In this document: positions 1-45,890 of the stretch, piece by piece
Position numbering within the stretch: the first letter of the stretch is position 1
Layout of the letters: the number at the start of each line of letters is the position of its first letter
Virus record (IMG/VR): IMGVR_UViG_3300042332_001503
Coordinates: 1 to 45,890 of that record
Length of the DNA: 45,890 nt
Strand: one strand, 5' to 3'
Origin: a virus
Made by a program: the position numbers and the translations under genes
Notes under the pieces: model-generated
Database searches by the model: none
What the model saw: only the letters and a program-made list of their open reading frames with translations
What the model was told of the DNA's origin: nothing

Positions 1-131
1 GTTAGGATTTCTGGTGGTGTGTTGGGGTTGCGTGCAACTCTACAACGAACATACAAGCTTTTATCTCGGGCAAGAATTGTTAGGATTTCTGGCGGTGTGT
101 TGGGGTTGTGGGCAAGTTCAAGTTTGTTCAT
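1..131 (-). CDS. LRV-repeat protein 1, C-terminus outside window
   Basis: Partial gene entering the window from the left: the ATG at 131 reads leftward for 43 codons without a stop. The product starts MNKLELAHNPNTPPEIL and holds almost two copies of the 26-residue leucine-rich-variant-like repeat seen in eight other genes here. Its first residues and the DNA encoding them nearly match the start of the LRV gene at 27861-28364, so these two are probably recent copies of one another. It begins one base after the stop codon of the gene upstream, as in an operon. The fold is expected to be an alpha-helical solenoid (family knowledge); the function is unknown. Confidence 0.85.
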   Translation of the reverse strand, partial: MNKLELAHNPNTPPEILTILARDKSLYVRCRVARNPNTPPEIL

Positions 132-132
132 C

Positions 133-591
133 TTATTGGATATGTGTGGGGGCATTATCGCTGAAATATTCATTCTTAATATGATCACCTAGAACTAAAC
201 CAAATCCCCCAAAGAATAGTGCAACAATTAGGGTTGCATGATATTTCTTTCTATTACCTTTTTCTAATAATTTTTCCGTACTTCCGGCAGTAATTTTCGT
301 CATCAACCAACCGCTTCCACAACCAAATATCGCCATCAACACGTATGGTGTAAATGACGCGAAAGCCCAAATAAAAAGGATCAGTGCGACTAAACTAACT
401 GTTCCATCTGGCTCAAATGATTGAATTTGAGATTCTGTGGCGGTTTGTCGTAAATTGCGGATTTGGGTCTTATCAACATTGTAGATTGTGCAAATTTGAT
501 CTTGTGCTCCGGCAAAGGTATTTGAATTTACTTCAACGCTTTGTAGACCAGAATTGCTTCCGAGCCATACATCCGCTTTGTAGTGTGCCAT
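133..591 (-). CDS. Small two-helix membrane protein, unknown function
   Basis: A 152-residue protein with a soluble N-terminal part of about 60 residues and two hydrophobic segments, near residues 64-92 (rich in A, F, L, I) and 118-136 (LIVALFFGGFGLVLG), separated by a basic loop containing KLLEKGNRKK. This suggests an inner-membrane protein with two spans. It sits between an LRV gene and a member of the FGPNYK family and is read in the same direction. I do not recognise the family. Confidence 0.7.
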   Translation of the reverse strand: MAHYKADVWLGSNSGLQSVEVNSNTFAGAQDQICTIYNVDKTQIRNLRQTATESQIQSFEPDGTVSLVALILFIWAFASFTPYVLMAIFGCGSGWLMTKITAGSTEKLLEKGNRKKYHATLIVALFFGGFGLVLGDHIKNEYFSDNAPTHIQ

Positions 592-592
592 T

Positions 593-940
593 TCAGTAAG
601 ACAGGTTTTGGGTTAAAGGCAAAAAAGTTAAAGAGATTCCAGATTCTAAAAGAATATGGCTTGCTACGATTTCGTTTTCACAATCGTTAAGAAAACGCCA
701 GACTTCCCTACTGACAATTGATTTTGCGGCTTCTCTACAGAGCCTTTCTGCATCTCTCCATGTGGAACCATGAAGTTTTCCACGTTTTTCCAAATGAACA
801 TCCAGTTGTTCCCATGAGAGACTATCCCAATAAATCCAGAAATTAATAAGAGTCTTATAATTTGGTCCGAAGTGGCACTCTGGGTTTGTTAGAACATCTG
901 GATTTCCCACCAGATTGCTGAGATGTTGAAGGTTGTTCAT
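593..940 (-). CDS. FGPNYK-family protein, copy A
   Basis: A 115-residue protein of unknown function and one of three paralogues in this window (others at 40972-41301 and 43644-44012). Shared features are a short N-terminus, a block GNPDVL...P then FGPNYKTLINFWIYWDS, a divergent middle, and a C-terminal block where copy A reads EIVASHILLESG then LTFLPL. I chose ATG 940 because MNNLQHLS lines up with the starts of the other two copies; the frame extends upstream only to GTG or TTG codons. It may be all-helical and cytoplasmic. No catalytic motif is visible. Confidence 0.7.
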   Translation of the reverse strand: MNNLQHLSNLVGNPDVLTNPECHFGPNYKTLINFWIYWDSLSWEQLDVHLEKRGKLHGSTWRDAERLCREAAKSIVSREVWRFLNDCENEIVASHILLESGISLTFLPLTQNLSY

Positions 941-980
941 AGGTTGCTGGCGTTTCACCAACTATAGTGGAAATTTTGCT

Positions 981-1418
981 CTACTGGTTATTGGGCTGTG
1001 ACACTTTATCAAGTGTCCGGTAAAACTCATAGGCTCTTGCAGTTTGAATGGCTTCTCGGGTTGCATTTGGATTTTTTTCAACACACCAACGAACCCACGA
1101 ATCTTCATCTCGGGCAAGAATTGTTAGGATTTCTGGTGGTGTGTTGGGGTTGAGTGCAACTTCCCAGCGAACATAATCATCCTCATCTCGAGCAAGAATT
1201 GTTAGGATTTCTGGTGGTGTGTTGGGGTTGTTTGCAACACAATAGCGAACATCCTCATCCTCATCTCGGGCAAGAATTGTTAGGATTTCTGGTGGTGTGT
1301 TGGGGTTGTTTGCAACACAATAGCGAACATCCTCATCCTCATCTCGGGCAAGAAGTGTTAGGATTTCTGGTGGTGTGTTGGGGTTTTGTGCTTGTTGCCC
1401 CTTTAACCGTTTGGACAT
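981..1418 (-). CDS. LRV-repeat protein 2
   Basis: A 145-residue protein with a short leader (MSKRLKGQQAQ), four full 26-residue LRV-like repeats of the form NPNTPPEILTILARDED-xx-VR-xx-VAx, and the family C-terminal cap NPNATREAIQ followed by ARAYEFY. The four repeats are almost identical in DNA at a 78-bp period. They differ mainly at the residues before VR (ED, ED, DY, SW) and after it (YC, YC, WE, WC). The ATG at 1418 lies inside one arm of a large inverted repeat (1415-1468). A preceding TTG in frame is less likely to be the start. Function unknown; the family usually makes right-handed helical solenoids. Confidence 0.85.
   Translation of the reverse strand: MSKRLKGQQAQNPNTPPEILTLLARDEDEDVRYCVANNPNTPPEILTILARDEDEDVRYCVANNPNTPPEILTILARDEDDYVRWEVALNPNTPPEILTILARDEDSWVRWCVEKNPNATREAIQTARAYEFYRTLDKVSQPNNQ
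999..1018. promoter_or_regulatory. GACA-N10-TGTCC dyad
   Basis: Inverted repeat with 7-bp arms (GACACTT / AAGTGTC) and a 4-base loop, inside the last codons of LRV gene 2. It has the same half-site spacing as the dyads at 17899, 34570, 43067 and 44070. It could be an RNA hairpin or a protein-binding site. It lies in coding sequence, so it may owe something to chance. Confidence 0.4.
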
Positions 1419-1468
1419 CAAAAATGACCTACCATTGAGTCACATTAATGGTAGGTCATTTTTGATGT
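1415..1468. repeat. 22-bp perfect inverted repeat with 10-base loop
   Basis: Arms 1415-1436 and 1447-1468 are perfect reverse complements; the loop is 1437-1446. The left arm covers the start codon of LRV gene 2, and the right arm ends 10 bp before the stop codon of the next gene upstream (1478). On the minus strand the transcript would fold into a long hairpin that hides the ATG and its ribosome binding region. The second arm ends in a short T-run, so a terminator role is also possible. Confidence 0.85.
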
Positions 1469-1477
1469 GATTTCTTC

Positions 1478-1654
1478 TTACTGTGCCACTTTATCTTCTG
1501 GCACATACGTTGGTGGATGCATTTCACAATATTCATTGAAAATGATTTTCATTTCTTTAGGTGAAAGACTGGCATTTTCGGCAGCTTTTGGTAAATTCCA
1601 TTGTGCTCCAAATAGCATTTCAAGTGATCTTCTCGTTTCGGGTTTGGTGCTCAT
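1478..1654 (-). CDS. Small conserved-type phage protein, unknown
   Basis: A 58-residue protein starting MSTKPETRRSLEMLFG. The ATG at 1654 overlaps the stop of the gene upstream as ATGA, which fixes the start; an upstream TTG is rejected. The sequence is charged and looks helical, and similar small genes lie near tail genes in T4-like cyanophages as far as I recall. No domain recognised. It ends the gene string coming from the tail operon. Confidence 0.65.
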   Translation of the reverse strand: MSTKPETRRSLEMLFGAQWNLPKAAENASLSPKEMKIIFNEYCEMHPPTYVPEDKVAQ

Positions 1655-1833
1655 TCGGATAACTCCCCGATCCACCCACCATCTTTCAGGGTTTTATTCA
1701 TAGTTTCAACTACTCTTAAAAACTCTTCTTTAGAATCACATAAAATTTCCCTTACGGAACCGGTATTTGAATATATGCGAATTGCTCGCTCAAGAACATC
1801 TACCGAATAGCCGACTAAGTAATCATTGTCCAT
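1651..1833 (-). CDS. Small protein, unknown
   Basis: A 60-residue acidic protein (MDNDYLVGYSVDVLERAIRI...) whose start overlaps the end of the fibre-like gene upstream by 11 bp and whose stop overlaps the next gene by 4 bp. The tight coupling at both ends supports it as a real gene of the tail operon. No known motif. Confidence 0.6.
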   Translation of the reverse strand: MDNDYLVGYSVDVLERAIRIYSNTGSVREILCDSKEEFLRVVETMNKTLKDGGWIGELSE

Positions 1834-2485
1834 CTACTTCAATCTCCAATTTAGAAACATCTTTTCGTGTTGCCGTAACTGTATAATAACAGTTAATTTT
1901 TACATTCTTATGAGATTTGACGAAAATCTCTGGATAATTTATTGACTCAACTGCTAAGTCTTGAGATTCACCAATTTGGGTTAGACTAACATTTATAGTT
2001 GAGAAATCTACAAGATCGTTCCAATACTCTGGAAGCTTAATAATAGAAGAATCGGTAAGTCTTCCTCTAATATAAACAGCGATTTCGGGTCCTTCTAGGC
2101 AAGCATGTCTTAATCTTTTGCCCGGTTTTGATGGGTGTGGTATATCAAACAGCTTATAAGGAGCAGAAAGACTAGCAAAAGTGCCGAGAGGCGCAATTAT
2201 TTGATTCTGACATTTTACTAGCGGGCTATTTAGAGAAATTAGAGTTGAGTTTACCGAAAACTCAGATAATTGTCCAACCGAATGGCTGAAAGTCAATTCA
2301 GTGTCTGATGTAAGCTCACAGAAAGCATATTGAGAAGGATTACTCCCAACCCAAATAGCCGCAACATTTCCAGAATAATTGATTCCAAAGTTTAAAAAAT
2401 CTGGATCATATGTATAATCTTCTTCTGGATACCCATACTCACTACGGACAAAAGAGCCATAATAATGATTATAATTATAGACCAT
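1823..2485 (-). CDS. Virion structural protein, fibre-like, paralogue 2
   Basis: A 220-residue protein. The C-terminal half carries the motif series HPSKPGKRLRHACLEGPE, VYIRGRL, LPEYWNDLV and a final CYYTVTATRKDV, which also occurs in the neighbouring gene at 2475-3098 and in structural proteins encoded after the hub genes of T4-like cyanophages (family recollection). The N-terminus is unique and rich in Tyr and Asn. It overlaps the upstream gene by 11 bp. Probably a baseplate-attached or fibre component. The paralogy with its neighbour is visible directly. Confidence 0.75.
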   Translation of the reverse strand: MVYNYNHYYGSFVRSEYGYPEEDYTYDPDFLNFGINYSGNVAAIWVGSNPSQYAFCELTSDTELTFSHSVGQLSEFSVNSTLISLNSPLVKCQNQIIAPLGTFASLSAPYKLFDIPHPSKPGKRLRHACLEGPEIAVYIRGRLTDSSIIKLPEYWNDLVDFSTINVSLTQIGESQDLAVESINYPEIFVKSHKNVKINCYYTVTATRKDVSKLEIEVDGQ

Positions 2486-3098
2486 AATCTTCTGGATTAA
2501 CCTCTACTTTAAGTTTTTCAATGTCTTTTCTCGTTCCATAAACATGATAATAGCAGTCAATCATTTCGTCTTTACTGGAGATAAAAATCATATTATCTCC
2601 AATTGACTCAACAAATATATTTTGAGCCCTACCAATGGGTTGTAGTTGAACTGTAATTGATTCTTCGTCAACAAGGTTTAGCCAATAATCAGGCAGCTCA
2701 ATATAGTTTTTATTTGTCAGTCTACCTCTAACATATACACCATTTTCGGGGCCTTCTAGTGCAACATGAACCAGTTTTTTGTCTGGTTTTGTGGGATGGT
2801 CAATAACAAATGGTTTGGCTTTTGTTGCGGCAACAACATCTGCAACAAGAACACCCCGAACTCTAACACCACCATGAAAATAAGCAGACCAAAATGCCGG
2901 TGTTTTTACATCATTATTAATCTGTGGAGCAACCATAAGAGCTGCCGGAATAACAGGAAATCTTGATACATTTCCAACCGCAAGAGGGCCTTCAATATAT
3001 GCAGAACCTCTAACTTCGGTTTCACCAAGACCTAGAGCCAGTGGCGAGCCTTCACCCACGAATAGTCTTTTTCCGACATATAAATCTGGAACTTTCAT
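2475..3098 (-). CDS. Virion structural protein, fibre-like, paralogue 1
   Basis: A 207-residue protein starting MKVPDLYVGKRLFVGEG. It has an N-terminal beta-rich segment with VRGSAYIEGPLAVGN, and a C-terminal domain with DHPTKPDKKLVHVALEGPE, VYVRGRL, LPDYWLNLVDEESITV and CYYHVYGTRKDIEKL. This arrangement matches a T4-like cyanophage structural protein family found downstream of the gp5-like gene. The duplicate at 1823-2485 shares the C-terminal domain. Likely role: trimeric fibre or spike accessory at the baseplate. Confidence 0.8.
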   Translation of the reverse strand: MKVPDLYVGKRLFVGEGSPLALGLGETEVRGSAYIEGPLAVGNVSRFPVIPAALMVAPQINNDVKTPAFWSAYFHGGVRVRGVLVADVVAATKAKPFVIDHPTKPDKKLVHVALEGPENGVYVRGRLTNKNYIELPDYWLNLVDEESITVQLQPIGRAQNIFVESIGDNMIFISSKDEMIDCYYHVYGTRKDIEKLKVEVNPEDYGL

Positions 3099-3676
3099 TT
3101 ATTTTTATCCTCGTTCACTGAACCACCCTTTGAACCAATAATTTTTGTTGAACCATCAGCGAAATCAATCAAACCTCCATAACAATTTAATATTGCTCTT
3201 CCAATCAAATCAATACTATTTTCGGATATTAGTCTCATTGATGCCTTGGCCTCAATACTAACTACCGGAGATTTTACGATGACTTTCTCATTGGCATCAA
3301 TATTTATGATGCCGTTTTTGCCGTCACCGCCACTGGCAATGAAATCAATATTTTCGGCAATTAGGCGGATTCTGCCGCTACCGGCATTAAGAACAATATC
3401 TCCGCTTACAGCCTCAATATAAACACCTATATTCTCTTCGGTATCCGAACTTTTTACATTATCACCAGCTTTAACCTGGAAAGAACCAGTAGACCTACAA
3501 ATTGTTCCATGTTTTCTGTGAGGCTTACCCTCAGAATCCATAGAGATGTAATGATTAGTCTCCGAGCCACTTCTTACAATAAAGGCTGCAATTTTGTTGT
3601 CGTCGTGAATATGGCCAAATTTAATTTCACCGTCTTTAGTTCCATATCTGACTGCATTGTAGTTTTTCTTACTCAT
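3095..3676 (-). CDS. Baseplate spike-like beta-structured protein
   Basis: A 193-residue protein whose middle and C-terminal parts (about residues 65-185) are a run of short beta strands separated by Gly/Asn/Asp turns (for example VSGDIVLNAGSGRIRLIAEN), the pattern of a triple-stranded beta-helix as in T4 gp5 C-terminus and VgrG tips. It lies directly after the gp5-like hub gene, with its ATG adjoining that gene's stop. I infer it is the spike portion that in T4 is fused to gp5. No lysozyme domain is present. Confidence 0.65.
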   Translation of the reverse strand: MSKKNYNAVRYGTKDGEIKFGHIHDDNKIAAFIVRSGSETNHYISMDSEGKPHRKHGTICRSTGSFQVKAGDNVKSSDTEENIGVYIEAVSGDIVLNAGSGRIRLIAENIDFIASGGDGKNGIINIDANEKVIVKSPVVSIEAKASMRLISENSIDLIGRAILNCYGGLIDFADGSTKIIGSKGGSVNEDKNK

Positions 3677-5665
3677 TTATTTACCCGGACAGTCAATAAC
3701 ATTGATTACTTTTTCGGAATTGATTGGTAAAGTAGTTAGGTCATCTCCAACCCGCACAACACCGAGTCTTGGAATCAGATTGGCCCTATATCCTGTTTTT
3801 GAGCGTATATAAACCGCTGGCATTTCTCTGAAGCCTTCGCCGCTATTGTTAACATCCACTCTAAGAATGACTCCAGATGCAGAAATTGTTGCAGTTGCAC
3901 TTGCACCATTAGACGGTTCAATGATAATTTTATCATCTGGAGAGTAATTGGAGCCACCATTATCAATATAAATTTCTTCTAGTTTCATAATTACAGGGTA
4001 TTGTCCATTAGCTTTAGACGGATAGATGTTACGATTGTCTACTATTGCTTCTGTGAGAGTTCTTCCGTCTCCACCTGTGCTTCCATCTTGAGCCTGAAGA
4101 TAACCGGATCCCGTATCCATTACTATCACATTTGTTACCCTATTATTTTCTACAGTAGCTCGTCCTACTGCGCCGTATCCCCTTCCACAAGAATCATAAA
4201 AATTGATAATAGGTGAAGAAGTAAAGCCTTGGCCAGAGTTTGTAATATCAACCCCTATAATCTCTCCGGTAAGGCTGATAATTGCATTTCCTGCTGCACC
4301 AGAACCTCCACCTCCAGAGAATTTAACAATCGGCGGCCCACAAAAAATAGCTCCAATATTACACGAATCTTGAAATACATCATTGAAATCGAGATTGAAG
4401 TCAAAATTATCTGTGTCAACTGGAACCGAAAATTGCCTCATTTTATCTATAATGCCCGAAACATTAACATTTTCAGGACCATTGGAGACTGGCCCATCCC
4501 AGATGCTCCATTCTTTAATTTTCGGACAAACCGGTTCTTCGTCACAACTAATTGAAGAAAGTATTCCACTAACAAATCCAAGAATATTTCCGGCCATATC
4601 AAAAGAACCCAAAATGGTTTTTAATGGTTCTAAAATTGAATTAATTGAGCTGGTAATAAATCCCATGATTTTTCCAATCAGGGCTCCGACAAAATTCTCA
4701 ACAGAACAAAGAGGCGTGTTAATAAATCTTTCGGCTGCAGATTTTAGAAAATTTGCACACATCTTAATAAGATTGCGAATAATTTTACGAAACAGACAGG
4801 CTAATAGATCATTAGCTGTTTCAATTTTTGATTTAACTTTCTCAAGGTCATTTGGAAATACAAGATAGTATAAATCTTTCAGCTTATCATTTATTTGTCC
4901 TGTTACAAATTGTTGAATATTTGTGATTAAAGTTTTAAGCGGTGCAGATATTAATATGGAAACGTTTTGTATCTTGAAATTTACATACTCTTCAATTCCA
5001 TAAGATTTACCGGATTCCCTAATCGGTTTTCCGATAGTTGTTTGTTGTTTTTTTATCCAGGCTTGAGCTGCTGTTATATCTTTTATGAATTTTTTCAGTT
5101 TAATTTGAATAGAACCTAAAGGTATTTTTTCACAAGCAGTTGAGACTGCAATATCGCTAGAGGTTGTTCCATCAGATAATTGGGAATTATCGGCCTCGCT
5201 TGATAGTTTTTCGGTATTAGAGGCAGATTCAGTAACGATTCCTTCTGCTGATATGTTATAAACCGGGGGCTCTTCTTTAATGAACCCACTAAATGGAACA
5301 CAGGCGGTATCAGTTAGAGTATATGATAATTTAGTCTGCTCATTGTTGCCAAGACAGCCAATAATCATTGGTGATAAATTTCCACCACTTGCAACTATAA
5401 CAAAAGAGCCTTGACTTAAATTGGATGTTTGATAGCTAGCCTTATGACCTGTTCCTGCTGTTACAGGATACATAACTTCAAGCCAAGGAAGTTGAGAATC
5501 CGGAAGTTCAGATTTATTTTCAGAATGAATACCACTTATTCTAACTTTGTATCTTTTGCCCCAACCTGGAATGTCGCTAGTATTTTTCCACTTTTCGGCT
5601 ACGGCATTATCTTTCCAATAATCATCATCAACAATCTGACCAATATAAAGATTCGTTAGTTCCAT
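3677..5665 (-). CDS. Baseplate hub protein, gp5-like, without lysozyme domain
   Basis: A 662-residue protein. Residues 1-115 resemble the gp5 OB-fold: GKRYKVRISGIHSENK, then PWLEVMYPVTAGTGHKAS and SFVIVASGGNLSPMIIG. A long helical and hydrophobic middle (about 180-370) follows, then a Gly-rich part with repeated strands such as DITNSGQGFTSSPIINF and VMDTGSGYL. The T4 gp5 lysozyme module is not seen; the hydrolases appear to be in the two large proteins upstream (6967-11849). Neighbours are the gp27-like hub gene upstream and the spike-like gene downstream. Confidence 0.8.
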   Translation of the reverse strand: MELTNLYIGQIVDDDYWKDNAVAEKWKNTSDIPGWGKRYKVRISGIHSENKSELPDSQLPWLEVMYPVTAGTGHKASYQTSNLSQGSFVIVASGGNLSPMIIGCLGNNEQTKLSYTLTDTACVPFSGFIKEEPPVYNISAEGIVTESASNTEKLSSEADNSQLSDGTTSSDIAVSTACEKIPLGSIQIKLKKFIKDITAAQAWIKKQQTTIGKPIRESGKSYGIEEYVNFKIQNVSILISAPLKTLITNIQQFVTGQINDKLKDLYYLVFPNDLEKVKSKIETANDLLACLFRKIIRNLIKMCANFLKSAAERFINTPLCSVENFVGALIGKIMGFITSSINSILEPLKTILGSFDMAGNILGFVSGILSSISCDEEPVCPKIKEWSIWDGPVSNGPENVNVSGIIDKMRQFSVPVDTDNFDFNLDFNDVFQDSCNIGAIFCGPPIVKFSGGGGSGAAGNAIISLTGEIIGVDITNSGQGFTSSPIINFYDSCGRGYGAVGRATVENNRVTNVIVMDTGSGYLQAQDGSTGGDGRTLTEAIVDNRNIYPSKANGQYPVIMKLEEIYIDNGGSNYSPDDKIIIEPSNGASATATISASGVILRVDVNNSGEGFREMPAVYIRSKTGYRANLIPRLGVVRVGDDLTTLPINSEKVINVIDCPGK

Positions 5666-6970
5666 TTAGCCTCCGTAGCTATCTCTTATTAGATTTAATT
5701 TTGTATAGTTTGGTCCAGTTGGGCTAATAAAATGGCAAAGATCAAGAATCAAATATTTACCAGATTTCTTTCGGCTAACGGCCTGTGTATATTTAGAAGA
5801 TACCTCTGGAAAAATACAATCAATCACGTCCCCGGCATGTAGTGAAAGATCACAGAAAATGCAAATAGAAAGCTGAATTGTGAATAATTGATTGTACCTC
5901 ATTGTACTTTGATTTAGTATATCTCTCGTCTTAAAATTCTCTTTTTGTGAATTTTCAATTTGATCGGTAGTTGTTACTCCGTATGCAAGATTAAAATCTA
6001 AAGTGGAGAATGTTGTCTTTGTTGATTCATTCAATTCTTCTGGTATTGATGGAGTTCTCTTCGCGGCTCTTACTGCACCAGTGTTTTGTTGTATTGCATC
6101 AATGGTTTCTCTTTTATATTCATGTGTAATTGGATTAAATGTAATACGAGTGGATTTTGTAGTGCCAGCCCGCATTTGTGATATTAAGGACGGCCCTTCG
6201 GGAAATGAATAGGTTAAAATTTTACCGTCGTAACCAATAGGTAGGATAGTTGTGTTATTCATAATATAGCGTTTTACTGAATTTTGATTTAGTAAATTAT
6301 CAATAGATTTGAAGTGGTAGCCTTCAGAGGTTTCATAAAAAAAGAATCCTGCAGTGTAGCCCTCAGTATTTTTAGATGTTACAATAGGAATTGATTTCTT
6401 GGATAAGTTCAATAAAACATTAAATGGCATAGATTCGTTGTCAATTCTGCCATCAATTTTTAGATTATTAAGAGTGTCTTCAATAAATAGGGCTTTTTTA
6501 GTTTTTAGATGTTTGGTTAGAATTTGCCTGACGGTTTCTGATATTTTACCTTCGTAGGTTCTTGATACTCTATTTGTCTCAAAGTTGTTAGTAAGATATT
6601 CTTTACTTGATAGAAATGCAGTAACAATTTCTGCTCTGGTGTTTCCAATTATTTTAGGTCTTACCATAAAGTGAAGACATGTATCATCCGTTGTGAATTG
6701 TATTCTTGCCCTTTCATCATCTACAATATCAAGATAAACCTTTTCGGCATATTGTAAATCTAGATCTCCAGCTTCCGTAGTTGCAACACTTTCTCCTGGA
6801 ACATTTCTATTGCCAGTGTCTGCATATGTGACCTTCACTTTGACTGAATTTTCTAATAGACTCTCATAGTAATATAATTGAGAAAACCCATTAGAAATCT
6901 CAACTATTTTCCCATCATTTGAGATAATTTCAAATCTTTTTATTTGTATATCTGATCTTGGATCGCTCAT
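5666..6970 (-). CDS. Baseplate hub protein, gp27-like
   Basis: A 434-residue protein in the position of T4 gp27 (391 aa), immediately before the gp5-like gene. It begins MSDPRSDIQIKRFEIISNDG and contains the hub-type segments SETVRQILTKHLKTKK, INESMPF-like NESMPFNVLLNLSKKS and FFFYETSEGYHFKSID, which resemble the first tube-like domain of gp27/gpD hub proteins. Its start overlaps the upstream stop as ATGA. Predicted role: trimeric hub ring connecting the spike to the tail tube. The assignment rests on motif resemblance and gene order. Confidence 0.7.
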   Translation of the reverse strand: MSDPRSDIQIKRFEIISNDGKIVEISNGFSQLYYYESLLENSVKVKVTYADTGNRNVPGESVATTEAGDLDLQYAEKVYLDIVDDERARIQFTTDDTCLHFMVRPKIIGNTRAEIVTAFLSSKEYLTNNFETNRVSRTYEGKISETVRQILTKHLKTKKALFIEDTLNNLKIDGRIDNESMPFNVLLNLSKKSIPIVTSKNTEGYTAGFFFYETSEGYHFKSIDNLLNQNSVKRYIMNNTTILPIGYDGKILTYSFPEGPSLISQMRAGTTKSTRITFNPITHEYKRETIDAIQQNTGAVRAAKRTPSIPEELNESTKTTFSTLDFNLAYGVTTTDQIENSQKENFKTRDILNQSTMRYNQLFTIQLSICIFCDLSLHAGDVIDCIFPEVSSKYTQAVSRKKSGKYLILDLCHFISPTGPNYTKLNLIRDSYGG

Positions 6971-9801
6971 ACTATTATTGGTTGTATTAGAATCTGAGTC
7001 TGTTTTTCAATGTCCGAATATACTCCGGTTGCCATATTAGTTATTCGTTGTAGATTTGATAATTGTGGCGATGAAGCTATTTTTAGAGGTTTGGGGATTG
7101 ATGTTATATCCCAGATATTTGCAGACCCTGGAGGTTTAATGAGCTGATTGCCATAATCTGGAAGTGTATTGTTGTTCGGTGGTTTAGTTTTATTTGGATA
7201 AAATGTTGATGTTCTACGAGGATTAACCGGTTTACTTTTATTTTTTATTTTTTGTGGAGGGTTATTGGTCACGGGTAAAGCCCCACTGCCAACATATTCA
7301 AAATGCCAGGGCTCATATGGATTATTTCTAGCCCACATTGGCCATATCCATCCATATCTAACTCCATTTTTTCGAATCCAGGATTGGGCACCGGGAGAAG
7401 AGATGTCTATAGCTTTACCCCAACCGTGAAGAGATGTACCCGGCCTGGCAGCAGTTCCTGGACCGGAAGGTGGATTATCCCAGTATCTTTGTTGAGTTTC
7501 TAATGTCCTATAACCTTCAGATAAGACAAAATTTACACCTTCCTTTGCCGCATCATTTTTCATACGCAAATATGCAATCGCTGCGGGCTTCCACAATTTC
7601 TCCCCGTTGCCGACATCCATTAGATCCGATGCTGGCAATTTTCCATTTTGTCCATTGGGTATTGAATCTGCTTGTGAAACATTTCCCATTACAATCTGTT
7701 GGTTAATCGTAGCTGGTGACAATTTTCCAGCTTTAAATGCTGTTATATTTAAACCGCCGGCCTCAAACCCAAAAACATGACCGAAACGTTGTTGTTCAGT
7801 TGAATCTTCTAAATGATTGTTTGCATTTTCATATGCGACCGAGCGGAAATTGTCTCTTGCTCCGACAAATGTTCTTGCTGAATTTTGTCTAGTTGTATTA
7901 AGAATTGCCGCAGCAACACTCTCCAACGATTCTTGAGTGTGTCCAAATCTTTTTACAAAAGCAAGAGCACTTTCTTTATCTTTGATGGCTCCCCAGGCTC
8001 CGTAGCCGCCATAATCTCGTACCGGTTGAAATTGACCCTTCTCTAAGATAACCTCTCTAATAGATTTTGGCCAACCAGGGAGTGAAACGCGATTATAAAT
8101 TGCCTGGGCAACATCAGCAGATCCCTGGTAACCGCTTTGTGGATTATTGTTTTCGAATAAAGCTGCTGTTACTAATAGCCAAAAATCTGGACTGGAACTT
8201 GAAACATGAAGACCAGCATTTCCTGGCTCTACTGGAGCAGTTTCTTTATCTCCACCTGGAGATTTTAGCATCATCTCTCTACGAATATTCTGAAATATTT
8301 CAGAACTCTTGCTATCCAACATTGCACTAAAAGAATTAACAATTTCTTTGGCAACTGTGACACCAGGAGATCTATTATTTTGAGAAATAGTTCTACTTGC
8401 TGGAACTATACCACCATTCGCCATTGCAAACATTGAATTGCCAATTACTTTTGCATTTGCAACCGTTTGGTCATCGATTGCAGATTGAATTGCATAGCCG
8501 AGATAATTTTCTAAACCCGAAAGAGTGGATTTTTCAATTTTTTGACCTAGAGCCATCATATCAAGCCCAGCCCCCATAAGATTTCCAAAAACACCTGCTT
8601 TTTTCATAATAGCCGAGTTTTTTGTCAATAGGCTAAATGAATTTGCCGTTTTTGTATCTTTGGTGCTGGGAAATATTTTTCTGATTGCCTCTTCGCCGCC
8701 AACATTTTTACCCGGATTTGTTCGCTGTCTTGGTTGTTTGCTCGGCCTTTTCAGCTTTATATTCTTGATGGTTCTCGGTGTTCTACTTGGCGTTTTGTTG
8801 CCAACTCTACCGCCAGAAGCATGTTTTTTGGGTTTACCGAAAGCCGAAAGAGTATCGTAGAGTGCTCCTCCTATAATATCGCCAATAATGCTACCAATTA
8901 TTGGACCAACACCAATTTGTCCTATTACTGGAATTAAGGCACCTAATCCTAGACCAATACCTGAACCAACAGCCTTTGCTGCTGCTCTGCCTACTGGTTC
9001 GCCCATCATCATTGAAAGAGCAAAATCAATTAGACCACCGATAACGGGTATTCTACCAAAAATTCTACCAAACTTGCCCACAAATTTACCGACAGGTTTA
9101 AGATTCTTACCTGAACTACGACTGGGCTTTGTGGTATTGACAGCAGGCGGTGAACCTTTCTTTTGTGCTACCGGACCTACTTGTCTTCCTCCGCTAATGC
9201 CACTGCTTGCAACTGCAAGTCCTAAAACAATAGCACCATTTAAGAATATATTGAGATTCTTCTCTAGACTATCTAAATCTTTTTCGTACTTTTCTCCCGT
9301 AACATTCTTAAGAATGCCACGCATTTTATCGTGAACCTTATATCCAAAATCTATGGCATTAACCACTCCACCTAAAACATTGCTCGCAAATTCTCCTATA
9401 CTCTTACCAAAAGGAACAAGAAGTTTGGCCACATTCAACATTGCGGGCAAACTTTTTAAAAATAGTGGAGCGGCAGCACCAAGAAATGTGTAAAGAATGA
9501 AATTGCGAATTGAATCTAAAAGACCAGTTCTTGGCAATTTATCTTTTATGAAATTTATAGGATTTGCTTTTTGATGTTGAATTAAATTCAGTCTATTGGC
9601 CTTTCTCTGACTCTCTAAATCTTGCTTTCTTTGATTATCTAAAAGTTTTCTCTTCCCCTTCAGTCCTAATATAACATATGCATCAATTTTACGCATAGTA
9701 TTATTGGCATCCTTTAGACCAATAACCAAAGGATCATTTTTACATACGGGATTTATTGTAACTTTTTTGGGAATAAATTGAGACCGGGGAAATGATACCA
9801 T
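6967..9801 (-). CDS. Tape-measure-like tail protein with SleB-type and VanY-type hydrolase domains
   Basis: A 944-residue protein. The N-terminal half has long hydrophobic and Gly/Ala-rich segments (about 95-140 and 190-330) like tape measure proteins. Residues about 539-680 match SleB/cell-wall hydrolase 2 (E550 in LFENNN, then ADVAQAIYNRV, SIREVILEKGQFQPV, FVGARDNF). Residues about 725-836 match VanY/LAS peptidases: SEGYRT, zinc ligands H792 and D799 in SLHGWGKAID, and H833 in EPWHFEY. A Pro/Asn-rich tail follows. This would cut both glycan and peptide parts of the wall during DNA entry. Start and stop overlap neighbours by 1-4 bp. Confidence 0.85.
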   Translation of the reverse strand: MVSFPRSQFIPKKVTINPVCKNDPLVIGLKDANNTMRKIDAYVILGLKGKRKLLDNQRKQDLESQRKANRLNLIQHQKANPINFIKDKLPRTGLLDSIRNFILYTFLGAAAPLFLKSLPAMLNVAKLLVPFGKSIGEFASNVLGGVVNAIDFGYKVHDKMRGILKNVTGEKYEKDLDSLEKNLNIFLNGAIVLGLAVASSGISGGRQVGPVAQKKGSPPAVNTTKPSRSSGKNLKPVGKFVGKFGRIFGRIPVIGGLIDFALSMMMGEPVGRAAAKAVGSGIGLGLGALIPVIGQIGVGPIIGSIIGDIIGGALYDTLSAFGKPKKHASGGRVGNKTPSRTPRTIKNIKLKRPSKQPRQRTNPGKNVGGEEAIRKIFPSTKDTKTANSFSLLTKNSAIMKKAGVFGNLMGAGLDMMALGQKIEKSTLSGLENYLGYAIQSAIDDQTVANAKVIGNSMFAMANGGIVPASRTISQNNRSPGVTVAKEIVNSFSAMLDSKSSEIFQNIRREMMLKSPGGDKETAPVEPGNAGLHVSSSSPDFWLLVTAALFENNNPQSGYQGSADVAQAIYNRVSLPGWPKSIREVILEKGQFQPVRDYGGYGAWGAIKDKESALAFVKRFGHTQESLESVAAAILNTTRQNSARTFVGARDNFRSVAYENANNHLEDSTEQQRFGHVFGFEAGGLNITAFKAGKLSPATINQQIVMGNVSQADSIPNGQNGKLPASDLMDVGNGEKLWKPAAIAYLRMKNDAAKEGVNFVLSEGYRTLETQQRYWDNPPSGPGTAARPGTSLHGWGKAIDISSPGAQSWIRKNGVRYGWIWPMWARNNPYEPWHFEYVGSGALPVTNNPPQKIKNKSKPVNPRRTSTFYPNKTKPPNNNTLPDYGNQLIKPPGSANIWDITSIPKPLKIASSPQLSNLQRITNMATGVYSDIEKQTQILIQPIIV

Positions 9802-11849
9802 TAGGCCACAATACCTCTAACAGCAAGTGTACCCTTTTCGCCATATCTATCGGTATAGTCCGGTATTGCCGAAAAATCTGGAACTTCCGCATGTGCAGCA
9901 GAACCACTTTTTGTTGTAGCAGCTTTTAGATTAATTGCAGGCAGTTCAGTGATAGACACTGCATTCTGTTTTGGTCTAGGTCTAGGTGGTGATAATGTTG
10001 GGGCATTTAATGCAAGTTGTAGACCTTTTGTCGGAACCGAAGATTGTTCATTTCCGGTTGGCGTGTAGAATTGTTCAGGAATAGGGGCCGCAATATTACC
10101 TCTTTCTAGTCTATACTGGCTTTTCTCTGCAGGATAATGTGTGAAGAAATTATCCTGAGCATTTTTTCTAAGAACATCATCATTTTTCATAAATTTCCTT
10201 TGAGACATTCCGAAAAAAGAATGTCTACCTTCAACGTGTTTTTGTGCATTAAGTTGAAGATTACTGTTCCTTAATGCCCTTTCGGTTTCATTTAATAAAT
10301 TATTTGCGGTGGCGAGATCTATTTTTTTAGAATTTGCCAGGGCATTCGCGGCACTCTTTCGGTCAACGATATTCAACCAATCGTTGCGGTTCTTAAAGGT
10401 TGGTTCATATTGATTGCTGCCGGTTATAATATCTTTAATTGTATTTTTACCACCATTTTGCATGAAGTTCATTTTATATGCTGAACCGGCATACAGGCGG
10501 TTATATATTGATTGAGCAACATCTGCTCTACCCTGTGGATCAGAATCTTCCGCAGCGGTTATAGCCAGAAGTGCATTATAATCTGCCTGGCTTATTTTTG
10601 GTAGACTTCTTGGTTCTGTTGCCTTTGCCGGTCTATTTAAGTTGGGGAAACTTATATTTTTCATGCCGTTAATGACATTCATTCCGCCGGCTTTTAGACC
10701 ATTTATCATTCCTCCGACTATGCCACCGTCTTTGGCTAGTTGAATGTTATTAACAAATTTTGGCTGATTGGTAGAACCCGCCATCTTATTAAATCTCAAA
10801 AATGTATCTGCCCCATACTTATCTACAGCGGCCTTTGATATAACAATTTCTCCGGGCTGAGCCGCAATTAGTTGAGTATCGGGGCCAGCACCGGTTATTC
10901 TCATGCCGGTATCTTCGTCAATATGACCACCTTCAGCAAATCCAATTTGACTTATATGCTTTTCTTCTGGTAGCATAAAGTTGATGCCTTTAACCATTCC
11001 ACCATTAAAAAATCCTGGAGTTGATCCAGAATGTGGAGCAGGTGTGCTTATCTTTTCATTTGTCTTAGGCTTGAGAAGTTCATAAGTAAGTACCCCAGCT
11101 CCAGCAACTGCTCCTGCGATTAGACCGGTCTTTCCGAGCTTTTTTGCCTGAGCCAATATACCTGGAATACCCAATTTCTTTAGAAATAAAACAGTAGATG
11201 CAATAGCCTTAACCGTAGATCTAATAGCAAGACCAAACTTTGTCCCAAACAGAACAAATGCCCCCAATATTGCCGGCCACCAATCTTTTAAAAATCTTGT
11301 TAAAGACCTGATCTTATTTTTATTAGCAGGATCTGCAAACCATTTTAAGATATTTGTTAAGGCTTTGCCTAATAGAGTAAAAAGAATGAATTTAAGGATG
11401 GTATCTAGAATATTCTTAATTGGTGCAAAAACAGCAGAAAATGCCCTGGACATTTTTCTACCACTAGACTCAAGAAGATTCTCTCTTTCTCTTCGTTCGG
11501 TTTCCTCTTGATTTTTTCTTACATCTTCAACCTTCTTTTTATCCAATAAATGCTCAGCCTTAAGGGCATCTAAGATTTTATTGGCCGAGTTATTGATAAT
11601 ATTGAGCATTCCCAACATATCATCACAACAGTTGCAGCAATTATTGTTATTTACATTTCTGTTTGGTAGAAGTGTATTTTTATTGATTTTTATTTGCTGT
11701 GGTGCCTTGGAGGGAGAGGGCGGGGGTTGAGGCGCTGGCGGTTTATCCTTTTCTTCTTGTCTAATTTTAAACAATAGCTCTTCAATCAAATCGCCCGTCA
11801 TAGTCGGGCTAGATTTTTTATTTGGTTTGTTTGAAGAATTTGGGGCCAT
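9801..11849 (-). CDS. Tape-measure-like tail protein with SleB-type hydrolase domain
   Basis: A 682-residue protein. It starts with a low-complexity Pro/Lys/Asn-rich region including a CCNCC cluster, then a charged coiled-coil (about 105-150), membrane-like helices (about 160-270), and the motif GPDTQLIAAQPGEIVISKAA common in phage tape measure and virion proteins. Residues about 415-560 resemble the SleB-type fold of the next gene (LAITAAEDSD, then ADVAQSIYNRL). The tail C-terminus is Pro-rich. It directly follows a chaperone-like ORF, the usual place of a tape measure gene. Whether this or the following gene is the true tape measure is not decided. Confidence 0.75.
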   Translation of the reverse strand: MAPNSSNKPNKKSSPTMTGDLIEELLFKIRQEEKDKPPAPQPPPSPSKAPQQIKINKNTLLPNRNVNNNNCCNCCDDMLGMLNIINNSANKILDALKAEHLLDKKKVEDVRKNQEETERRERENLLESSGRKMSRAFSAVFAPIKNILDTILKFILFTLLGKALTNILKWFADPANKNKIRSLTRFLKDWWPAILGAFVLFGTKFGLAIRSTVKAIASTVLFLKKLGIPGILAQAKKLGKTGLIAGAVAGAGVLTYELLKPKTNEKISTPAPHSGSTPGFFNGGMVKGINFMLPEEKHISQIGFAEGGHIDEDTGMRITGAGPDTQLIAAQPGEIVISKAAVDKYGADTFLRFNKMAGSTNQPKFVNNIQLAKDGGIVGGMINGLKAGGMNVINGMKNISFPNLNRPAKATEPRSLPKISQADYNALLAITAAEDSDPQGRADVAQSIYNRLYAGSAYKMNFMQNGGKNTIKDIITGSNQYEPTFKNRNDWLNIVDRKSAANALANSKKIDLATANNLLNETERALRNSNLQLNAQKHVEGRHSFFGMSQRKFMKNDDVLRKNAQDNFFTHYPAEKSQYRLERGNIAAPIPEQFYTPTGNEQSSVPTKGLQLALNAPTLSPPRPRPKQNAVSITELPAINLKAATTKSGSAAHAEVPDFSAIPDYTDRYGEKGTLAVRGIVA

Positions 11850-11854
11850 TGTTG

Positions 11855-12025
11855 TTACTTCTGTTTAGCTTTTTCTTCTTCCTCTTCAATGTGTTGTTGA
11901 AGTAAAGTTACATAGATTTCTCTTTCAAATGGAATCATATTTTCAACAAAGTCCGGAGGCCATTTTTGAAACTGAATAAGAGCAAACATTAGGCGATAAT
12001 AATTTTCTAAATCATTATACCTCAT
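11855..12025 (-). CDS. Small chaperone-like protein; possible -1 frameshift extension of gp26
   Basis: A 56-residue protein starting MRYNDLENYYRLMFALIQ and ending in an acidic-basic tail (EEEEEKAKQK). The core QKWPPDFVENMIPFEREI resembles the short second part of tail assembly chaperones (W-x-P-x-x-V then a helix). Its ATG at 12025 overlaps the gp26 stop as ATGA, and it ends 5 bp before the tape-measure-like gene. A T-run at 12034-12040 at the end of gp26 would place a -1 shifted ribosome in this frame (TAC GTC ACA ATG AGG). Confidence 0.75.
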   Translation of the reverse strand: MRYNDLENYYRLMFALIQFQKWPPDFVENMIPFEREIYVTLLQQHIEEEEEKAKQK

Positions 12026-12744
12026 TGTGACGTAAAAAAAGCAGTTAGCCCCTCAAGCACAATTGTCTCTGTCACATTAGTTACGGGATTTGTTACCTTA
12101 ACTTCATGCCTTAATTTTGGCATGGTTTCAAAAAAACTTTGAATCTTATTAAATTCTGTGCTGGTCAATTCATCAAAGAAAGTATTCCACTCCTCTTTAC
12201 TATAATCTGAGAAAACATAAACTTCATCTTCCACACACAGCTTATCAACACAATCAATAATCATATCGTAGGTCTGACTAGACGAAATCTTCTCAAGGTC
12301 AAAATTGTTCTTGATGAATTGATCCAGCGACGGGTACTTCATTTCGAGGACAAATTTATCTCCGATTTTAATATTCTTAGTATGATTAGGATCTTTTTGA
12401 ACCTTAACTTCATCTAGATCAATTTGAATCTTAACTTCTGTCACTCCATCATCCGGACAGTAGACAGTAAGTTCAATTGTCTCTCCTACGGATTTCTTTC
12501 GGATATTCAAGAACAAAAATTCAATATCAAACGTGGGCAAAGTTTCAACCTTAATACCTTTCGTTAGAACGCAATTTGAAATAATTGTTCTAATTGCATT
12601 TGTGATTTCAATATTGCTCTCAGATTCAAGTGCCAACAGCAGTAACTTTTCTTCCTTTACTAAAAATGGCCTAAACTTAATAGGCTTTTCGGTGGAAGGA
12701 AGAATCAATTCATAAGTTGGAACAGTTAAAGAAGGTAATGGCAT
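12022..12744 (-). CDS. 26: Baseplate hub assembly protein, gp26-like
   Basis: A 240-residue protein with the pattern of the T4 baseplate assembly family (gp26/gp51 type): MPLPSLTVPTYELILPST, then IKFRPFLVKEEKLLLLAL, FDIEFLFLNIRKKSVGE and LPxFD-type segments, and a C-terminal EGLTAFFTSQ. In T4-like phages these proteins help assemble the hub and act like tail chaperones. A heptamer of seven T (minus strand, 12040 to 12034) covers the codons GCT TTT TTT near the stop. A late promoter-like ACTAAATA lies 26 bp upstream of the ATG. Confidence 0.8.
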   Translation of the reverse strand: MPLPSLTVPTYELILPSTEKPIKFRPFLVKEEKLLLLALESESNIEITNAIRTIISNCVLTKGIKVETLPTFDIEFLFLNIRKKSVGETIELTVYCPDDGVTEVKIQIDLDEVKVQKDPNHTKNIKIGDKFVLEMKYPSLDQFIKNNFDLEKISSSQTYDMIIDCVDKLCVEDEVYVFSDYSKEEWNTFFDELTSTEFNKIQSFFETMPKLRHEVKVTNPVTNVTETIVLEGLTAFFTSQ

Positions 12745-12768
12745 AATTAACCAATAATAATTTCTAAT

Positions 12769-13431
12769 CTATTTAGTTGGACTACCCAAGATTCTTTGCC
12801 GGACGTATCTAGTATAAGTGAAATTTACTGAACATTTTAAGACAGTTCCAGTCTCATAGGAAACGGGCATTGAATCAATAGAAATGGGAAAGGCATCAAT
12901 GAATGTATAATTGAGTATTTTAGAATCTGCTTGCTTATCTTCTTTAACGCCCAAATTTCGTTCAAATTTTGTTATGGCAAGCTCACCAGCATATTGGTTT
13001 TTGAACTTCATTCTATATGAAGCCTGGCGGGTTTTAAATAGATTTTGATTATCTTCATTAACTATAAAGTTTTTCCAGCCTTCTAGAAATTCAATGATGT
13101 CATAGTTTTGATCCACTATGAAAGTGAATGATGATTGATTGTCATATTGTCGGCGATATGCCATTCTTTCGGTAACACCAGGAAAATCATTAGTTACTTC
13201 GTGAGTGTATAATGTGCTTCCAGGTAGTGTTGCACTCTCACATAATATGACTAAATTGTCCAGAAATGACTGACTAAATTGACTACCAAATCTGCCGCCA
13301 TTTCGTAGAAATTCTATCAGACCTTCAGGTGGCACTATCTTAATGGAAAAATGAGAGGTTAATGCGGGCCTAAGAATTGTGGCTTTTATGTCCTTAATCT
13401 TTTTGGGATTGGAATCTCCTTGTAACGACAT
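12769..13431 (-). CDS. Tail tube or tube-initiator protein, gp54/gp19-like
   Basis: A 220-residue protein starting MSLQGDSNPKKIKDI. Its features match T4 gp19-type tube folds: SHFSIKIVPPEG, a strand block ESATLPGSTLYTHEV, ERMAYRRQYDNQSSFTFIVD, SYRMKFKNQYAGELAITKFE, and a C-terminal FIDAFPISIDSMPVSYETG with FTYTRYV. It is longer than a plain tube subunit and shorter than T4 gp54 (about 320 aa). It is the first gene of the minus-strand tail operon and is divergent from gp4. Likely role: the tube layer next to the baseplate. Confidence 0.7.
   Translation of the reverse strand: MSLQGDSNPKKIKDIKATILRPALTSHFSIKIVPPEGLIEFLRNGGRFGSQFSQSFLDNLVILCESATLPGSTLYTHEVTNDFPGVTERMAYRRQYDNQSSFTFIVDQNYDIIEFLEGWKNFIVNEDNQNLFKTRQASYRMKFKNQYAGELAITKFERNLGVKEDKQADSKILNYTFIDAFPISIDSMPVSYETGTVLKCSVNFTYTRYVRQRILGSPTK
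12770..12777 (-). promoter_or_regulatory. Late-promoter-like ACTAAATA
   Basis: Minus-strand ACTAAATA 26 bp upstream of the gp26 ATG, close to the T4 late promoter core TATAAATA. It overlaps the stop codon of the tube-like gene. The spacing agrees with other candidates in this window. Confidence 0.5.
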
Positions 13432-13463
13432 AAATATTACTAATTGCTTATATATTATTTAGC
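13429..13463. promoter_or_regulatory. Divergent late promoter region
   Basis: Plus-strand CATAAATA at 13429-13436, 28 bp before the chosen gp4 start, and minus-strand GCTAAATA at 13456-13463, 25 bp before the ATG of the tube-like gene. Each motif lies within or next to the start of the opposite gene, so both divergent late operons appear to be served by one 35-bp region. Confidence 0.55.
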
Positions 13464-13464
13464 T

Positions 13465-13914
13465 TTGGCAGAGAAAAAATACGTTCAAAACTATTTTAGA
13501 CCAATTAATCCCCAAAAATATGTTGGAGATGTGAATGATATTGTCTATAGAAGTAGCTATGAACTCAAGGCTTTTCATTGGTGTGATAGGACATCAGAAA
13601 TATTAGAGTGGAGTAGTGAGACAATAATAATCAAATATTTTGATCCAACTACTAATAAGATAAGAAGATATTTTCCAGATCTTTATATAAAAATAAGAGA
13701 TAAGACCGGAGTTGTAAAAAAATACATTATTGAGATTAAACCAAAAAGACAGACTGAACCTCCTAAGCCTTCAGCCCGGAAAAAGTCTAAGACATATTTA
13801 AATGAGATGGCTACTTATCAAAAAAATCTGGCGAAGTGGACTGCGGCCGAAAACTTCTGCAAAGAAAATGGTCTAGAATTTATTAAAATCACAGAGAACG
13901 AGTTATTTCTATGA
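13465..13914 (+). CDS. 4: Head completion protein gp4
   Basis: 149 residues, matching the length of T4 gp4 (150 aa). It has the family signature FRPINPQKYVGDVNDIVYRS, SYELKAFHWCD, WSSETIIIKYFDP, RYFPDLYIKI and IIEIKPKRQ, consistent with a PD-(D/E)xK-like nuclease fold (D in PDLY, ExK in EIKPK). No ATG precedes the conserved part; TTG 13465 gives the expected length and a normal distance to the CATAAATA motif, while TTG 13444 would be nearly leaderless. The gene overlaps the next by 4 bp. Role: processing of DNA in filled heads before tail joining. Confidence 0.85.
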   Translation: MAEKKYVQNYFRPINPQKYVGDVNDIVYRSSYELKAFHWCDRTSEILEWSSETIIIKYFDPTTNKIRRYFPDLYIKIRDKTGVVKKYIIEIKPKRQTEPPKPSARKKSKTYLNEMATYQKNLAKWTAAENFCKENGLEFIKITENELFL

Positions 13915-14480
13915 AGTTCCCAATGCAATTAAACGCTGGTGCCAGAATGGCACTGTCAGCGGTTCAGACTCTAAGAAAATTCTTCTCTAGGCTAGGAAAG
14001 GCTAGTGAAACTAGAATAAAAGTAATTCTAGATAATTTAAAAAAAGCAGATCCGTCTGTTGTATTTCCACCATCTATATTAGAGGAAACAGATGAGTATT
14101 ATGCAGTAAAGAACTTTGTTGAAAAACTGCCACCCAATCTTAGTCCACCACAATATTTCAATTTGGCAATTGAGCTACTACAGAAATTGGGAAGAGGCGA
14201 AGAAGCACTAGACCGGCACGGACTTTACACTTTTAAGTATATTGCCGTAACAAAAGGAAAGTATTATGATGTATTTCCGGTTATACTTCTAACTTCTGCA
14301 GATAGATCTTATTATAGAGGATTTAATTTTCACTGGGAACGGGCTCCACAGTATGTTGAGAGCGTTTATAGAAACTACAACTTCTCAAGAGTACAAAGTA
14401 AGTTCTATAGAATCAAACCACACGAATTGGAATATTTTCTACAGATACCAACATTTTTGCCCATATATATTCCAGAATAA
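13911..14480 (+). CDS. Unknown protein between gp4 and gp48
   Basis: A 189-residue basic protein starting MKFPMQLNAGARMALSAV. The second half has a beta-type pattern: YTFKYIAVTKGKYYDVFPV, then YYRGFNFHWERAP and a C-terminal PHELEYFLQIPTFLPIYIP. It is coupled to gp4 by ATGA, so likely a virion assembly protein (neck, tail completion or scaffold). I do not recognise the family with certainty. Confidence 0.7.
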   Translation: MKFPMQLNAGARMALSAVQTLRKFFSRLGKASETRIKVILDNLKKADPSVVFPPSILEETDEYYAVKNFVEKLPPNLSPPQYFNLAIELLQKLGRGEEALDRHGLYTFKYIAVTKGKYYDVFPVILLTSADRSYYRGFNFHWERAPQYVESVYRNYNFSRVQSKFYRIKPHELEYFLQIPTFLPIYIPE

Positions 14481-14483
14481 ATA
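14476..14483 (+). promoter_or_regulatory. Late-promoter-like AATAAATA
   Basis: AATAAATA 24 bp before the gp48 ATG, overlapping the stop codon of the preceding gene. Confidence 0.45.
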
Positions 14484-14506
14484 TAATATAGTGGGAATTA
14501 TGTGTA

Positions 14507-15877
14507 ATGGCAGATTTAGTCTCTAAACCATTTACGGCAAAGGTTAAATGGATTCCCACTCAGAATGAGCCTAAAAATCCTTTTGGAATTACCACAGTAA
14601 AAGAGCAGAGTAGAAGTTATATTGTTGAAGTTGATTCCAAAAATTATGGAAATATGACCGTTTACGATACCACTGGCGGTGGAAAGACTGCTGTTTTTAA
14701 TTCGGAATTTGATGGCGATAAGAAATATACTCAACTACCTTCAACAATTTTAAAAACATATCCAGAATCGGTTCAAAAAAGTATTCTAGATGTTGTAGGA
14801 AAAGCTGCAGAAACGCAACGAACTGCGGTTATAAAGGAAAAACTGGGAAATAGTTCCACTCCACTCTCTGAGCAGTTTAAGTATCTTCCAGGTTTCAATA
14901 ACACTGGTGCCTCAACAGAGCAGGCGGATTCAACTAGAGTTAGAAATATATCAATTCAAAAGAAAGGAATAGATCCACTTTCTAAGGCTTTTGAGAGTAA
15001 TGGGTTTAAAAATAGTCTGAATTTATCATACCCTTTAAATTTTGATAAAAATTCAACTCAAGATTTTATTGAATTTAAGGTTATTGAATACCAACCTAGA
15101 ATTTTTACAACTGAGGGATTACAAAGACTTAAAAGGTATGGTAGCACTGATAAGAAGAAAGTAATCAGGAGCACGATAAGATTACCAATTCAAGGTGGAA
15201 TTACCGATAGCAATAATGTAAATTGGGGTGCAGAGCCTTTAGATGCAATACAACAAGCCGCATCATTTGTTTCGCTAACCGCTCAAAATGAAGACCCGAC
15301 ATCCATAATTAGTGAATTTTCAGATCTAATACAAAACAAAAGTATTAATCCGGCTGTTCAGGCATTTATTCAGGCGGAAATGGTCAAAATGGCAACTAGC
15401 TCTAATAATAACTTCTTTAGTAGAGCATTCGGGGCAATTTTAAATCCAAATATGGAACTCCTGTTTCAGAATGTTGAATTGCGCCCATTTAGTTTTAGAT
15501 TTGACCTAACACCAAGAGAGGAGCAAGAGGCAATAGTAGTCAAAAAGATCATAAGAGTATTCAAGCAAAGTATGGCACCTCGTCAGGGTGTTGCAGATAT
15601 ATTTCTAAAGACCCCGATGGTTTATGATATTAGATATGTTAATGGTATAAAGAAATCCGATCATACTTCTCTAAACAAGATCAAAACTTGCGCTCTAAAG
15701 AATTTCTCGGTCAATTATACGCCATCCAATCAATATATGACTTATGGAGATACTGAGGCCACAATGTCGGCATATTCTTTAGATATGCAATTTCAAGAAC
15801 TTGAGCCGGTGTATTTTGATGATTACGATCACGATGAATTTAAAGATGATAAATCTAACGTTTCAATAGGTTACTGA
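14507..15877 (+). CDS. 48: Baseplate tail tube cap gp48
   Basis: A 456-residue protein. The C-terminal third is the clearest part: NPNMELLFQNVELRPFSFRF, DLTPREEQEAIVVKKIIRVF, MAPRQG, LKTPMVYDIRYVNG and a final domain with NFSVNYTPSNQYMTYGD, matching the gp48 family of T4-like phages (T4 gp48 is 364 aa, so this one has a longer N-terminal part). In T4 it caps the baseplate and starts tube polymerisation. It is followed after 2 bp by gp53. Confidence 0.85.
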   Translation: MADLVSKPFTAKVKWIPTQNEPKNPFGITTVKEQSRSYIVEVDSKNYGNMTVYDTTGGGKTAVFNSEFDGDKKYTQLPSTILKTYPESVQKSILDVVGKAAETQRTAVIKEKLGNSSTPLSEQFKYLPGFNNTGASTEQADSTRVRNISIQKKGIDPLSKAFESNGFKNSLNLSYPLNFDKNSTQDFIEFKVIEYQPRIFTTEGLQRLKRYGSTDKKKVIRSTIRLPIQGGITDSNNVNWGAEPLDAIQQAASFVSLTAQNEDPTSIISEFSDLIQNKSINPAVQAFIQAEMVKMATSSNNNFFSRAFGAILNPNMELLFQNVELRPFSFRFDLTPREEQEAIVVKKIIRVFKQSMAPRQGVADIFLKTPMVYDIRYVNGIKKSDHTSLNKIKTCALKNFSVNYTPSNQYMTYGDTEATMSAYSLDMQFQELEPVYFDDYDHDEFKDDKSNVSIGY

Positions 15878-15879
15878 TA

Positions 15880-16881
15880 ATGCCATTCTATTTTCGCACG
15901 ATTCCAAATCTAGACTACATTAATCCAGAGAAAACTTCTAGTATTTCTGATTACATTCAAATCAAGAATCTTTTCAGACGAGGTAGATTGAGAGAAGATA
16001 TTTTCGGAGATTTGGTCTACTTCACGAAATATAACATTGTAGGAAATGAAAGACCAGATCAGGTTGCGGAAAAATATTATAGCGATCCTTCACTTGATTG
16101 GGTTATTCTTTTATCAAATAATATTTTAGATGTAAGATCTGAATGGCCCCTGGATAATAATTCTTTTGATTCTGCAATGTTGGATAAGTATGGTTCTTAT
16201 GAGAATTTACATGGTGGCATTCATCATTACGAAACTATTGAGATTAAAAATTCCGATGGTATTGTTATGCTCCCATCCGGTATTAGAATGAAACCAAATT
16301 GGAAAACTAATGGAAACTTCGTTGAAGTTAATACTAAGAAAATCTTTCAGATATTTTGTGGAGATGGCATTACCCCAACTAATATTGCAAGTGTCACACT
16401 ATCAATTGGTATTCAGGGTCTAAAGATAGGCGATGAGATTAACATAAGCAACATCACTGATAATATTTTTAACGGGACTTTCCGTGTTACTGATATTCAA
16501 GATCCGTTCGGAACCGGAAATATTAGTGCATTTTCATATCAACTTTCATCTGTTCCTGATATTGCTAGTCCACCAATGAGTAATAGTAATCTAGAAGAAG
16601 CTGCATATAGTGGTGGAGTTTCGGGAAATTCTTATTACTTTGAATATACAGATAAGAATAGTACAATTAGGCTTGCGAGTTCTAAAGTCTTAACAGAAGT
16701 GAGCAATTATGATTATGAGTTAAATCTTAATAATAAGAAACGGGAAATTTATATACTGAAGCCAACTTATCTTGGTATCATTCTTAATGATGCTGAAGAG
16801 TTTAGTAGCTATAAGATAGGTGGTTCACAATATGTCAATGATACATTAAAAAGAGGAGAAAACAGTAGACTCTATTCGTGA
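15880..16881 (+). CDS. 53: Baseplate wedge protein gp53
   Basis: A 333-residue protein whose first 120 residues match gp53: MPFYFRTIPNLDYINP, IQIKNLFRRGRL, ERPDQVAEKYYSDPSLDWVI, LLSNNI and an EW-PL segment. T4 gp53 is 196 aa; this version has an additional beta-rich C-terminal region of about 150 residues (SVTLSIGIQGLKIGDEINIS), as in many cyanophages. The last 10 bp overlap an LRV gene read from the other strand, so transcription from both sides collides here. Confidence 0.85.
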   Translation: MPFYFRTIPNLDYINPEKTSSISDYIQIKNLFRRGRLREDIFGDLVYFTKYNIVGNERPDQVAEKYYSDPSLDWVILLSNNILDVRSEWPLDNNSFDSAMLDKYGSYENLHGGIHHYETIEIKNSDGIVMLPSGIRMKPNWKTNGNFVEVNTKKIFQIFCGDGITPTNIASVTLSIGIQGLKIGDEINISNITDNIFNGTFRVTDIQDPFGTGNISAFSYQLSSVPDIASPPMSNSNLEEAAYSGGVSGNSYYFEYTDKNSTIRLASSKVLTEVSNYDYELNLNNKKREIYILKPTYLGIILNDAEEFSSYKIGGSQYVNDTLKRGENSRLYS

Positions 16882-17516
16882 GTATTATAAAACTCGTAGG
16901 CTCTTACTGTTTGAATGATTTCTCTTGTTGAGTTGGCGTTTCCTTCAACACACATGCGAACACTCGCATGTACATCTCGGGCAAGAATTGTTAGGATTTC
17001 CGGAGGTGTGTTGGGGTTGTCTGCAACATTTCGGCGAACCCCCGAATACTCATCTTGAGCAAGAATTGTTAGGATTTCTGGTGGAGTGTTAGAGTTATAC
17101 GCAACTCCACAACGAACAAACACATCCTCATCTCGAGCAAGAAACGTTAGAGTTTCTGGTGGAGTGTTGAGGTTGCGTGCAACTCCACTGCGAGCATCCT
17201 CATCCTCATCTTGGGCAAGAATTGTTAGAGTTTCTGGAGGTGTGTTGGGGTTGTGGGCAACTCTACAACGAACATAATAATCCTCATCTCGGGCAAGAAT
17301 TGTTAGAGTTTCTGGTGGTGTGTTGGGGTTTTGTGCAACAGTCCAGCGAACACCCCCATCCTTATCTCGGGCAAGAAGTGTTAGGATTTCTGGTGGAGTG
17401 TTAGAGTTATACGCAACTCCACAACGAACAAACACATCCTCATCTCGAGCAAGAAACGTTAGAGTTTCTGGTGGTGTGTTGGTGTTGTATGCTAACAGAA
17501 GATTTTGGTCTTTCAT
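16872..17516 (-). CDS. LRV-repeat protein 3
   Basis: 214 residues made almost entirely of seven LRV-like 26-residue repeats plus the C-terminal cap (STREIIQTVRAYEFYNTHE). It has an internal 95-bp perfect DNA duplication (17068-17162 and 17380-17474), offset by exactly four repeat units, which shows that repeats were copied or shuffled recently. Start ATG 17516 overlaps the stop of LRV gene 4 as ATGA, so both form one unit. It converges on gp53 and overlaps its end. Confidence 0.85.
   Translation of the reverse strand: MKDQNLLLAYNTNTPPETLTFLARDEDVFVRCGVAYNSNTPPEILTLLARDKDGGVRWTVAQNPNTPPETLTILARDEDYYVRCRVAHNPNTPPETLTILAQDEDEDARSGVARNLNTPPETLTFLARDEDVFVRCGVAYNSNTPPEILTILAQDEYSGVRRNVADNPNTPPEILTILARDVHASVRMCVEGNANSTREIIQTVRAYEFYNTHE
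17068..17474 (-). repeat. 95-bp perfect direct repeat inside LRV gene 3
   Basis: Copies at 17068-17162 and 17380-17474 are identical over 95 bp, 312 bp apart (4 x 78). Flanking repeat units are less similar, so this is a distinct recent duplication or gene conversion and not just the background periodicity. Confidence 0.85.
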
Positions 17517-17839
17517 AATGTTGGATGCTCCTTATAAAACTCATAGGCTCTTACTGTTTGAATGATTTCTCTTGTTGAATTTGGGTTTCTTTCAACACAC
17601 ATGCGAACATCCCCATCCTTATCTCGGGCAAGAATTGTTAGGATTTCTGGTGGTGTGTTGGGGTTGTCTGCAACACAATAGCGAACAAACCAATTCCCAT
17701 CTCGGGCAAGAAACGTTAGAGTTTCTATTGGAGTGTTAAGATTTTCTGCAACGTGACAACGAACATAACCAACCCCATCTATAGCAAGAAGTGTTAGAGT
17801 TTCTGGTGGTGTGTTGGGGTTTTGTGCAACAGAATACAT
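17513..17839 (-). CDS. LRV-repeat protein 4
   Basis: 108 residues: a three-residue lead, three LRV-like repeats (variable residues VGY/CH, NWF/YC, DGD/MC) and the C-terminal cap NPNSTREIIQTVRAYEFYKE. It starts directly in a repeat (MYSVAQNPNTPPETL), as if cut out of a larger array. It lies downstream of the gp32 terminator and is the first gene of a two-gene LRV unit with LRV gene 3. Function unknown. Confidence 0.85.
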   Translation of the reverse strand: MYSVAQNPNTPPETLTLLAIDGVGYVRCHVAENLNTPIETLTFLARDGNWFVRYCVADNPNTPPEILTILARDKDGDVRMCVERNPNSTREIIQTVRAYEFYKEHPTL

Positions 17840-17885
17840 AGTGTTTTTCTTGTTGTTCCTATAATAACACCAAGAGACTGCCCTT

Positions 17886-17921
17886 AAAGAAAAAGGGGGG
17901 ACACCTATTAAAGTGTCCCCC
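17886..17921 (-). terminator. Rho-independent terminator after gp32
   Basis: On the minus strand GGGGGACAC, an 8-base loop, GTGTCCCCC and then TTTTTCTTT, starting 7 bp after the gp32 stop codon. This is the strongest terminator in the window. Its core also fits the GGACA-N10-TGTCC dyad found at other gene junctions. Confidence 0.9.
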
Positions 17922-17927
17922 GCCAGA

Positions 17928-18863
17928 TCAACCGTCAGCTAGTGCCATAAAACGCTGAAGGTCTTCATCATCGTCATCGGATACTGTTGCCTTAGCCTTG
18001 GAATATGACTCCTCGAGTTCAGCGAGAATATCTTGCTGAGGATTCAGAAGTTCTTCCAATTCCTTTTCCTGCTCTTCAGCACTAGGGGCAGGACGCGAAT
18101 TAGTAACCATATAGAACCGCTTTTGAAGTTCTTCATTGGTCTTAAACTTACTTGGAGCAACAATCTCCTGAAGAGAATGCAATTGACTATATACGGCTTC
18201 TAGCTTATCGTCATCGCCCCCAAGAAATTCGCTCTTAGATTCAAATTTGCTATCATCATAATTGGGCATCTTACGTTGCTTACCGTTAATAGTGGTTTCA
18301 ACAGTCTTAACAATAAGACGGAAATTTGCACCCTCCCAGAAATCAAAAGGTTCAATGACCGGATCACTATCAAATTCCGGCTTTACCGCTGATAGAATCT
18401 TATCAAAGATTTTCTGGCCGAATCGGAAGATCTTTACAGTACCCTCAAGTGAAGGATCTGCAGGATTACTGACAACATATACGTTGGCATAATAAGATAG
18501 TTTACGCTTTCTATCGCGGGCAATTGCCTTATCAGATTCAATTCCACTGTTCCAGAGTGCGCTATTTTCGGAACATATAAAGCACGATTCATTATGAGTT
18601 GTTGGACAATTCTCAATGAGCCACTTGCCATTTACCTGAAAACCATGATTATAAAGGCGAACAAAGGCTGCATCTTCTCCTGATGGGGCAGGAAGAAAGC
18701 GTAGAATCGCTCGTCCATTTCCACTCTTATCAGTTTCTAATTTAAAGATATTTTTATCTTCGGTATAAGAGCTACTATTTAATTTTTCGGCATCTTTCAG
18801 GAGCTTTTCGGTAAGAGCACCGATTCCTGATTTGCTCTGCTTTTTAAGTTGTTTGAAATCCAT
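17928..18863 (-). CDS. 32: Single-stranded DNA binding protein gp32
   Basis: 311 residues. The basic N-terminus (MDFKQLKKQSKSG) is the cooperativity region. The core has the zinc site of T4 gp32: H73 in YNHGFQVNGKW, then C86, C94 and C97 in NCPTTHNESCFIC. Also present are ATSYWAN-like KLSYYANVYVV, FWEGANFRLIVK and NYDDSKFE. The C-terminus is acidic (DDDDEDLQ), as needed for contacts with replication partners. Start ATG 18863 was preferred over TTG 18923, since the earlier codons lie in a promoter-type repeat. A strong terminator follows. Confidence 0.92.
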   Translation of the reverse strand: MDFKQLKKQSKSGIGALTEKLLKDAEKLNSSSYTEDKNIFKLETDKSGNGRAILRFLPAPSGEDAAFVRLYNHGFQVNGKWLIENCPTTHNESCFICSENSALWNSGIESDKAIARDRKRKLSYYANVYVVSNPADPSLEGTVKIFRFGQKIFDKILSAVKPEFDSDPVIEPFDFWEGANFRLIVKTVETTINGKQRKMPNYDDSKFESKSEFLGGDDDKLEAVYSQLHSLQEIVAPSKFKTNEELQKRFYMVTNSRPAPSAEEQEKELEELLNPQQDILAELEESYSKAKATVSDDDDEDLQRFMALADG

Positions 18864-18901
18864 AATACGTTGAATTGCGTTAGATGTTTTATTTGTTTTG
18901 A

Positions 18902-18950
18902 TTTGGAAGCTTTTTGAAATCAAAGGTTTACCAACCAGGAATATTTAGAA
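18902..18950 (-). repeat. 49-bp direct repeat, copy A (gp32 upstream region)
   Basis: Identical to 19585-19633 except one base (18930 vs 19613). On the minus strand it begins with TTCTAAATATTCC, which includes a late-promoter-like TCTAAATA, 79 bp before the gp32 ATG. With copy B it brackets LRV gene 5. Confidence 0.9.
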
Positions 18951-18958
18951 GGTTGTAG

Positions 18959-19555
18959 TTATTTCCGGTTTAGAATTGCTTCTGCCACAGAACAAACATA
19001 AGAATTCTCGTCTTGGGCAAGAACCGTTAGAGTTTCTGGTAGTGTTTGAGGGTTAATTGTAACTCTCCAACGAACATGCCAGTCTAGATCCCCTGAAAGA
19101 TTAATTAGTGTTTCTATTGTCGTACTACAATTGCCCGCAACTGTCATGCGAACATTCACAATCTCATCTTGAGCAAGAAATGTTAGAGTTTCTGGTGGAC
19201 TGTTGAGGTTGCGTGCAACTCCACAGCGAACACCAGAATCCTCATCTCGGGCAAGAATTGTTAGAGTTTCGGGTGGTGTGTTGGGGTTGTTTGCAACCTC
19301 ATAGCGAACACCCCAATCCTCATCTCGGGCAAGAATTGTTAGAGTTTCAGGTGGCGTGTTGGGGTTGCGTGCAACTCTATTACGGAGATATGAATCTTTT
19401 TCCTGATAAAGAGTCTTCAAGATTTCTGGTGAGGTTTCTGGATTTTCGGCTAGCTTAATATTCTGTTCAGTTTTTAGATTTTCTTCTGCGAGACGTTCGA
19501 GTGTCTCAAGGTCTTCGGTAGTTATTTCTGGTAGAATTATTTCAGTCATGTTCAT
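18959..19555 (-). CDS. LRV-repeat protein 5
   Basis: 198 residues. A unique acidic N-terminus (MNMTEIILPEITTEDLETLE...) is followed by six LRV-like repeats; the first and the last two are degenerate (ENPETSPEILKTLYQ; NPQTLPETLTVLAQ). It lacks the C-terminal cap found in five siblings. Start ATG 19555 (or 19549); the upstream TTG lies in a repeated promoter segment. The gene sits between the methyltransferase and gp32 and is flanked by a 49-bp direct repeat, suggesting insertion by duplication of the gp32 upstream region. Confidence 0.85.
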   Translation of the reverse strand: MNMTEIILPEITTEDLETLERLAEENLKTEQNIKLAENPETSPEILKTLYQEKDSYLRNRVARNPNTPPETLTILARDEDWGVRYEVANNPNTPPETLTILARDEDSGVRCGVARNLNSPPETLTFLAQDEIVNVRMTVAGNCSTTIETLINLSGDLDWHVRWRVTINPQTLPETLTVLAQDENSYVCSVAEAILNRK

Positions 19556-19572
19556 TTTATGGTTGTGCGTTT

Positions 19573-19580
19573 TATTTAGC
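19573..19580 (-). promoter_or_regulatory. Late-promoter-like GCTAAATA
   Basis: Minus-strand GCTAAATA 18 bp before the ATG of LRV gene 5; a second element, TCTAAATA, lies in the 49-bp repeat just upstream (19624-19631). Confidence 0.4.
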
Positions 19581-19584
19581 AGTG

Positions 19585-19633
19585 TTTGGAAGCTTTTTGA
19601 AATCAAAGGTTTGCCAACCAGGAATATTTAGAA
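19585..19633 (-). repeat. 49-bp direct repeat, copy B
   Basis: Second copy of the 18902-18950 sequence with one mismatch. Its left end on the minus strand includes the last codon and the stop of the methyltransferase gene (TTC TAA). Confidence 0.9.
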
Positions 19634-20398
19634 TAGAGTGTCTAGGGCATTTGGAGCTGGAGTTTTGTTTATTCTCTCGGAACCAATTTTGAAATAATCT
19701 CCGTTAAGTTCCATACCGATATATCCTCTCCCCGTCTTCTTTGCAGCTACACCCGTTGTTCCACTTCCAAATACATTATCTAGAACCACATCACCCTCAT
19801 TGGTATATGTCTTAATAAGGTATTCCATAAGAGCTAAAGGTTTTTGTGTTGGGTGTAGACCTTTTTCCTGTCTGAATTTTATAACAGTTTTTGGATACCT
19901 AGAACCTTCTGGATTATCACGATGCTCGGATTTCAGATCGCCATAGACTTCGCCCAGTTTTTTCTTGGTTGACTTAAATCCACCATAAGGAGTAGAAATA
20001 GTCATTTGGGGATTGTATGTTGGGCTCTTTCTATAAAAGACCACTATATTCTCGTGAGACTTAAGAGGCTGATATTTGGCTACCATTGGATTTGTTCCTT
20101 GGGGTTTTTCCCATATCCATTCATATCTAAAATTTTTAAGATTGGATGATATAAGAGTCGTAGTAAAAGGTTGAGATGCAGTGAAAACCATTGCTGCATT
20201 TTCTCTTGCAATTCTATTATACTGGTTCCACAAAGGCTCAAAGGGAATAAGAATATCAAACTTTGCGGCTGTTATTTCATATGGTAGATCTGCCAGAATC
20301 ATATCAACCGAATTGTCGGGAATACTCGGCATAATCTCTAGGCAATCTCCTTGATATAAATCAATCAATTGAAATAACCTCCGGGGTGATATTGGCAT
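19628..20398 (-). CDS. DNA methyltransferase, N6-adenine/N4-cytosine type
   Basis: 256 residues of the N6_N4_Mtase fold. Motif IV is present as a DPPY variant, ADLPYEITAAKFD (about residues 35-47), before motif I VLDNVFGSGTTGVAAKKTG (about 205-223), giving the beta-type order. HPTQKPLALMEYLI and GYIGMELNGDYF are further conserved blocks. ATG 20398 overlaps the upstream gene by 38 bp; a TTG inside QLIDLYQGDC is an alternative start. It lies between gp59 and gp32, next to a possible nuclease gene. It may protect phage DNA or complete a restriction-modification pair. Confidence 0.88.
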   Translation of the reverse strand: MPISPRRLFQLIDLYQGDCLEIMPSIPDNSVDMILADLPYEITAAKFDILIPFEPLWNQYNRIARENAAMVFTASQPFTTTLISSNLKNFRYEWIWEKPQGTNPMVAKYQPLKSHENIVVFYRKSPTYNPQMTISTPYGGFKSTKKKLGEVYGDLKSEHRDNPEGSRYPKTVIKFRQEKGLHPTQKPLALMEYLIKTYTNEGDVVLDNVFGSGTTGVAAKKTGRGYIGMELNGDYFKIGSERINKTPAPNALDTLF

Positions 20399-20948
20399 TG
20401 AGCAGCTTTATTGTGGTCCAGATTTGACCGCTCAAGGAGTGTCTTATTTCTGCTCTGTAATTGTCAGTGTCACAGTACCATCCAGTCTGAGTTTGATTTT
20501 TGCCATATTTCGGCAACCAGATTGCCTCTGAATAGTTTAACAATTTACTCTCAAAGAAGAAGATGTAATAGTTCTTACTTGAAGGCTTTTTTGTCTCGGT
20601 TGCACAGCACACATAGACATCTTCTTTCTTGTCTGAAAAGAATTTTATCTTATCCTCAAGAGTTTCATATTCTCCGCTTCTTGATCCGCTGATAACAAGA
20701 GTCTCATTTTTTCTATTGTATTTGCCACTCTTATTTGATATTCTATATGTTTCACCATCAATGGTGCATACCTGATCTTTTCCGATACAATGAGACTTAT
20801 CTGGTTTCCAATCGCTATATCCTTCGCCGTCTTCAACGGATTTGGCAAATACCTCTTCCCAATATTCGGCAATTACAGGTAGATCGTAAAGTTTATGGTG
20901 TTTTTTTATTCGTTTTTGTATAGCTCGCTTTATTGTTTTGTTTAACAT
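20361..20948 (-). CDS. Unknown protein next to methyltransferase, possible restriction-type nuclease
   Basis: 195 residues, not confidently recognised. The N-terminus is strongly basic (KTIKRAIQKRIKKHHKLYD). A central segment with Asp residues followed by TYRISNKSGKYNRK could be a diverged PD-(D/E)xK core with an SxK ending, as in some type II restriction enzymes, but no full motif is proven. The C-terminus has RAEIRHSLSGQIWT. The overlap with the methyltransferase supports joint function. ATG 20948 overlaps the gp59 stop as TGATG; the TTG just upstream is rejected. Confidence 0.55.
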   Translation of the reverse strand: MLNKTIKRAIQKRIKKHHKLYDLPVIAEYWEEVFAKSVEDGEGYSDWKPDKSHCIGKDQVCTIDGETYRISNKSGKYNRKNETLVISGSRSGEYETLEDKIKFFSDKKEDVYVCCATETKKPSSKNYYIFFFESKLLNYSEAIWLPKYGKNQTQTGWYCDTDNYRAEIRHSLSGQIWTTIKLLNANITPEVISID

Positions 20949-21535
20949 CAAATATATTTGCGTATTATTTCGCTGTATCTATTATGATCAATCTCAATAA
21001 ACGGTGAATATTTCTCTAGCTTACTGCTGATAATATTCCATATTGGATCTTGTAGAAATTCATTATATTTTTCCTTTAGTTTCAAGACTGTTAGCATAAT
21101 AAGAAGAGTCTCAAATTTAATTGTCTTATTGAGATAAGACCTCAAGATCTTAGGATGTTTTGAGCCATCTATTTTTACCACCTCAAACAGATGTTGATTA
21201 TCTGTAAGAGTTCTTAGGTCTTGCTCAAAAATGTATGATAATGACTCTCTAATTCTAAGACCTTCTGTGTATATTCCTTCACCGTTTTTAATAATATCCC
21301 CGATCCACAATGAGGCGGGATTGTCCGATGCAACAAAATTGAAAACAAAGAAATCTATTATCTCTTTTGGTTTCTTCTTTCTGCTCAATCTTTCAAAGAA
21401 TAAACGATCTTTAGATTTCTTAAATGTCTCTTGGGAGCATTTTATTTTACCGTGATATTTAAAGTAATCGTATGAAGGAGTTGAAAAATGTCTTTTCAGT
21501 GCAAGAAAGGTGACATAAACTTCAAACGGATTCAT
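20948..21535 (-). CDS. 59: Loader of DNA helicase, gp59
   Basis: 195 residues resembling T4 gp59 (217 aa): MNPFEVYVTFLALKRHFSTP with YDYFKYHGKIK, KSKDRLFFERLSRK, a NFVASDNPASLWIGDI block, FEQDLRTL and a helical C-terminal domain. gp59 loads the gp41 helicase on gp32-covered forks. The order gp33-gp59-gp32 is usual in T4-like phages; here about 2.1 kb (nuclease-like gene, methyltransferase, LRV gene 5) separates gp59 from gp32. Confidence 0.88.
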   Translation of the reverse strand: MNPFEVYVTFLALKRHFSTPSYDYFKYHGKIKCSQETFKKSKDRLFFERLSRKKKPKEIIDFFVFNFVASDNPASLWIGDIIKNGEGIYTEGLRIRESLSYIFEQDLRTLTDNQHLFEVVKIDGSKHPKILRSYLNKTIKFETLLIMLTVLKLKEKYNEFLQDPIWNIISSKLEKYSPFIEIDHNRYSEIIRKYI

Positions 21536-21795
21536 AGAGGTAGTCTAGCCTTAGAACCTCCCTTTAGAAAATTGAGTCTGGTTGCATCGCCTTGAATTTT
21601 TTCCTTAAGAGTTTTGGTTATTAGCTTTGGAGCTAATTCGATGTCAATATTATTGGCATCACAGTATTCAGTAATTGCAGAGATGTAATTTAGATCATCT
21701 CTCTCTGAAACCATTTTCTCAATCTCTGCTGCAAATTTATCTGGACTATTGAACTTCTTCTCAAATTCTTGCTTCAATTCATCGGTTGCTTTCAT
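21532..21795 (-). CDS. 33: Late transcription coactivator gp33
   Basis: 87 residues, with the gp33 helical core: IEKMVSERDDLNYISAITEY, then CDANNIDIELAPKLITK and LKEKIQGDATRLNFLK. gp33 joins host RNA polymerase to the late sigma gp55 and sliding clamp, so its presence supports the late promoters proposed here. It overlaps the exonuclease upstream and gp59 downstream (ATGA). Confidence 0.85.
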   Translation of the reverse strand: MKATDELKQEFEKKFNSPDKFAAEIEKMVSERDDLNYISAITEYCDANNIDIELAPKLITKTLKEKIQGDATRLNFLKGGSKARLPL

Positions 21796-22492
21796 TTTTG
21801 TCTGATATAAATTTGTTGATGTATTTTCTTAAAATCTTGACATACTTCCGCAGGTCTTTTTCAATATAGACTTTCACTTCGCCATTTTGACAAGACATAA
21901 TGATCACTAGCTGTTTTGGCATGATGCCAAATAACTCTGCATACATGAGAGCATAGGTAAAACATTGAACAAAATAACCTTCAATCCATTCTACGGGCTT
22001 TGGTTCTTTTGAGGTTTTGTGGTCTATGACACTTAGAACTCCTTCATAATCGGCAATCATATCTGGAGTTCCGGCTAATTCCCATAATAGTGAATACAAC
22101 GGATTTTCAATCGTATAGATCTTGCCTATCTTCTTAAAGGTTGGAATTGCATTTCTAAAAAGTATTTTAGCAAGAGCTGACTTCTCTGGAATATCTTCGT
22201 TCTTGAAAAATGCCTCAGAGAGTGCATGATATTGAGTTCCTAAAGTTGTGGCAAATTTTGTGATTTTATTTGCCTCGTCTTCGCCAACTCTCTTTCGCCA
22301 TTCTGCAAGTTTTTCTTTGTTATAATTTGATGTAACTGAGGTAACAGAAATAAATGTTAGTTCTTTTTCGGCATCAGGAATTTTATAATACCTGATGCCA
22401 TCAATAGTTGTTCGCTTTATTTTCGGAATATCTAGTTCGGCGTGTTCAAAGATGGGTCGTTGGATTACGTTTAATTTTTCTTTTAGATTCAT
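21779..22492 (-). CDS. MGME1-like PD-(D/E)xK exonuclease
   Basis: 237 residues. Motifs: ISVTSVTSNYNKEKLAEWRK near the N-terminus, LGTQYHALSEAF (the H of the RecB/Cas4-type first motif), GTPDMIADYEGVLSVIDHKT (catalytic D in TPD and D-x-K in DHKT), and FVQCFTYALMYAELFG (Q-x3-Y). This matches the MGME1/RecB-like exonuclease common next to gp33/gp59 in cyanophages. Likely role: processing of ends in recombination and replication. Confidence 0.85.
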   Translation of the reverse strand: MNLKEKLNVIQRPIFEHAELDIPKIKRTTIDGIRYYKIPDAEKELTFISVTSVTSNYNKEKLAEWRKRVGEDEANKITKFATTLGTQYHALSEAFFKNEDIPEKSALAKILFRNAIPTFKKIGKIYTIENPLYSLLWELAGTPDMIADYEGVLSVIDHKTSKEPKPVEWIEGYFVQCFTYALMYAELFGIMPKQLVIIMSCQNGEVKVYIEKDLRKYVKILRKYINKFISDKNESNR

Positions 22493-22495
22493 TTT

Positions 22496-23254
22496 TTACT
22501 GAGTGTCAATTTTATGTTCCGCCACTAGGAATTCCTTAACCAGATTTGAGCGAATCACATCTTCAATACCAAATTTAATAAGGTCAACTGATTGCATTTC
22601 ATTTAAGACATCAACAAAATGATTAAAACCCATACGCTCACTTTGTTTTACGAGATCAGATTGTCTATAATCTCCTGCAAAGAAAATCTTACTATCTTGT
22701 CCAACGCGAGTGATAATGGTAGAAAGGTGGTGATAGTTAAGATTCTGGCATTCGTCCACAATTATTAAACAATTATCAAAAGTAGTTCCTCTAAGAAAGG
22801 AAACACACATGAAGTCAATTATCTTTTCACTCTTAAGAAGTCCATAGATCATTTCAAATTCTTCATCGGTTGAAAGATCAAACATGGATTGAACCATTTG
22901 CTTATAGGGAGCCTCAAATGGTGCAATCTTCTCTGCCACATTACCAGGAACGAATCCAATTTCAAGAGATTGTACTGTAGACCTAACGATAAGGATCTTA
23001 TCATAAGGAGTTCTTTCGTTAAGAACTTCTCTGAGTGCATTGTAAAGAAGAACGTGAGTTTTACCCGTTCCCGGCGATCCGTAAGCTAAAATGTTTTGTC
23101 CTCGTTCATAAGAATCAAAAAGCTTGGCCTGATTATCAGTAAGAGGGTGCATTTTATGCAACAGCTCTAAATTAATTGTTCTACCATTTCGTCTTTGATT
23201 TTTATTGTAGCCTAAAGAAGTTCGTTCGGATGTAGCCCTTCTTTTACGAGTCAT
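22496..23254 (-). CDS. phoH: PhoH-family ATPase
   Basis: 252 residues. Walker A at 59-67 (GSPGTGKTH), Walker B at about 164-170 (IIVDECQ), and a sensor region FAGDYRQSD. The basic N-terminus includes RKRRATSERTS. PhoH-like proteins are a hallmark of cyanophages and have nuclease/helicase or RNA-related ATPase roles in bacteria. Spacing to the exonuclease is 3 bp. Confidence 0.92.
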   Translation of the reverse strand: MTRKRRATSERTSLGYNKNQRRNGRTINLELLHKMHPLTDNQAKLFDSYERGQNILAYGSPGTGKTHVLLYNALREVLNERTPYDKILIVRSTVQSLEIGFVPGNVAEKIAPFEAPYKQMVQSMFDLSTDEEFEMIYGLLKSEKIIDFMCVSFLRGTTFDNCLIIVDECQNLNYHHLSTIITRVGQDSKIFFAGDYRQSDLVKQSERMGFNHFVDVLNEMQSVDLIKFGIEDVIRSNLVKEFLVAEHKIDTQ

Positions 23255-23275
23255 AGGTTTGTGTATGTTTGTTTG

Positions 23276-23524
23276 TTAGATTTTACCAATTTGGCTCTTT
23301 GTGCCGGCTGATTTATTTACCTTTTGTAGGACTTCATTCCATCCGGGGTTCTTTTTAATGAGCTTATCTTTCCACTCACCGGTTTCGACAAATCCGGCGG
23401 CACCTTCAGCCCAATTCCGGGTCCACTTTGGATTTTTTGCATACCAAGACGCAATATCGTGAACGCTCATTTCAATTACTTTAGTTTCACCAGTTTCTTT
23501 ATTAATAATCGGATAAATTGCCAT
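23276..23524 (-). CDS. Small conserved cyanophage protein, FmdB-like N-terminus without zinc cysteines
   Basis: 82 residues: MAIYPIINKETGETKVIEMS, then a Trp-rich centre (KWTRNWAEGAAGFVETGEW) and GWNEVLQKV near the end. The start resembles FmdB-type zinc ribbon proteins of cyanophages, but the cysteines are missing, so no zinc binding is expected. AATAAATA lies 21 bp upstream, suggesting late expression. Confidence 0.65.
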   Translation of the reverse strand: MAIYPIINKETGETKVIEMSVHDIASWYAKNPKWTRNWAEGAAGFVETGEWKDKLIKKNPGWNEVLQKVNKSAGTKSQIGKI

Positions 23525-23544
23525 TTTCTTTCGTAGTTCTAAAG

Positions 23545-23552
23545 TATTTATT
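23545..23552 (-). promoter_or_regulatory. Late-promoter-like AATAAATA
   Basis: Minus-strand AATAAATA 21 bp upstream of ATG 23524, in the 33-bp gap after thyX. Confidence 0.45.
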
Positions 23553-23557
23553 GGTAA

Positions 23558-24217
23558 TCAGATGACCCATTCAGTATTAGCTCCACCCAAAGCTTCAGAG
23601 ACAACTGGAAAACACTCAGCAAAAATAGCCTTACATGCCTTTGCCACTTCTTGATGTTCTAGTTGGGTTCCATTCTTTTCTCTGAGAGCGATATATGTGA
23701 TCCACGATCTGAGGCTTCCTTTCATATAAAGTCTAGTCATTGTTGCACCTGGAAGTACCATTCTGGCGCTTTCCTTTGCCACCCCAAGGCTCAAAAGTTT
23801 CTTATAGAGATTTCGTGAGACCCCAAAATGCTGTCTAATTTCTTCTTGTAGTGTGAGTTTTAAATAATCACCCAAATCATCAGTTGAGTTTTGTCTATTC
23901 TTGGTGTCTTGCTTTCTTAAATCTGGAACGGGAATATCCAGATCCAATTCTGTAGCATCAGCATATCTTTGAGAAAATTGTTGAAATTCAAAGCTCCTGT
24001 GCCGAAGAATTTGTGTTGCAATAGGAAGTTGACAGTTAATCTCTACCGTCATATCGGCCATCTGGAAAATACTCCAGTGCTTCTCTCTGATACAATACTT
24101 AAGAAGACCGCTAAATTCTTCGTTGTCCTGATTTTTAGGATTAGACACTCTTGCACAATATGCAATTAACTTTTCCGCATCTTGTGTATGTGAAACTAAT
24201 TCAACTTTGCTGCTCAT
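23558..24217 (-). CDS. thyX: Flavin-dependent thymidylate synthase
   Basis: 219 residues. The ThyX signature RHRSFEFQQFSQRY lies at 72-85 (RHR then SxR). ARMVLPGATMTRLYMKGSLR and an RxH-free helical C-terminus ending in ECFPV follow the family pattern. It makes dTMP from dUMP with FADH2 and methylene-tetrahydrofolate, supplying nucleotides for replication. It overlaps the next upstream gene by 17 bp. Confidence 0.93.
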   Translation of the reverse strand: MSSKVELVSHTQDAEKLIAYCARVSNPKNQDNEEFSGLLKYCIREKHWSIFQMADMTVEINCQLPIATQILRHRSFEFQQFSQRYADATELDLDIPVPDLRKQDTKNRQNSTDDLGDYLKLTLQEEIRQHFGVSRNLYKKLLSLGVAKESARMVLPGATMTRLYMKGSLRSWITYIALREKNGTQLEHQEVAKACKAIFAECFPVVSEALGGANTEWVI

Positions 24218-24392
24218 TCTCTTCTTCTCTATTTTTCTTACGGGAATTTTTAAGGTCTTTCACAAGAAGTTTAATCTCCTTATAAGCCTCATCTTCGGTC
24301 ATTTTATCTCCAATCTCAAGACCCACAATAATTCCGATTCTATCGGCAAATGCTGCAAGATCTTTTTCAAAAGGTGTCAAATCGTATGCCAT
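24201..24392 (-). CDS. Small acidic/basic helical protein, unknown
   Basis: 63 residues: MAYDLTPFEKDLAAFADRIG and a charged C-terminus (KNSRKKNREEENEQQS). Its ATG overlaps the upstream stop as TAATG. No family recognised. Confidence 0.6.
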   Translation of the reverse strand: MAYDLTPFEKDLAAFADRIGIIVGLEIGDKMTEDEAYKEIKLLVKDLKNSRKKNREEENEQQS

Positions 24393-24604
24393 TAATCTAC
24401 CTCCAAATATTCAGGGTCTTCAAATTCTTTTTGTATATTCTGCATCATATCTTCAAGTCTGATAACATTATTTTGCTCATCCTCAACGATAATCTCGTCT
24501 TCAAGTAGTTCAACAATATTCTTTAAATTCTGAATTAGAAGTTTAAGGGTCTTATTGTTAAGCTTTTCTTTGGCTGGCTCGTTTGAGCTATAGTATCCTA
24601 GCAT
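24392..24604 (-). CDS. Small acidic helical protein, unknown
   Basis: 70 residues with a leucine-rich helix (LNNKTLKLLIQNLKNIVELL) and acidic tail. The ATG at 24604 has a good ribosome binding site (AGGAG, 6 bp upstream). It follows the speD gene after 39 bp. No family recognised. Confidence 0.6.
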   Translation of the reverse strand: MLGYYSSNEPAKEKLNNKTLKLLIQNLKNIVELLEDEIIVEDEQNNVIRLEDMMQNIQKEFEDPEYLEVD

Positions 24605-24623
24605 AGGTTCTCCTGTTTGTCAA

Positions 24624-24638
24624 GCCCCCTCTGGAGGC
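24624..24638 (-). terminator. Possible short hairpin after speD
   Basis: GCCTCC-AGA-GGGGGC on the minus strand (one U-G pair) between speD and the next gene. There is no T-run, so termination is uncertain; it may affect RNA stability. Confidence 0.3.
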
Positions 24639-24643
24639 AGTGT

Positions 24644-24979
24644 TTATCGGGCAATATCTTTTATTATATGGTGCTGACAATTAATATTCTGTAGAATGTA
24701 TTGAACACCAAGATTAGAATCTGCCTTTCCGCAAGTGAAAATATCAAATGCTGCTTTTGCTTTCTCCGGAAAGGTATGCACGGAAATATGAGATTCAGAT
24801 AGCAATAAAATGGCAGTAACTCCTTGTGGTTCAAATTTATGAGACATGCAATTCAAAACTGTTGCTCCACACTTTTCGGCTGCTACTCTTAAGACTTGAA
24901 TAAGAAATTGCTCGTCATTAAGTAGATTAAAATCACAACCGTAAACGTTTAACAGACAGTGATGACCCATGCTACTCAT
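24644..24979 (-). CDS. speD: S-adenosylmethionine decarboxylase proenzyme
   Basis: 111 residues from MSSMGHHCLL. The autocleavage site SESHISVHTFPE is present; cleavage before the Ser after the Glu creates the pyruvoyl group. The conserved Cys region CGATVLNCMSHKF and the substrate part AAFDIFTCG are also present. It makes decarboxylated SAM for spermidine synthesis. ATG 24979 overlaps the upstream stop (ATGAGTAG); ATG 24970, one base after that stop, is an equally possible start. Confidence 0.9.
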   Translation of the reverse strand: MSSMGHHCLLNVYGCDFNLLNDEQFLIQVLRVAAEKCGATVLNCMSHKFEPQGVTAILLLSESHISVHTFPEKAKAAFDIFTCGKADSNLGVQYILQNINCQHHIIKDIAR

Positions 24980-25139
24980 CAGGAGTGTCCTCCAATAGTT
25001 TAGAAACAATCTGTTCAGTTCCGTCAAGATTTTTCATTTCGTATAACCTGCTCCGCATATAACGTTTAACTTTCTTGTATCTCTTAAGAAGTTTATCTAA
25101 TTCCTTCTCATTAATAATCGCCTTGGCAAAACCACTCAT
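24972..25139 (-). CDS. Small basic protein upstream of speD, unknown
   Basis: A 55-residue ORF (MSGFAKAIINEKELDKLLKR...) with a strongly basic helix (KRYKKVKRYMRSRLYEM) and acidic end. Its ATG overlaps the upstream stop as ATGA and its stop overlaps the speD start, so coupling supports it. Confidence 0.6.
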   Translation of the reverse strand: MSGFAKAIINEKELDKLLKRYKKVKRYMRSRLYEMKNLDGTEQIVSKLLEDTPDE

Positions 25140-25426
25140 CGTTTCCAGTTTCTAGGGTTAATTTTTCCATTAGAATGCCCAATTTTATAAATATGATTTC
25201 CAAACCTATCATAATAAAGGTCAAAGACAGTTACCATTTTTGAAGAACGGCAGATGTCAATGCGATTTCCTTCGGTATCACTATACTCAACAATATGAGC
25301 GTCCGTAGGCAATTCATTAAGATTTATGTCATCTCTATTCACATCGCTCAATAGAATTTCGCAATGATAATTGCTAGGTAAAATGTTCAGCTCTTCGGTC
25401 GTCCACGGTTCGGACTTATTACTCAT
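25136..25426 (-). CDS. Conserved-type phage protein, unknown
   Basis: 96 residues: an N-terminal region (MSNKSEPWTTEELNILPSNY) and a compact beta-type second half with EYSDTEGNRIDICRSSKMV and YYDRFGNHIYKIGHSNGKI. Both ends overlap neighbours by ATGA. I cannot name the family. Confidence 0.65.
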   Translation of the reverse strand: MSNKSEPWTTEELNILPSNYHCEILLSDVNRDDINLNELPTDAHIVEYSDTEGNRIDICRSSKMVTVFDLYYDRFGNHIYKIGHSNGKINPRNWKR

Positions 25427-26130
25427 TTTTTATTCTCCATTTCTTTATAAAACTCATAGGCTCTTACAGTTTGAATGACTTCTCTGGTAGCGTTTGAGTT
25501 TCTTCCAACTTCATAGCGAACGTTCTCATTCACATCTCGGGCAAGAGTCGTTAAAGTTTCCGGTGGTGTGTTAGGATTGGATGCAACTCCACAACGAACA
25601 CCCACACTCTCATCTTGAGCAAGAAATGTTAGAGTTTCTGGAGGAGTGATGGAATTGATTGCAACCCGATAGAGAACATTAAAATCCTCATCTCGGGCAA
25701 GAATCGTTAGAGTTTCTGGTGGTGTGTTGGGGTTCCATGAAACTCTCCAGCGAACACCAACATCCTCATCTCGGGCAAGAATTGTTAGGATTTCTGGAGG
25801 TGTGTTTGGGTTTCGTGCAACCCCACAGCGAACATTCCAAACCCCATCTCGGGCAAGAATTGTTAGAGCTTCTGGGGGCGTATTGCGGTTGCGTGCAACA
25901 ATATAGCGAACACCCTCATGCTTATCTTGAGCAAGAAACGTTAGAGTTTCTGGGGGTGTGTTGGGGTTTCTTTCAACTCCACAGCGAACCCACTTATTTT
26001 CATCTCGGGCAAGAATTGTTAGGATTTCTGGCGGTGTGTTGGGATTGAGTGCAACTTCCATACGCTGTTGTGGATCTTTTTCTTCCAAGATTTTGGGTAG
26101 AGTTTCTGGAGAAATATCTAAACAATTCAT
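25423..26130 (-). CDS. LRV-repeat protein 6
   Basis: 235 residues, the longest uninterrupted LRV array in the window. A degenerate first repeat (ISPETLPKILEEKDPQQRME) is followed by seven clear 26-residue repeats and the cap NSNATREVIQTVRAYEFYKE. Residues before VR vary as NKW, HEG, VWN, EDVG, DFN, SVG, NEN, and those after as CG, YI, CG, WR, LY (here VL-YR), CG, YE. ATG 26130 overlaps the upstream stop (TGATG) and the stop overlaps the next gene (ATGA), so the gene is inserted without any spacer. The TTG at 26133 is rejected. Confidence 0.85.
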   Translation of the reverse strand: MNCLDISPETLPKILEEKDPQQRMEVALNPNTPPEILTILARDENKWVRCGVERNPNTPPETLTFLAQDKHEGVRYIVARNRNTPPEALTILARDGVWNVRCGVARNPNTPPEILTILARDEDVGVRWRVSWNPNTPPETLTILARDEDFNVLYRVAINSITPPETLTFLAQDESVGVRCGVASNPNTPPETLTTLARDVNENVRYEVGRNSNATREVIQTVRAYEFYKEMENKK

Positions 26131-26699
26131 CAAACTCTATTGCTCCACTGAATCTCGGGAAATGCTTCTTTAACAACATCAAACGAGATGTTATACTTTG
26201 ACTGTAGTTTTTTATCCTTCACTAGACACATAATTTCGGCTTCTCGGGGGTGCAATCCTTGAATTATATTGATAAACATGGTCTCTCTGCGAATACTAGA
26301 CAGACTGTCATTTCCTCCAACAATAAAGTTAAAGAATTTACTATGCTCTCTACGGATTGTGGTGCGGTTATTACTGCCATAACTATCAATCATTTCAGAT
26401 GACACAATCTGTTTATTCAAACTATCAGAGAAACTGGTATCATTACCGACAACTCCAATATCTCGGGCCTCTGCAAAGGGTACATCGCCTTCTGGAATTG
26501 CGGATCTAATGCTATCGTCATAATTCCAAAAGAATACCGCCATTATAGATGGATCTTTATATTCCTGCAGAATTTCTACCTTCTTGGCATTACTTCGCTG
26601 TTTTACCACCAAATCAAAAACTTCAAACAAAAATGGATTGCTCTGAAGCTTTTCAGGTGTCGCTGGTTTCTTCTTGGTCGTCTTCGTCTGTGTAGTCAT
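26130..26699 (-). CDS. Conserved-type phage protein, unknown
   Basis: 189 residues starting MTTQTKTTKKKPATPEKLQS, chosen because GGAG lies just upstream; the frame extends only to a TTG. A central part reads NPFLFEVFDLVVKQRSNAKK, then HSKFFNFIVGGNDSLSSIRR and GLHPREAEIMCLVKDKKL. It resembles a conserved T4-like cyanophage protein of unknown role. It overlaps the membrane protein upstream by 47 bp. Confidence 0.7.
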   Translation of the reverse strand: MTTQTKTTKKKPATPEKLQSNPFLFEVFDLVVKQRSNAKKVEILQEYKDPSIMAVFFWNYDDSIRSAIPEGDVPFAEARDIGVVGNDTSFSDSLNKQIVSSEMIDSYGSNNRTTIRREHSKFFNFIVGGNDSLSSIRRETMFINIIQGLHPREAEIMCLVKDKKLQSKYNISFDVVKEAFPEIQWSNRV

Positions 26700-26883
26700 A
26701 ATCTCCGTCAAAAGTTACTGCGTGTAGAATGTCTGGCCTAATACTACCATCGGGATTATACATCTCTGGATGGAGTCTTGGAGCTGGAGGATAAAATTTA
26801 GCGACAATAAAGCCGGAAACTAGACCCACCAATAAAATGCAAAGAGAAATCAGAACAATTAAGGTTACCAATAAACTAATCAT
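26653..26883 (-). CDS. Single-span membrane protein, unknown
   Basis: 76 residues. One N-terminal transmembrane helix (residues 1-29; LVTLIVLISLCILLVGLVSG) is followed by a short cytoplasmic or periplasmic tail with HPEMYNPDGSIRPDILHAV and an acidic end. The ATG is preceded by GGAG 11 bp upstream. Similar small proteins occur in cyanophages. Function unknown. Confidence 0.7.
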   Translation of the reverse strand: MISLLVTLIVLISLCILLVGLVSGFIVAKFYPPAPRLHPEMYNPDGSIRPDILHAVTFDGDYDYTDEDDQEETSDT

Positions 26884-27033
26884 TGCGGTCGTTCTCCGAG
26901 ATTTTGTTTGTTTATTTTTAGCTCAATTTTAAGATTGATTTCTCTTGAGAAGAGAGATATACTCTTAACAATAGTAAAGAAAAAATTATCTTCTCGTCTT
27001 TTTCGGAGCAAATACTCCTTACCCCTATTTAGT
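26884..27033 (-). promoter_or_regulatory. Leader region with late-type element and hairpins
   Basis: Non-coding gap of about 140 bp upstream of the membrane protein gene. It has minus-strand ACTAAATA (27026-27033, at the stop of the next gene), a small GGAG/CTCC hairpin, and a 6-bp perfect hairpin at 26941-26955. Promoter use is not proven; the element is about 140 bp from the ATG, unlike the 16-28 bp of most other sites. Confidence 0.3.
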
Positions 27034-27378
27034 TTTGGGTTTCGCACGTCTACCGAGCCTTTTATCATAAATGTATTTCTCTGTGTCTGTAATAAATGAC
27101 TCAAGATAAATCTTGATCTTCCTCGCAAAAGGCTTTGAGAGGTGCCCATAAGCCTCTCTAAGGTAGCTGTGTCTAGGGTCTTGACCTCCCTCAAGGTATT
27201 CGGACAATTCTTGAATAATGGCTAATATATTGAGTGCAGTGCGACTCTTAAGAAACTCCTGGGCATCGGCACGTCTGAACTCTTTTTGTTGCAGATATGT
27301 GTAAAAATTAAGAATAAATTTACTTTCTACAAATGCAAAATCAATAGCTTTTTCAATGTCAGTATGTACTTCTTCCAT
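27025..27378 (-). CDS. Unknown helical protein
   Basis: 117 residues: MEEVHTDIEKAIDFAFVESK, then helical segments (SRTALNILAIIQELSEYLEG) and a basic C-terminus (KRLGRRAKPKTK). It overlaps the glutaredoxin gene upstream by 1 bp. A 104-residue frame partly inside it (26880-27194) is judged a shadow. No family recognised. Confidence 0.65.
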   Translation of the reverse strand: MEEVHTDIEKAIDFAFVESKFILNFYTYLQQKEFRRADAQEFLKSRTALNILAIIQELSEYLEGGQDPRHSYLREAYGHLSKPFARKIKIYLESFITDTEKYIYDKRLGRRAKPKTK

Positions 27379-27614
27379 TAGAGAATCTTTTGATTCCGTA
27401 AAAATAGAATCGTATCTTTACAGCCTCCTAGTTTTGTTTCACCTTGAATTACTTGAGGAAAAGTTGAGCCTTCTCCAAAAATTGCGTAGAATTCTTCCTT
27501 TGAAAAATGTTTATCAAGAGTGAGTATTTCGTGCTCTAGATTGGCCAGGTTCATCACCTGTTTAATTTGTTCACAATATGGACAATTTTCCTTTGAATAG
27601 ATTATATATTTCAT
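27378..27614 (-). CDS. Glutaredoxin
   Basis: 78 residues. The active site CPYC is at residues 11-14, the cis-proline segment TFPQV near 50, and the glycine motif near LGGCKD. It is a thioredoxin-fold thiol reductant that can serve ribonucleotide reductase. Start and stop overlap neighbours by 1-4 bp. It is commonly carried by T4-like phages. Confidence 0.92.
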   Translation of the reverse strand: MKYIIYSKENCPYCEQIKQVMNLANLEHEILTLDKHFSKEEFYAIFGEGSTFPQVIQGETKLGGCKDTILFLRNQKIL

Positions 27615-27835
27615 TGTCGGTTCAGTCTCTGCTCTAATGCTGCTAATCTGTTTTCTTTTTCTCTTTCAATTCTTTGTCTTTCTGCTTCTTCTGCTCGGGC
27701 CTCAGCTTCGGCTTGCTGTTGTTCGCGGCGAGCTTCTGATTCTCGCTTTTGTTTAATTAAACTCTCTTGAGTTCGTTGAGCCGAATTTTGTCTACTTTGT
27801 GAAATATCTTCATAAAATTGATGAAATGTTTTCAT
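27611..27835 (-). CDS. Coiled-coil protein with capsid-targeting-like N-terminus
   Basis: 74 residues. The start MKTFHQFYED resembles the T4 capsid-targeting sequence (MKTYQEFIAE), and the remainder is a long charged coiled coil (KQKRESEARREQQQAEAEAR...) rich in Glu, Arg and Gln. A perfect TATAAATA late promoter lies 23 bp upstream. I infer a small internal head protein; the cleavage motif here (FYE) is not the ideal (L/I)xE. A homologous start is found in 44368-44604. Confidence 0.6.
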   Translation of the reverse strand: MKTFHQFYEDISQSRQNSAQRTQESLIKQKRESEARREQQQAEAEARAEEAERQRIEREKENRLAALEQRLNRQ

Positions 27836-27857
27836 TTCGTTATTCTAAATTATGAAT

Positions 27858-27865
27858 TATTTATA
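27858..27865 (-). promoter_or_regulatory. Late promoter TATAAATA
   Basis: Exact T4 late promoter core on the minus strand, 23 bp upstream of ATG 27835 and overlapping the stop of LRV gene 7. Confidence 0.65.
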
Positions 27866-28364
27866 GGTCAAAGATTTTTCCTTGGGCTTGTTGTTTTAGT
27901 AGTTCTAATTCTTCTAGTTTTTGTTGGGTTTCATCTTTGTTGGAAATAGCACTCGTAACTTGTATTCTGAATCTTTCGTCATTGTCCAGGCAAATATTTA
28001 TTAATGCACCTAGAGGTGCATTAGGGTTTTCTGTAACTCTACACCGAACATCATCATTCTCATCTCGGGCAAGAATCGTTAGAGTTTCTGGTGGAGTGTT
28101 GGGGTTGTATGCAACTCTATAACGAACAATCGCTTCCTCATCTTGAGCAAGAAATGTTAGAGTTTCTGGAGAAGTGTTGGGGTTCCATGCAACTCTACAC
28201 CGAACATTAGCATCTTCATCTCGGGCAAGAATCGTTAGAGTTTCTGGTGGAGTGTTGGTGTTGCCCGCAACTTCATAGCGAACAGTAAAATACTCATCTT
28301 GGGCAAGAATTGTTAGAGTTTCTGAAGGGGTGTTGGTGTTGTAGGCAAGTTCAAGTTTGTTCAT
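27861..28364 (-). CDS. LRV-repeat protein 7
   Basis: 167 residues: MNKLELAYNTNTPSETL, four canonical LRV-like repeats (variable residues YFT/YE, DAN/CR, EAI/YR, NDD/CR), a fifth diverged unit (NPNAPLGALINICLDNDERF) and a non-repeat helical end (KLEELELLKQQAQGKIFDL) in place of the usual cap. Its ATG overlaps the stop of the Panacea-domain gene upstream by ATGA. The N-terminus matches LRV gene 1. A palindrome with 10-bp arms lies in the fifth unit (28002-28023). Confidence 0.85.
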   Translation of the reverse strand: MNKLELAYNTNTPSETLTILAQDEYFTVRYEVAGNTNTPPETLTILARDEDANVRCRVAWNPNTSPETLTFLAQDEEAIVRYRVAYNPNTPPETLTILARDENDDVRCRVTENPNAPLGALINICLDNDERFRIQVTSAISNKDETQQKLEELELLKQQAQGKIFDL

Positions 28365-28831
28365 TTTACGGATGATTGTAATTGGATTTTGTCTTTAAAT
28401 GCTTGTTCAATTGTGTCGTCATCTATGCTCGCATTTCTTCGGTTAGGATATTTTTTCCGGGTTATATGCCAAGAACCGTCTTCACGGGCTAGACTAGAAA
28501 GCTGAACGTCAGAATATTTATTATAAATCTTCCATACTTTTTCTAACAGATGTATTCGGGTATCATCGGATTGAATAGTGGTTTCCGAAACGTGTTCATA
28601 AATTGGCTGACTACCATACTTTTTGGTCACATCGTAAATCTCGGAAAATACGGGGCCCCAACTCCAGGCTTGCGGCAGTTCATCTGTAAGCGGTTTATTA
28701 TATAAGGCCAAATGCCACCCGTGAGCAAAATATACAAGTTTTTGCAGTCTTATAGCTGTAATTTTAAGATTGCAGCACCAGGCTTTTTCCAAAAACCAGT
28801 TGGCAATCACCAGAGATTTAATGGGTTCCAA
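28361..28831 (-). CDS. Panacea-domain (DUF4065/GepA-like) protein
   Basis: 156 residues with the DUF4065 signature: ITAIRLQKLVYFAHGWHLAL, YNKPLTDELPQAWSWGPVFS and EIYDVTKKYGSQPI. Panacea domains are known as antitoxin or regulatory modules often linked to varied toxins and found in phages. No ATG is available; TTG 28831 is preceded by GGAG at 6 bp, and TTG 28843 is the alternative. It overlaps MazG upstream and is coupled to LRV gene 7 downstream. Confidence 0.75.
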   Translation of the reverse strand: MEPIKSLVIANWFLEKAWCCNLKITAIRLQKLVYFAHGWHLALYNKPLTDELPQAWSWGPVFSEIYDVTKKYGSQPIYEHVSETTIQSDDTRIHLLEKVWKIYNKYSDVQLSSLAREDGSWHITRKKYPNRRNASIDDDTIEQAFKDKIQLQSSVK

Positions 28832-29096
28832 GTCTTTCTCCAATTCGTTTTAACTTAAAATTCATGCGCACTTCAACTTCTTTCTCAACTTCCATTGCAT
28901 AAATTATTTGCTGAGTCATAATGACAACATCTGCCAATTCGTCAATCATCAATGGCTTAGCATCTTCTCCCTTACGTCTAAGTTTATTGCACGCGACTAT
29001 TAATTCGGCGCATTCTTCTTGAAGTTGGTTTAATTGTGGTTCAAAGCCCCATTTTTCTAAAGCTTGAGTGTATAGAGTTTTTGCTTCATTATTCAT
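28818..29096 (-). CDS. MazG-like NTP pyrophosphohydrolase
   Basis: 92 residues. The all-alpha NTP-PPase metal motif is seen as EECAE (27-31) and DELAD (52-56). ATG 29096 follows the LRV 8 stop by one base with GGAG upstream; the upstream extension is rejected. Phage MazG proteins hydrolyse (d)NTPs or alarmone-type nucleotides; the substrate here is not known. Confidence 0.8.
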   Translation of the reverse strand: MNNEAKTLYTQALEKWGFEPQLNQLQEECAELIVACNKLRRKGEDAKPLMIDELADVVIMTQQIIYAMEVEKEVEVRMNFKLKRIGERLGTH

Positions 29097-29097
29097 T

Positions 29098-29349
29098 TTA
29101 CTTCTCCATTTGTTTATAAAACTCATAGGCTCTTACGGTCTGAATTACGTTTCGGGTTGCATTTGGGTTTCTTTCAACTCCCCAGCGAACATCCCCAACC
29201 TCATCTCGGGCAAGAATTGTTAGGGCTTCTGGTGGCGTGTTGGAGTTGCCTGCAACTCTCCAGCGAACACAATAATCCTCATCTCGGGCAAGAATTGTTA
29301 GGATTTCTGGTGGCGTGTTGGGGTCCAATGCTTGTTCCTTTAAATTCAT
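29098..29349 (-). CDS. LRV-repeat protein 8
   Basis: 83 residues, the smallest intact member: a six-residue lead (MNLKEQ), two LRV-like repeats (variable YC/WR and VGD/WG) and the cap NPNATRNVIQTVRAYEFYKQ. Its start overlaps the upstream stop by ATGA and its stop is one base before MazG. Two repeats are short for a stable solenoid on its own, so it may act in complexes or be a remnant. Confidence 0.8.
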   Translation of the reverse strand: MNLKEQALDPNTPPEILTILARDEDYCVRWRVAGNSNTPPEALTILARDEVGDVRWGVERNPNATRNVIQTVRAYEFYKQMEK

Positions 29350-29570
29350 ATTGAATGAACCTCTACGACAACATTATCGTTGTCGTCAACAAACACAAGT
29401 CGTCTACCTTTCTGCTCCTCTTGTTTGGCGATGAATAAAAGGGCAACTCCTTTTCTTACAATATCAGGCGAACTGAGCCCGAAATCTTTTTTTAGTAGAG
29501 TTACAAAGGTCAGAAATCTTTTATTCTCATCGGATAGTGCTTTCTGCTGTGGATTTTTAAGAAATTTCAT
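29346..29570 (-). CDS. Small protein, unknown (possible DNA-binding-like helices)
   Basis: 74 residues from MKFLKNPQQKALSDENKRF; basic N-terminus, helix FLTFVTLLKKDFGLSSPDIV, C-terminal strand RLVFVDDNDNVVVEV. ATG 29570 chosen over TTG further up. It overlaps the upstream small gene by 14 bp. No certain family. Confidence 0.6.
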   Translation of the reverse strand: MKFLKNPQQKALSDENKRFLTFVTLLKKDFGLSSPDIVRKGVALLFIAKQEEQKGRRLVFVDDNDNVVVEVHSI

Positions 29571-29727
29571 TATGTTTAATCGGTGGAGAATCATCAGCAC
29601 CCTCGATGGATTTTACAAATAATTCGGTGAACTTTTCCATTTTTTCTGGAACCACAGTTGATGGATCGTAACTAATAGCCATTCTAAGACTATTCATCTC
29701 TTTCCACTCATCATCGGTTAGTTTCAT
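29557..29727 (-). CDS. Small protein, unknown
   Basis: A 56-residue ORF starting MKLTDDEWKEMNSLRMAISY with PEKMEKFTELFVKSIEG. It fills the space between two genes with short overlaps (17 and 14 bp). The pattern looks like a small conserved cyanophage protein. Confidence 0.6.
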   Translation of the reverse strand: MKLTDDEWKEMNSLRMAISYDPSTVVPEKMEKFTELFVKSIEGADDSPPIKHNEIS

Positions 29728-29974
29728 AAACATTAAAAGTCACGGAATAAGTTTCATTTTCTTTAGATTTGTAGAACAGTTCGCGTGTTACGTTGTCCCA
29801 ACCAAAATTGTTTGGTTCTAGATTATTCAAGAAATCCTCTTGCGTAAAGTTTTCAGTTTCTCTACGAAAAAACCAAATTGTGAAACTTGGTTTCTCTTCG
29901 GCAGATTCTAGAATTTTTGTTGAGACGTGCTTTGCAATCTCAAAGTATCCTTCAAAGGGGCAAGATGTCTCCAT
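29711..29974 (-). CDS. Small protein, unknown
   Basis: 87 residues: METSCPFEGYFEIAKHVSTK, then KPSFTIWFFRRETENF and a beta-type end (ETYSVTFNVYETNR). One base separates it from the next gene upstream. Not recognised. Confidence 0.55.
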   Translation of the reverse strand: METSCPFEGYFEIAKHVSTKILESAEEKPSFTIWFFRRETENFTQEDFLNNLEPNNFGWDNVTRELFYKSKENETYSVTFNVYETNR

Positions 29975-29975
29975 T

Positions 29976-30752
29976 TTATTGAATGTAAGTAAGAATGTTT
30001 TTAAGATCGCTTACTGTAAGTTCAGCGGATCGTTCATCGTCTCCAGTATTAAGTCTATGAATAGTTTCGGGATCCATATTTCTCATCTTACCATATTCTT
30101 CAAGGAATTTTGTCACTCTATGGATAGATTCACAGGTGGCTTCATCAACAGGATTAGCCGATCTCTCTAGCCATATACTCAAATCTCGGGTTTGTTCGGG
30201 GTCAAGATTGATAGTGTCAACAAGATCATCCCCCAACTCATACTCGAGAGTAAGTTCTGACAGTTCAGGATAATTATAGTACACTAAACTACACAATGGA
30301 GATAACTCGAATGTTTTGGGTGCATTATTAGAAAGACCTAGATCTTCCATAGATTCCTCAAAGCTGTAAGTGCGTTCTTGGCCATTAGCGACTCGTTCTG
30401 CTAATTTTATTGCATCCGCAACTTCTTGGTCTGTTTCCGCGTTGAGAGGAACACAATAAGAAGCAATAAGAGTTTTCATTCTTTCAAAGATGACCCGATT
30501 ATCGCCAATAACATTCATAAATTCGTTAGAGGTTAGATAAATGTAACTATCAACCATCTTTTGCAAATTTTGTCTTAAATATGGCCTAAGATCAAGTCTC
30601 ATTCCTTGACCATGTAGTTGCTCTTCTAGTCTTGGAGCCTGAAGACTGAACTCAAGTTCAAGAGTAGGGGTGTTATTGTCTTGAATAGTTTGCGGTTCCA
30701 TTATCATAGATTGAATTAACTCATTCCAACCAAAAGATACATTTTTACTCAT
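29976..30752 (-). CDS. Unknown protein, 258 residues
   Basis: Acidic, mostly helical protein. N-terminal MSKNVSFGWNELIQSMIMEP; central GQGMRLDLRPYLRQNLQKMV and YIYLTSNEFMNVIGDNRVIF; C-terminal HRLNTGDDERSAELTVSD. It overlaps the upstream gene by ATGA. No motif tells its role. Confidence 0.65.
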   Translation of the reverse strand: MSKNVSFGWNELIQSMIMEPQTIQDNNTPTLELEFSLQAPRLEEQLHGQGMRLDLRPYLRQNLQKMVDSYIYLTSNEFMNVIGDNRVIFERMKTLIASYCVPLNAETDQEVADAIKLAERVANGQERTYSFEESMEDLGLSNNAPKTFELSPLCSLVYYNYPELSELTLEYELGDDLVDTINLDPEQTRDLSIWLERSANPVDEATCESIHRVTKFLEEYGKMRNMDPETIHRLNTGDDERSAELTVSDLKNILTYIQ

Positions 30753-30940
30753 GGTCTTCTCATATCCGCAAGTGAACGAGTAAGAGTCATACTCTTTCGG
30801 CGTAGATCGCCTGTTGCCTTTGTACCGGTGATATAACTGTAGTTAATATTCTTTTGGGCCATTTCGGCCATTACTACCTCAACACTTTCTAAAAATTGTT
30901 TGGCGGCCTCTTGAGCCGCAGAGATTGTTTTAATGTTCAT
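30749..30940 (-). CDS. Small conserved-type cyanophage protein
   Basis: 63 residues: MNIKTISAAQEAAKQFLESV and an end YITGTKATGDLRRKSMTLTR with SLADMRRP. It resembles a small conserved T4-like cyanophage family of unknown role as far as I recall. Confidence 0.65.
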   Translation of the reverse strand: MNIKTISAAQEAAKQFLESVEVVMAEMAQKNINYSYITGTKATGDLRRKSMTLTRSLADMRRP

Positions 30941-30943
30941 TGA

Positions 30944-31105
30944 TCACTTAGAGCTTTCCGAAGAAGATAGATAGCATGTCGTCAAAAGTCCAACAAATAG
31001 AAACCATCCCCAACCTGGAATACTGTGAAGGGCTAAGATGCCAGCAAAGATAACACAAGCGACTGCAGGTAGATTGCAGATTAAAAGAAGAAGTGGCCTG
31101 TTCAT
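30944..31105 (-). CDS. Small two-span membrane protein
   Basis: 53 residues, starting MNRPLLLLICNLPAVACVIF, with two hydrophobic helices (about 4-25 and 28-44; the turn holds HSIPGWGW). Its ATG overlaps a possible upstream stop (TAATG). A small inner-membrane protein of unknown role; could affect lysis or membrane function. Confidence 0.6.
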   Translation of the reverse strand: MNRPLLLLICNLPAVACVIFAGILALHSIPGWGWFLFVGLLTTCYLSSSESSK

Positions 31106-31206
31106 TATACACTCCGTTGAGAATCTAACTCTTGAGCGATTTCCAAAAGATTATCGGGAAGTAGAATAGCAACAGGAGAAACAACAGCCTCTACGGTTAC
31201 AGTTAT
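31105..31206 (-). CDS. Possible very small ORF without standard start
   Basis: An open frame of about 33 codons (ends LEIAQELDSQRSV) whose TAA overlaps the next ATG as TAATG. No ATG, GTG or TTG lies at its beginning; the first possible start would be ATA. It may be a real gene with a rare start or a sequencing/evolution remnant. Weak support. Confidence 0.25.
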   Translation of the reverse strand: MTVTVEAVVSPVAILLPDNLLEIAQELDSQRSV

Positions 31207-31409
31207 GGTGAATTTGCCATTTTAGCCAGTTCCCGAAGAACCTCGGCAACAATTACAGCAGGACCAGACGAATAAGATTGTCTTGCCACTCGTAGCAAAC
31301 TTTCTGCTCGTGGACTCAGTTTTACTTCAGTGTCCACATAATCAGTAACAAGAGAAGTTGTTCCGAAAGCTTCTCTCATATAATTTGAATCTCGGTCAGT
31401 TTTTGCCAT
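31203..31409 (-). CDS. Small protein, unknown
   Basis: 68 residues: MAKTDRDSNYMREAFGTTSL, VDTEVKLSPRAESLLRVARQ and a helical end VIVAEVLRELAKMANSP. ATG 31409 lies 2 bp after the upstream stop region; the earlier TTG is rejected. Not recognised. Confidence 0.6.
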   Translation of the reverse strand: MAKTDRDSNYMREAFGTTSLVTDYVDTEVKLSPRAESLLRVARQSYSSGPAVIVAEVLRELAKMANSP

Positions 31410-31411
31410 TT

Positions 31412-31666
31412 TCAATTCTCAATAGGGGTTTTAGTTGGATGATTAACAAGTACCTCACTCCACACTCGGGCAAACTGCTTATCAAACTTTTCGGTTGCAA
31501 ACTCAAGTAGTCCAATTGCAGTGTAGAGATAGTCTTCAACATTTTCACCATTTTCAGCCTTATCTGTAATGAACATTAGAAAGTCCCTTAGGTGAATAAA
31601 ACTGATACTAGAGCATTCAAGCTCTGATAGACTATCAAAAGCATTGCTGTAATGTGAATCCGACAT
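31412..31666 (-). CDS. Small protein, unknown
   Basis: 84 acidic residues: MSDSHYSNAFDSLSELECSS, then helices (IHLRDFLMFITDKAENGENV; YTAIGLLEFATEKFDKQFAR). First gene of a short minus-strand group, after about 100 bp of regulatory sequence. Not recognised. Confidence 0.6.
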   Translation of the reverse strand: MSDSHYSNAFDSLSELECSSISFIHLRDFLMFITDKAENGENVEDYLYTAIGLLEFATEKFDKQFARVWSEVLVNHPTKTPIEN

Positions 31667-31764
31667 AATTAAATTGTTTTCGGGTGTGTGGCGCCTTTTG
31701 GCTTGTTAGTATCATATGACATTTTCGCTAAATTGGAGATTTAGTGGACAGTTTGTGGACCGGC
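31667..31764 (-). promoter_or_regulatory. Intergenic regulatory region
   Basis: Minus strand, in order of transcription: GTCCAC direct repeats with CAAACTGTCCAC (31743-31761), a 6-bp inverted repeat CTAAAT/ATTTAG (31728-31744), a possible -10 box TATGAT (within CATATGAT, about 31710), and AAAGGCGCCA about 35 bp before the ATG. The first part resembles the dyad at 34570; the last occurs also before 34974. Confidence 0.35.
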
Positions 31765-32256
31765 TTAAACTTGGTCATTCGTATAATTGACAACGGTTAC
31801 ATCAATAAAATCAGAATTTAATTCTGAAAAATTACTGATAGATTGAAGAATCCTTGACCAATTGCCACCAGCCAAGCCTGCACCAATTTTAGGAAATGCC
31901 ACTCGGACTCTAGTACCTCTCATTCTAAGATGCTCGCCAAAGCTTTTAAGAAATTCATCGAAGCTGTCATACTCAAATACATCAGTTCCCAGTCCAAAAA
32001 AGAATTGAGTATAGACATTGACAATAGTAAATTGATTGTGATTTGCAGAAATTTTCGCGGATGTCCATTTTCCAAGTTTTTCTCTGTCTCCGTAAGCGGT
32101 AGTTTTATCCGCTTCCAAAACTAATGGGTATTTCTTTACCAATTGGCCAGCTAGGCCAGATCCCATAGTGTGAAAACAATTGCAGCCTTGTAGAATATAA
32201 TCAAATTTTCCACTCTCTGCAAGCTTTATGATGTCGCCAGTAATATGATTAATCAT
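31765..32256 (-). CDS. Macro-domain protein (ADP-ribose binding/hydrolase)
   Basis: 163 residues. Macro-domain features: an N-terminal ITGDII strand, QGCNCFHTMGSGLAGQL for the ADP-ribose loop, FTIVNVYTQ, and FPKIGAGLAGGNW for the second phosphate loop. Such proteins hydrolyse ADP-ribose-1''-phosphate or remove ADP-ribose. In a phage it may recycle NAD products or counter ADP-ribosylation-based defence (inference). Confidence 0.88.
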   Translation of the reverse strand: MINHITGDIIKLAESGKFDYILQGCNCFHTMGSGLAGQLVKKYPLVLEADKTTAYGDREKLGKWTSAKISANHNQFTIVNVYTQFFFGLGTDVFEYDSFDEFLKSFGEHLRMRGTRVRVAFPKIGAGLAGGNWSRILQSISNFSELNSDFIDVTVVNYTNDQV

Positions 32257-32505
32257 TTAAGTTCTAGGTTTTGTTTGTAGTATGTTGCAATCTTTTGGTT
32301 TAAGTGCATATTTTTTCATGTACTTTTCCATATCAATTTTATCTTTGAACCAGCAGATCTTCTTTTCGGTTTTATCCATATGGTGCAACTCAAATGGAAA
32401 CTTAAGATGAAAAGTTTCCCTAACCGATAGATCTACAGGCTGATTACTATGAGCCGGTGGATTAACTTTTGTAGTTGCATTAAGATTTCTACGTTTTTTA
32501 GCCAC
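32257..32505 (-). CDS. Small basic protein, unknown
   Basis: 82 residues with GTG start at 32505, overlapping the previous stop as GTGGCTAA; TTG 32523 is the alternative. Very basic N-terminus (AKKRRNLNATT), then a fold with FHLKFPFELHHMDKTEKKIC and MEKYMKKYALKPKDCNI. Not recognised. Confidence 0.55.
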   Translation of the reverse strand: MAKKRRNLNATTKVNPPAHSNQPVDLSVRETFHLKFPFELHHMDKTEKKICWFKDKIDMEKYMKKYALKPKDCNILQTKPRT

Positions 32506-32686
32506 TTTCTCTACCAGCCTCAAATGCCGCTTTTAGCCATGCAAGAATGATTGCCTCGGCTTCCATTTTATCTACCGCATCAGTGCAATTTGAATAGTAT
32601 TCGCAATCATCAAAGAATCTCTCACTTTTCAGACTAAATTCTTCCAATTGATGAAACCAATCCTCAAATGTTATTATTTTATTCAT
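32498..32686 (-). CDS. Small acidic protein, unknown
   Basis: 62 residues: MNKIITFEDWFHQLEEFSLK, SERFFDDCEYYSNCTDA and AIILAWLKAAFEAGRESG. Overlaps neighbours by 8 bp on both sides. Reminiscent of small cyanophage proteins; no function. Confidence 0.6.
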   Translation of the reverse strand: MNKIITFEDWFHQLEEFSLKSERFFDDCEYYSNCTDAVDKMEAEAIILAWLKAAFEAGRESG

Positions 32687-33242
32687 GCACTTTAAGTTCG
32701 TAATAGTGTAAATCCTCGTGGTGTCTTAGATAAATGCACTCACAAAGTTCAATAAAAATTCTGTTCAGTCTCAATACGTTTTGTGTGCTATTATCATAAT
32801 TATTGGTCAGTATGGCCATAAACTCATCTGATATAACTCTACAATTCAAAAGAGCAAAAGCAGAATAAATATAACTCGCCCAAAAATGTGCTCCAGAATG
32901 TTCTTGCATTTTGATAATCTCTTCAGCTTTACTTTCATCTGAATAGTAAATTATTCTACCTATTCCACAAATCCAGATAAGTTGAGATATTAAGTAGGTC
33001 TGAGCAAAACTATCCAATGGCAATAAATCTTCCACATTCGGCGCCCTACCTTCGCGGATAATGTCCAAAATTTCATCTGGAATATCCTCAATCTTAATTT
33101 CTTCAGAAAGTGCAGCAACTAAATTATAACGACCAATAAGACATTCAATAAAGATAATAGTATCTTCAGAAAAAGACTCACTCTCAGCTTTAAGAAAGGC
33201 AGTCATGGTGTTGAGTTTCTTTAATTCAAATTCGTCAATCAT
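32679..33242 (-). CDS. Unknown helical protein, 187 residues
   Basis: Acidic, helix-rich protein: MIDEFELKKLNTMTAFLKAE, TIIFIECLIGRYNLVAALSE, QTYLISQLIWICGIGRIIYY and IFIELCECIYLRHHEDLHYY. It overlaps both neighbours by 8 bp. No family recognised. Confidence 0.6.
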   Translation of the reverse strand: MIDEFELKKLNTMTAFLKAESESFSEDTIIFIECLIGRYNLVAALSEEIKIEDIPDEILDIIREGRAPNVEDLLPLDSFAQTYLISQLIWICGIGRIIYYSDESKAEEIIKMQEHSGAHFWASYIYSAFALLNCRVISDEFMAILTNNYDNSTQNVLRLNRIFIELCECIYLRHHEDLHYYELKVHE

Positions 33243-33399
33243 AGTCTAAAAGTGCATTTAAACATTTTGGATTTATCTCGGTCAATTCTTTGATTATTTC
33301 AAATTTTTGCTGAACCGTTATATTAGTGTTGTTCAGAACTCTGCTGGTTATTTCTTCTACTTGAGTACAGCTAATAATTGCAACCAGAAATATCGTCAT
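33235..33399 (-). CDS. Small putative lipoprotein
   Basis: 54 residues: MTIFLVAIISCTQVEEITSR. A short hydrophobic start ends in IISC, which fits a lipobox with Cys11 as lipid site, although there is no basic n-region. ATG 33399 overlaps the upstream stop by ATGA. It could be an Rz1-like outer-membrane spanin partner, but no Rz-like gene is certain nearby. The ORF is short, but coupled on both sides. Confidence 0.5.
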   Translation of the reverse strand: MTIFLVAIISCTQVEEITSRVLNNTNITVQQKFEIIKELTEINPKCLNALLDYD

Positions 33400-33557
33400 T
33401 GTCGGGTTTTAGCCTGCAGGCTGGTTATTGTATTTTCCATTTTTGAAATCTTATTTTTCAGTTGTTGAATGGCATGATTTTGAACGGAGTATGCCTTAAT
33501 TAGTGCATTCACCTTAGTTTCAACGTCTTCTAAAGAAATCTCTTTTCGGCTATTCAT
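33396..33557 (-). CDS. Small coiled-coil protein
   Basis: 53 residues: MNSRKEISLEDVETKVNALI then a heptad-like helix VQNHAIQQLKNKISKMENTI. No membrane span. Overlaps the phosphoesterase stop and the next start by 4 bp each. Function unknown. Confidence 0.6.
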   Translation of the reverse strand: MNSRKEISLEDVETKVNALIKAYSVQNHAIQQLKNKISKMENTITSLQAKTRQ

Positions 33558-34330
33558 AATATCTCTATCTCAAAGTTTGGATCAAAGCCAGTATTTTCCT
33601 GAGGATAGCCACGAGGATTACATATGACCCTACACTCTTCAATTTTATAATCAAAATGAGTGTGGGTATGTCCATGAACCCAGTATTTAATTTGAGGATG
33701 ACTCATAATCAACTCATCTAAATCGCTACAATATGCGCTATTACACGATGAAGTTTTATATTTATCCGCAACTGAACGATAACTCGGGGCGTGATGAGTA
33801 ATCACAAATACGTTCTTATCTAGAGTTTTAAATTGGTTGAGAAGATAATTCTTACTTTCAATGTGCATGTTCAGCGTATCTTGTGCTCTCAACTTTCTAT
33901 ATTTTGAGCCAATGCGAATGACTTTATAATCTTTCATAATTTGCTCGGCATCCATCATTTCTATGGGATTTCCATTGCGAAAGTTGGTCCATAGAGTGGT
34001 TCCAACGAAATTCCAATTTCCAATCTTTATGGTATCATTCTGTAAAAGGTGAACGTTAACAGGAAGGTGTTCTTTTATGGTTTTAAGAGTTCCCTCATAA
34101 TTGTAACCATAGAATGCGTGATTTCCTAATACATAAAGAACATGATCATAGTTTTTTGAGCAATCATTGATAAATGTTTCATAGACAACGCGCTGGTCTC
34201 CATTGGTTTTAAGATGTTTAGCCGTAAGAATGTCACCAGCTAAAATTAATGTTTCACCTTCACCTGGAACGAAATAATTACCGGGATGATTAAACTCTAG
34301 GTGCAAATCGCTAAAAATTCGTACCTTCAC
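33554..34330 (-). CDS. Metallophosphoesterase
   Basis: 258 residues, calcineurin-like fold with all metal motifs: FSDLHLE (D8, H10), LILAGDI, VLGNHAFYG, ITHHAPS and YWVHGHTHTHFDY. GTG start at 34330, with a run of seven G about 12 bp upstream serving as an unusual ribosome binding site. It could hydrolyse nucleic acid or nucleotide phosphodiesters; exact substrate unknown. Confidence 0.88.
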   Translation of the reverse strand: MKVRIFSDLHLEFNHPGNYFVPGEGETLILAGDILTAKHLKTNGDQRVVYETFINDCSKNYDHVLYVLGNHAFYGYNYEGTLKTIKEHLPVNVHLLQNDTIKIGNWNFVGTTLWTNFRNGNPIEMMDAEQIMKDYKVIRIGSKYRKLRAQDTLNMHIESKNYLLNQFKTLDKNVFVITHHAPSYRSVADKYKTSSCNSAYCSDLDELIMSHPQIKYWVHGHTHTHFDYKIEECRVICNPRGYPQENTGFDPNFEIEIL

Positions 34331-34345
34331 TTTACTGCCCCCCCT

Positions 34346-34510
34346 TTAAATGTCATATTCTTCGGCTGCCTCTTGAATGCGAACGTGCAGCTCCTGCAAT
34401 TCGGTAGTATTTACATCATATTCATCAAACTTATTGTGCTTCTTGATAGTTTTAAGTGCAACGGAAAGTGCATAATCAAGATTTTTTAGGTCAGCAAGAT
34501 TTAGCTTCAT
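34346..34510 (-). CDS. Small acidic protein, unknown
   Basis: 54 residues: MKLNLADLKNLDYALSVALK, then KKHNKFDEYDVNTTELQEL and an acidic end. First gene of the minus-strand group after the regulatory region at 34.5 kb. Minus-strand TATACT at about 34532-34537 may be the -10 box. Confidence 0.6.
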   Translation of the reverse strand: MKLNLADLKNLDYALSVALKTIKKHNKFDEYDVNTTELQELHVRIQEAAEEYDI

Positions 34511-34568
34511 AAGATTTTAGTTGATTGTAAACAGTATAGACTATTTTTACAGTGAATCGGTAATTTTA

Positions 34569-34598
34569 TGGACAGTTTGCAAAGTGTCCCGATAAATA
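34569..34598. promoter_or_regulatory. Near-perfect 20-bp dyad next to late-type promoter
   Basis: GGACA-G-TTTGCAAA-G-TGTCC at 34570-34589, palindromic apart from one central G:G pair, followed on the plus strand by GATAAATA (34591-34598), 21 bp before ATG 34619. On the other strand a leftward operon starts. The dyad may be an operator or a hairpin shared by both directions. Confidence 0.55.
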
Positions 34599-34618
34599 GT
34601 TAAAATCTTTTTCTTATA

Positions 34619-34810
34619 ATGGCACGGGAATGGAGCACGACAGTAAGAGATGAGTGGTGTCCGAAGATTGCGCATATTATTAAGACTATAGATTTACATA
34701 GCGAGTTTTATCTTGCAACTGGTGATACTTTTCATAGGGACCGGGCAGAGTATTTGCGCCGTTACATTTATAGTCTTAAAGACTGGATTCAGTCCAAAGA
34801 AGAAATGTAA
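34619..34810 (+). CDS. Small protein on plus strand, unknown
   Basis: 63 residues: MAREWSTTVRDEWCPKIAHI, then ATGDTFHRDRAEYLRRYIYS and LKDWIQSKEEM. It is the only plus-strand gene in the right two thirds of the window and has its own GATAAATA motif. It converges with and overlaps the next gene by 22 bp. The composition looks like a real small cyanophage protein. Confidence 0.6.
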   Translation: MAREWSTTVRDEWCPKIAHIIKTIDLHSEFYLATGDTFHRDRAEYLRRYIYSLKDWIQSKEEM

Positions 34811-34974
34811 TGATAGACCGGATCTTTTCTTTCCTTAATTTCTTTGTCGTGGTTTTTTATTTGATTTAGTGCTGTTTCATAGTTGTGATAAGCACAACCA
34901 ATATTAATCCACCAAAATCCAGCTTTTAATTGCGGCGTAAAAGTTCTATTGGCTTCAGCAATTCTGTATTTCAT
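34789..34974 (-). CDS. Small protein, unknown
   Basis: 61 residues: MKYRIAEANRTFTPQLKAGF, WWINIGCAYHNYETALNQIK and a charged end. ATG 34974 preferred to an upstream start lying in a low-complexity leader. A GGCGCC-centred dyad lies about 40 bp upstream (35007-35022). Not recognised. Confidence 0.6.
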   Translation of the reverse strand: MKYRIAEANRTFTPQLKAGFWWINIGCAYHNYETALNQIKNHDKEIKERKDPVYHYISSLD

Positions 34975-35025
34975 TTGTTTCTTTTGTTTGTTAAACGATA
35001 GCACACCAATGGCGCCTTTGGGGTT

Positions 35026-35823
35026 TTATTGTGCCACTTGTCCAGATGGTTCGGCAACCCTACCGAGGTATGGATTAAAATCTGTAATTTGCTCAACAGT
35101 TATTTGAGAACCCATTTGCGACCAAAAATTATAAACACCTTCATAGGAAGTTTTATGAAATGCCTCTAGGTGCTCGGGATGAATTGTTGATCCCAGATCC
35201 ATTTTATAGAGAAAAAGTGGGCAGGCATATGTAAGACCAGCATTATAAATTAGGTCATCTGCAGTTGCTCTTGGTCTTACGTCATTATCTAACTTATATT
35301 GAGAGCCTCTTACATGCAGATCAATTAATTTGGCCGCATATCTACGAGTTATCATATAACAAGCCGTTGAAAAACTATTAACAAATCGTGTATGAATTGG
35401 AACAGTAATATCTCCGGTTGAAATTATTGCCAATTGAATACAATCCCAGGCATATGGTATTCTTGCAAGAAAATCTGAAAACGTAAAATTCCAGAACCTG
35501 GCAATGTTAATATCTACGTCATCTTCCATAAAAAGAGCATATGGAGTGTCTGTGTTATCGTACCATTCTTTAATAGCTCTTAGATGACTACAGGTGCAAC
35601 CAATCTCCCCGCTGGTCATTTGTTCTGGATATGTACCTCTTAAGATTTCACTAAGGTCAGAGTTTCTTCCGTCATATGCAGAAATTCTGGTGTAATTTTT
35701 AATACCCCAATAACCAAATTGCTCCTCCATATACTCACGACGATTTTGCTGATCGTCCAGGTTAATATAATAAATTGGAGGAATATTTTTGAGTTTGTAT
35801 AATGATTTGTTTATATCCTTCAT
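35026..35823 (-). CDS. Glycosyltransferase family 25 type
   Basis: 265 residues: IPPIYYINLDDQQNRREYME at the N-terminus, SGEIGCTCSHLRAIKEW and FMEDDVDI for the acceptor/donor region (EDDVD acts like a DxD), and RYAAKLIDL. GT25 enzymes (LPS biosynthesis type) transfer Gal or Glc to glycans. Last gene of the glycan operon; coupled by ATGA to the upstream gene. Confidence 0.85.
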   Translation of the reverse strand: MKDINKSLYKLKNIPPIYYINLDDQQNRREYMEEQFGYWGIKNYTRISAYDGRNSDLSEILRGTYPEQMTSGEIGCTCSHLRAIKEWYDNTDTPYALFMEDDVDINIARFWNFTFSDFLARIPYAWDCIQLAIISTGDITVPIHTRFVNSFSTACYMITRRYAAKLIDLHVRGSQYKLDNDVRPRATADDLIYNAGLTYACPLFLYKMDLGSTIHPEHLEAFHKTSYEGVYNFWSQMGSQITVEQITDFNPYLGRVAEPSGQVAQ

Positions 35824-36578
35824 TGTGCTAAAATGCTATCAATAATTTCGTTGAATATACGAGTTTTATTCTCTAGTGGATCTGTATTACTCCTCCAATC
35901 TGAATGCCAATTCGTTGCAGCACGATAATGTAGAAACTTCTCATTTAGATGTAGTTCAAAATTATATCCTCTCGTTACAGCCTCATTCTGAAGTTCAATG
36001 TCATTGAAATGTGTTGGATAAATTGCATCAGTTTCCTTCATTGAAATATTATTCTTCTGAAAGTAATAGTATGTATGACCGCCAACATCGGTCAACTCTC
36101 CTTCAACACTTCCCAATGAGAAATCAATATCCAGGTCAATTTTGCTAATCTCTGGCATATTAAAGAACATAATACCATTCCAAATATATGTCACATGTCC
36201 GCGATATTGAGGAAGGCCACAAATCACGGCATCTTTGACATAATCGGAAATATCAAAATCATCAATCAAAAATAGATCCGAATCGCAGAAAAATACAATA
36301 TCATTCAGATGATTAATTCTTATAATATTATCATAGGACCATTGCACCGTATCGGCGCAAGCCTGAGCCGGATCCATAAAGGTTGTTCTTTCTGGCTTTC
36401 GGTAATATTGTAGACCACTTTTGGAACAGATGTCTTTGAACTGTTTGGTTATATTTGGGTCAATTGAATCATCTACGATGTGAAATTGAAAATCATTTTT
36501 TAGAAACTTCTCAAACAGTTTGTTTTGTAATATTACAAAATCTGGCCTATTGACGACAGAGGTAAAAATATGAATCAT
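35820..36578 (-). CDS. Putative GT-A glycosyltransferase
   Basis: 252 residues from MIHIFTSVVNRPDFVILQNK, with FFCDSDLFLIDDFDISDYV (DSD like a DxD metal motif) and WNGIMFFNMPEISK. It looks like a nucleotide-sugar transferase, but the family is not clear. ATG 36578 overlaps the epimerase stop as ATGA; an earlier in-frame start is rejected. Confidence 0.7.
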   Translation of the reverse strand: MIHIFTSVVNRPDFVILQNKLFEKFLKNDFQFHIVDDSIDPNITKQFKDICSKSGLQYYRKPERTTFMDPAQACADTVQWSYDNIIRINHLNDIVFFCDSDLFLIDDFDISDYVKDAVICGLPQYRGHVTYIWNGIMFFNMPEISKIDLDIDFSLGSVEGELTDVGGHTYYYFQKNNISMKETDAIYPTHFNDIELQNEAVTRGYNFELHLNEKFLHYRAATNWHSDWRSNTDPLENKTRIFNEIIDSILAQ

Positions 36579-37468
36579 AGCTGACCTCCAATCCATTCTG
36601 TCACATCAACTGTTGGACTCCAATTTAATACTTCTTGAATTTTTTGAATGTTTGCATAAGAGTGAACGACCTCACCAGACCTTTCGGGTAAGAATGTCAG
36701 ATTATCCGAAATAAGAGCTGCAATATTTTTAATGGTTATGGCTTTTCCGGTTCCAACATTAAAAACCTCCCCGTATTCCTGAAGTTGTTTTGTTGTTGCC
36801 AAAACGTTAGCATTTACCACATCTTTGACGTTGACAAAATCTCGTCGCTGTAGCCCGTCTCCAACGAGAGTGAGCGGTTCACCGTTAGCCCGCTGTCTCA
36901 AGAAAATACCAATAACAGGTGCATAACTTCCAGATGTTGGTTGTCTATCGCCATAGACGTTAAAATATCTTAGAATTACAGTTTTTAGACCATAAAGATT
37001 ATAGTACATTTGACACAACTGCTCACCCGAATACTTTGAGATTGAATAGGTGTTCATGCAATTAACCTCTAGATCTTCGGAGTTTGGTAGAAATGCAACG
37101 TCACCATAAACCGCCGAGGTTGAAGAGAATACAAATCGTTCAATTCCATATTTACGTGAGGCATCTAGAACATTAAGAGTTGAGAGAATGTTATTTTGCA
37201 TTGTCTCTCTTGGGTTTTCAACACAAAAGGGAATTGAAATTTCGGATGCCAGATGAAAAACGTTTGTTGCATTTTCAAAATGCTCTTCAAATTGATTGAA
37301 GTATGCTAAATTTGCCCTAATATATGTTGCCTTGTCATTAAAGAAATATTCAGTTCTTGAGGCTGAACATTGATTATCAATAACCAGAACTTCGTGTCCC
37401 AGTTCAACCAATTTATCTACAAGATGTGACCCAATAAAACCACAACCACCTGTAACAATACTTTTCAT
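36575..37468 (-). CDS. NAD-dependent sugar epimerase/dehydratase
   Basis: 297 residues, extended SDR. NAD motif TGGCGFIG (G7, G10, G13), catalytic SST (about 115-117) and YSISK (Y141, K145), and the substrate part RYFNVYGDRQ. It resembles UDP-glucose/UDP-GlcNAc 4-epimerases or dTDP-glucose dehydratases. In this operon, supply of UDP-Gal or UDP-GalNAc is the natural guess. Confidence 0.88.
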   Translation of the reverse strand: MKSIVTGGCGFIGSHLVDKLVELGHEVLVIDNQCSASRTEYFFNDKATYIRANLAYFNQFEEHFENATNVFHLASEISIPFCVENPRETMQNNILSTLNVLDASRKYGIERFVFSSTSAVYGDVAFLPNSEDLEVNCMNTYSISKYSGEQLCQMYYNLYGLKTVILRYFNVYGDRQPTSGSYAPVIGIFLRQRANGEPLTLVGDGLQRRDFVNVKDVVNANVLATTKQLQEYGEVFNVGTGKAITIKNIAALISDNLTFLPERSGEVVHSYANIQKIQEVLNWSPTVDVTEWIGGQL

Positions 37469-38220
37469 TATACTAATCTCGTTGGAACAAAATAACCCGG
37501 AATATCATTAACATCTCGTCTACTTATTAGCTGACGAAAGGGTGACTTAAACTCTTCATTGATTTTATAGAAATTTTGATCATCCTTCAAAACTGATTGG
37601 TAGAATTCTTCAGCATTTTCAATATCTATTGAATTTTCTGAGAGTTTGCCTGTAGTCACTGCTGACCATTCGTATTGTCTCAATAGTGGTTCGTCTAGAG
37701 CATAAACATTGAAATATTTCTGATTCTCGGCAAATCCAATGTCAATATGATTTTCTATTTCGTAACCATAGTAATGTGCAATTTTTGCACACGTTCTAAT
37801 ATATTCGGATGAATAATAAAGTATGGCATGAGTTGCTAACATATTGTAAACTCTTACACATTCTGTTTCGGTCTTTGATGTATGAACATAAGGCCCAGAA
37901 TGATTTAAGTATCTACCCCAATGAGATATTCCCAAATAAACAGCATCAGCATTCTCGGGTATATCTATTGTTCCGTTAAAATCTTTATTAAGAGCACAAT
38001 CGTCTTCTAAAATTATTGCCGGTCCAATAAGATCAGAGAGGATTTTATAATGAGAGCGAGCACAGCCAACAATTCTACCGGATGGATGTTTAATTGCAGG
38101 AACACGAAAAATTGTGCTGAATCCCATTTCTATCAGCATCGTTTCAGTTCTTTTTCTCTTCTCAACCTCTTCATCAAGATTGATATAATAAACCGGAATA
38201 TTCCTTAAATCTAACTTCAT
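37468..38220 (-). CDS. GT25-like protein, paralogue 1
   Basis: 250 residues: MKLDLRNIPVYYINLDEEVE, VGCARSHYKIL, AIILEDDCALNKDF, DAVYLGISHWGRYLNH, IENHIDIGFAENQKYFNVYA. It is clearly paralogous to the gene at 38918-39574 and more distantly to 35026-35823. EDDC stands at the place of the EDDVD motif. Probably a glycosyltransferase acting on the same glycan. Confidence 0.8.
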   Translation of the reverse strand: MKLDLRNIPVYYINLDEEVEKRKRTETMLIEMGFSTIFRVPAIKHPSGRIVGCARSHYKILSDLIGPAIILEDDCALNKDFNGTIDIPENADAVYLGISHWGRYLNHSGPYVHTSKTETECVRVYNMLATHAILYYSSEYIRTCAKIAHYYGYEIENHIDIGFAENQKYFNVYALDEPLLRQYEWSAVTTGKLSENSIDIENAEEFYQSVLKDDQNFYKINEEFKSPFRQLISRRDVNDIPGYFVPTRLV

Positions 38221-38921
38221 TGGCGAACTTCACTATGATTTTTGTCAAGAGCCAAAATCTTTACGGGGAAAGGAACATGCCATCCGTGTGGATTATAAAA
38301 AGCGGCCTCGGGAAAACAATATGATGGATTAAGTTCAATAGTTGGAGGATTGTCTATAAGATAACGATTCATATGAGATTCATCGTGCCATTCTGCAATG
38401 ATGTTATTGGTAAAATCTTTCTCAATGTTATTGACGATCTCTTCGGACATCTTTAGGAAATACTCAGGTTTACCACCATTGAAACCTCCAGCATAATACA
38501 TTTTACCATCACCAACCGAGACATATGCGGTTGATTTTGGATTGCGTTCATATGAAAACTGAGCATTATCTTTAAACCAGAATCCGGGGTGTTGAGTGGC
38601 GACCAAATTCCCTAAAATTTCGTCCCCAACTTTACCATCAATTCTCATATCTACATCAATATAGAAACAATAGTCAAACTGTGAAATATATTCTCTTTCC
38701 TTCAAGAAATAATGATACCTTTTTAGAGTTGGTATTGGCCAGGGTTCATGTTCAATTTGAGAGATTTTAACATTATCTGAGCACTCTTCAATTTCGTGAT
38801 CAGTAAATACCAAAGCTGAAATATCATGCCCATTCAAAAAGTTAGATTCAATTGAATCTAGCAGTGGTTTAACAAATTTAATATACTTGTTGGTCGCAAT
38901 ATTAAGAATACAAATTTTCAT
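38217..38921 (-). CDS. GT6 family glycosyltransferase (ABO blood group type)
   Basis: 234 residues. It aligns by eye with the mammalian ABO/alpha-1,3-galactosyltransferase family: YIDVDMRIDG (DxD at 89-91), LVATQHPGFWF, FSYERNPKSTAYV, KMYYAGGFNGG (141-150) and AEWHDESHMNRYLID (E181 in the catalytic position). GT6 enzymes transfer Gal or GalNAc alpha-1,3 to a fucosylated galactose. ATG 38921 overlaps the upstream stop by ATGA. A GT6 gene in a cyanophage is known from P-SSM2 (recollection). Confidence 0.9.
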   Translation of the reverse strand: MKICILNIATNKYIKFVKPLLDSIESNFLNGHDISALVFTDHEIEECSDNVKISQIEHEPWPIPTLKRYHYFLKEREYISQFDYCFYIDVDMRIDGKVGDEILGNLVATQHPGFWFKDNAQFSYERNPKSTAYVSVGDGKMYYAGGFNGGKPEYFLKMSEEIVNNIEKDFTNNIIAEWHDESHMNRYLIDNPPTIELNPSYCFPEAAFYNPHGWHVPFPVKILALDKNHSEVRQ

Positions 38922-39574
38922 CTTATTGGGTATGGGTAAAATTGAAGTGGCTCTATACTCATACATTCTGTATGATTAAATGAAGTGAGACTATGTTTAG
39001 TTCCAAGGTCATTGCTGGTTTGATAAAATAATGGATTATTCAAACTATAAACATTAAAGAATCTTTGTATCTCTGCGAACCCAATATCCTGATAATTTTT
39101 AATCACGTATCCGGCATGATGTGCAACTTTAGCGCACATTTCTATATAAAAATCGCTCAAATAAACAACCGAATGTCCTCCAAGCATATTATATATCCGT
39201 AAAAGATTGGAATGTTCTTCAAACTCGTCGTATTGAATATATTGTCCATTGTGGCCATTCATTCTACCCCAGGAAGATATTCCCAAATAAAGAGCATCTG
39301 CATCATCGGGCAGTTCAACTATTGGTTGAAAATTTTCTTCATATAAAACACAATCATCTTCAAAAAGGATGAAAGGTGCCCTAAAGGTGGTAAGTGCTTT
39401 ATGGTGAGCCTTGGAACATCCAGCAACATGATTATCGGAGTCTAAAACCCCTTCAGATCTTTCAATGGTTTTAAACCCCATACTAGAAAGCATTGAACTT
39501 ATTGTTTCATTTTTTTCAGTATCTTGTTCAAGATTTATATAAACGGCTGGAATTTCTCTTAAGTCAATTTTCAT
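38918..39574 (-). CDS. GT25-like protein, paralogue 2
   Basis: 218 residues from MKIDLREIPAVYINLEQDTE; VAGCSKAHHKALTTF, FILFEDDCVLYEENF, DALYLGISSWGRMNGHNG, QDIGFAEIQRFFNVYSL. A tandem duplicate of 37468-38220, separated by the GT6 gene. It overlaps the FkbM gene by 11 bp. The same transferase role is inferred. Confidence 0.8.
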   Translation of the reverse strand: MKIDLREIPAVYINLEQDTEKNETISSMLSSMGFKTIERSEGVLDSDNHVAGCSKAHHKALTTFRAPFILFEDDCVLYEENFQPIVELPDDADALYLGISSWGRMNGHNGQYIQYDEFEEHSNLLRIYNMLGGHSVVYLSDFYIEMCAKVAHHAGYVIKNYQDIGFAEIQRFFNVYSLNNPLFYQTSNDLGTKHSLTSFNHTECMSIEPLQFYPYPIR

Positions 39575-40187
39575 TCTTACTCTTAATATACAGTGCATCT
39601 CCCCAGGTATCACCAACCCATTCGGTTTCAACCCGGTTAAAGTTATAAGGTTTTAAAAATTCATCAAGTTGCTCAACTAGAGCATTATTTTCATATACTT
39701 CATCTCGGTTCACTTCACAATAAACATAATCAACAAATTTTAAAGTTTCAGTTGATCCTTTAAGAACTTCAAGCTCATATCCCTGAACATCCATATTGAT
39801 AAAATTATAGTCTTTGTAATTATAATCATCTAACTTGGATAATATCACAGCCTCGGTTTCATTAAAGGTTATATTTGGATATTGATCTAAATGTATTTTT
39901 GGTTTTAAGATTGAACTGCTTTCCTGTTGATTACTACTTAAAAACATTTCAACTTTTCCGCTACCATTACCCAGGGCAACCTGATGGCCGATTATATTCA
40001 TATTAAATTGTGTGGCTCTCTGCTCTAAAACCCTAAAGTTTGCCGTTAATGGCTCAAATAAGACTATACTTGGAATATTGTTTAAACTATACTCTTCTAA
40101 TTCTTCACCGTAATGAGCGCCAATATGAATGATACCCGTTATACTCATATTATATTTTTTATACAGGTCCGAAAAATTTATTAACAT
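39564..40187 (-). CDS. FkbM-type methyltransferase
   Basis: 207 residues from MLINFSDLYKKYNMSITG. SAM-binding segment IIHIGAHYGEELEEY, SIVLFEPLTANFRVLEQRA, the FkbM motif FINMDVQGYELEVLKG, and a C-terminal YVYCEVNRDEVYE. It probably O-methylates a sugar of the glycan built by its neighbours. The ATG overlaps the GT11 stop (TAATG). Confidence 0.87.
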   Translation of the reverse strand: MLINFSDLYKKYNMSITGIIHIGAHYGEELEEYSLNNIPSIVLFEPLTANFRVLEQRATQFNMNIIGHQVALGNGSGKVEMFLSSNQQESSSILKPKIHLDQYPNITFNETEAVILSKLDDYNYKDYNFINMDVQGYELEVLKGSTETLKFVDYVYCEVNRDEVYENNALVEQLDEFLKPYNFNRVETEWVGDTWGDALYIKSKNEN

Positions 40188-40975
40188 TACAAAATCACCC
40201 AAGACTCCCTATATATGCCAGAATGATCCTTGTCGGACAGTGATGAACCGAACCACAGTTTAGGGGCAACCGTTCTTTTACTTTTAGCCAAATAGCTGCC
40301 CCACCACGAAAAGGAAGAGTTACAGATAATATGATAAGAACACATACTCTGTAGACACAAATCAATTGCGGTTGTATTATTCTCAGATATTAAGAATCTA
40401 TCGCCTTCAAAAAGTTTCTGACCCTGGCACCACTTATAATCATCCGAGAACACCATAACTGGTAAGTCTTCGTCAAACTGACTCAAGGCTTCTTCATAAT
40501 AAGACATTGGCTGAAGAGGATGATTTGGATTACTTATATAATCTCCTCGTCTAATGTGAAGTGAAATATATTCTTTGTCTTTTATGAGTTCTTTACACGA
40601 ATTTAGAATCTCATTTGAAAATGTGAAATCTTCTCGGATCTCATCTTCAATACCTTCAAAGTATTTCTCGTTCTGGAAATACCCCAGAAGATTTGTATTA
40701 TCTGGGCAAGTGTTGAATAATTTTTCGTCAAAATTGAATGTTGATTCAGTGATCGGAGTATAGTCTTTCATACTATACTCCACGTTCTTCAGATCAAATG
40801 TATTATGAATATTAGCATCTGAATGTCTGACATTTAGATCAATTTGACCACAAACATTCGGATGTGGAATACAAAAATTGAAACCACGATTTCGGGCAAT
40901 TCCCTTAAGAGATGCAAACTGAAACATCTGATTGCCCAGGCGCCCAAGATTTGTTAAGTTATTAAACGAAATCAT
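40187..40975 (-). CDS. GT11 alpha-1,2-fucosyltransferase-like
   Basis: 262 residues. GT11 motifs: LGRLGNQMFQFASLKGIAR (10-28), YISLHIRRGDYISNP (about 140) and ICNSSFSWWGSYLAKSKRTV near the C-terminus. Such enzymes add L-fucose in alpha-1,2 linkage to galactose, making the H-type structure that GT6 enzymes extend. First gene of the glycan operon, coupled to the FGPNYK gene upstream by ATGA. Confidence 0.9.
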   Translation of the reverse strand: MISFNNLTNLGRLGNQMFQFASLKGIARNRGFNFCIPHPNVCGQIDLNVRHSDANIHNTFDLKNVEYSMKDYTPITESTFNFDEKLFNTCPDNTNLLGYFQNEKYFEGIEDEIREDFTFSNEILNSCKELIKDKEYISLHIRRGDYISNPNHPLQPMSYYEEALSQFDEDLPVMVFSDDYKWCQGQKLFEGDRFLISENNTTAIDLCLQSMCSYHIICNSSFSWWGSYLAKSKRTVAPKLWFGSSLSDKDHSGIYRESWVIL

Positions 40976-41301
40976 AGGTTTTCAAGAAATGGTAAAAATG
41001 TTAAACATTCACCGGAATCTATAATAATATGGGCTGCCATTATTTCTAGTTCAATATAATAAAAACCATAGTCTGGTATATTCATTACATTAAAATGGCT
41101 CTGGATGCGTGCGAAACTATCTGGCGGAAAATGTTTTGAGAAGTAAGTGTCCTTCTGATTTTCAGTAAAACTTTCCCAATATATCCATAAATTAAGAAGG
41201 GTCTTATAATTTGGCCCGAAAAATTTTTCAGGCTCTGACAAGACTTCTGGATTTCCTATCATGCATCTGAATTGTTTATGTCGCTCTGAGATGTAATTCA
41301 T
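40972..41301 (-). CDS. FGPNYK-family protein, copy B
   Basis: 109 residues: MNYISERHKQFRCMIGNPEV, PEKFFGPNYKTLLNLWIYWE, and end EIMAAHIIIDSGECLTFLPF. Paralogue of 593-940 and 43644-44012. ATG 41301 overlaps the previous stop by ATGA, which fixes the start; the frame extends further upstream but that part is inside the membrane protein gene. Function unknown. Confidence 0.75.
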   Translation of the reverse strand: MNYISERHKQFRCMIGNPEVLSEPEKFFGPNYKTLLNLWIYWESFTENQKDTYFSKHFPPDSFARIQSHFNVMNIPDYGFYYIELEIMAAHIIIDSGECLTFLPFLENL

Positions 41302-41528
41302 TTTGTTATCAAGAGTTGAATCAGTTTGTATCCTTCCATTGCAGCAAAGAATGCCGCAATCCCTATTCCATCCCACATTTTGTGACGATAAAAAGATGGA
41401 AGTAATAATGCACCACCAATGAGCTTCAAGACTAGACCCAATTTTGGGTCAGCATATAGAAGTATGCCATACCCGATAATTAAAAGAAAATTACCGGCCC
41501 AGCGTAATGTTGTCGTATGAACATTCAT
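41298..41528 (-). CDS. Small membrane protein
   Basis: 76 residues with two or three hydrophobic segments (about 9-25, 29-45, 53-72; for example AGNFLLIIGYGILLYADPKL). Overlaps the upstream gene by 38 bp. It may sit in the host inner membrane; role unknown. Confidence 0.65.
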   Translation of the reverse strand: MNVHTTTLRWAGNFLLIIGYGILLYADPKLGLVLKLIGGALLLPSFYRHKMWDGIGIAAFFAAMEGYKLIQLLITK

Positions 41529-41754
41529 TTTTAAGATATGCCGGCTGTCCTATAAGAAGCTTTGCATATTCCGGGTCTTCCATTGCATAAGAACACTGAA
41601 CACCATTATCAAAGAGAACTGAATCTCTCCAGGTGTTATAAATCGGGTGTTTCGTTTGCATTCTGTAATCCGGTTTACCATTATGGAATATTTCGCCTTT
41701 AATAACAAAACGTACACCGTTTGCCTCAAGAAGAATCTTAGGTTGGTTACTCAT
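41491..41754 (-). CDS. Small protein, unknown
   Basis: 87 residues: MSNQPKILLEANGVRFVIKG, then HPIYNTWRDSVLFDNGVQCS and PEYAKLLIGQPAYLKNEC. Beta-rich. Starts right after the upstream stop. Not recognised. Confidence 0.6.
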   Translation of the reverse strand: MSNQPKILLEANGVRFVIKGEIFHNGKPDYRMQTKHPIYNTWRDSVLFDNGVQCSYAMEDPEYAKLLIGQPAYLKNECSYDNITLGR

Positions 41755-41982
41755 CTAGATTATTACCTCAATGCCGAGTTCTTCCGAAATGAGATTCAAA
41801 ATCATAATGTAATCGGCTTCAATTTCACCATAGAACACCACGTCGCCTCGTTCATCAAAAAATTTAAGAATTTTCTTCCAAAGTTTTGGTTTGTCAATGG
41901 GGAGAATGACTTCTCTTTCAAGTGCTCTCCGTAGCGTGAAACTTTCTTTACGAAACTTTTCGGAAAAAGATTGTTCAGACAT
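41755..41982 (-). CDS. Small protein, unknown
   Basis: 75 residues: MSEQSFSEKFRKESFTLRRA, then IDKPKLWKKILKFFDERGDV and a hydrophobic end. It follows LRV gene 9 by about 30 bp. Not recognised. Confidence 0.6.
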   Translation of the reverse strand: MSEQSFSEKFRKESFTLRRALEREVILPIDKPKLWKKILKFFDERGDVVFYGEIEADYIMILNLISEELGIEVII

Positions 41983-42011
41983 ATGTAGCTTTTTGTTGTT
42001 TAAAATAAAGA

Positions 42012-43004
42012 TTAGTTGAGATTTGTCAAGATGCTCTTAAGATCTTCATCCTGACTCGTGGTCAGTAGTTTCTTGAGAGCCTCATACTGTTTTGTGGTTA
42101 CCTTAAGCTCTTTGAGTGAAATGTAATTGGGGTTGCGGGCAACTCCCCAGCGAACATCCCCATCCTTATCTCGGGCAAGAAGTGTTAGGATTTCTGGTGG
42201 TGTGTTGGGGTTTTGGGCAACTCCACAGCGAACATCCCCATCCTTATCTCGGGCAAGAAGTGTTAGGATTTCTGGTGGTGTGTTGGGGTTTTGTGCAACT
42301 CTATAGCGAACACTCCTATTCTCATCTCGGGCAAGAATTGTTAGGATTTCTGGTGGTGTGTTAAAGTTACACGCAACTCCCCAGCGAACATCCCCATCCT
42401 TATCTCGGGCAAGGAGTGTTAGGATTTCTGGTGGTGTGTTGGGGTTTTGTGCAACATAACAGCGAACATCCTCATTCTCATCTCGGGCAAGAAGTGTTAG
42501 AGTTTCTGGAGGAGTGTTGGGGTTTTGTGCAAGATCTTTCCGTTCTTGATGTGGAAGTTTACTAAGATCGGGAGTTACCTTAAGCACTTTGTCTGGATGT
42601 GCAGATTTGTAGACTGGATGTGCAGTTTTGTAGCCTGCGCACGCTGCCGCAGCCGTGTGCCCAACAGGCACGCCACAGCGAACCGCGTCACGGTGAATTG
42701 CATCAAGCTCTATAACACTCGGACCCTCCCCCTCCTTCAAGGTGGTGCGGGCGATAAGTCTCACAACCACATCTTCATCTCGGGCAAGAAGTGTTAGGAT
42801 TTCTAGTGGCGTGTTGGGGTTATATGCAAGGTCTTCCCGCTCTTGAAGAGGAAGTTTACTAATATCGGTGGTGTGAGCATAAAAAGCCCTGCTGGCTGCT
42901 TCGAACGCATTGTGCCAATCTGAGCCCAATAGGGCATGGGTGTCGGTCTGGCGAAGCTGTAGCAACCGGGACAGGGCGGTGCGAATGTCTGGAGTGTAGT
43001 TCAT
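42012..43004 (-). CDS. LRV-repeat protein 9, chimeric
   Basis: 330 residues, the largest member. Residues 1-45 (MNYTPDIRTALSRLLQLRQT...) and about 93-143 (DAVRCGVPVGHTAAAACAGY, YKTAHPVYKSAHPDK) are unlike the other members, and their DNA is clearly richer in G+C than the surroundings. Two headers of the form D(I/L)SKLPxQERxDLAxNPNTP introduce one LRV unit and then an array of five. The end (KQYEALKKLLTTSQDEDLKS) replaces the usual cap. A strong sigma70-type promoter lies upstream, so early expression is likely. Confidence 0.85.
   Translation of the reverse strand: MNYTPDIRTALSRLLQLRQTDTHALLGSDWHNAFEAASRAFYAHTTDISKLPLQEREDLAYNPNTPLEILTLLARDEDVVVRLIARTTLKEGEGPSVIELDAIHRDAVRCGVPVGHTAAAACAGYKTAHPVYKSAHPDKVLKVTPDLSKLPHQERKDLAQNPNTPPETLTLLARDENEDVRCYVAQNPNTPPEILTLLARDKDGDVRWGVACNFNTPPEILTILARDENRSVRYRVAQNPNTPPEILTLLARDKDGDVRCGVAQNPNTPPEILTLLARDKDGDVRWGVARNPNYISLKELKVTTKQYEALKKLLTTSQDEDLKSILTNLN
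42594..42635 (-). repeat. 21-bp tandem duplication in LRV gene 9
   Basis: Two adjacent 21-bp units with a few differences, encoding YKTAHPV and YKSAHPD. Located in the GC-rich, non-LRV part of the gene. Confidence 0.7.
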
Positions 43005-43029
43005 TTGTTGGGTTGGTTTGTGTGAAAAT

Positions 43030-43058
43030 AATCTAGGTCAAGTTGTAGGTTTTGTCAA
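43030..43058 (-). promoter_or_regulatory. Sigma70-type promoter for LRV gene 9
   Basis: Minus strand TTGACA (43058-43053), 17-bp spacer, TAGATT (43035-43030), 26 bp before ATG 43004. It is the best consensus host-type promoter I found in the window, suggesting early transcription. Confidence 0.7.
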
Positions 43059-43066
43059 GTGACGGT

Positions 43067-43086
43067 GGACATTTCAAAAAGTGTCT
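43067..43086. promoter_or_regulatory. GGACA-N10-TGTCT dyad
   Basis: Half sites GGACA and TGTCT with a 10-bp spacer at the end of the gene 43074-43403 (it covers the stop codon), just upstream of the promoter of LRV gene 9. One of five similar dyads in this window. Confidence 0.5.
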
Positions 43087-43403
43087 GCCAAATATTCTGG
43101 CGGATCGTAAGGCTCTTCAAACATTTCTCTTGAGCGCATCTTTAATGCTCTATGTGTTAAAGCTTGCACGGTTGAGTCTTCAATAAATGTGACACTTAAT
43201 AGTCGTTCATTTTTTTTAACCCCATTTAATTCAGGGTGTTTAGAAGCCTCAAATGGAATCCAGCGGGTTCTTATAATCATTGAAAGATCTTTACCTGTTG
43301 TTAAAATTGAACAAGCACGTTTATAGAAAAAGCAATCGGTTTTACCGGTTTCCTCTAAAACTTCTTTAATTTTTTGCCAGTTCTGGCGAGTATGTTCATC
43401 CAT
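43074..43403 (-). CDS. Unknown protein, 109 residues
   Basis: Basic and helical N-terminus (MDEHTRQNWQKIKEVLEETG), centre YKRACSILTTGKDLSMIIRT, and RALKMRSREMFEEPYDPPEY. Starts with a one-base overlap (TAATG) to the gene upstream. Not recognised. Confidence 0.6.
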   Translation of the reverse strand: MDEHTRQNWQKIKEVLEETGKTDCFFYKRACSILTTGKDLSMIIRTRWIPFEASKHPELNGVKKNERLLSVTFIEDSTVQALTHRALKMRSREMFEEPYDPPEYLADTF

Positions 43404-43666
43404 TAGGCGTCTCCAAATTCATTGAAAATGTTCGCTTCCCACCATTCAAAATCATCTAGAATCTTATTCTTTGCTTCCTTATATTCAGTCTCATTTAGAC
43501 TCCCAGGATTTTGATAAAGAACTTTCAATTCTTCTAGAGCATCCTGAAGAGTTTGAATATAGTCAAATTTTGCTTTTCGTGTAGTGTATTGTTCCAAGGT
43601 TTCAGACAGACCATCTGGATATGTAAAAACTTCAGTCAAAGAATTAAAGACTATCTGGTTGTTCAT
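43403..43666 (-). CDS. Unknown protein, 87 residues
   Basis: MNNQIVFNSLTEVFTYPDGL, then a helix YIQTLQDALEELKVLYQNPG and an acidic end with FEWWEANIFNEFGDA. ATG 43666 preferred to an upstream TTG. It overlaps the FGPNYK copy C by 23 bp. Not recognised. Confidence 0.6.
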   Translation of the reverse strand: MNNQIVFNSLTEVFTYPDGLSETLEQYTTRKAKFDYIQTLQDALEELKVLYQNPGSLNETEYKEAKNKILDDFEWWEANIFNEFGDA

Positions 43667-44012
43667 ATGTTTCAAGTAAAAGAATAAATTTTAAAGGCTT
43701 GCCCAAATCAATAAGAACATGAGCAGCAATGATTTCCCGTTCATAATACTTCAAATCTGGCAAATAATATTGGGACATACATTCTTCCGCAGTGCATATG
43801 TTGCTGTACCCCAAAGTCCACTCATTCGTTCCCATACGCATTAGGTAATCTTGGTATTTCCCTAATTTTTCTGGTCCAATTCTTTCAAGATAAATCCAAA
43901 AATTAAGTAGGATCTTATAGTTTGGCCCAAAATACTTTTCGGGATCATCTATAATCTCAGGGTTATTTTCACATTCGCTGTTGTGTCTGTGAAATAATGA
44001 AATGTAACTCAT
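43644..44012 (-). CDS. FGPNYK-family protein, copy C
   Basis: 122 residues: MSYISLFHRHNSECENNPEI, PEKYFGPNYKILLNFWIYLE, then a divergent middle and the end YEREIIAAHVLIDLGKPLKF. Third paralogue of the family. First gene of its group, downstream of a GGACA-N10-TGTC dyad (44070). Function unknown. Confidence 0.75.
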   Translation of the reverse strand: MSYISLFHRHNSECENNPEIIDDPEKYFGPNYKILLNFWIYLERIGPEKLGKYQDYLMRMGTNEWTLGYSNICTAEECMSQYYLPDLKYYEREIIAAHVLIDLGKPLKFILLLETYEQPDSL

Positions 44013-44069
44013 AAAGTTTTTGAACTTGAAATCACAATAACAGAATCTGCAGGTAAAAGCTCAAAAAGT

Positions 44070-44089
44070 GGACAGTCTAAAATGTGTCA
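44070..44089. promoter_or_regulatory. GGACA-N10-TGTCA dyad
   Basis: Half sites GGACA (44070-44074) and TGTCA (44085-44089) with 10 bp between; the second covers the stop codon of 44087-44338. The FGPNYK gene starts about 58 bp downstream on the minus strand. Same spacing as the other dyads. Confidence 0.5.
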
Positions 44090-44338
44090 CCGCTCTTCAA
44101 AGATCATCTTTCTGACACCTCGCCTCTTTCTTTCCTCTTGCCATGCCAAATCGGTCTGTGAAAGGACCGTATTCTTTTTGTTTTGAACACCATTAGAAAC
44201 AATTATGATTCTAGAAAGGTCAACTGCCGAGATATTATCACCTCGGATTGTTGCCATATTTGGGCAGCCACAAACAGAATATCGTCCGGGCTTGGCTTGT
44301 ACTTCAACGTTGCAATCAAGACATCTTATTTTTAACAT
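44087..44338 (-). CDS. Small zinc-ribbon-like protein
   Basis: 83 residues: MLKIRCLDCNVEVQAKPGRY followed by SVCGCPN, giving CxxC and CxC sets that could bind one zinc, then GDNISAVDLSRIIIVSN and a basic end (ERKRRGVRKM). Similar small proteins occur in T4-like cyanophages. A late-type ACTAAATA and a 19-bp palindrome lie directly upstream. Confidence 0.7.
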   Translation of the reverse strand: MLKIRCLDCNVEVQAKPGRYSVCGCPNMATIRGDNISAVDLSRIIIVSNGVQNKKNTVLSQTDLAWQEERKRRGVRKMIFEER

Positions 44339-44343
44339 AACAG

Positions 44344-44372
44344 ATCACTAATAATTAGTGATTCTATTTAGT
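44344..44372 (-). promoter_or_regulatory. 19-bp palindrome with late-type ACTAAATA
   Basis: Perfect palindrome with 9-bp arms around one base at 44344-44362 (ATCACTAAT / ATTAGTGAT), placed between ACTAAATA (44365-44372, minus) and ATG 44338. The arrangement suggests an operator overlapping the transcription start. Confidence 0.5.
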
Positions 44373-44604
44373 GCTTCATAATTGACTTAATCCCCTTGAG
44401 CATTCGCTTTTTTCGGTCTTTAATTGATTTTTCAATCGCCTTTCTTCCACTCATCTTCATAACTTCGTCTGGAGTTAAGTTTGGGCGATTTGGTATGCTA
44501 ATTTCAGATGCAACCGTATTTGCAGCCAGTTGATGAGCCGCAATAAGTCGTTGCATCTCTTTATACTTTTTACTCTCTTTTAAAAACTGCTTGAACGATT
44601 TCAT
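44368..44604 (-). CDS. Putative internal head protein with capsid-targeting sequence
   Basis: 78 residues. The first ten, MKSFKQFLKE, match the T4 capsid-targeting pattern (MKTYQEFIAE), including a cleavage site of the form (L/I)xE (LKE) for the gp21-type prohead protease. The mature part would be very basic (SIKDRKKRMLKGIKSIMKH), suitable for DNA binding in the head. Coupled to the Dps-like gene by ATGA. Internal protein role inferred from the N-terminus. Confidence 0.6.
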   Translation of the reverse strand: MKSFKQFLKESKKYKEMQRLIAAHQLAANTVASEISIPNRPNLTPDEVMKMSGRKAIEKSIKDRKKRMLKGIKSIMKH

Positions 44605-45044
44605 TTGAGATAAGACCCCAATTTATACACATTCTTGCCATGTGATTCCATTAAATCTTGGACAATATTAGCCGTGGCATAGCTGCGCTGTTTTTCCGCC
44701 TCTTCTGAGACATCCTTGAGCATCTCTATAAATTTTTCATTATCCGAAAATAACTGATCAACCATTCCTCTTGCATCAATTTCTTGATTGGCATTTGCCG
44801 GTCCTTCAATGGTTGACACCTCAGCAATTCGCTCTAGACTTGAAATAGGGCGAAGATTGAGGTATTTCATGTGTTCACTAAGACGGTCAATTTCACCAAA
44901 CATCTCGGAGTATTGTTCACCAAAAAGTTTGTGTAACTGAACGAAATCAGTTCCACAAACGTTGTGATGATAATTCCAGGTTTTTTGAAACAAAACAAAC
45001 AGAGTTGCCTGAGAATCGCTTAAAAGTTTAAATAATTTTTCCAT
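44601..45044 (-). CDS. Dps/ferritin-like protein
   Basis: 147 residues with a Dps pattern: LFKLLSDSQATLFVLFQKTW, NYHHNVCGTDFVQLHKLFG, EQYSEMFGEIDRLSEHM, then LNLRPISSL. Dps proteins bind DNA and oxidise iron at a site made by H and D/E from two subunits. ATG 45044 preferred to TTG 45047. A TCTAAATA element lies 16 bp upstream. Possible role: protection or compaction of DNA late in infection. Confidence 0.8.
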   Translation of the reverse strand: MEKLFKLLSDSQATLFVLFQKTWNYHHNVCGTDFVQLHKLFGEQYSEMFGEIDRLSEHMKYLNLRPISSLERIAEVSTIEGPANANQEIDARGMVDQLFSDNEKFIEMLKDVSEEAEKQRSYATANIVQDLMESHGKNVYKLGSYLK

Positions 45045-45059
45045 CAATTCTTTTTAGAC

Positions 45060-45067
45060 TATTTAGA
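45060..45067 (-). promoter_or_regulatory. Late-promoter-like TCTAAATA
   Basis: 16 bp upstream of the Dps ATG; overlaps the stop codon of the zinc-ribbon gene. Confidence 0.4.
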
Positions 45068-45791
45068 CAATCTGAAGAGATGTTCCACATTCCGAGCAGA
45101 ATTTAGATGTGACGGGATTTATTGTTCCACAAGTTTTGCATTCTAACTTCGTTTTGACTGTTACGGGCTCTCTGATCTTCTTATTTTCTTCGGTTTCTCC
45201 GAGCAATCTAATGTTTAGAACTCCGGCATCACCGTTTGAACCTTTCCATTTAGTTGTACTAAACTTCTGCTCACTCTTTGATCCTTCAACCGTGATTCCA
45301 GTTTCACTTACAGAACGTGTCGTATTGACATTGGCCATTACGCTACTTTTGTAAAGAATATTATCGCCAGAATTTAGCGGATTCCGATTATTATTAAGAT
45401 TGGAAGGACGGGTATAAGTCCAATCGGGAATATTTAACTCAAACTCATAACGAATCGTAATTAAACCATCTTCTAGTTTAATGCCTCGGTGATTTTCTAT
45501 TTTATTTGTTCTTTCAATAAATTTGAACCTGTTGCCCTCGGTAAGATTACCGTTTCTTATAAATCTTTCCAGGTCTACGGTTTCTAGGGGATTTAAAATC
45601 AGTCCTCCTCCCGTTACAGTTTCGCCATCAATCTCTATGGTAACCTTTGTTCTGGTTGTATTGATATTTTTTAGTCGGATTTCGTATTCAGATCCAAATG
45701 GCAGATAAACAGCATCTCCAAATTCTCTTAGAATTTTGCCGTCTACTTTAATTGCCGCTGCGAAGTTAAGTGAGTACATCATTGTTTTCAT
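45063..45791 (-). CDS. Protein with C-terminal zinc ribbon
   Basis: 242 residues from MKTMMYSLNFAAAIKVDGKI. The first 200 residues are a beta-rich region (VYLPFGSEYEIRLKNINTTR; LETVDLERFIRNGNLTEGNR), and the end is a zinc ribbon LECKTCGTINPVTSKFCSEC with two CxxC pairs. Similar proteins are found in T4-like phages; function unknown. ATG 45791 preferred to GTG 45800. A perfect late promoter lies about 57 bp upstream. Confidence 0.7.
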   Translation of the reverse strand: MKTMMYSLNFAAAIKVDGKILREFGDAVYLPFGSEYEIRLKNINTTRTKVTIEIDGETVTGGGLILNPLETVDLERFIRNGNLTEGNRFKFIERTNKIENHRGIKLEDGLITIRYEFELNIPDWTYTRPSNLNNNRNPLNSGDNILYKSSVMANVNTTRSVSETGITVEGSKSEQKFSTTKWKGSNGDAGVLNIRLLGETEENKKIREPVTVKTKLECKTCGTINPVTSKFCSECGTSLQIV

Positions 45792-45847
45792 TAAGAGCAC
45801 ACAGACTAAATGCTCGTTTTTGGTAAGTGTTAAAGTCTGTCAGTTTT

Positions 45848-45870
45848 TATTTATACTCGTAGTATAAATA
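45848..45870. promoter_or_regulatory. Face-to-face late promoters
   Basis: Exact TATAAATA on the minus strand (45855-45848) and on the plus strand (45863-45870), forming a palindrome with 8-bp arms (TTTATACT / AGTATAAA). It should drive the zinc-ribbon gene to the left and an unseen gene to the right. Confidence 0.65.
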
Positions 45871-45890
45871 ACCCATCGCTTTCTAGTCTT

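Follow-up and report, generated by a model that had tools for sequence, protein, structure and literature searches.

Leucine-rich repeat variant genes with hypervariable arrays as a candidate repertoire of protein binders in a probable T4-like virus

The DNA analysed here (hereafter 'the window') is the IMG/VR virus record IMGVR_UViG_3300042332_001503, which comprises 45,890 nucleotides and is classed as linear. The window probably belongs to a T4-like genome of greater size: relatives of its gp32 occur in records of 243 and 250 kb (80% and 58% identity, respectively). The viruses probably infect cyanobacteria. A preliminary description had reported nine genes of a single family resembling leucine-rich repeat variant (LRV) repeats, all on the minus strand. 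We located all nine (g1 to g9, Table 1) at essentially the same coordinates, with every unit on the minus strand, and comparison with Pfam bears out the family assignment: PF01816 (LRV) was the top family for 9/9 proteins (E 4.5e-9 to 6.4e-52), each of which exceeded the 21.6-bit cut-off of the profile. Pfam gave 36 PF01816 repeat matches in the window, and a matrix trained on 36 units taken from the same nine genes detected 40 units in the window, compared with 0 after a single mononucleotide shuffle of its sequence. The genes contain from 2 to 11 or more units of 26 residues; Pfam named no domain besides LRV, and no NACHT/NLR architecture, in the nine proteins.

Table 1. Positions of the nine LRV genes and of the direct repeat around g5 in the window.
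Feature	Position	Strand	Basis
g1, LRV gene truncated by the contig edge	1..173	minus	Pfam LRV, E 2e-10
g2, LRV gene, 4 units and C-cap	981..1418	minus	Pfam LRV
g3, LRV gene with 7 units, paired with g4 and downstream of it	16872..17516	minus	Pfam LRV
g4, LRV gene, 3 units	17513..17839	minus	Pfam LRV
49-bp direct repeat, copy downstream of g5	18902..18950	minus	one mismatch to the other copy
g5, LRV gene with its own N-cap, directly upstream of gp32	18959..19555	minus	Pfam LRV
49-bp direct repeat, copy upstream of g5	19585..19633	minus	one mismatch to the other copy
g6, LRV gene, 7 units, within the overlapping stop/start junction of its neighbours	25423..26130	minus	Pfam LRV, junction DNA
g7, LRV gene, 4 units and conserved 49-residue tail	27861..28364	minus	Pfam LRV
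g8, LRV gene, 2 units (8 and 4 in relatives)	29098..29349	minus	Pfam LRV
g9, LRV gene, 6 units and N-terminal region without assigned fold	42012..43004	minus	Pfam LRV

The frame of g1 opens at an ATG at position 173 and has an internal ATG at 131, the start given previously, and g3 and g4 overlap by ATGA. The genes g2 to g4 adjoin baseplate genes, and LRV genes also lie among replication and accessory genes. Neighbouring genes include those for a DarG-like macro protein and a SocA/Panacea protein. No TM-like segment was detected in 90 LRV frames. In PADLOC-DB, 0/5 of the LRV proteins searched (five of the nine) had a significant match, and neither PADLOC nor Pfam placed a direct defence label on these five, save for a weak endonuclease match to g7 (0.004), which was the best obtained.

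The preliminary description had also noted that the conserved parts of the repeat are almost identical in DNA between loci, and this was the case: over 36 units, codon 7 is GAA, codon 12 is CTT and codon 24 is GTT in 36/36 each, codon 15 is GAT wherever it encodes Asp (35/35) and codon 14 is CGA wherever it encodes Arg (27/27). What had been missed is that hypervariable codons, at unit positions 17-19, 22, 23 and 26, are interspersed with this conserved DNA. Among the 199 units of the near clade, 173 have a distinct set of residues at positions 17, 18, 19, 22, 23 and 26; because some contigs are near-copies of each other, this diversity is not inflated by near-copies. In the record G023 alone, 89 distinct sets occur among 95 units.

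To see how the arrays differ between relatives, we compared the window with three records that are 97.2% (G010), 96.2% (L009) and 98.1% (L013) identical to it outside the arrays. Repeat number and variable residues of orthologous arrays are almost wholly different, and the gene ends persist. When each window unit was paired with its best DNA match in the orthologous array, a counterpart with at most one mismatch in the variable set was found for only 2/21 units in G010, 2/13 in L009 and 0/13 in L013. Unit numbers at shared sites (window first) are 7/11/9/11 for g6, 2/8/4 for g8, 4/7 for g2, where the variable residues differ in G010, and 4/4/4 for g7; the g3/g4 site has 10 units in the window, 5 in G010 and 6 in G019, and the site equivalent to g1 in G010 holds an array whose 6 units are spread over two coupled frames. 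Even at g7, where unit number is constant, comparisons of alleles over the 24 variable codons gave 19, 21 and 15 nonsynonymous and 0 synonymous changes, compared to 1, 1 and 2 nonsynonymous changes in the 49 codons of the tail.

The same turnover occurs in a second lineage. G007 and G022 are ~93% identical to G023 in aligned flanks and share with it 12 syntenic sites, of which 11 are occupied in both; 49/56 units have no unit in the orthologous array within one mismatch of the six variable positions. Whole genes are also present or absent at given sites: g5 is absent at the corresponding place in G010, where the 49-bp repeat that flanks it in the window exists in single copy, the N-cap gene of g5 recurs at other places in contigs of L048 and L031, and the g6 site is empty in 29/37 locus rows having both flanking genes. 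In a relative that is ~80% identical, three of the site regions are likewise occupied. It had been considered beforehand that relatives might share the gene set and its locations, with divergence that is old and locus-specific, or that the genes might show frequent stops. Several sites are indeed shared, but their content has been replaced at 96-98% identity, and only 1 of 126 distinct stop-bounded LRV frames from 17 sources, the G020 array at the g7 site, appears to be frameshifted. Of the 68 distinct arrays with at least three units, 12 recur letter for letter in two or three contigs from different IMG datasets, which argues against random assembly chimeras; shared reads or collapse of identical units are possible. 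A single copy of an identical unit distinguishes L018 from L020.

Selection appears to act differently on the two kinds of codon. In 47 disjoint close pairs, variable codons had 88 nonsynonymous versus 6 synonymous differences and framework codons 64 versus 53. A counting test for amino-acid change gave P values of 1e-5 (codon 19), 8e-4 (26), 1e-3 (14), 4e-3 (22), 8e-3 (18) and 2e-2 (23), and codon 17 misses P 0.05; only codons 14, 19 and 26 remain significant after Bonferroni correction for 26 codons, and the test assumes a tree that recombination violates. Conversely, codons 1, 4, 5, 13 and 21 show a deficit in amino-acid change (P<1e-4 each). The framework DNA is lineage-specific: its synonymous difference is 0.11-0.21 within the clade of the window versus 0.37-0.71 to other lineages, and 0.14 within G004 versus 0.40-0.58 to others, the signal being weak for some records (G014, 0.34 within versus 0.35 to L032).

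These patterns bear on how the arrays came about, for which recent amplification or ongoing gene conversion had been proposed. Units do seem to be exchanged or homogenised, but the differing content of orthologous arrays does not fit a simple recent amplification. Units do not group cleanly by gene or by site: the gene that holds a unit also holds its nearest neighbour in 12/40 cases in the window (4.5 expected), 11/34 in G010 (4.1), 6/82 in G007 (2.7), 18/95 in G023 (3.6) and 1/74 in G004 (2.9). Direct amplification of one gene was thus rejected as the whole story, since nearest neighbours are only partly within the gene and orthologous sites differ. Identical pairs of variable blocks in different arrays exceeded a column shuffle both for codons 17-19 (152 versus 50 expected) and for codons 22-26 (50 versus 8.4 expected); the blocks are thus shared above chance, which is no proof of exchange because the shuffle ignores common descent. 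For this test and the selection counts, 15/199 units were dropped as near-copies of other contigs (the arrays of L019, L052, L020 and L011, and one of L021). Two arrays inside G023 share 141 bp at 97.2%; only 3 pairs of arrays share at least 100 bp at 97% or more, and recently moved long tracts are therefore rare and their donors mostly unseen.

The predicted structure places most of the variable positions on a common surface. The model of g6, the one well-modelled LRV protein (pLDDT 95.3), is an alpha-solenoid with two short helices per unit, and the variable positions fall mostly along one of these helices. The closest solved folds by Z are the alphaRep binders 6bzx and 4zv6 (Z 17.2), and 1lrv follows with Z 15.1 and an rmsd of 3.4 over 197 residues; in Foldseek, 1lrv ranks second (E 2.4e-6), and the sequence match to 1LRV has an E of 5e-8. 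For g9, the single-sequence model (mean pLDDT 64.5) has low quality beyond the repeats, and no fold could be assigned from it to the N-terminal region. The phage proteins share their 26-residue unit and profile, and g6 also its predicted fold, with the LRV family and 1LRV. The LRV protein of Azotobacter has an N-terminal 4Fe-4S cluster domain. What distinguishes the genes described here is a free-standing, multigene phage repertoire with hypervariable arrays, for which the literature searched contains no described phage counterpart.

The closest likenesses are the fungal HNWD families of WD-repeat genes and the artificial alphaRep libraries. According to PMC1805685, the repeats of the HNWD/NWD NLR family of Podospora anserina (het-d, het-e) evolve in concert, vary in number and have few surface codons per repeat under diversifying selection. 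Here too, units are closer within a lineage than between lineages (weakly for G014 and L032), few surface codons appear to be under diversifying selection (three pass Bonferroni correction) and repeat number is polymorphic at orthologous loci. However, the fungal WD40 propellers are the sensor part of NLR immune receptors, whereas the phage proteins are free-standing alpha-solenoids without NACHT or effector; by analogy, the phage genes resemble HNWD in evolutionary mode and are not members of that family. The alphaRep library randomises repeat positions 18, 19, 22, 23, 26 and 30, according to PMC3754942, and so follows the i, i+1, i+4, i+5, i+8 spacing that is also seen among the natural variable positions of the phage units, although the match was made by position numbers, not superposed residues, and is partly a numbering matter. 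The alphaRep repeats are man-made, HEAT-like and 31 residues long, whereas the LRV units are natural and have 26 residues.

The 243-kb record G001, a close gp32 relative, has 0 LRV genes, and the repertoire is therefore dispensable for some relatives. Among 50,697 named phage records, LRV-like matches were found in 1 record with g6 and in 2 with a G004 gene, the phages being Moorella phage MTATph1 and Vibrio phage vB_VmeM-32; among 10 long LRV proteins scanned, 2 are PcfJ-LRV fusions, both in one other phage. A single scan for a cellular donor across 84,980 species genomes yielded 11 loci with 31-48% identity, none of them a near donor. Literature searches that combined leucine-rich repeat variant with either phage or cyanobacteria, or used PF01816, listed no paper about LRV genes of phages among 20 of 23 and 6 of 6 titles (most subscription papers lie outside the coverage), and PMC7824862 and PMC7159879 do not contain the term LRV.

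Overall, with moderate confidence, we favour the interpretation that the LRV genes encode a repertoire of cytoplasmic protein binders that is shuffled by recombination, evolves under diversifying selection and is probably directed against variable host (defence) proteins. The earlier suggestion of a set of binding proteins is compatible with this. Each LRV protein would be a small, free-standing cytoplasmic alpha-solenoid in which helix A and the hydrophobic core are fixed and the exposed face of helix B (18, 19, 22, 23 and 26, plus 17) forms the binding surface. The framework DNA, nearly identical in dozens of units, would allow homologous recombination, the presumed route of exchange, to insert, delete or exchange units inside a gene, from gene to gene and from phage to phage, whole genes would enter or leave between core genes, and selection for new surfaces would retain working combinations of variable residues. 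The ligands would be proteins rather than other molecules, and the likeliest targets would be variable host proteins, above all defence proteins, which may be bound and neutralised during infection.

A binder repertoire whose targets are rival phages, satellites or plasmids, as in superinfection exclusion, would have the same anatomy and turnover, and the number of LRV genes varies between close relatives as that of a competition locus might; we consider this unlikely, as the DarG-like macro and SocA/Panacea neighbours suggest, by association, a host-facing role. Slightly less probable is that the genes are recombination-prone repeat cassettes, selfish or close to neutral, whose spread and drift involve no binding function, as their insertion and loss between core genes, variable copy number, complete absence from some relatives and one apparently frameshifted copy might indicate; against this stand the strong framework constraint, the frames kept open with 1 suspect in 126 and the concentration of amino-acid change on one helix face. 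The few variable residues per unit on one face, the varying unit number and the long homogeneous arrays would also suit a modular nucleic-acid reader like TALE or PPR, in which these residues specify a base, but the proteins, with a median pI of 5.0-5.7 and a median charge of -1.4 to -6.4, are acidic, and their variable residues are diverse rather than a few fixed pairs, as the G023 units illustrate, which makes such a reader improbable.

A shade more improbable is that the proteins are virion-associated adhesins that attach to host surface receptors through their variable face: variable receptor binding is a common phage need and three of the genes adjoin baseplate genes, but the genes are also scattered among replication and accessory genes, they are small and many per phage, and no tail domain is recognisable. 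Diversity-generating retroelements are a phage-associated route to hypervariable binding proteins. That one of these, or a similar targeted mutagenesis, made the variable codons in place of mutation and shuffling is the least probable explanation: codons 17 and 19 have T as third base in 93% and 91% of units while their first two bases vary, as an AAY-type template would give, and the LRV-rich record G004 has a reverse transcriptase, but RVT_1 had no match in 19/20 records, including the window and G007 (several being fragments), codons 18, 22, 23 and 26 have no AAY-like third base, selection favouring amino-acid change by itself likewise spares third bases, and such retroelements change one variable region whereas whole units and unit numbers change here.

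More tentatively, and with slightly less than even confidence, the repertoire of binders may be the virus counterpart of a somatic-style receptor repertoire, in which a clade-wide pool of alpha-solenoid units is continually reshuffled into the 9 to 26 binder genes of each genome or fragment, giving each lineage its own specificities against variable host defences, so that the design principle of alphaRep would have evolved naturally. If the binder interpretation is true, phages own a modular, fast-evolving protein-recognition repertoire on a solenoid scaffold, which would give viruses a new means of keeping up with variable host defences and would supply stable, cysteine-tolerant binders of natural origin by the thousand. 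Alleles from near-identical phages would then be expected to differ in partner, and the partners of each allele would offer a route to unknown defence proteins.

All nine genes of the window (g1-g9) that the preliminary description had ascribed to an LRV-like repeat family were borne out by Pfam (9/9 frames, 36 LRV matches). Their 26-residue units follow the consensus NPNTPPExLTxLARDED-xx-VR-xx-VA-x, in which the framework codons are almost invariant and positions 18, 19, 22, 23 and 26 are near saturation: over all unit pairs among 199 units from 43 arrays, pN was 0.66, 0.58, 0.52, 0.61 and 0.71 at these positions, 0.34 at position 17 and 0.11 in the framework. This pattern of variability by position recurs in four other viral records (G004, G007, G023 and G014). 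The structure of g6, predicted from an alignment of 18 rows of proteins from the window's clade (mean pLDDT 95.3), has helices at unit positions 6-12 and 18-26, and it follows from the spacing of the variable positions, rather than from model coordinates, that they lie on the exposed face of helix B.

Relatives at a range of identities to the window were retrieved through gp32 and g6. Outside the arrays they are 98.1% (L013), 97.2% (G010), 96.2% (L009), 87.7% (G019) and 79.6% (G020) identical to the window, and in close relatives the proteins neighbouring shared LRV sites are 82-100% identical. At the shared sites the interior of the LRV genes is replaced and the N- and C-ends are kept: best-match units with at most one variable-position mismatch to the window numbered 2/21 in G010, 2/13 in L009 and 0/13 in L013, the surviving units being late units of g6. 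A direct codon count was possible for g7 (three alleles, four units each), where 19, 21 and 15 of the 24 variable codons had changed, all nonsynonymously. The framework (80 codons) held 16, 9 and 14 nonsynonymous and 15, 11 and 10 synonymous changes, and the conserved tail (49 codons) 1, 1 and 2 nonsynonymous and 2, 2 and 3 synonymous changes; since synonymous change in the framework exceeds that in the tail, the sequences point to replacement of g7 units rather than mutation in place. A second lineage, comprising G007 (125 kb, 82 units in 26 frames), G022 (46 kb, 43 units) and G023 (179.5 kb, 95 units), with 93% mutual identity in aligned flanks, served as an independent replicate. Here 11 of 12 syntenic LRV sites were filled on both sides of the comparison (G007 and G022 versus G023), with unit numbers of 11/5, 4/4, 9/11, 2/9, 5/3, 3/3, 3/4, 5/9, 3/8, 6/9 and 5/6 (3/0 at the empty site), and 7/56 units had a counterpart in the orthologous array with at most one mismatch over six positions, with 6/56 having one elsewhere in G023 (our count from the same output).

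Amino-acid change is in excess at the variable codons, both by close unit pairs and by a counting test; these are simple counts, made on units that recombine. Synonymous differences in the framework are small inside each lineage and large from one lineage to another. Within the window clade, units of one phage show no added likeness (framework synonymous difference 0.21 within the window versus 0.17 to L009), and the pool of units therefore seems to be clade-wide. Direct traces of recent transfer were few (three array pairs).

Between gp32 and the methyltransferase gene, g5 is absent from 15/15 locus rows holding both (including overlapping pieces of one contig), ten with gaps of 80-133 bp and five carrying other inserts (824-1553 bp). 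A pair of 49-bp direct repeats, mismatched at one position, brackets g5 in the window, and G010 has a single copy. A counterpart of g5, recognised by its N-terminal part (114 residues at 82%), is found at other places in the L048 and L031 contigs. The g6 gene is absent in 29/37 rows, its neighbours lying 0-39 bp apart, and the eight filled rows represent five contigs. It lies between genes with overlapping stop and start codons, and such overlaps are kept on both sides; ATGA or TGATG overlaps occur in 35 of the 46 LRV frames closely trailed by another. In distant relatives (gp32 50-54%), LRV arrays end 98-142 bp before the gp32 match at the nine loci measured, some from the same contig. Other relatives are without LRV genes: no LRV match was obtained for 6/20 records searched, including G001 (243 kb) and G003 (250 kb).

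The window is part of a T4-like phage, with what we take, from their sequences, to be baseplate, gp32-type single-strand binding protein, PhoH-like and ThyX-like genes, and with PHROG matches for an AdoMet decarboxylase and a DNA helicase loader. The named records nearest to its gp32 are Synechococcus phages (53% to phage B23), and the host is by inference cyanobacterial. Photosystem reaction-centre matches, of which the window has none, were found in LRV-bearing G011 (locus L037), whose array has the window clade's C-cap. Further afield, a profile scan (A2) of viral contigs gave 141 encoding stretches, of which 72 loci were kept. LRV matches occurred in 18/18 records next searched, the highest counts being 75 (G023) and 49 (G025). 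Among named phages, one record matches g6 (1e-5) and two match a G004 gene (1e-3). LRV repeats also lie within long proteins of some other viruses, two with a PcfJ domain, which is found in proteins thought to enter the cell with injected phage DNA; a literature search on PcfJ in injected phage proteins found no paper.

Positions of further features in the window and in related records
Record	Position	Feature
Window	593-961, 40972-41376, 43644-44012	Three dispersed copies of a second paralog family (…FGPNYK-LLNFWIYW…), two of them adjoining g2 and g9; no match for two copies against Pfam and two against PHROG
Window	28361-28843	Protein with a SocA/Panacea domain, immediately upstream of g7
Window	31765-32256	Macro-domain protein, possibly anti-DarT (PHROG phosphatase 6.9e-45; PADLOC DarG 2.9e-7; Pfam Macro under its cut-off)
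Window	35026-40975	Glycosyltransferase-like and sugar-enzyme-like gene block, e.g. fucosyltransferase-like and nucleotide-sugar epimerase-like frames (read by eye)
G011	46202-48016	Photosystem reaction-centre matches broken into pieces, some (across G011, G009 and G002) with internal stops; psbA-type genes may here contain introns or insertions
G009	112682-115985	As for G011
G002	104201-105744	As for G011
G025	9648-13473	At least three neighbouring long LRV frames of 8, 20 and 24 units (36-kb contig)
G004	314-973	Reverse transcriptase at end of LRV-rich phage contig
G020	14068-14700	Array at g7 site
L041	3402-4598	Split array
L048	922-1953	Split array

We propose that the LRV genes would act as a repertoire of binders. 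Their targets are likeliest to be proteins, because the products of 90 LRV frames are acidic and have no TM-like segments, the window-clade LRV proteins resemble the artificial binder library alphaRep, and LRV arrays resemble the fungal HNWD family in mode of evolution. Counting against the binder reading, the G020 array seems frameshifted ahead of its C-cap, and the L041 and L048 arrays run in four frames with overlaps of 16-25 bases and restarts directly after the C-cap; these split arrays may be coupled genes or decay. If the genes do encode binders, our best guess is that the repertoire would be directed at host defence, since whatever is bound has to change at the same pace as the proteins that bind it; use against competitors is the main alternative.

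Follow-up and report, generated by a model that had tools for sequence, protein, structure and literature searches.

The window analysed here is the whole stretch of DNA of one IMG/VR virus record (45,890 bases), in which a gp26 homologue and the 56-aa ORF that follows it are both encoded on the minus strand. The features considered below are listed here, TAC standing for tail assembly chaperone.

12022..12744, minus strand: gp26 homologue of 240 aa, proposed TAC-N (PF12322, PHROG 150, AlphaFold2 model)
12049..12054, minus strand: internal GAGGGG resembling a Shine-Dalgarno motif, 8 nt 5' of the heptamer (duplex energy, codon bias in relatives)
12034..12040, minus strand: slippery heptamer U UUU UUU in -1 phase (bases read directly, T6N kept in relatives)
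12022..12025, minus strand: ATGA, the gp26 stop over a -1-frame ATG, possible re-initiation site (bases read directly)
11991..12022, minus strand: weak hairpin, unsupported candidate (MFE -9.8 kcal/mol, z -0.39 vs shuffles)
11855..12040, minus strand: -1 frame from the heptamer, FFYVTMRYND...KQK, 61 codons then stop (translation, AlphaFold2 model)
11855..12025, minus strand: 56-aa ORF, gp51-like C-terminal domain, proposed TAC-C (PHROG 634, homology to T4 gp51 and CP220)
9801..11849, minus strand: tape-measure-like gene of 682 aa (PHROG 35029, E 8e-47)

The final codons of gp26 are GCT TTT TTT ACG TCA CAA TGA, and the run of T has the X_XXY_YYZ phase (U_UUU_UUU at 12040-12034(-)). Downstream, the gp26 TGA (12024-12022) overlaps the ATG (12025-12023) of the 56-aa ORF. 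The initial annotation had reported the bases at the gp26 end and their coordinates exactly, with the strand (minus) left out. It had also traced the -1 frame into a 56-residue ORF ending just before a tape-measure-like gene, and this reading holds: the -1 frame gives FF-YVT-MRYNDLENYY... and is stop-free until 11855, and the ATG of the 682-aa ORF (11849) lies 5 nt past the end of the 56-aa ORF (11855). The predicted shift product has about 296 aa, made of gp26 residues 1-237 plus 59 residues. The best family of the 682-aa ORF, PHROG 35029, is a family of unknown function; this ORF may encode the tape measure, to judge from its position and hydrophobic segments only.

Family searches identify both halves of the locus. 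The gp26 protein matches Pfam PF12322 (T4_baseplate) over residues 9-237 of 240 (E 4.9e-66, 223 bits for a cut-off of 24.5) and PHROG 150, baseplate hub (E 3.2e-73), while the 56-aa ORF hits the 'baseplate hub assembly catalyst' family PHROG 634 at E 7.7e-21. In profile searches of ten proteins, whose E-values are valid for that small set, the -1-frame product matches residues 200-245 of T4 gp51 (E 6e-8) and the C-terminus of the baseplate protein of Campylobacter phage CP220; the gp26 profile matches T4 gp26 and, weakly, T4 gp51 and CP220. The record of phage KVP40 itself remarks a likeness to the last 40 residues of T4 gp51. Thus, the 56-aa ORF is the gp51 C-terminal domain, and its earlier description as 'tail-chaperone-like' was right. 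AlphaFold2 models, for which the alignment was made solely from this phage and the fetched related loci, have a pLDDT of 85 for gp26 and of 83 for the -1-frame product, which is helical. The gp26 model matches gp26-family models in BFVD as well as gp51 of Acinetobacter phage ZZ1 (E 1.9e-5). Foldseek searches of the PDB returned no significant match, the HK97 TAC 2ob9 appearing at E 1.1-2.8 and TM 0.2-0.4 for gp26. Likewise, the gp26 and gp51-domain profiles found nothing significant among PDB sequences, and a search of NCBIfam gave no match.

In T4 gp51 and in CP220, the same C-terminal domain sits on a gp26-like N-domain, joined in frame within one gene, so that no frameshift is needed. T4 has, besides gp51, a separate gp26. 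It therefore appears that T4 has one gene for each of the two forms, short and long, whereas this phage and most of its relatives would obtain the long form by frameshifting. No second T4_baseplate paralogue resembling T4 gp51 was found in the present record, which is probably a fragment.

Conservation of the T run was studied in related loci from IMG/VR, CP220 loci and 17 regions of annotated phage records other than T4; removal of near-duplicate proteins left 192 dereplicated gp26 homologues. An in-phase T6N heptamer is found near the gp26 3' end in 191 of the 192, a count that takes no account of shared ancestry and comes from a sample leaning to marine relatives of the query. The initial annotation had proposed looking for the heptamer in gp26 genes of other cyanophages, and the signal proves to be real and very widely conserved. 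T6C is the most frequent type (153 sequences), followed by T7 (20), T6A (16) and T6G (2); the run reaches T8 in some relatives. In every one of the 191, the -1 frame is open into the gp51 domain without a premature stop. The set takes in Aeh1, KVP40, Sinorhizobium phages phiN3 and phiM9, Stenotrophomonas phage BUCT608, pelagiphage Mosig and Methylophilales phage Melnitz-3. The one homologue of the 192 in which the heptamer is absent belongs to the distant Vibrio phage D509 (L097 1351-2091), where the -1-frame ORF is present and preceded by a TAATG overlap; this phage may have switched to restart. Five loci (L087, L185, L211, L230 and L245) have 31 nt from the heptamer to the gp26 stop, where 7-16 is usual, so that the gp26 and gp51 frames overlap more extensively.

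Codon choice within the same genes is the stronger part of the evidence. The codon preceding the heptamer ends in T in 191/191 sequences, against a background of 28-79% for the residues used, and all 191 have TTT as the first Phe codon, against a background of 70%. Elsewhere in these genes, a Phe-Phe pair is written TTT TTC in just 9 of 202 cases. Moreover, in T6A and T6G relatives the second codon specifies Leu (TTA, TTG) and not Phe, and the run is still kept.

Upstream of the heptamer, GAGGGG is predicted to pair with CCUCCU at about -5.8 kcal/mol. Across the relatives, sequences resembling a Shine-Dalgarno (SD) motif peak 8-10 nt 5' of the heptamer. At this site, a conserved Glu-Gly is encoded with GAG in 120/168 cases (30% elsewhere) and with GGA or GGG in 121/168 (40% elsewhere). 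From this bias, the SD sequence appears to be selected beyond the amino acids that it encodes. A comparable arrangement is known from E. coli dnaX, where a stimulating SD precedes the shift site by 10 nt (PMC5009743). The dnaX signal also has a downstream hairpin, a feature shared by a cyanophage subset of the relatives; however, its heptamer is A AAA AAG, whereas the present phage has a U-run without a convincing hairpin.

In that subset, 60 cyanophage-type sequences carry a 5-bp palindromic stem with an AUAU-type loop, starting about 10 nt past the heptamer. The stem covaries, with both-side changes in 31 cells as compared to 9.5 in shuffled alignments (0/500 shuffles equal this value) and lower values in slid controls. 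It is of the GGTCC-ATAT-GGACC type (alignment columns 18-31, e.g., L002:1669-1682) and overlaps an ATG. This stem may stimulate frameshifting, lock the start codon or, as a palindrome in a coding region also could, serve as a DNA site, so that its role can only be inferred. The covarying hairpin is absent downstream of this phage's heptamer, where the local fold (11991..12022) is no better than that of shuffled sequence. The cyanophage stem was also considered as a universal element and rejected, its pairs forming in just ~61-66% of the wider set.

Taken at the level of sequence, gp26 and the 56-codon ORF are very probably the two halves of one tail assembly chaperone gene of a marine phage of the T4-like kind, expressed as TAC-N and TAC-NC through -1 programmed frameshifting. 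We infer that the shift occurs, that its rate is such that most ribosomes would end at the gp26 stop and yield the 240-aa short form (TAC-N), and that the products act as chaperones. A minority of ribosomes, held by the internal SD sequence 8 nt upstream, would slip by -1 on U UUU UUU and read into the gp51 domain, giving the ~296-aa long form (TAC-NC). On the model of lambda gpG and gpGT, it can be proposed that many short forms and few long forms coat the presumed tape measure protein of the next gene and that the C-domain recruits tail-tube subunits. In lambda, a -1 slip close to the end of a short gene, just upstream of the tape measure gene, gives a short and a long form, as is proposed here. 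Searches with gp26 gave no significant match to lambda-type TACs in either sequence or fold (HK97 2ob9, E 1.1), and gp26 is about 240 aa long, as compared to 104-107 aa for the HK97 chains.

Two other accounts of the T run have to be weighed against ribosomal frameshifting. The run could merely reflect a conserved C-terminal Phe-Phe of gp26 and have no recoding role. The pair is indeed a strongly conserved feature of the C-terminus, T4 gp26 itself ending in ..KEFFELL. Nevertheless, the invariant TTT and T-ending codons, the rarity of TTT TTC at other Phe-Phe pairs and the retention of the run in relatives that encode Leu at the second position rule out a protein-level cause of the run, and this account deserves practically no credence. 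Transcriptional slippage on the T7 run, producing a message in the -1 frame, is hardly more credible. Such homopolymer runs, A7 and U7 among those mentioned, can cause it (PMC4066793), and some relatives have T8, but most relatives (153/191, T6C) have six T only, and the X_XXY_YYZ phase together with the SD spacing suits ribosomal slippage.

A different question is whether the 56-aa ORF is translated by restart, ribosomes stopping at the gp26 TGA and re-initiating at the overlapping ATG. In its exclusive form, with translational coupling giving a free 56-aa protein and no fusion, this scheme is very improbable. The ATGA overlap of this phage and of L001 is compatible with it, as is the annotation of gp51 as a separate gene in many phages. 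However, among the 191 heptamer-bearing homologues, ATGA is found in 2, TAATG or TGATG in 10 and no overlap in 179, and the ATGA is confined to this phage and L001, a 95%-identical relative, both of which also have the heptamer. The initial annotation had held that frameshifting would be refuted if the overlap were kept in relatives and the T-run lost; the opposite is seen, the heptamer being kept where the overlap is not, which argues for frameshifting. In addition, in 53 of 188 relatives the stretch from the heptamer to the gp51 core contains no ATG, GTG or TTG, and in 19 more GTG or TTG is the sole start before the core, both counts being approximate since the core was delimited with a simple motif. 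Where an ATG does precede the core in relatives, it mostly lacks an SD sequence, and none was found before this phage's own ATG (12025-12023). The in-frame fusion of the domain in T4 and CP220 also speaks against a free protein as the sole product. As a start codon is lacking in many relatives and the overlap is rare, the fusion emerges as the general route.

This raises the question of whether both modes operate here, the frameshift fusion being accompanied by some free gp51 domain made by re-initiation, as the initial annotation had suggested. Such a combination would refine the frameshift reading and is not exclusive of it. The heptamer and the ATGA are intact, and both are common to L001; re-initiation is therefore possible in these two phages. 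On the other hand, the ATG has no SD sequence, the ATGA occurs in no relative beyond this pair, and a free TAC-C has no known use, so that we regard the combination as unlikely, although clearly less so than coupling alone. Restart at the ATGA is thus at most an addition within a small lineage (this phage and L001). Since the hairpin of the cyanophage relatives is missing, U7 replaces U6C and an ATGA restart is available, it can also be imagined that this lineage follows a mixed strategy, with the short chaperone, the fusion and a free C-domain all made from one locus. We consider this rather improbable; if true, it would represent an intermediate between frameshifted and separately encoded TACs. 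The U7 heptamer and the ATGA overlap are minor local variations.

The preferred reading, -1 frameshifting from gp26 into the gp51 domain, joins a case that is already known. The abstract of Vladimirov et al. reportedly names T4 genes 26 and 51, and frameshifting is said there to be conserved in several T4-like groups. The gene families are the same here, gp26 corresponding to TAC-N and the gp51 domain to TAC-C; this phage has U7 and ATGA in place of the common U6C. According to two articles citing it (PMC12846349 and PMC10885494), that study (Vladimirov, Gautam and Davidson 2022, Virology 566:9-15) established which genes of T4-like phages encode TACs. In these articles, TAC-N genes of T4-like phages are said to have known polyT -1 signals (PMC12846349), and some T4-like phages are said to have, in place of frameshifting, two genes, one short and one long and fused (PMC10885494). 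The initial annotation had proposed the G/GT-type logic of lambda-type phages at a T4-like gp26 locus; the logic is supported by the conservation of the heptamer, but, going by the same articles, it is not new for T4-like phages. The finding is thus right and not new in kind, and the gain is one of extension and detail, a large set of environmental phages being added to a known case of translational recoding. With its conserved internal SD sequence and its covarying hairpin, the signal lends itself to direct reporter assays. Similar locus features, namely a conserved -1 frame and a GTTTTT motif ending TAC-N, are described for Pseudomonas phage Adele of the Vandenendeviridae (PMC12846349); Adele belongs to a different phage family, and the likeness concerns these locus features.

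The result also bears on public records, in which annotated cyanophage gp51 is often short or absent. For gp51 of P-HM2 (L085 2699-2881), the annotated ORF has 30 aa, and in several cyanophage records, e.g., L098 (ACG-2014h), no CDS is given there, apparently because the frame lacks a start codon of its own.

Elsewhere in the window, the 682-aa gene (9801-11849) and the adjoining tape-measure-like gene (6967-9801), both on the minus strand, are paralogues, matching each other in the N-terminal region at E 6e-7 and over a Hydrolase_2-like segment at E 2e-7; the second gene also has a VanY domain. At 19628-20398 (minus strand), a DNA methyltransferase match spans just positions 124-354 of the 743 in the PHROG 67 profile, and this gene is possibly short or broken.
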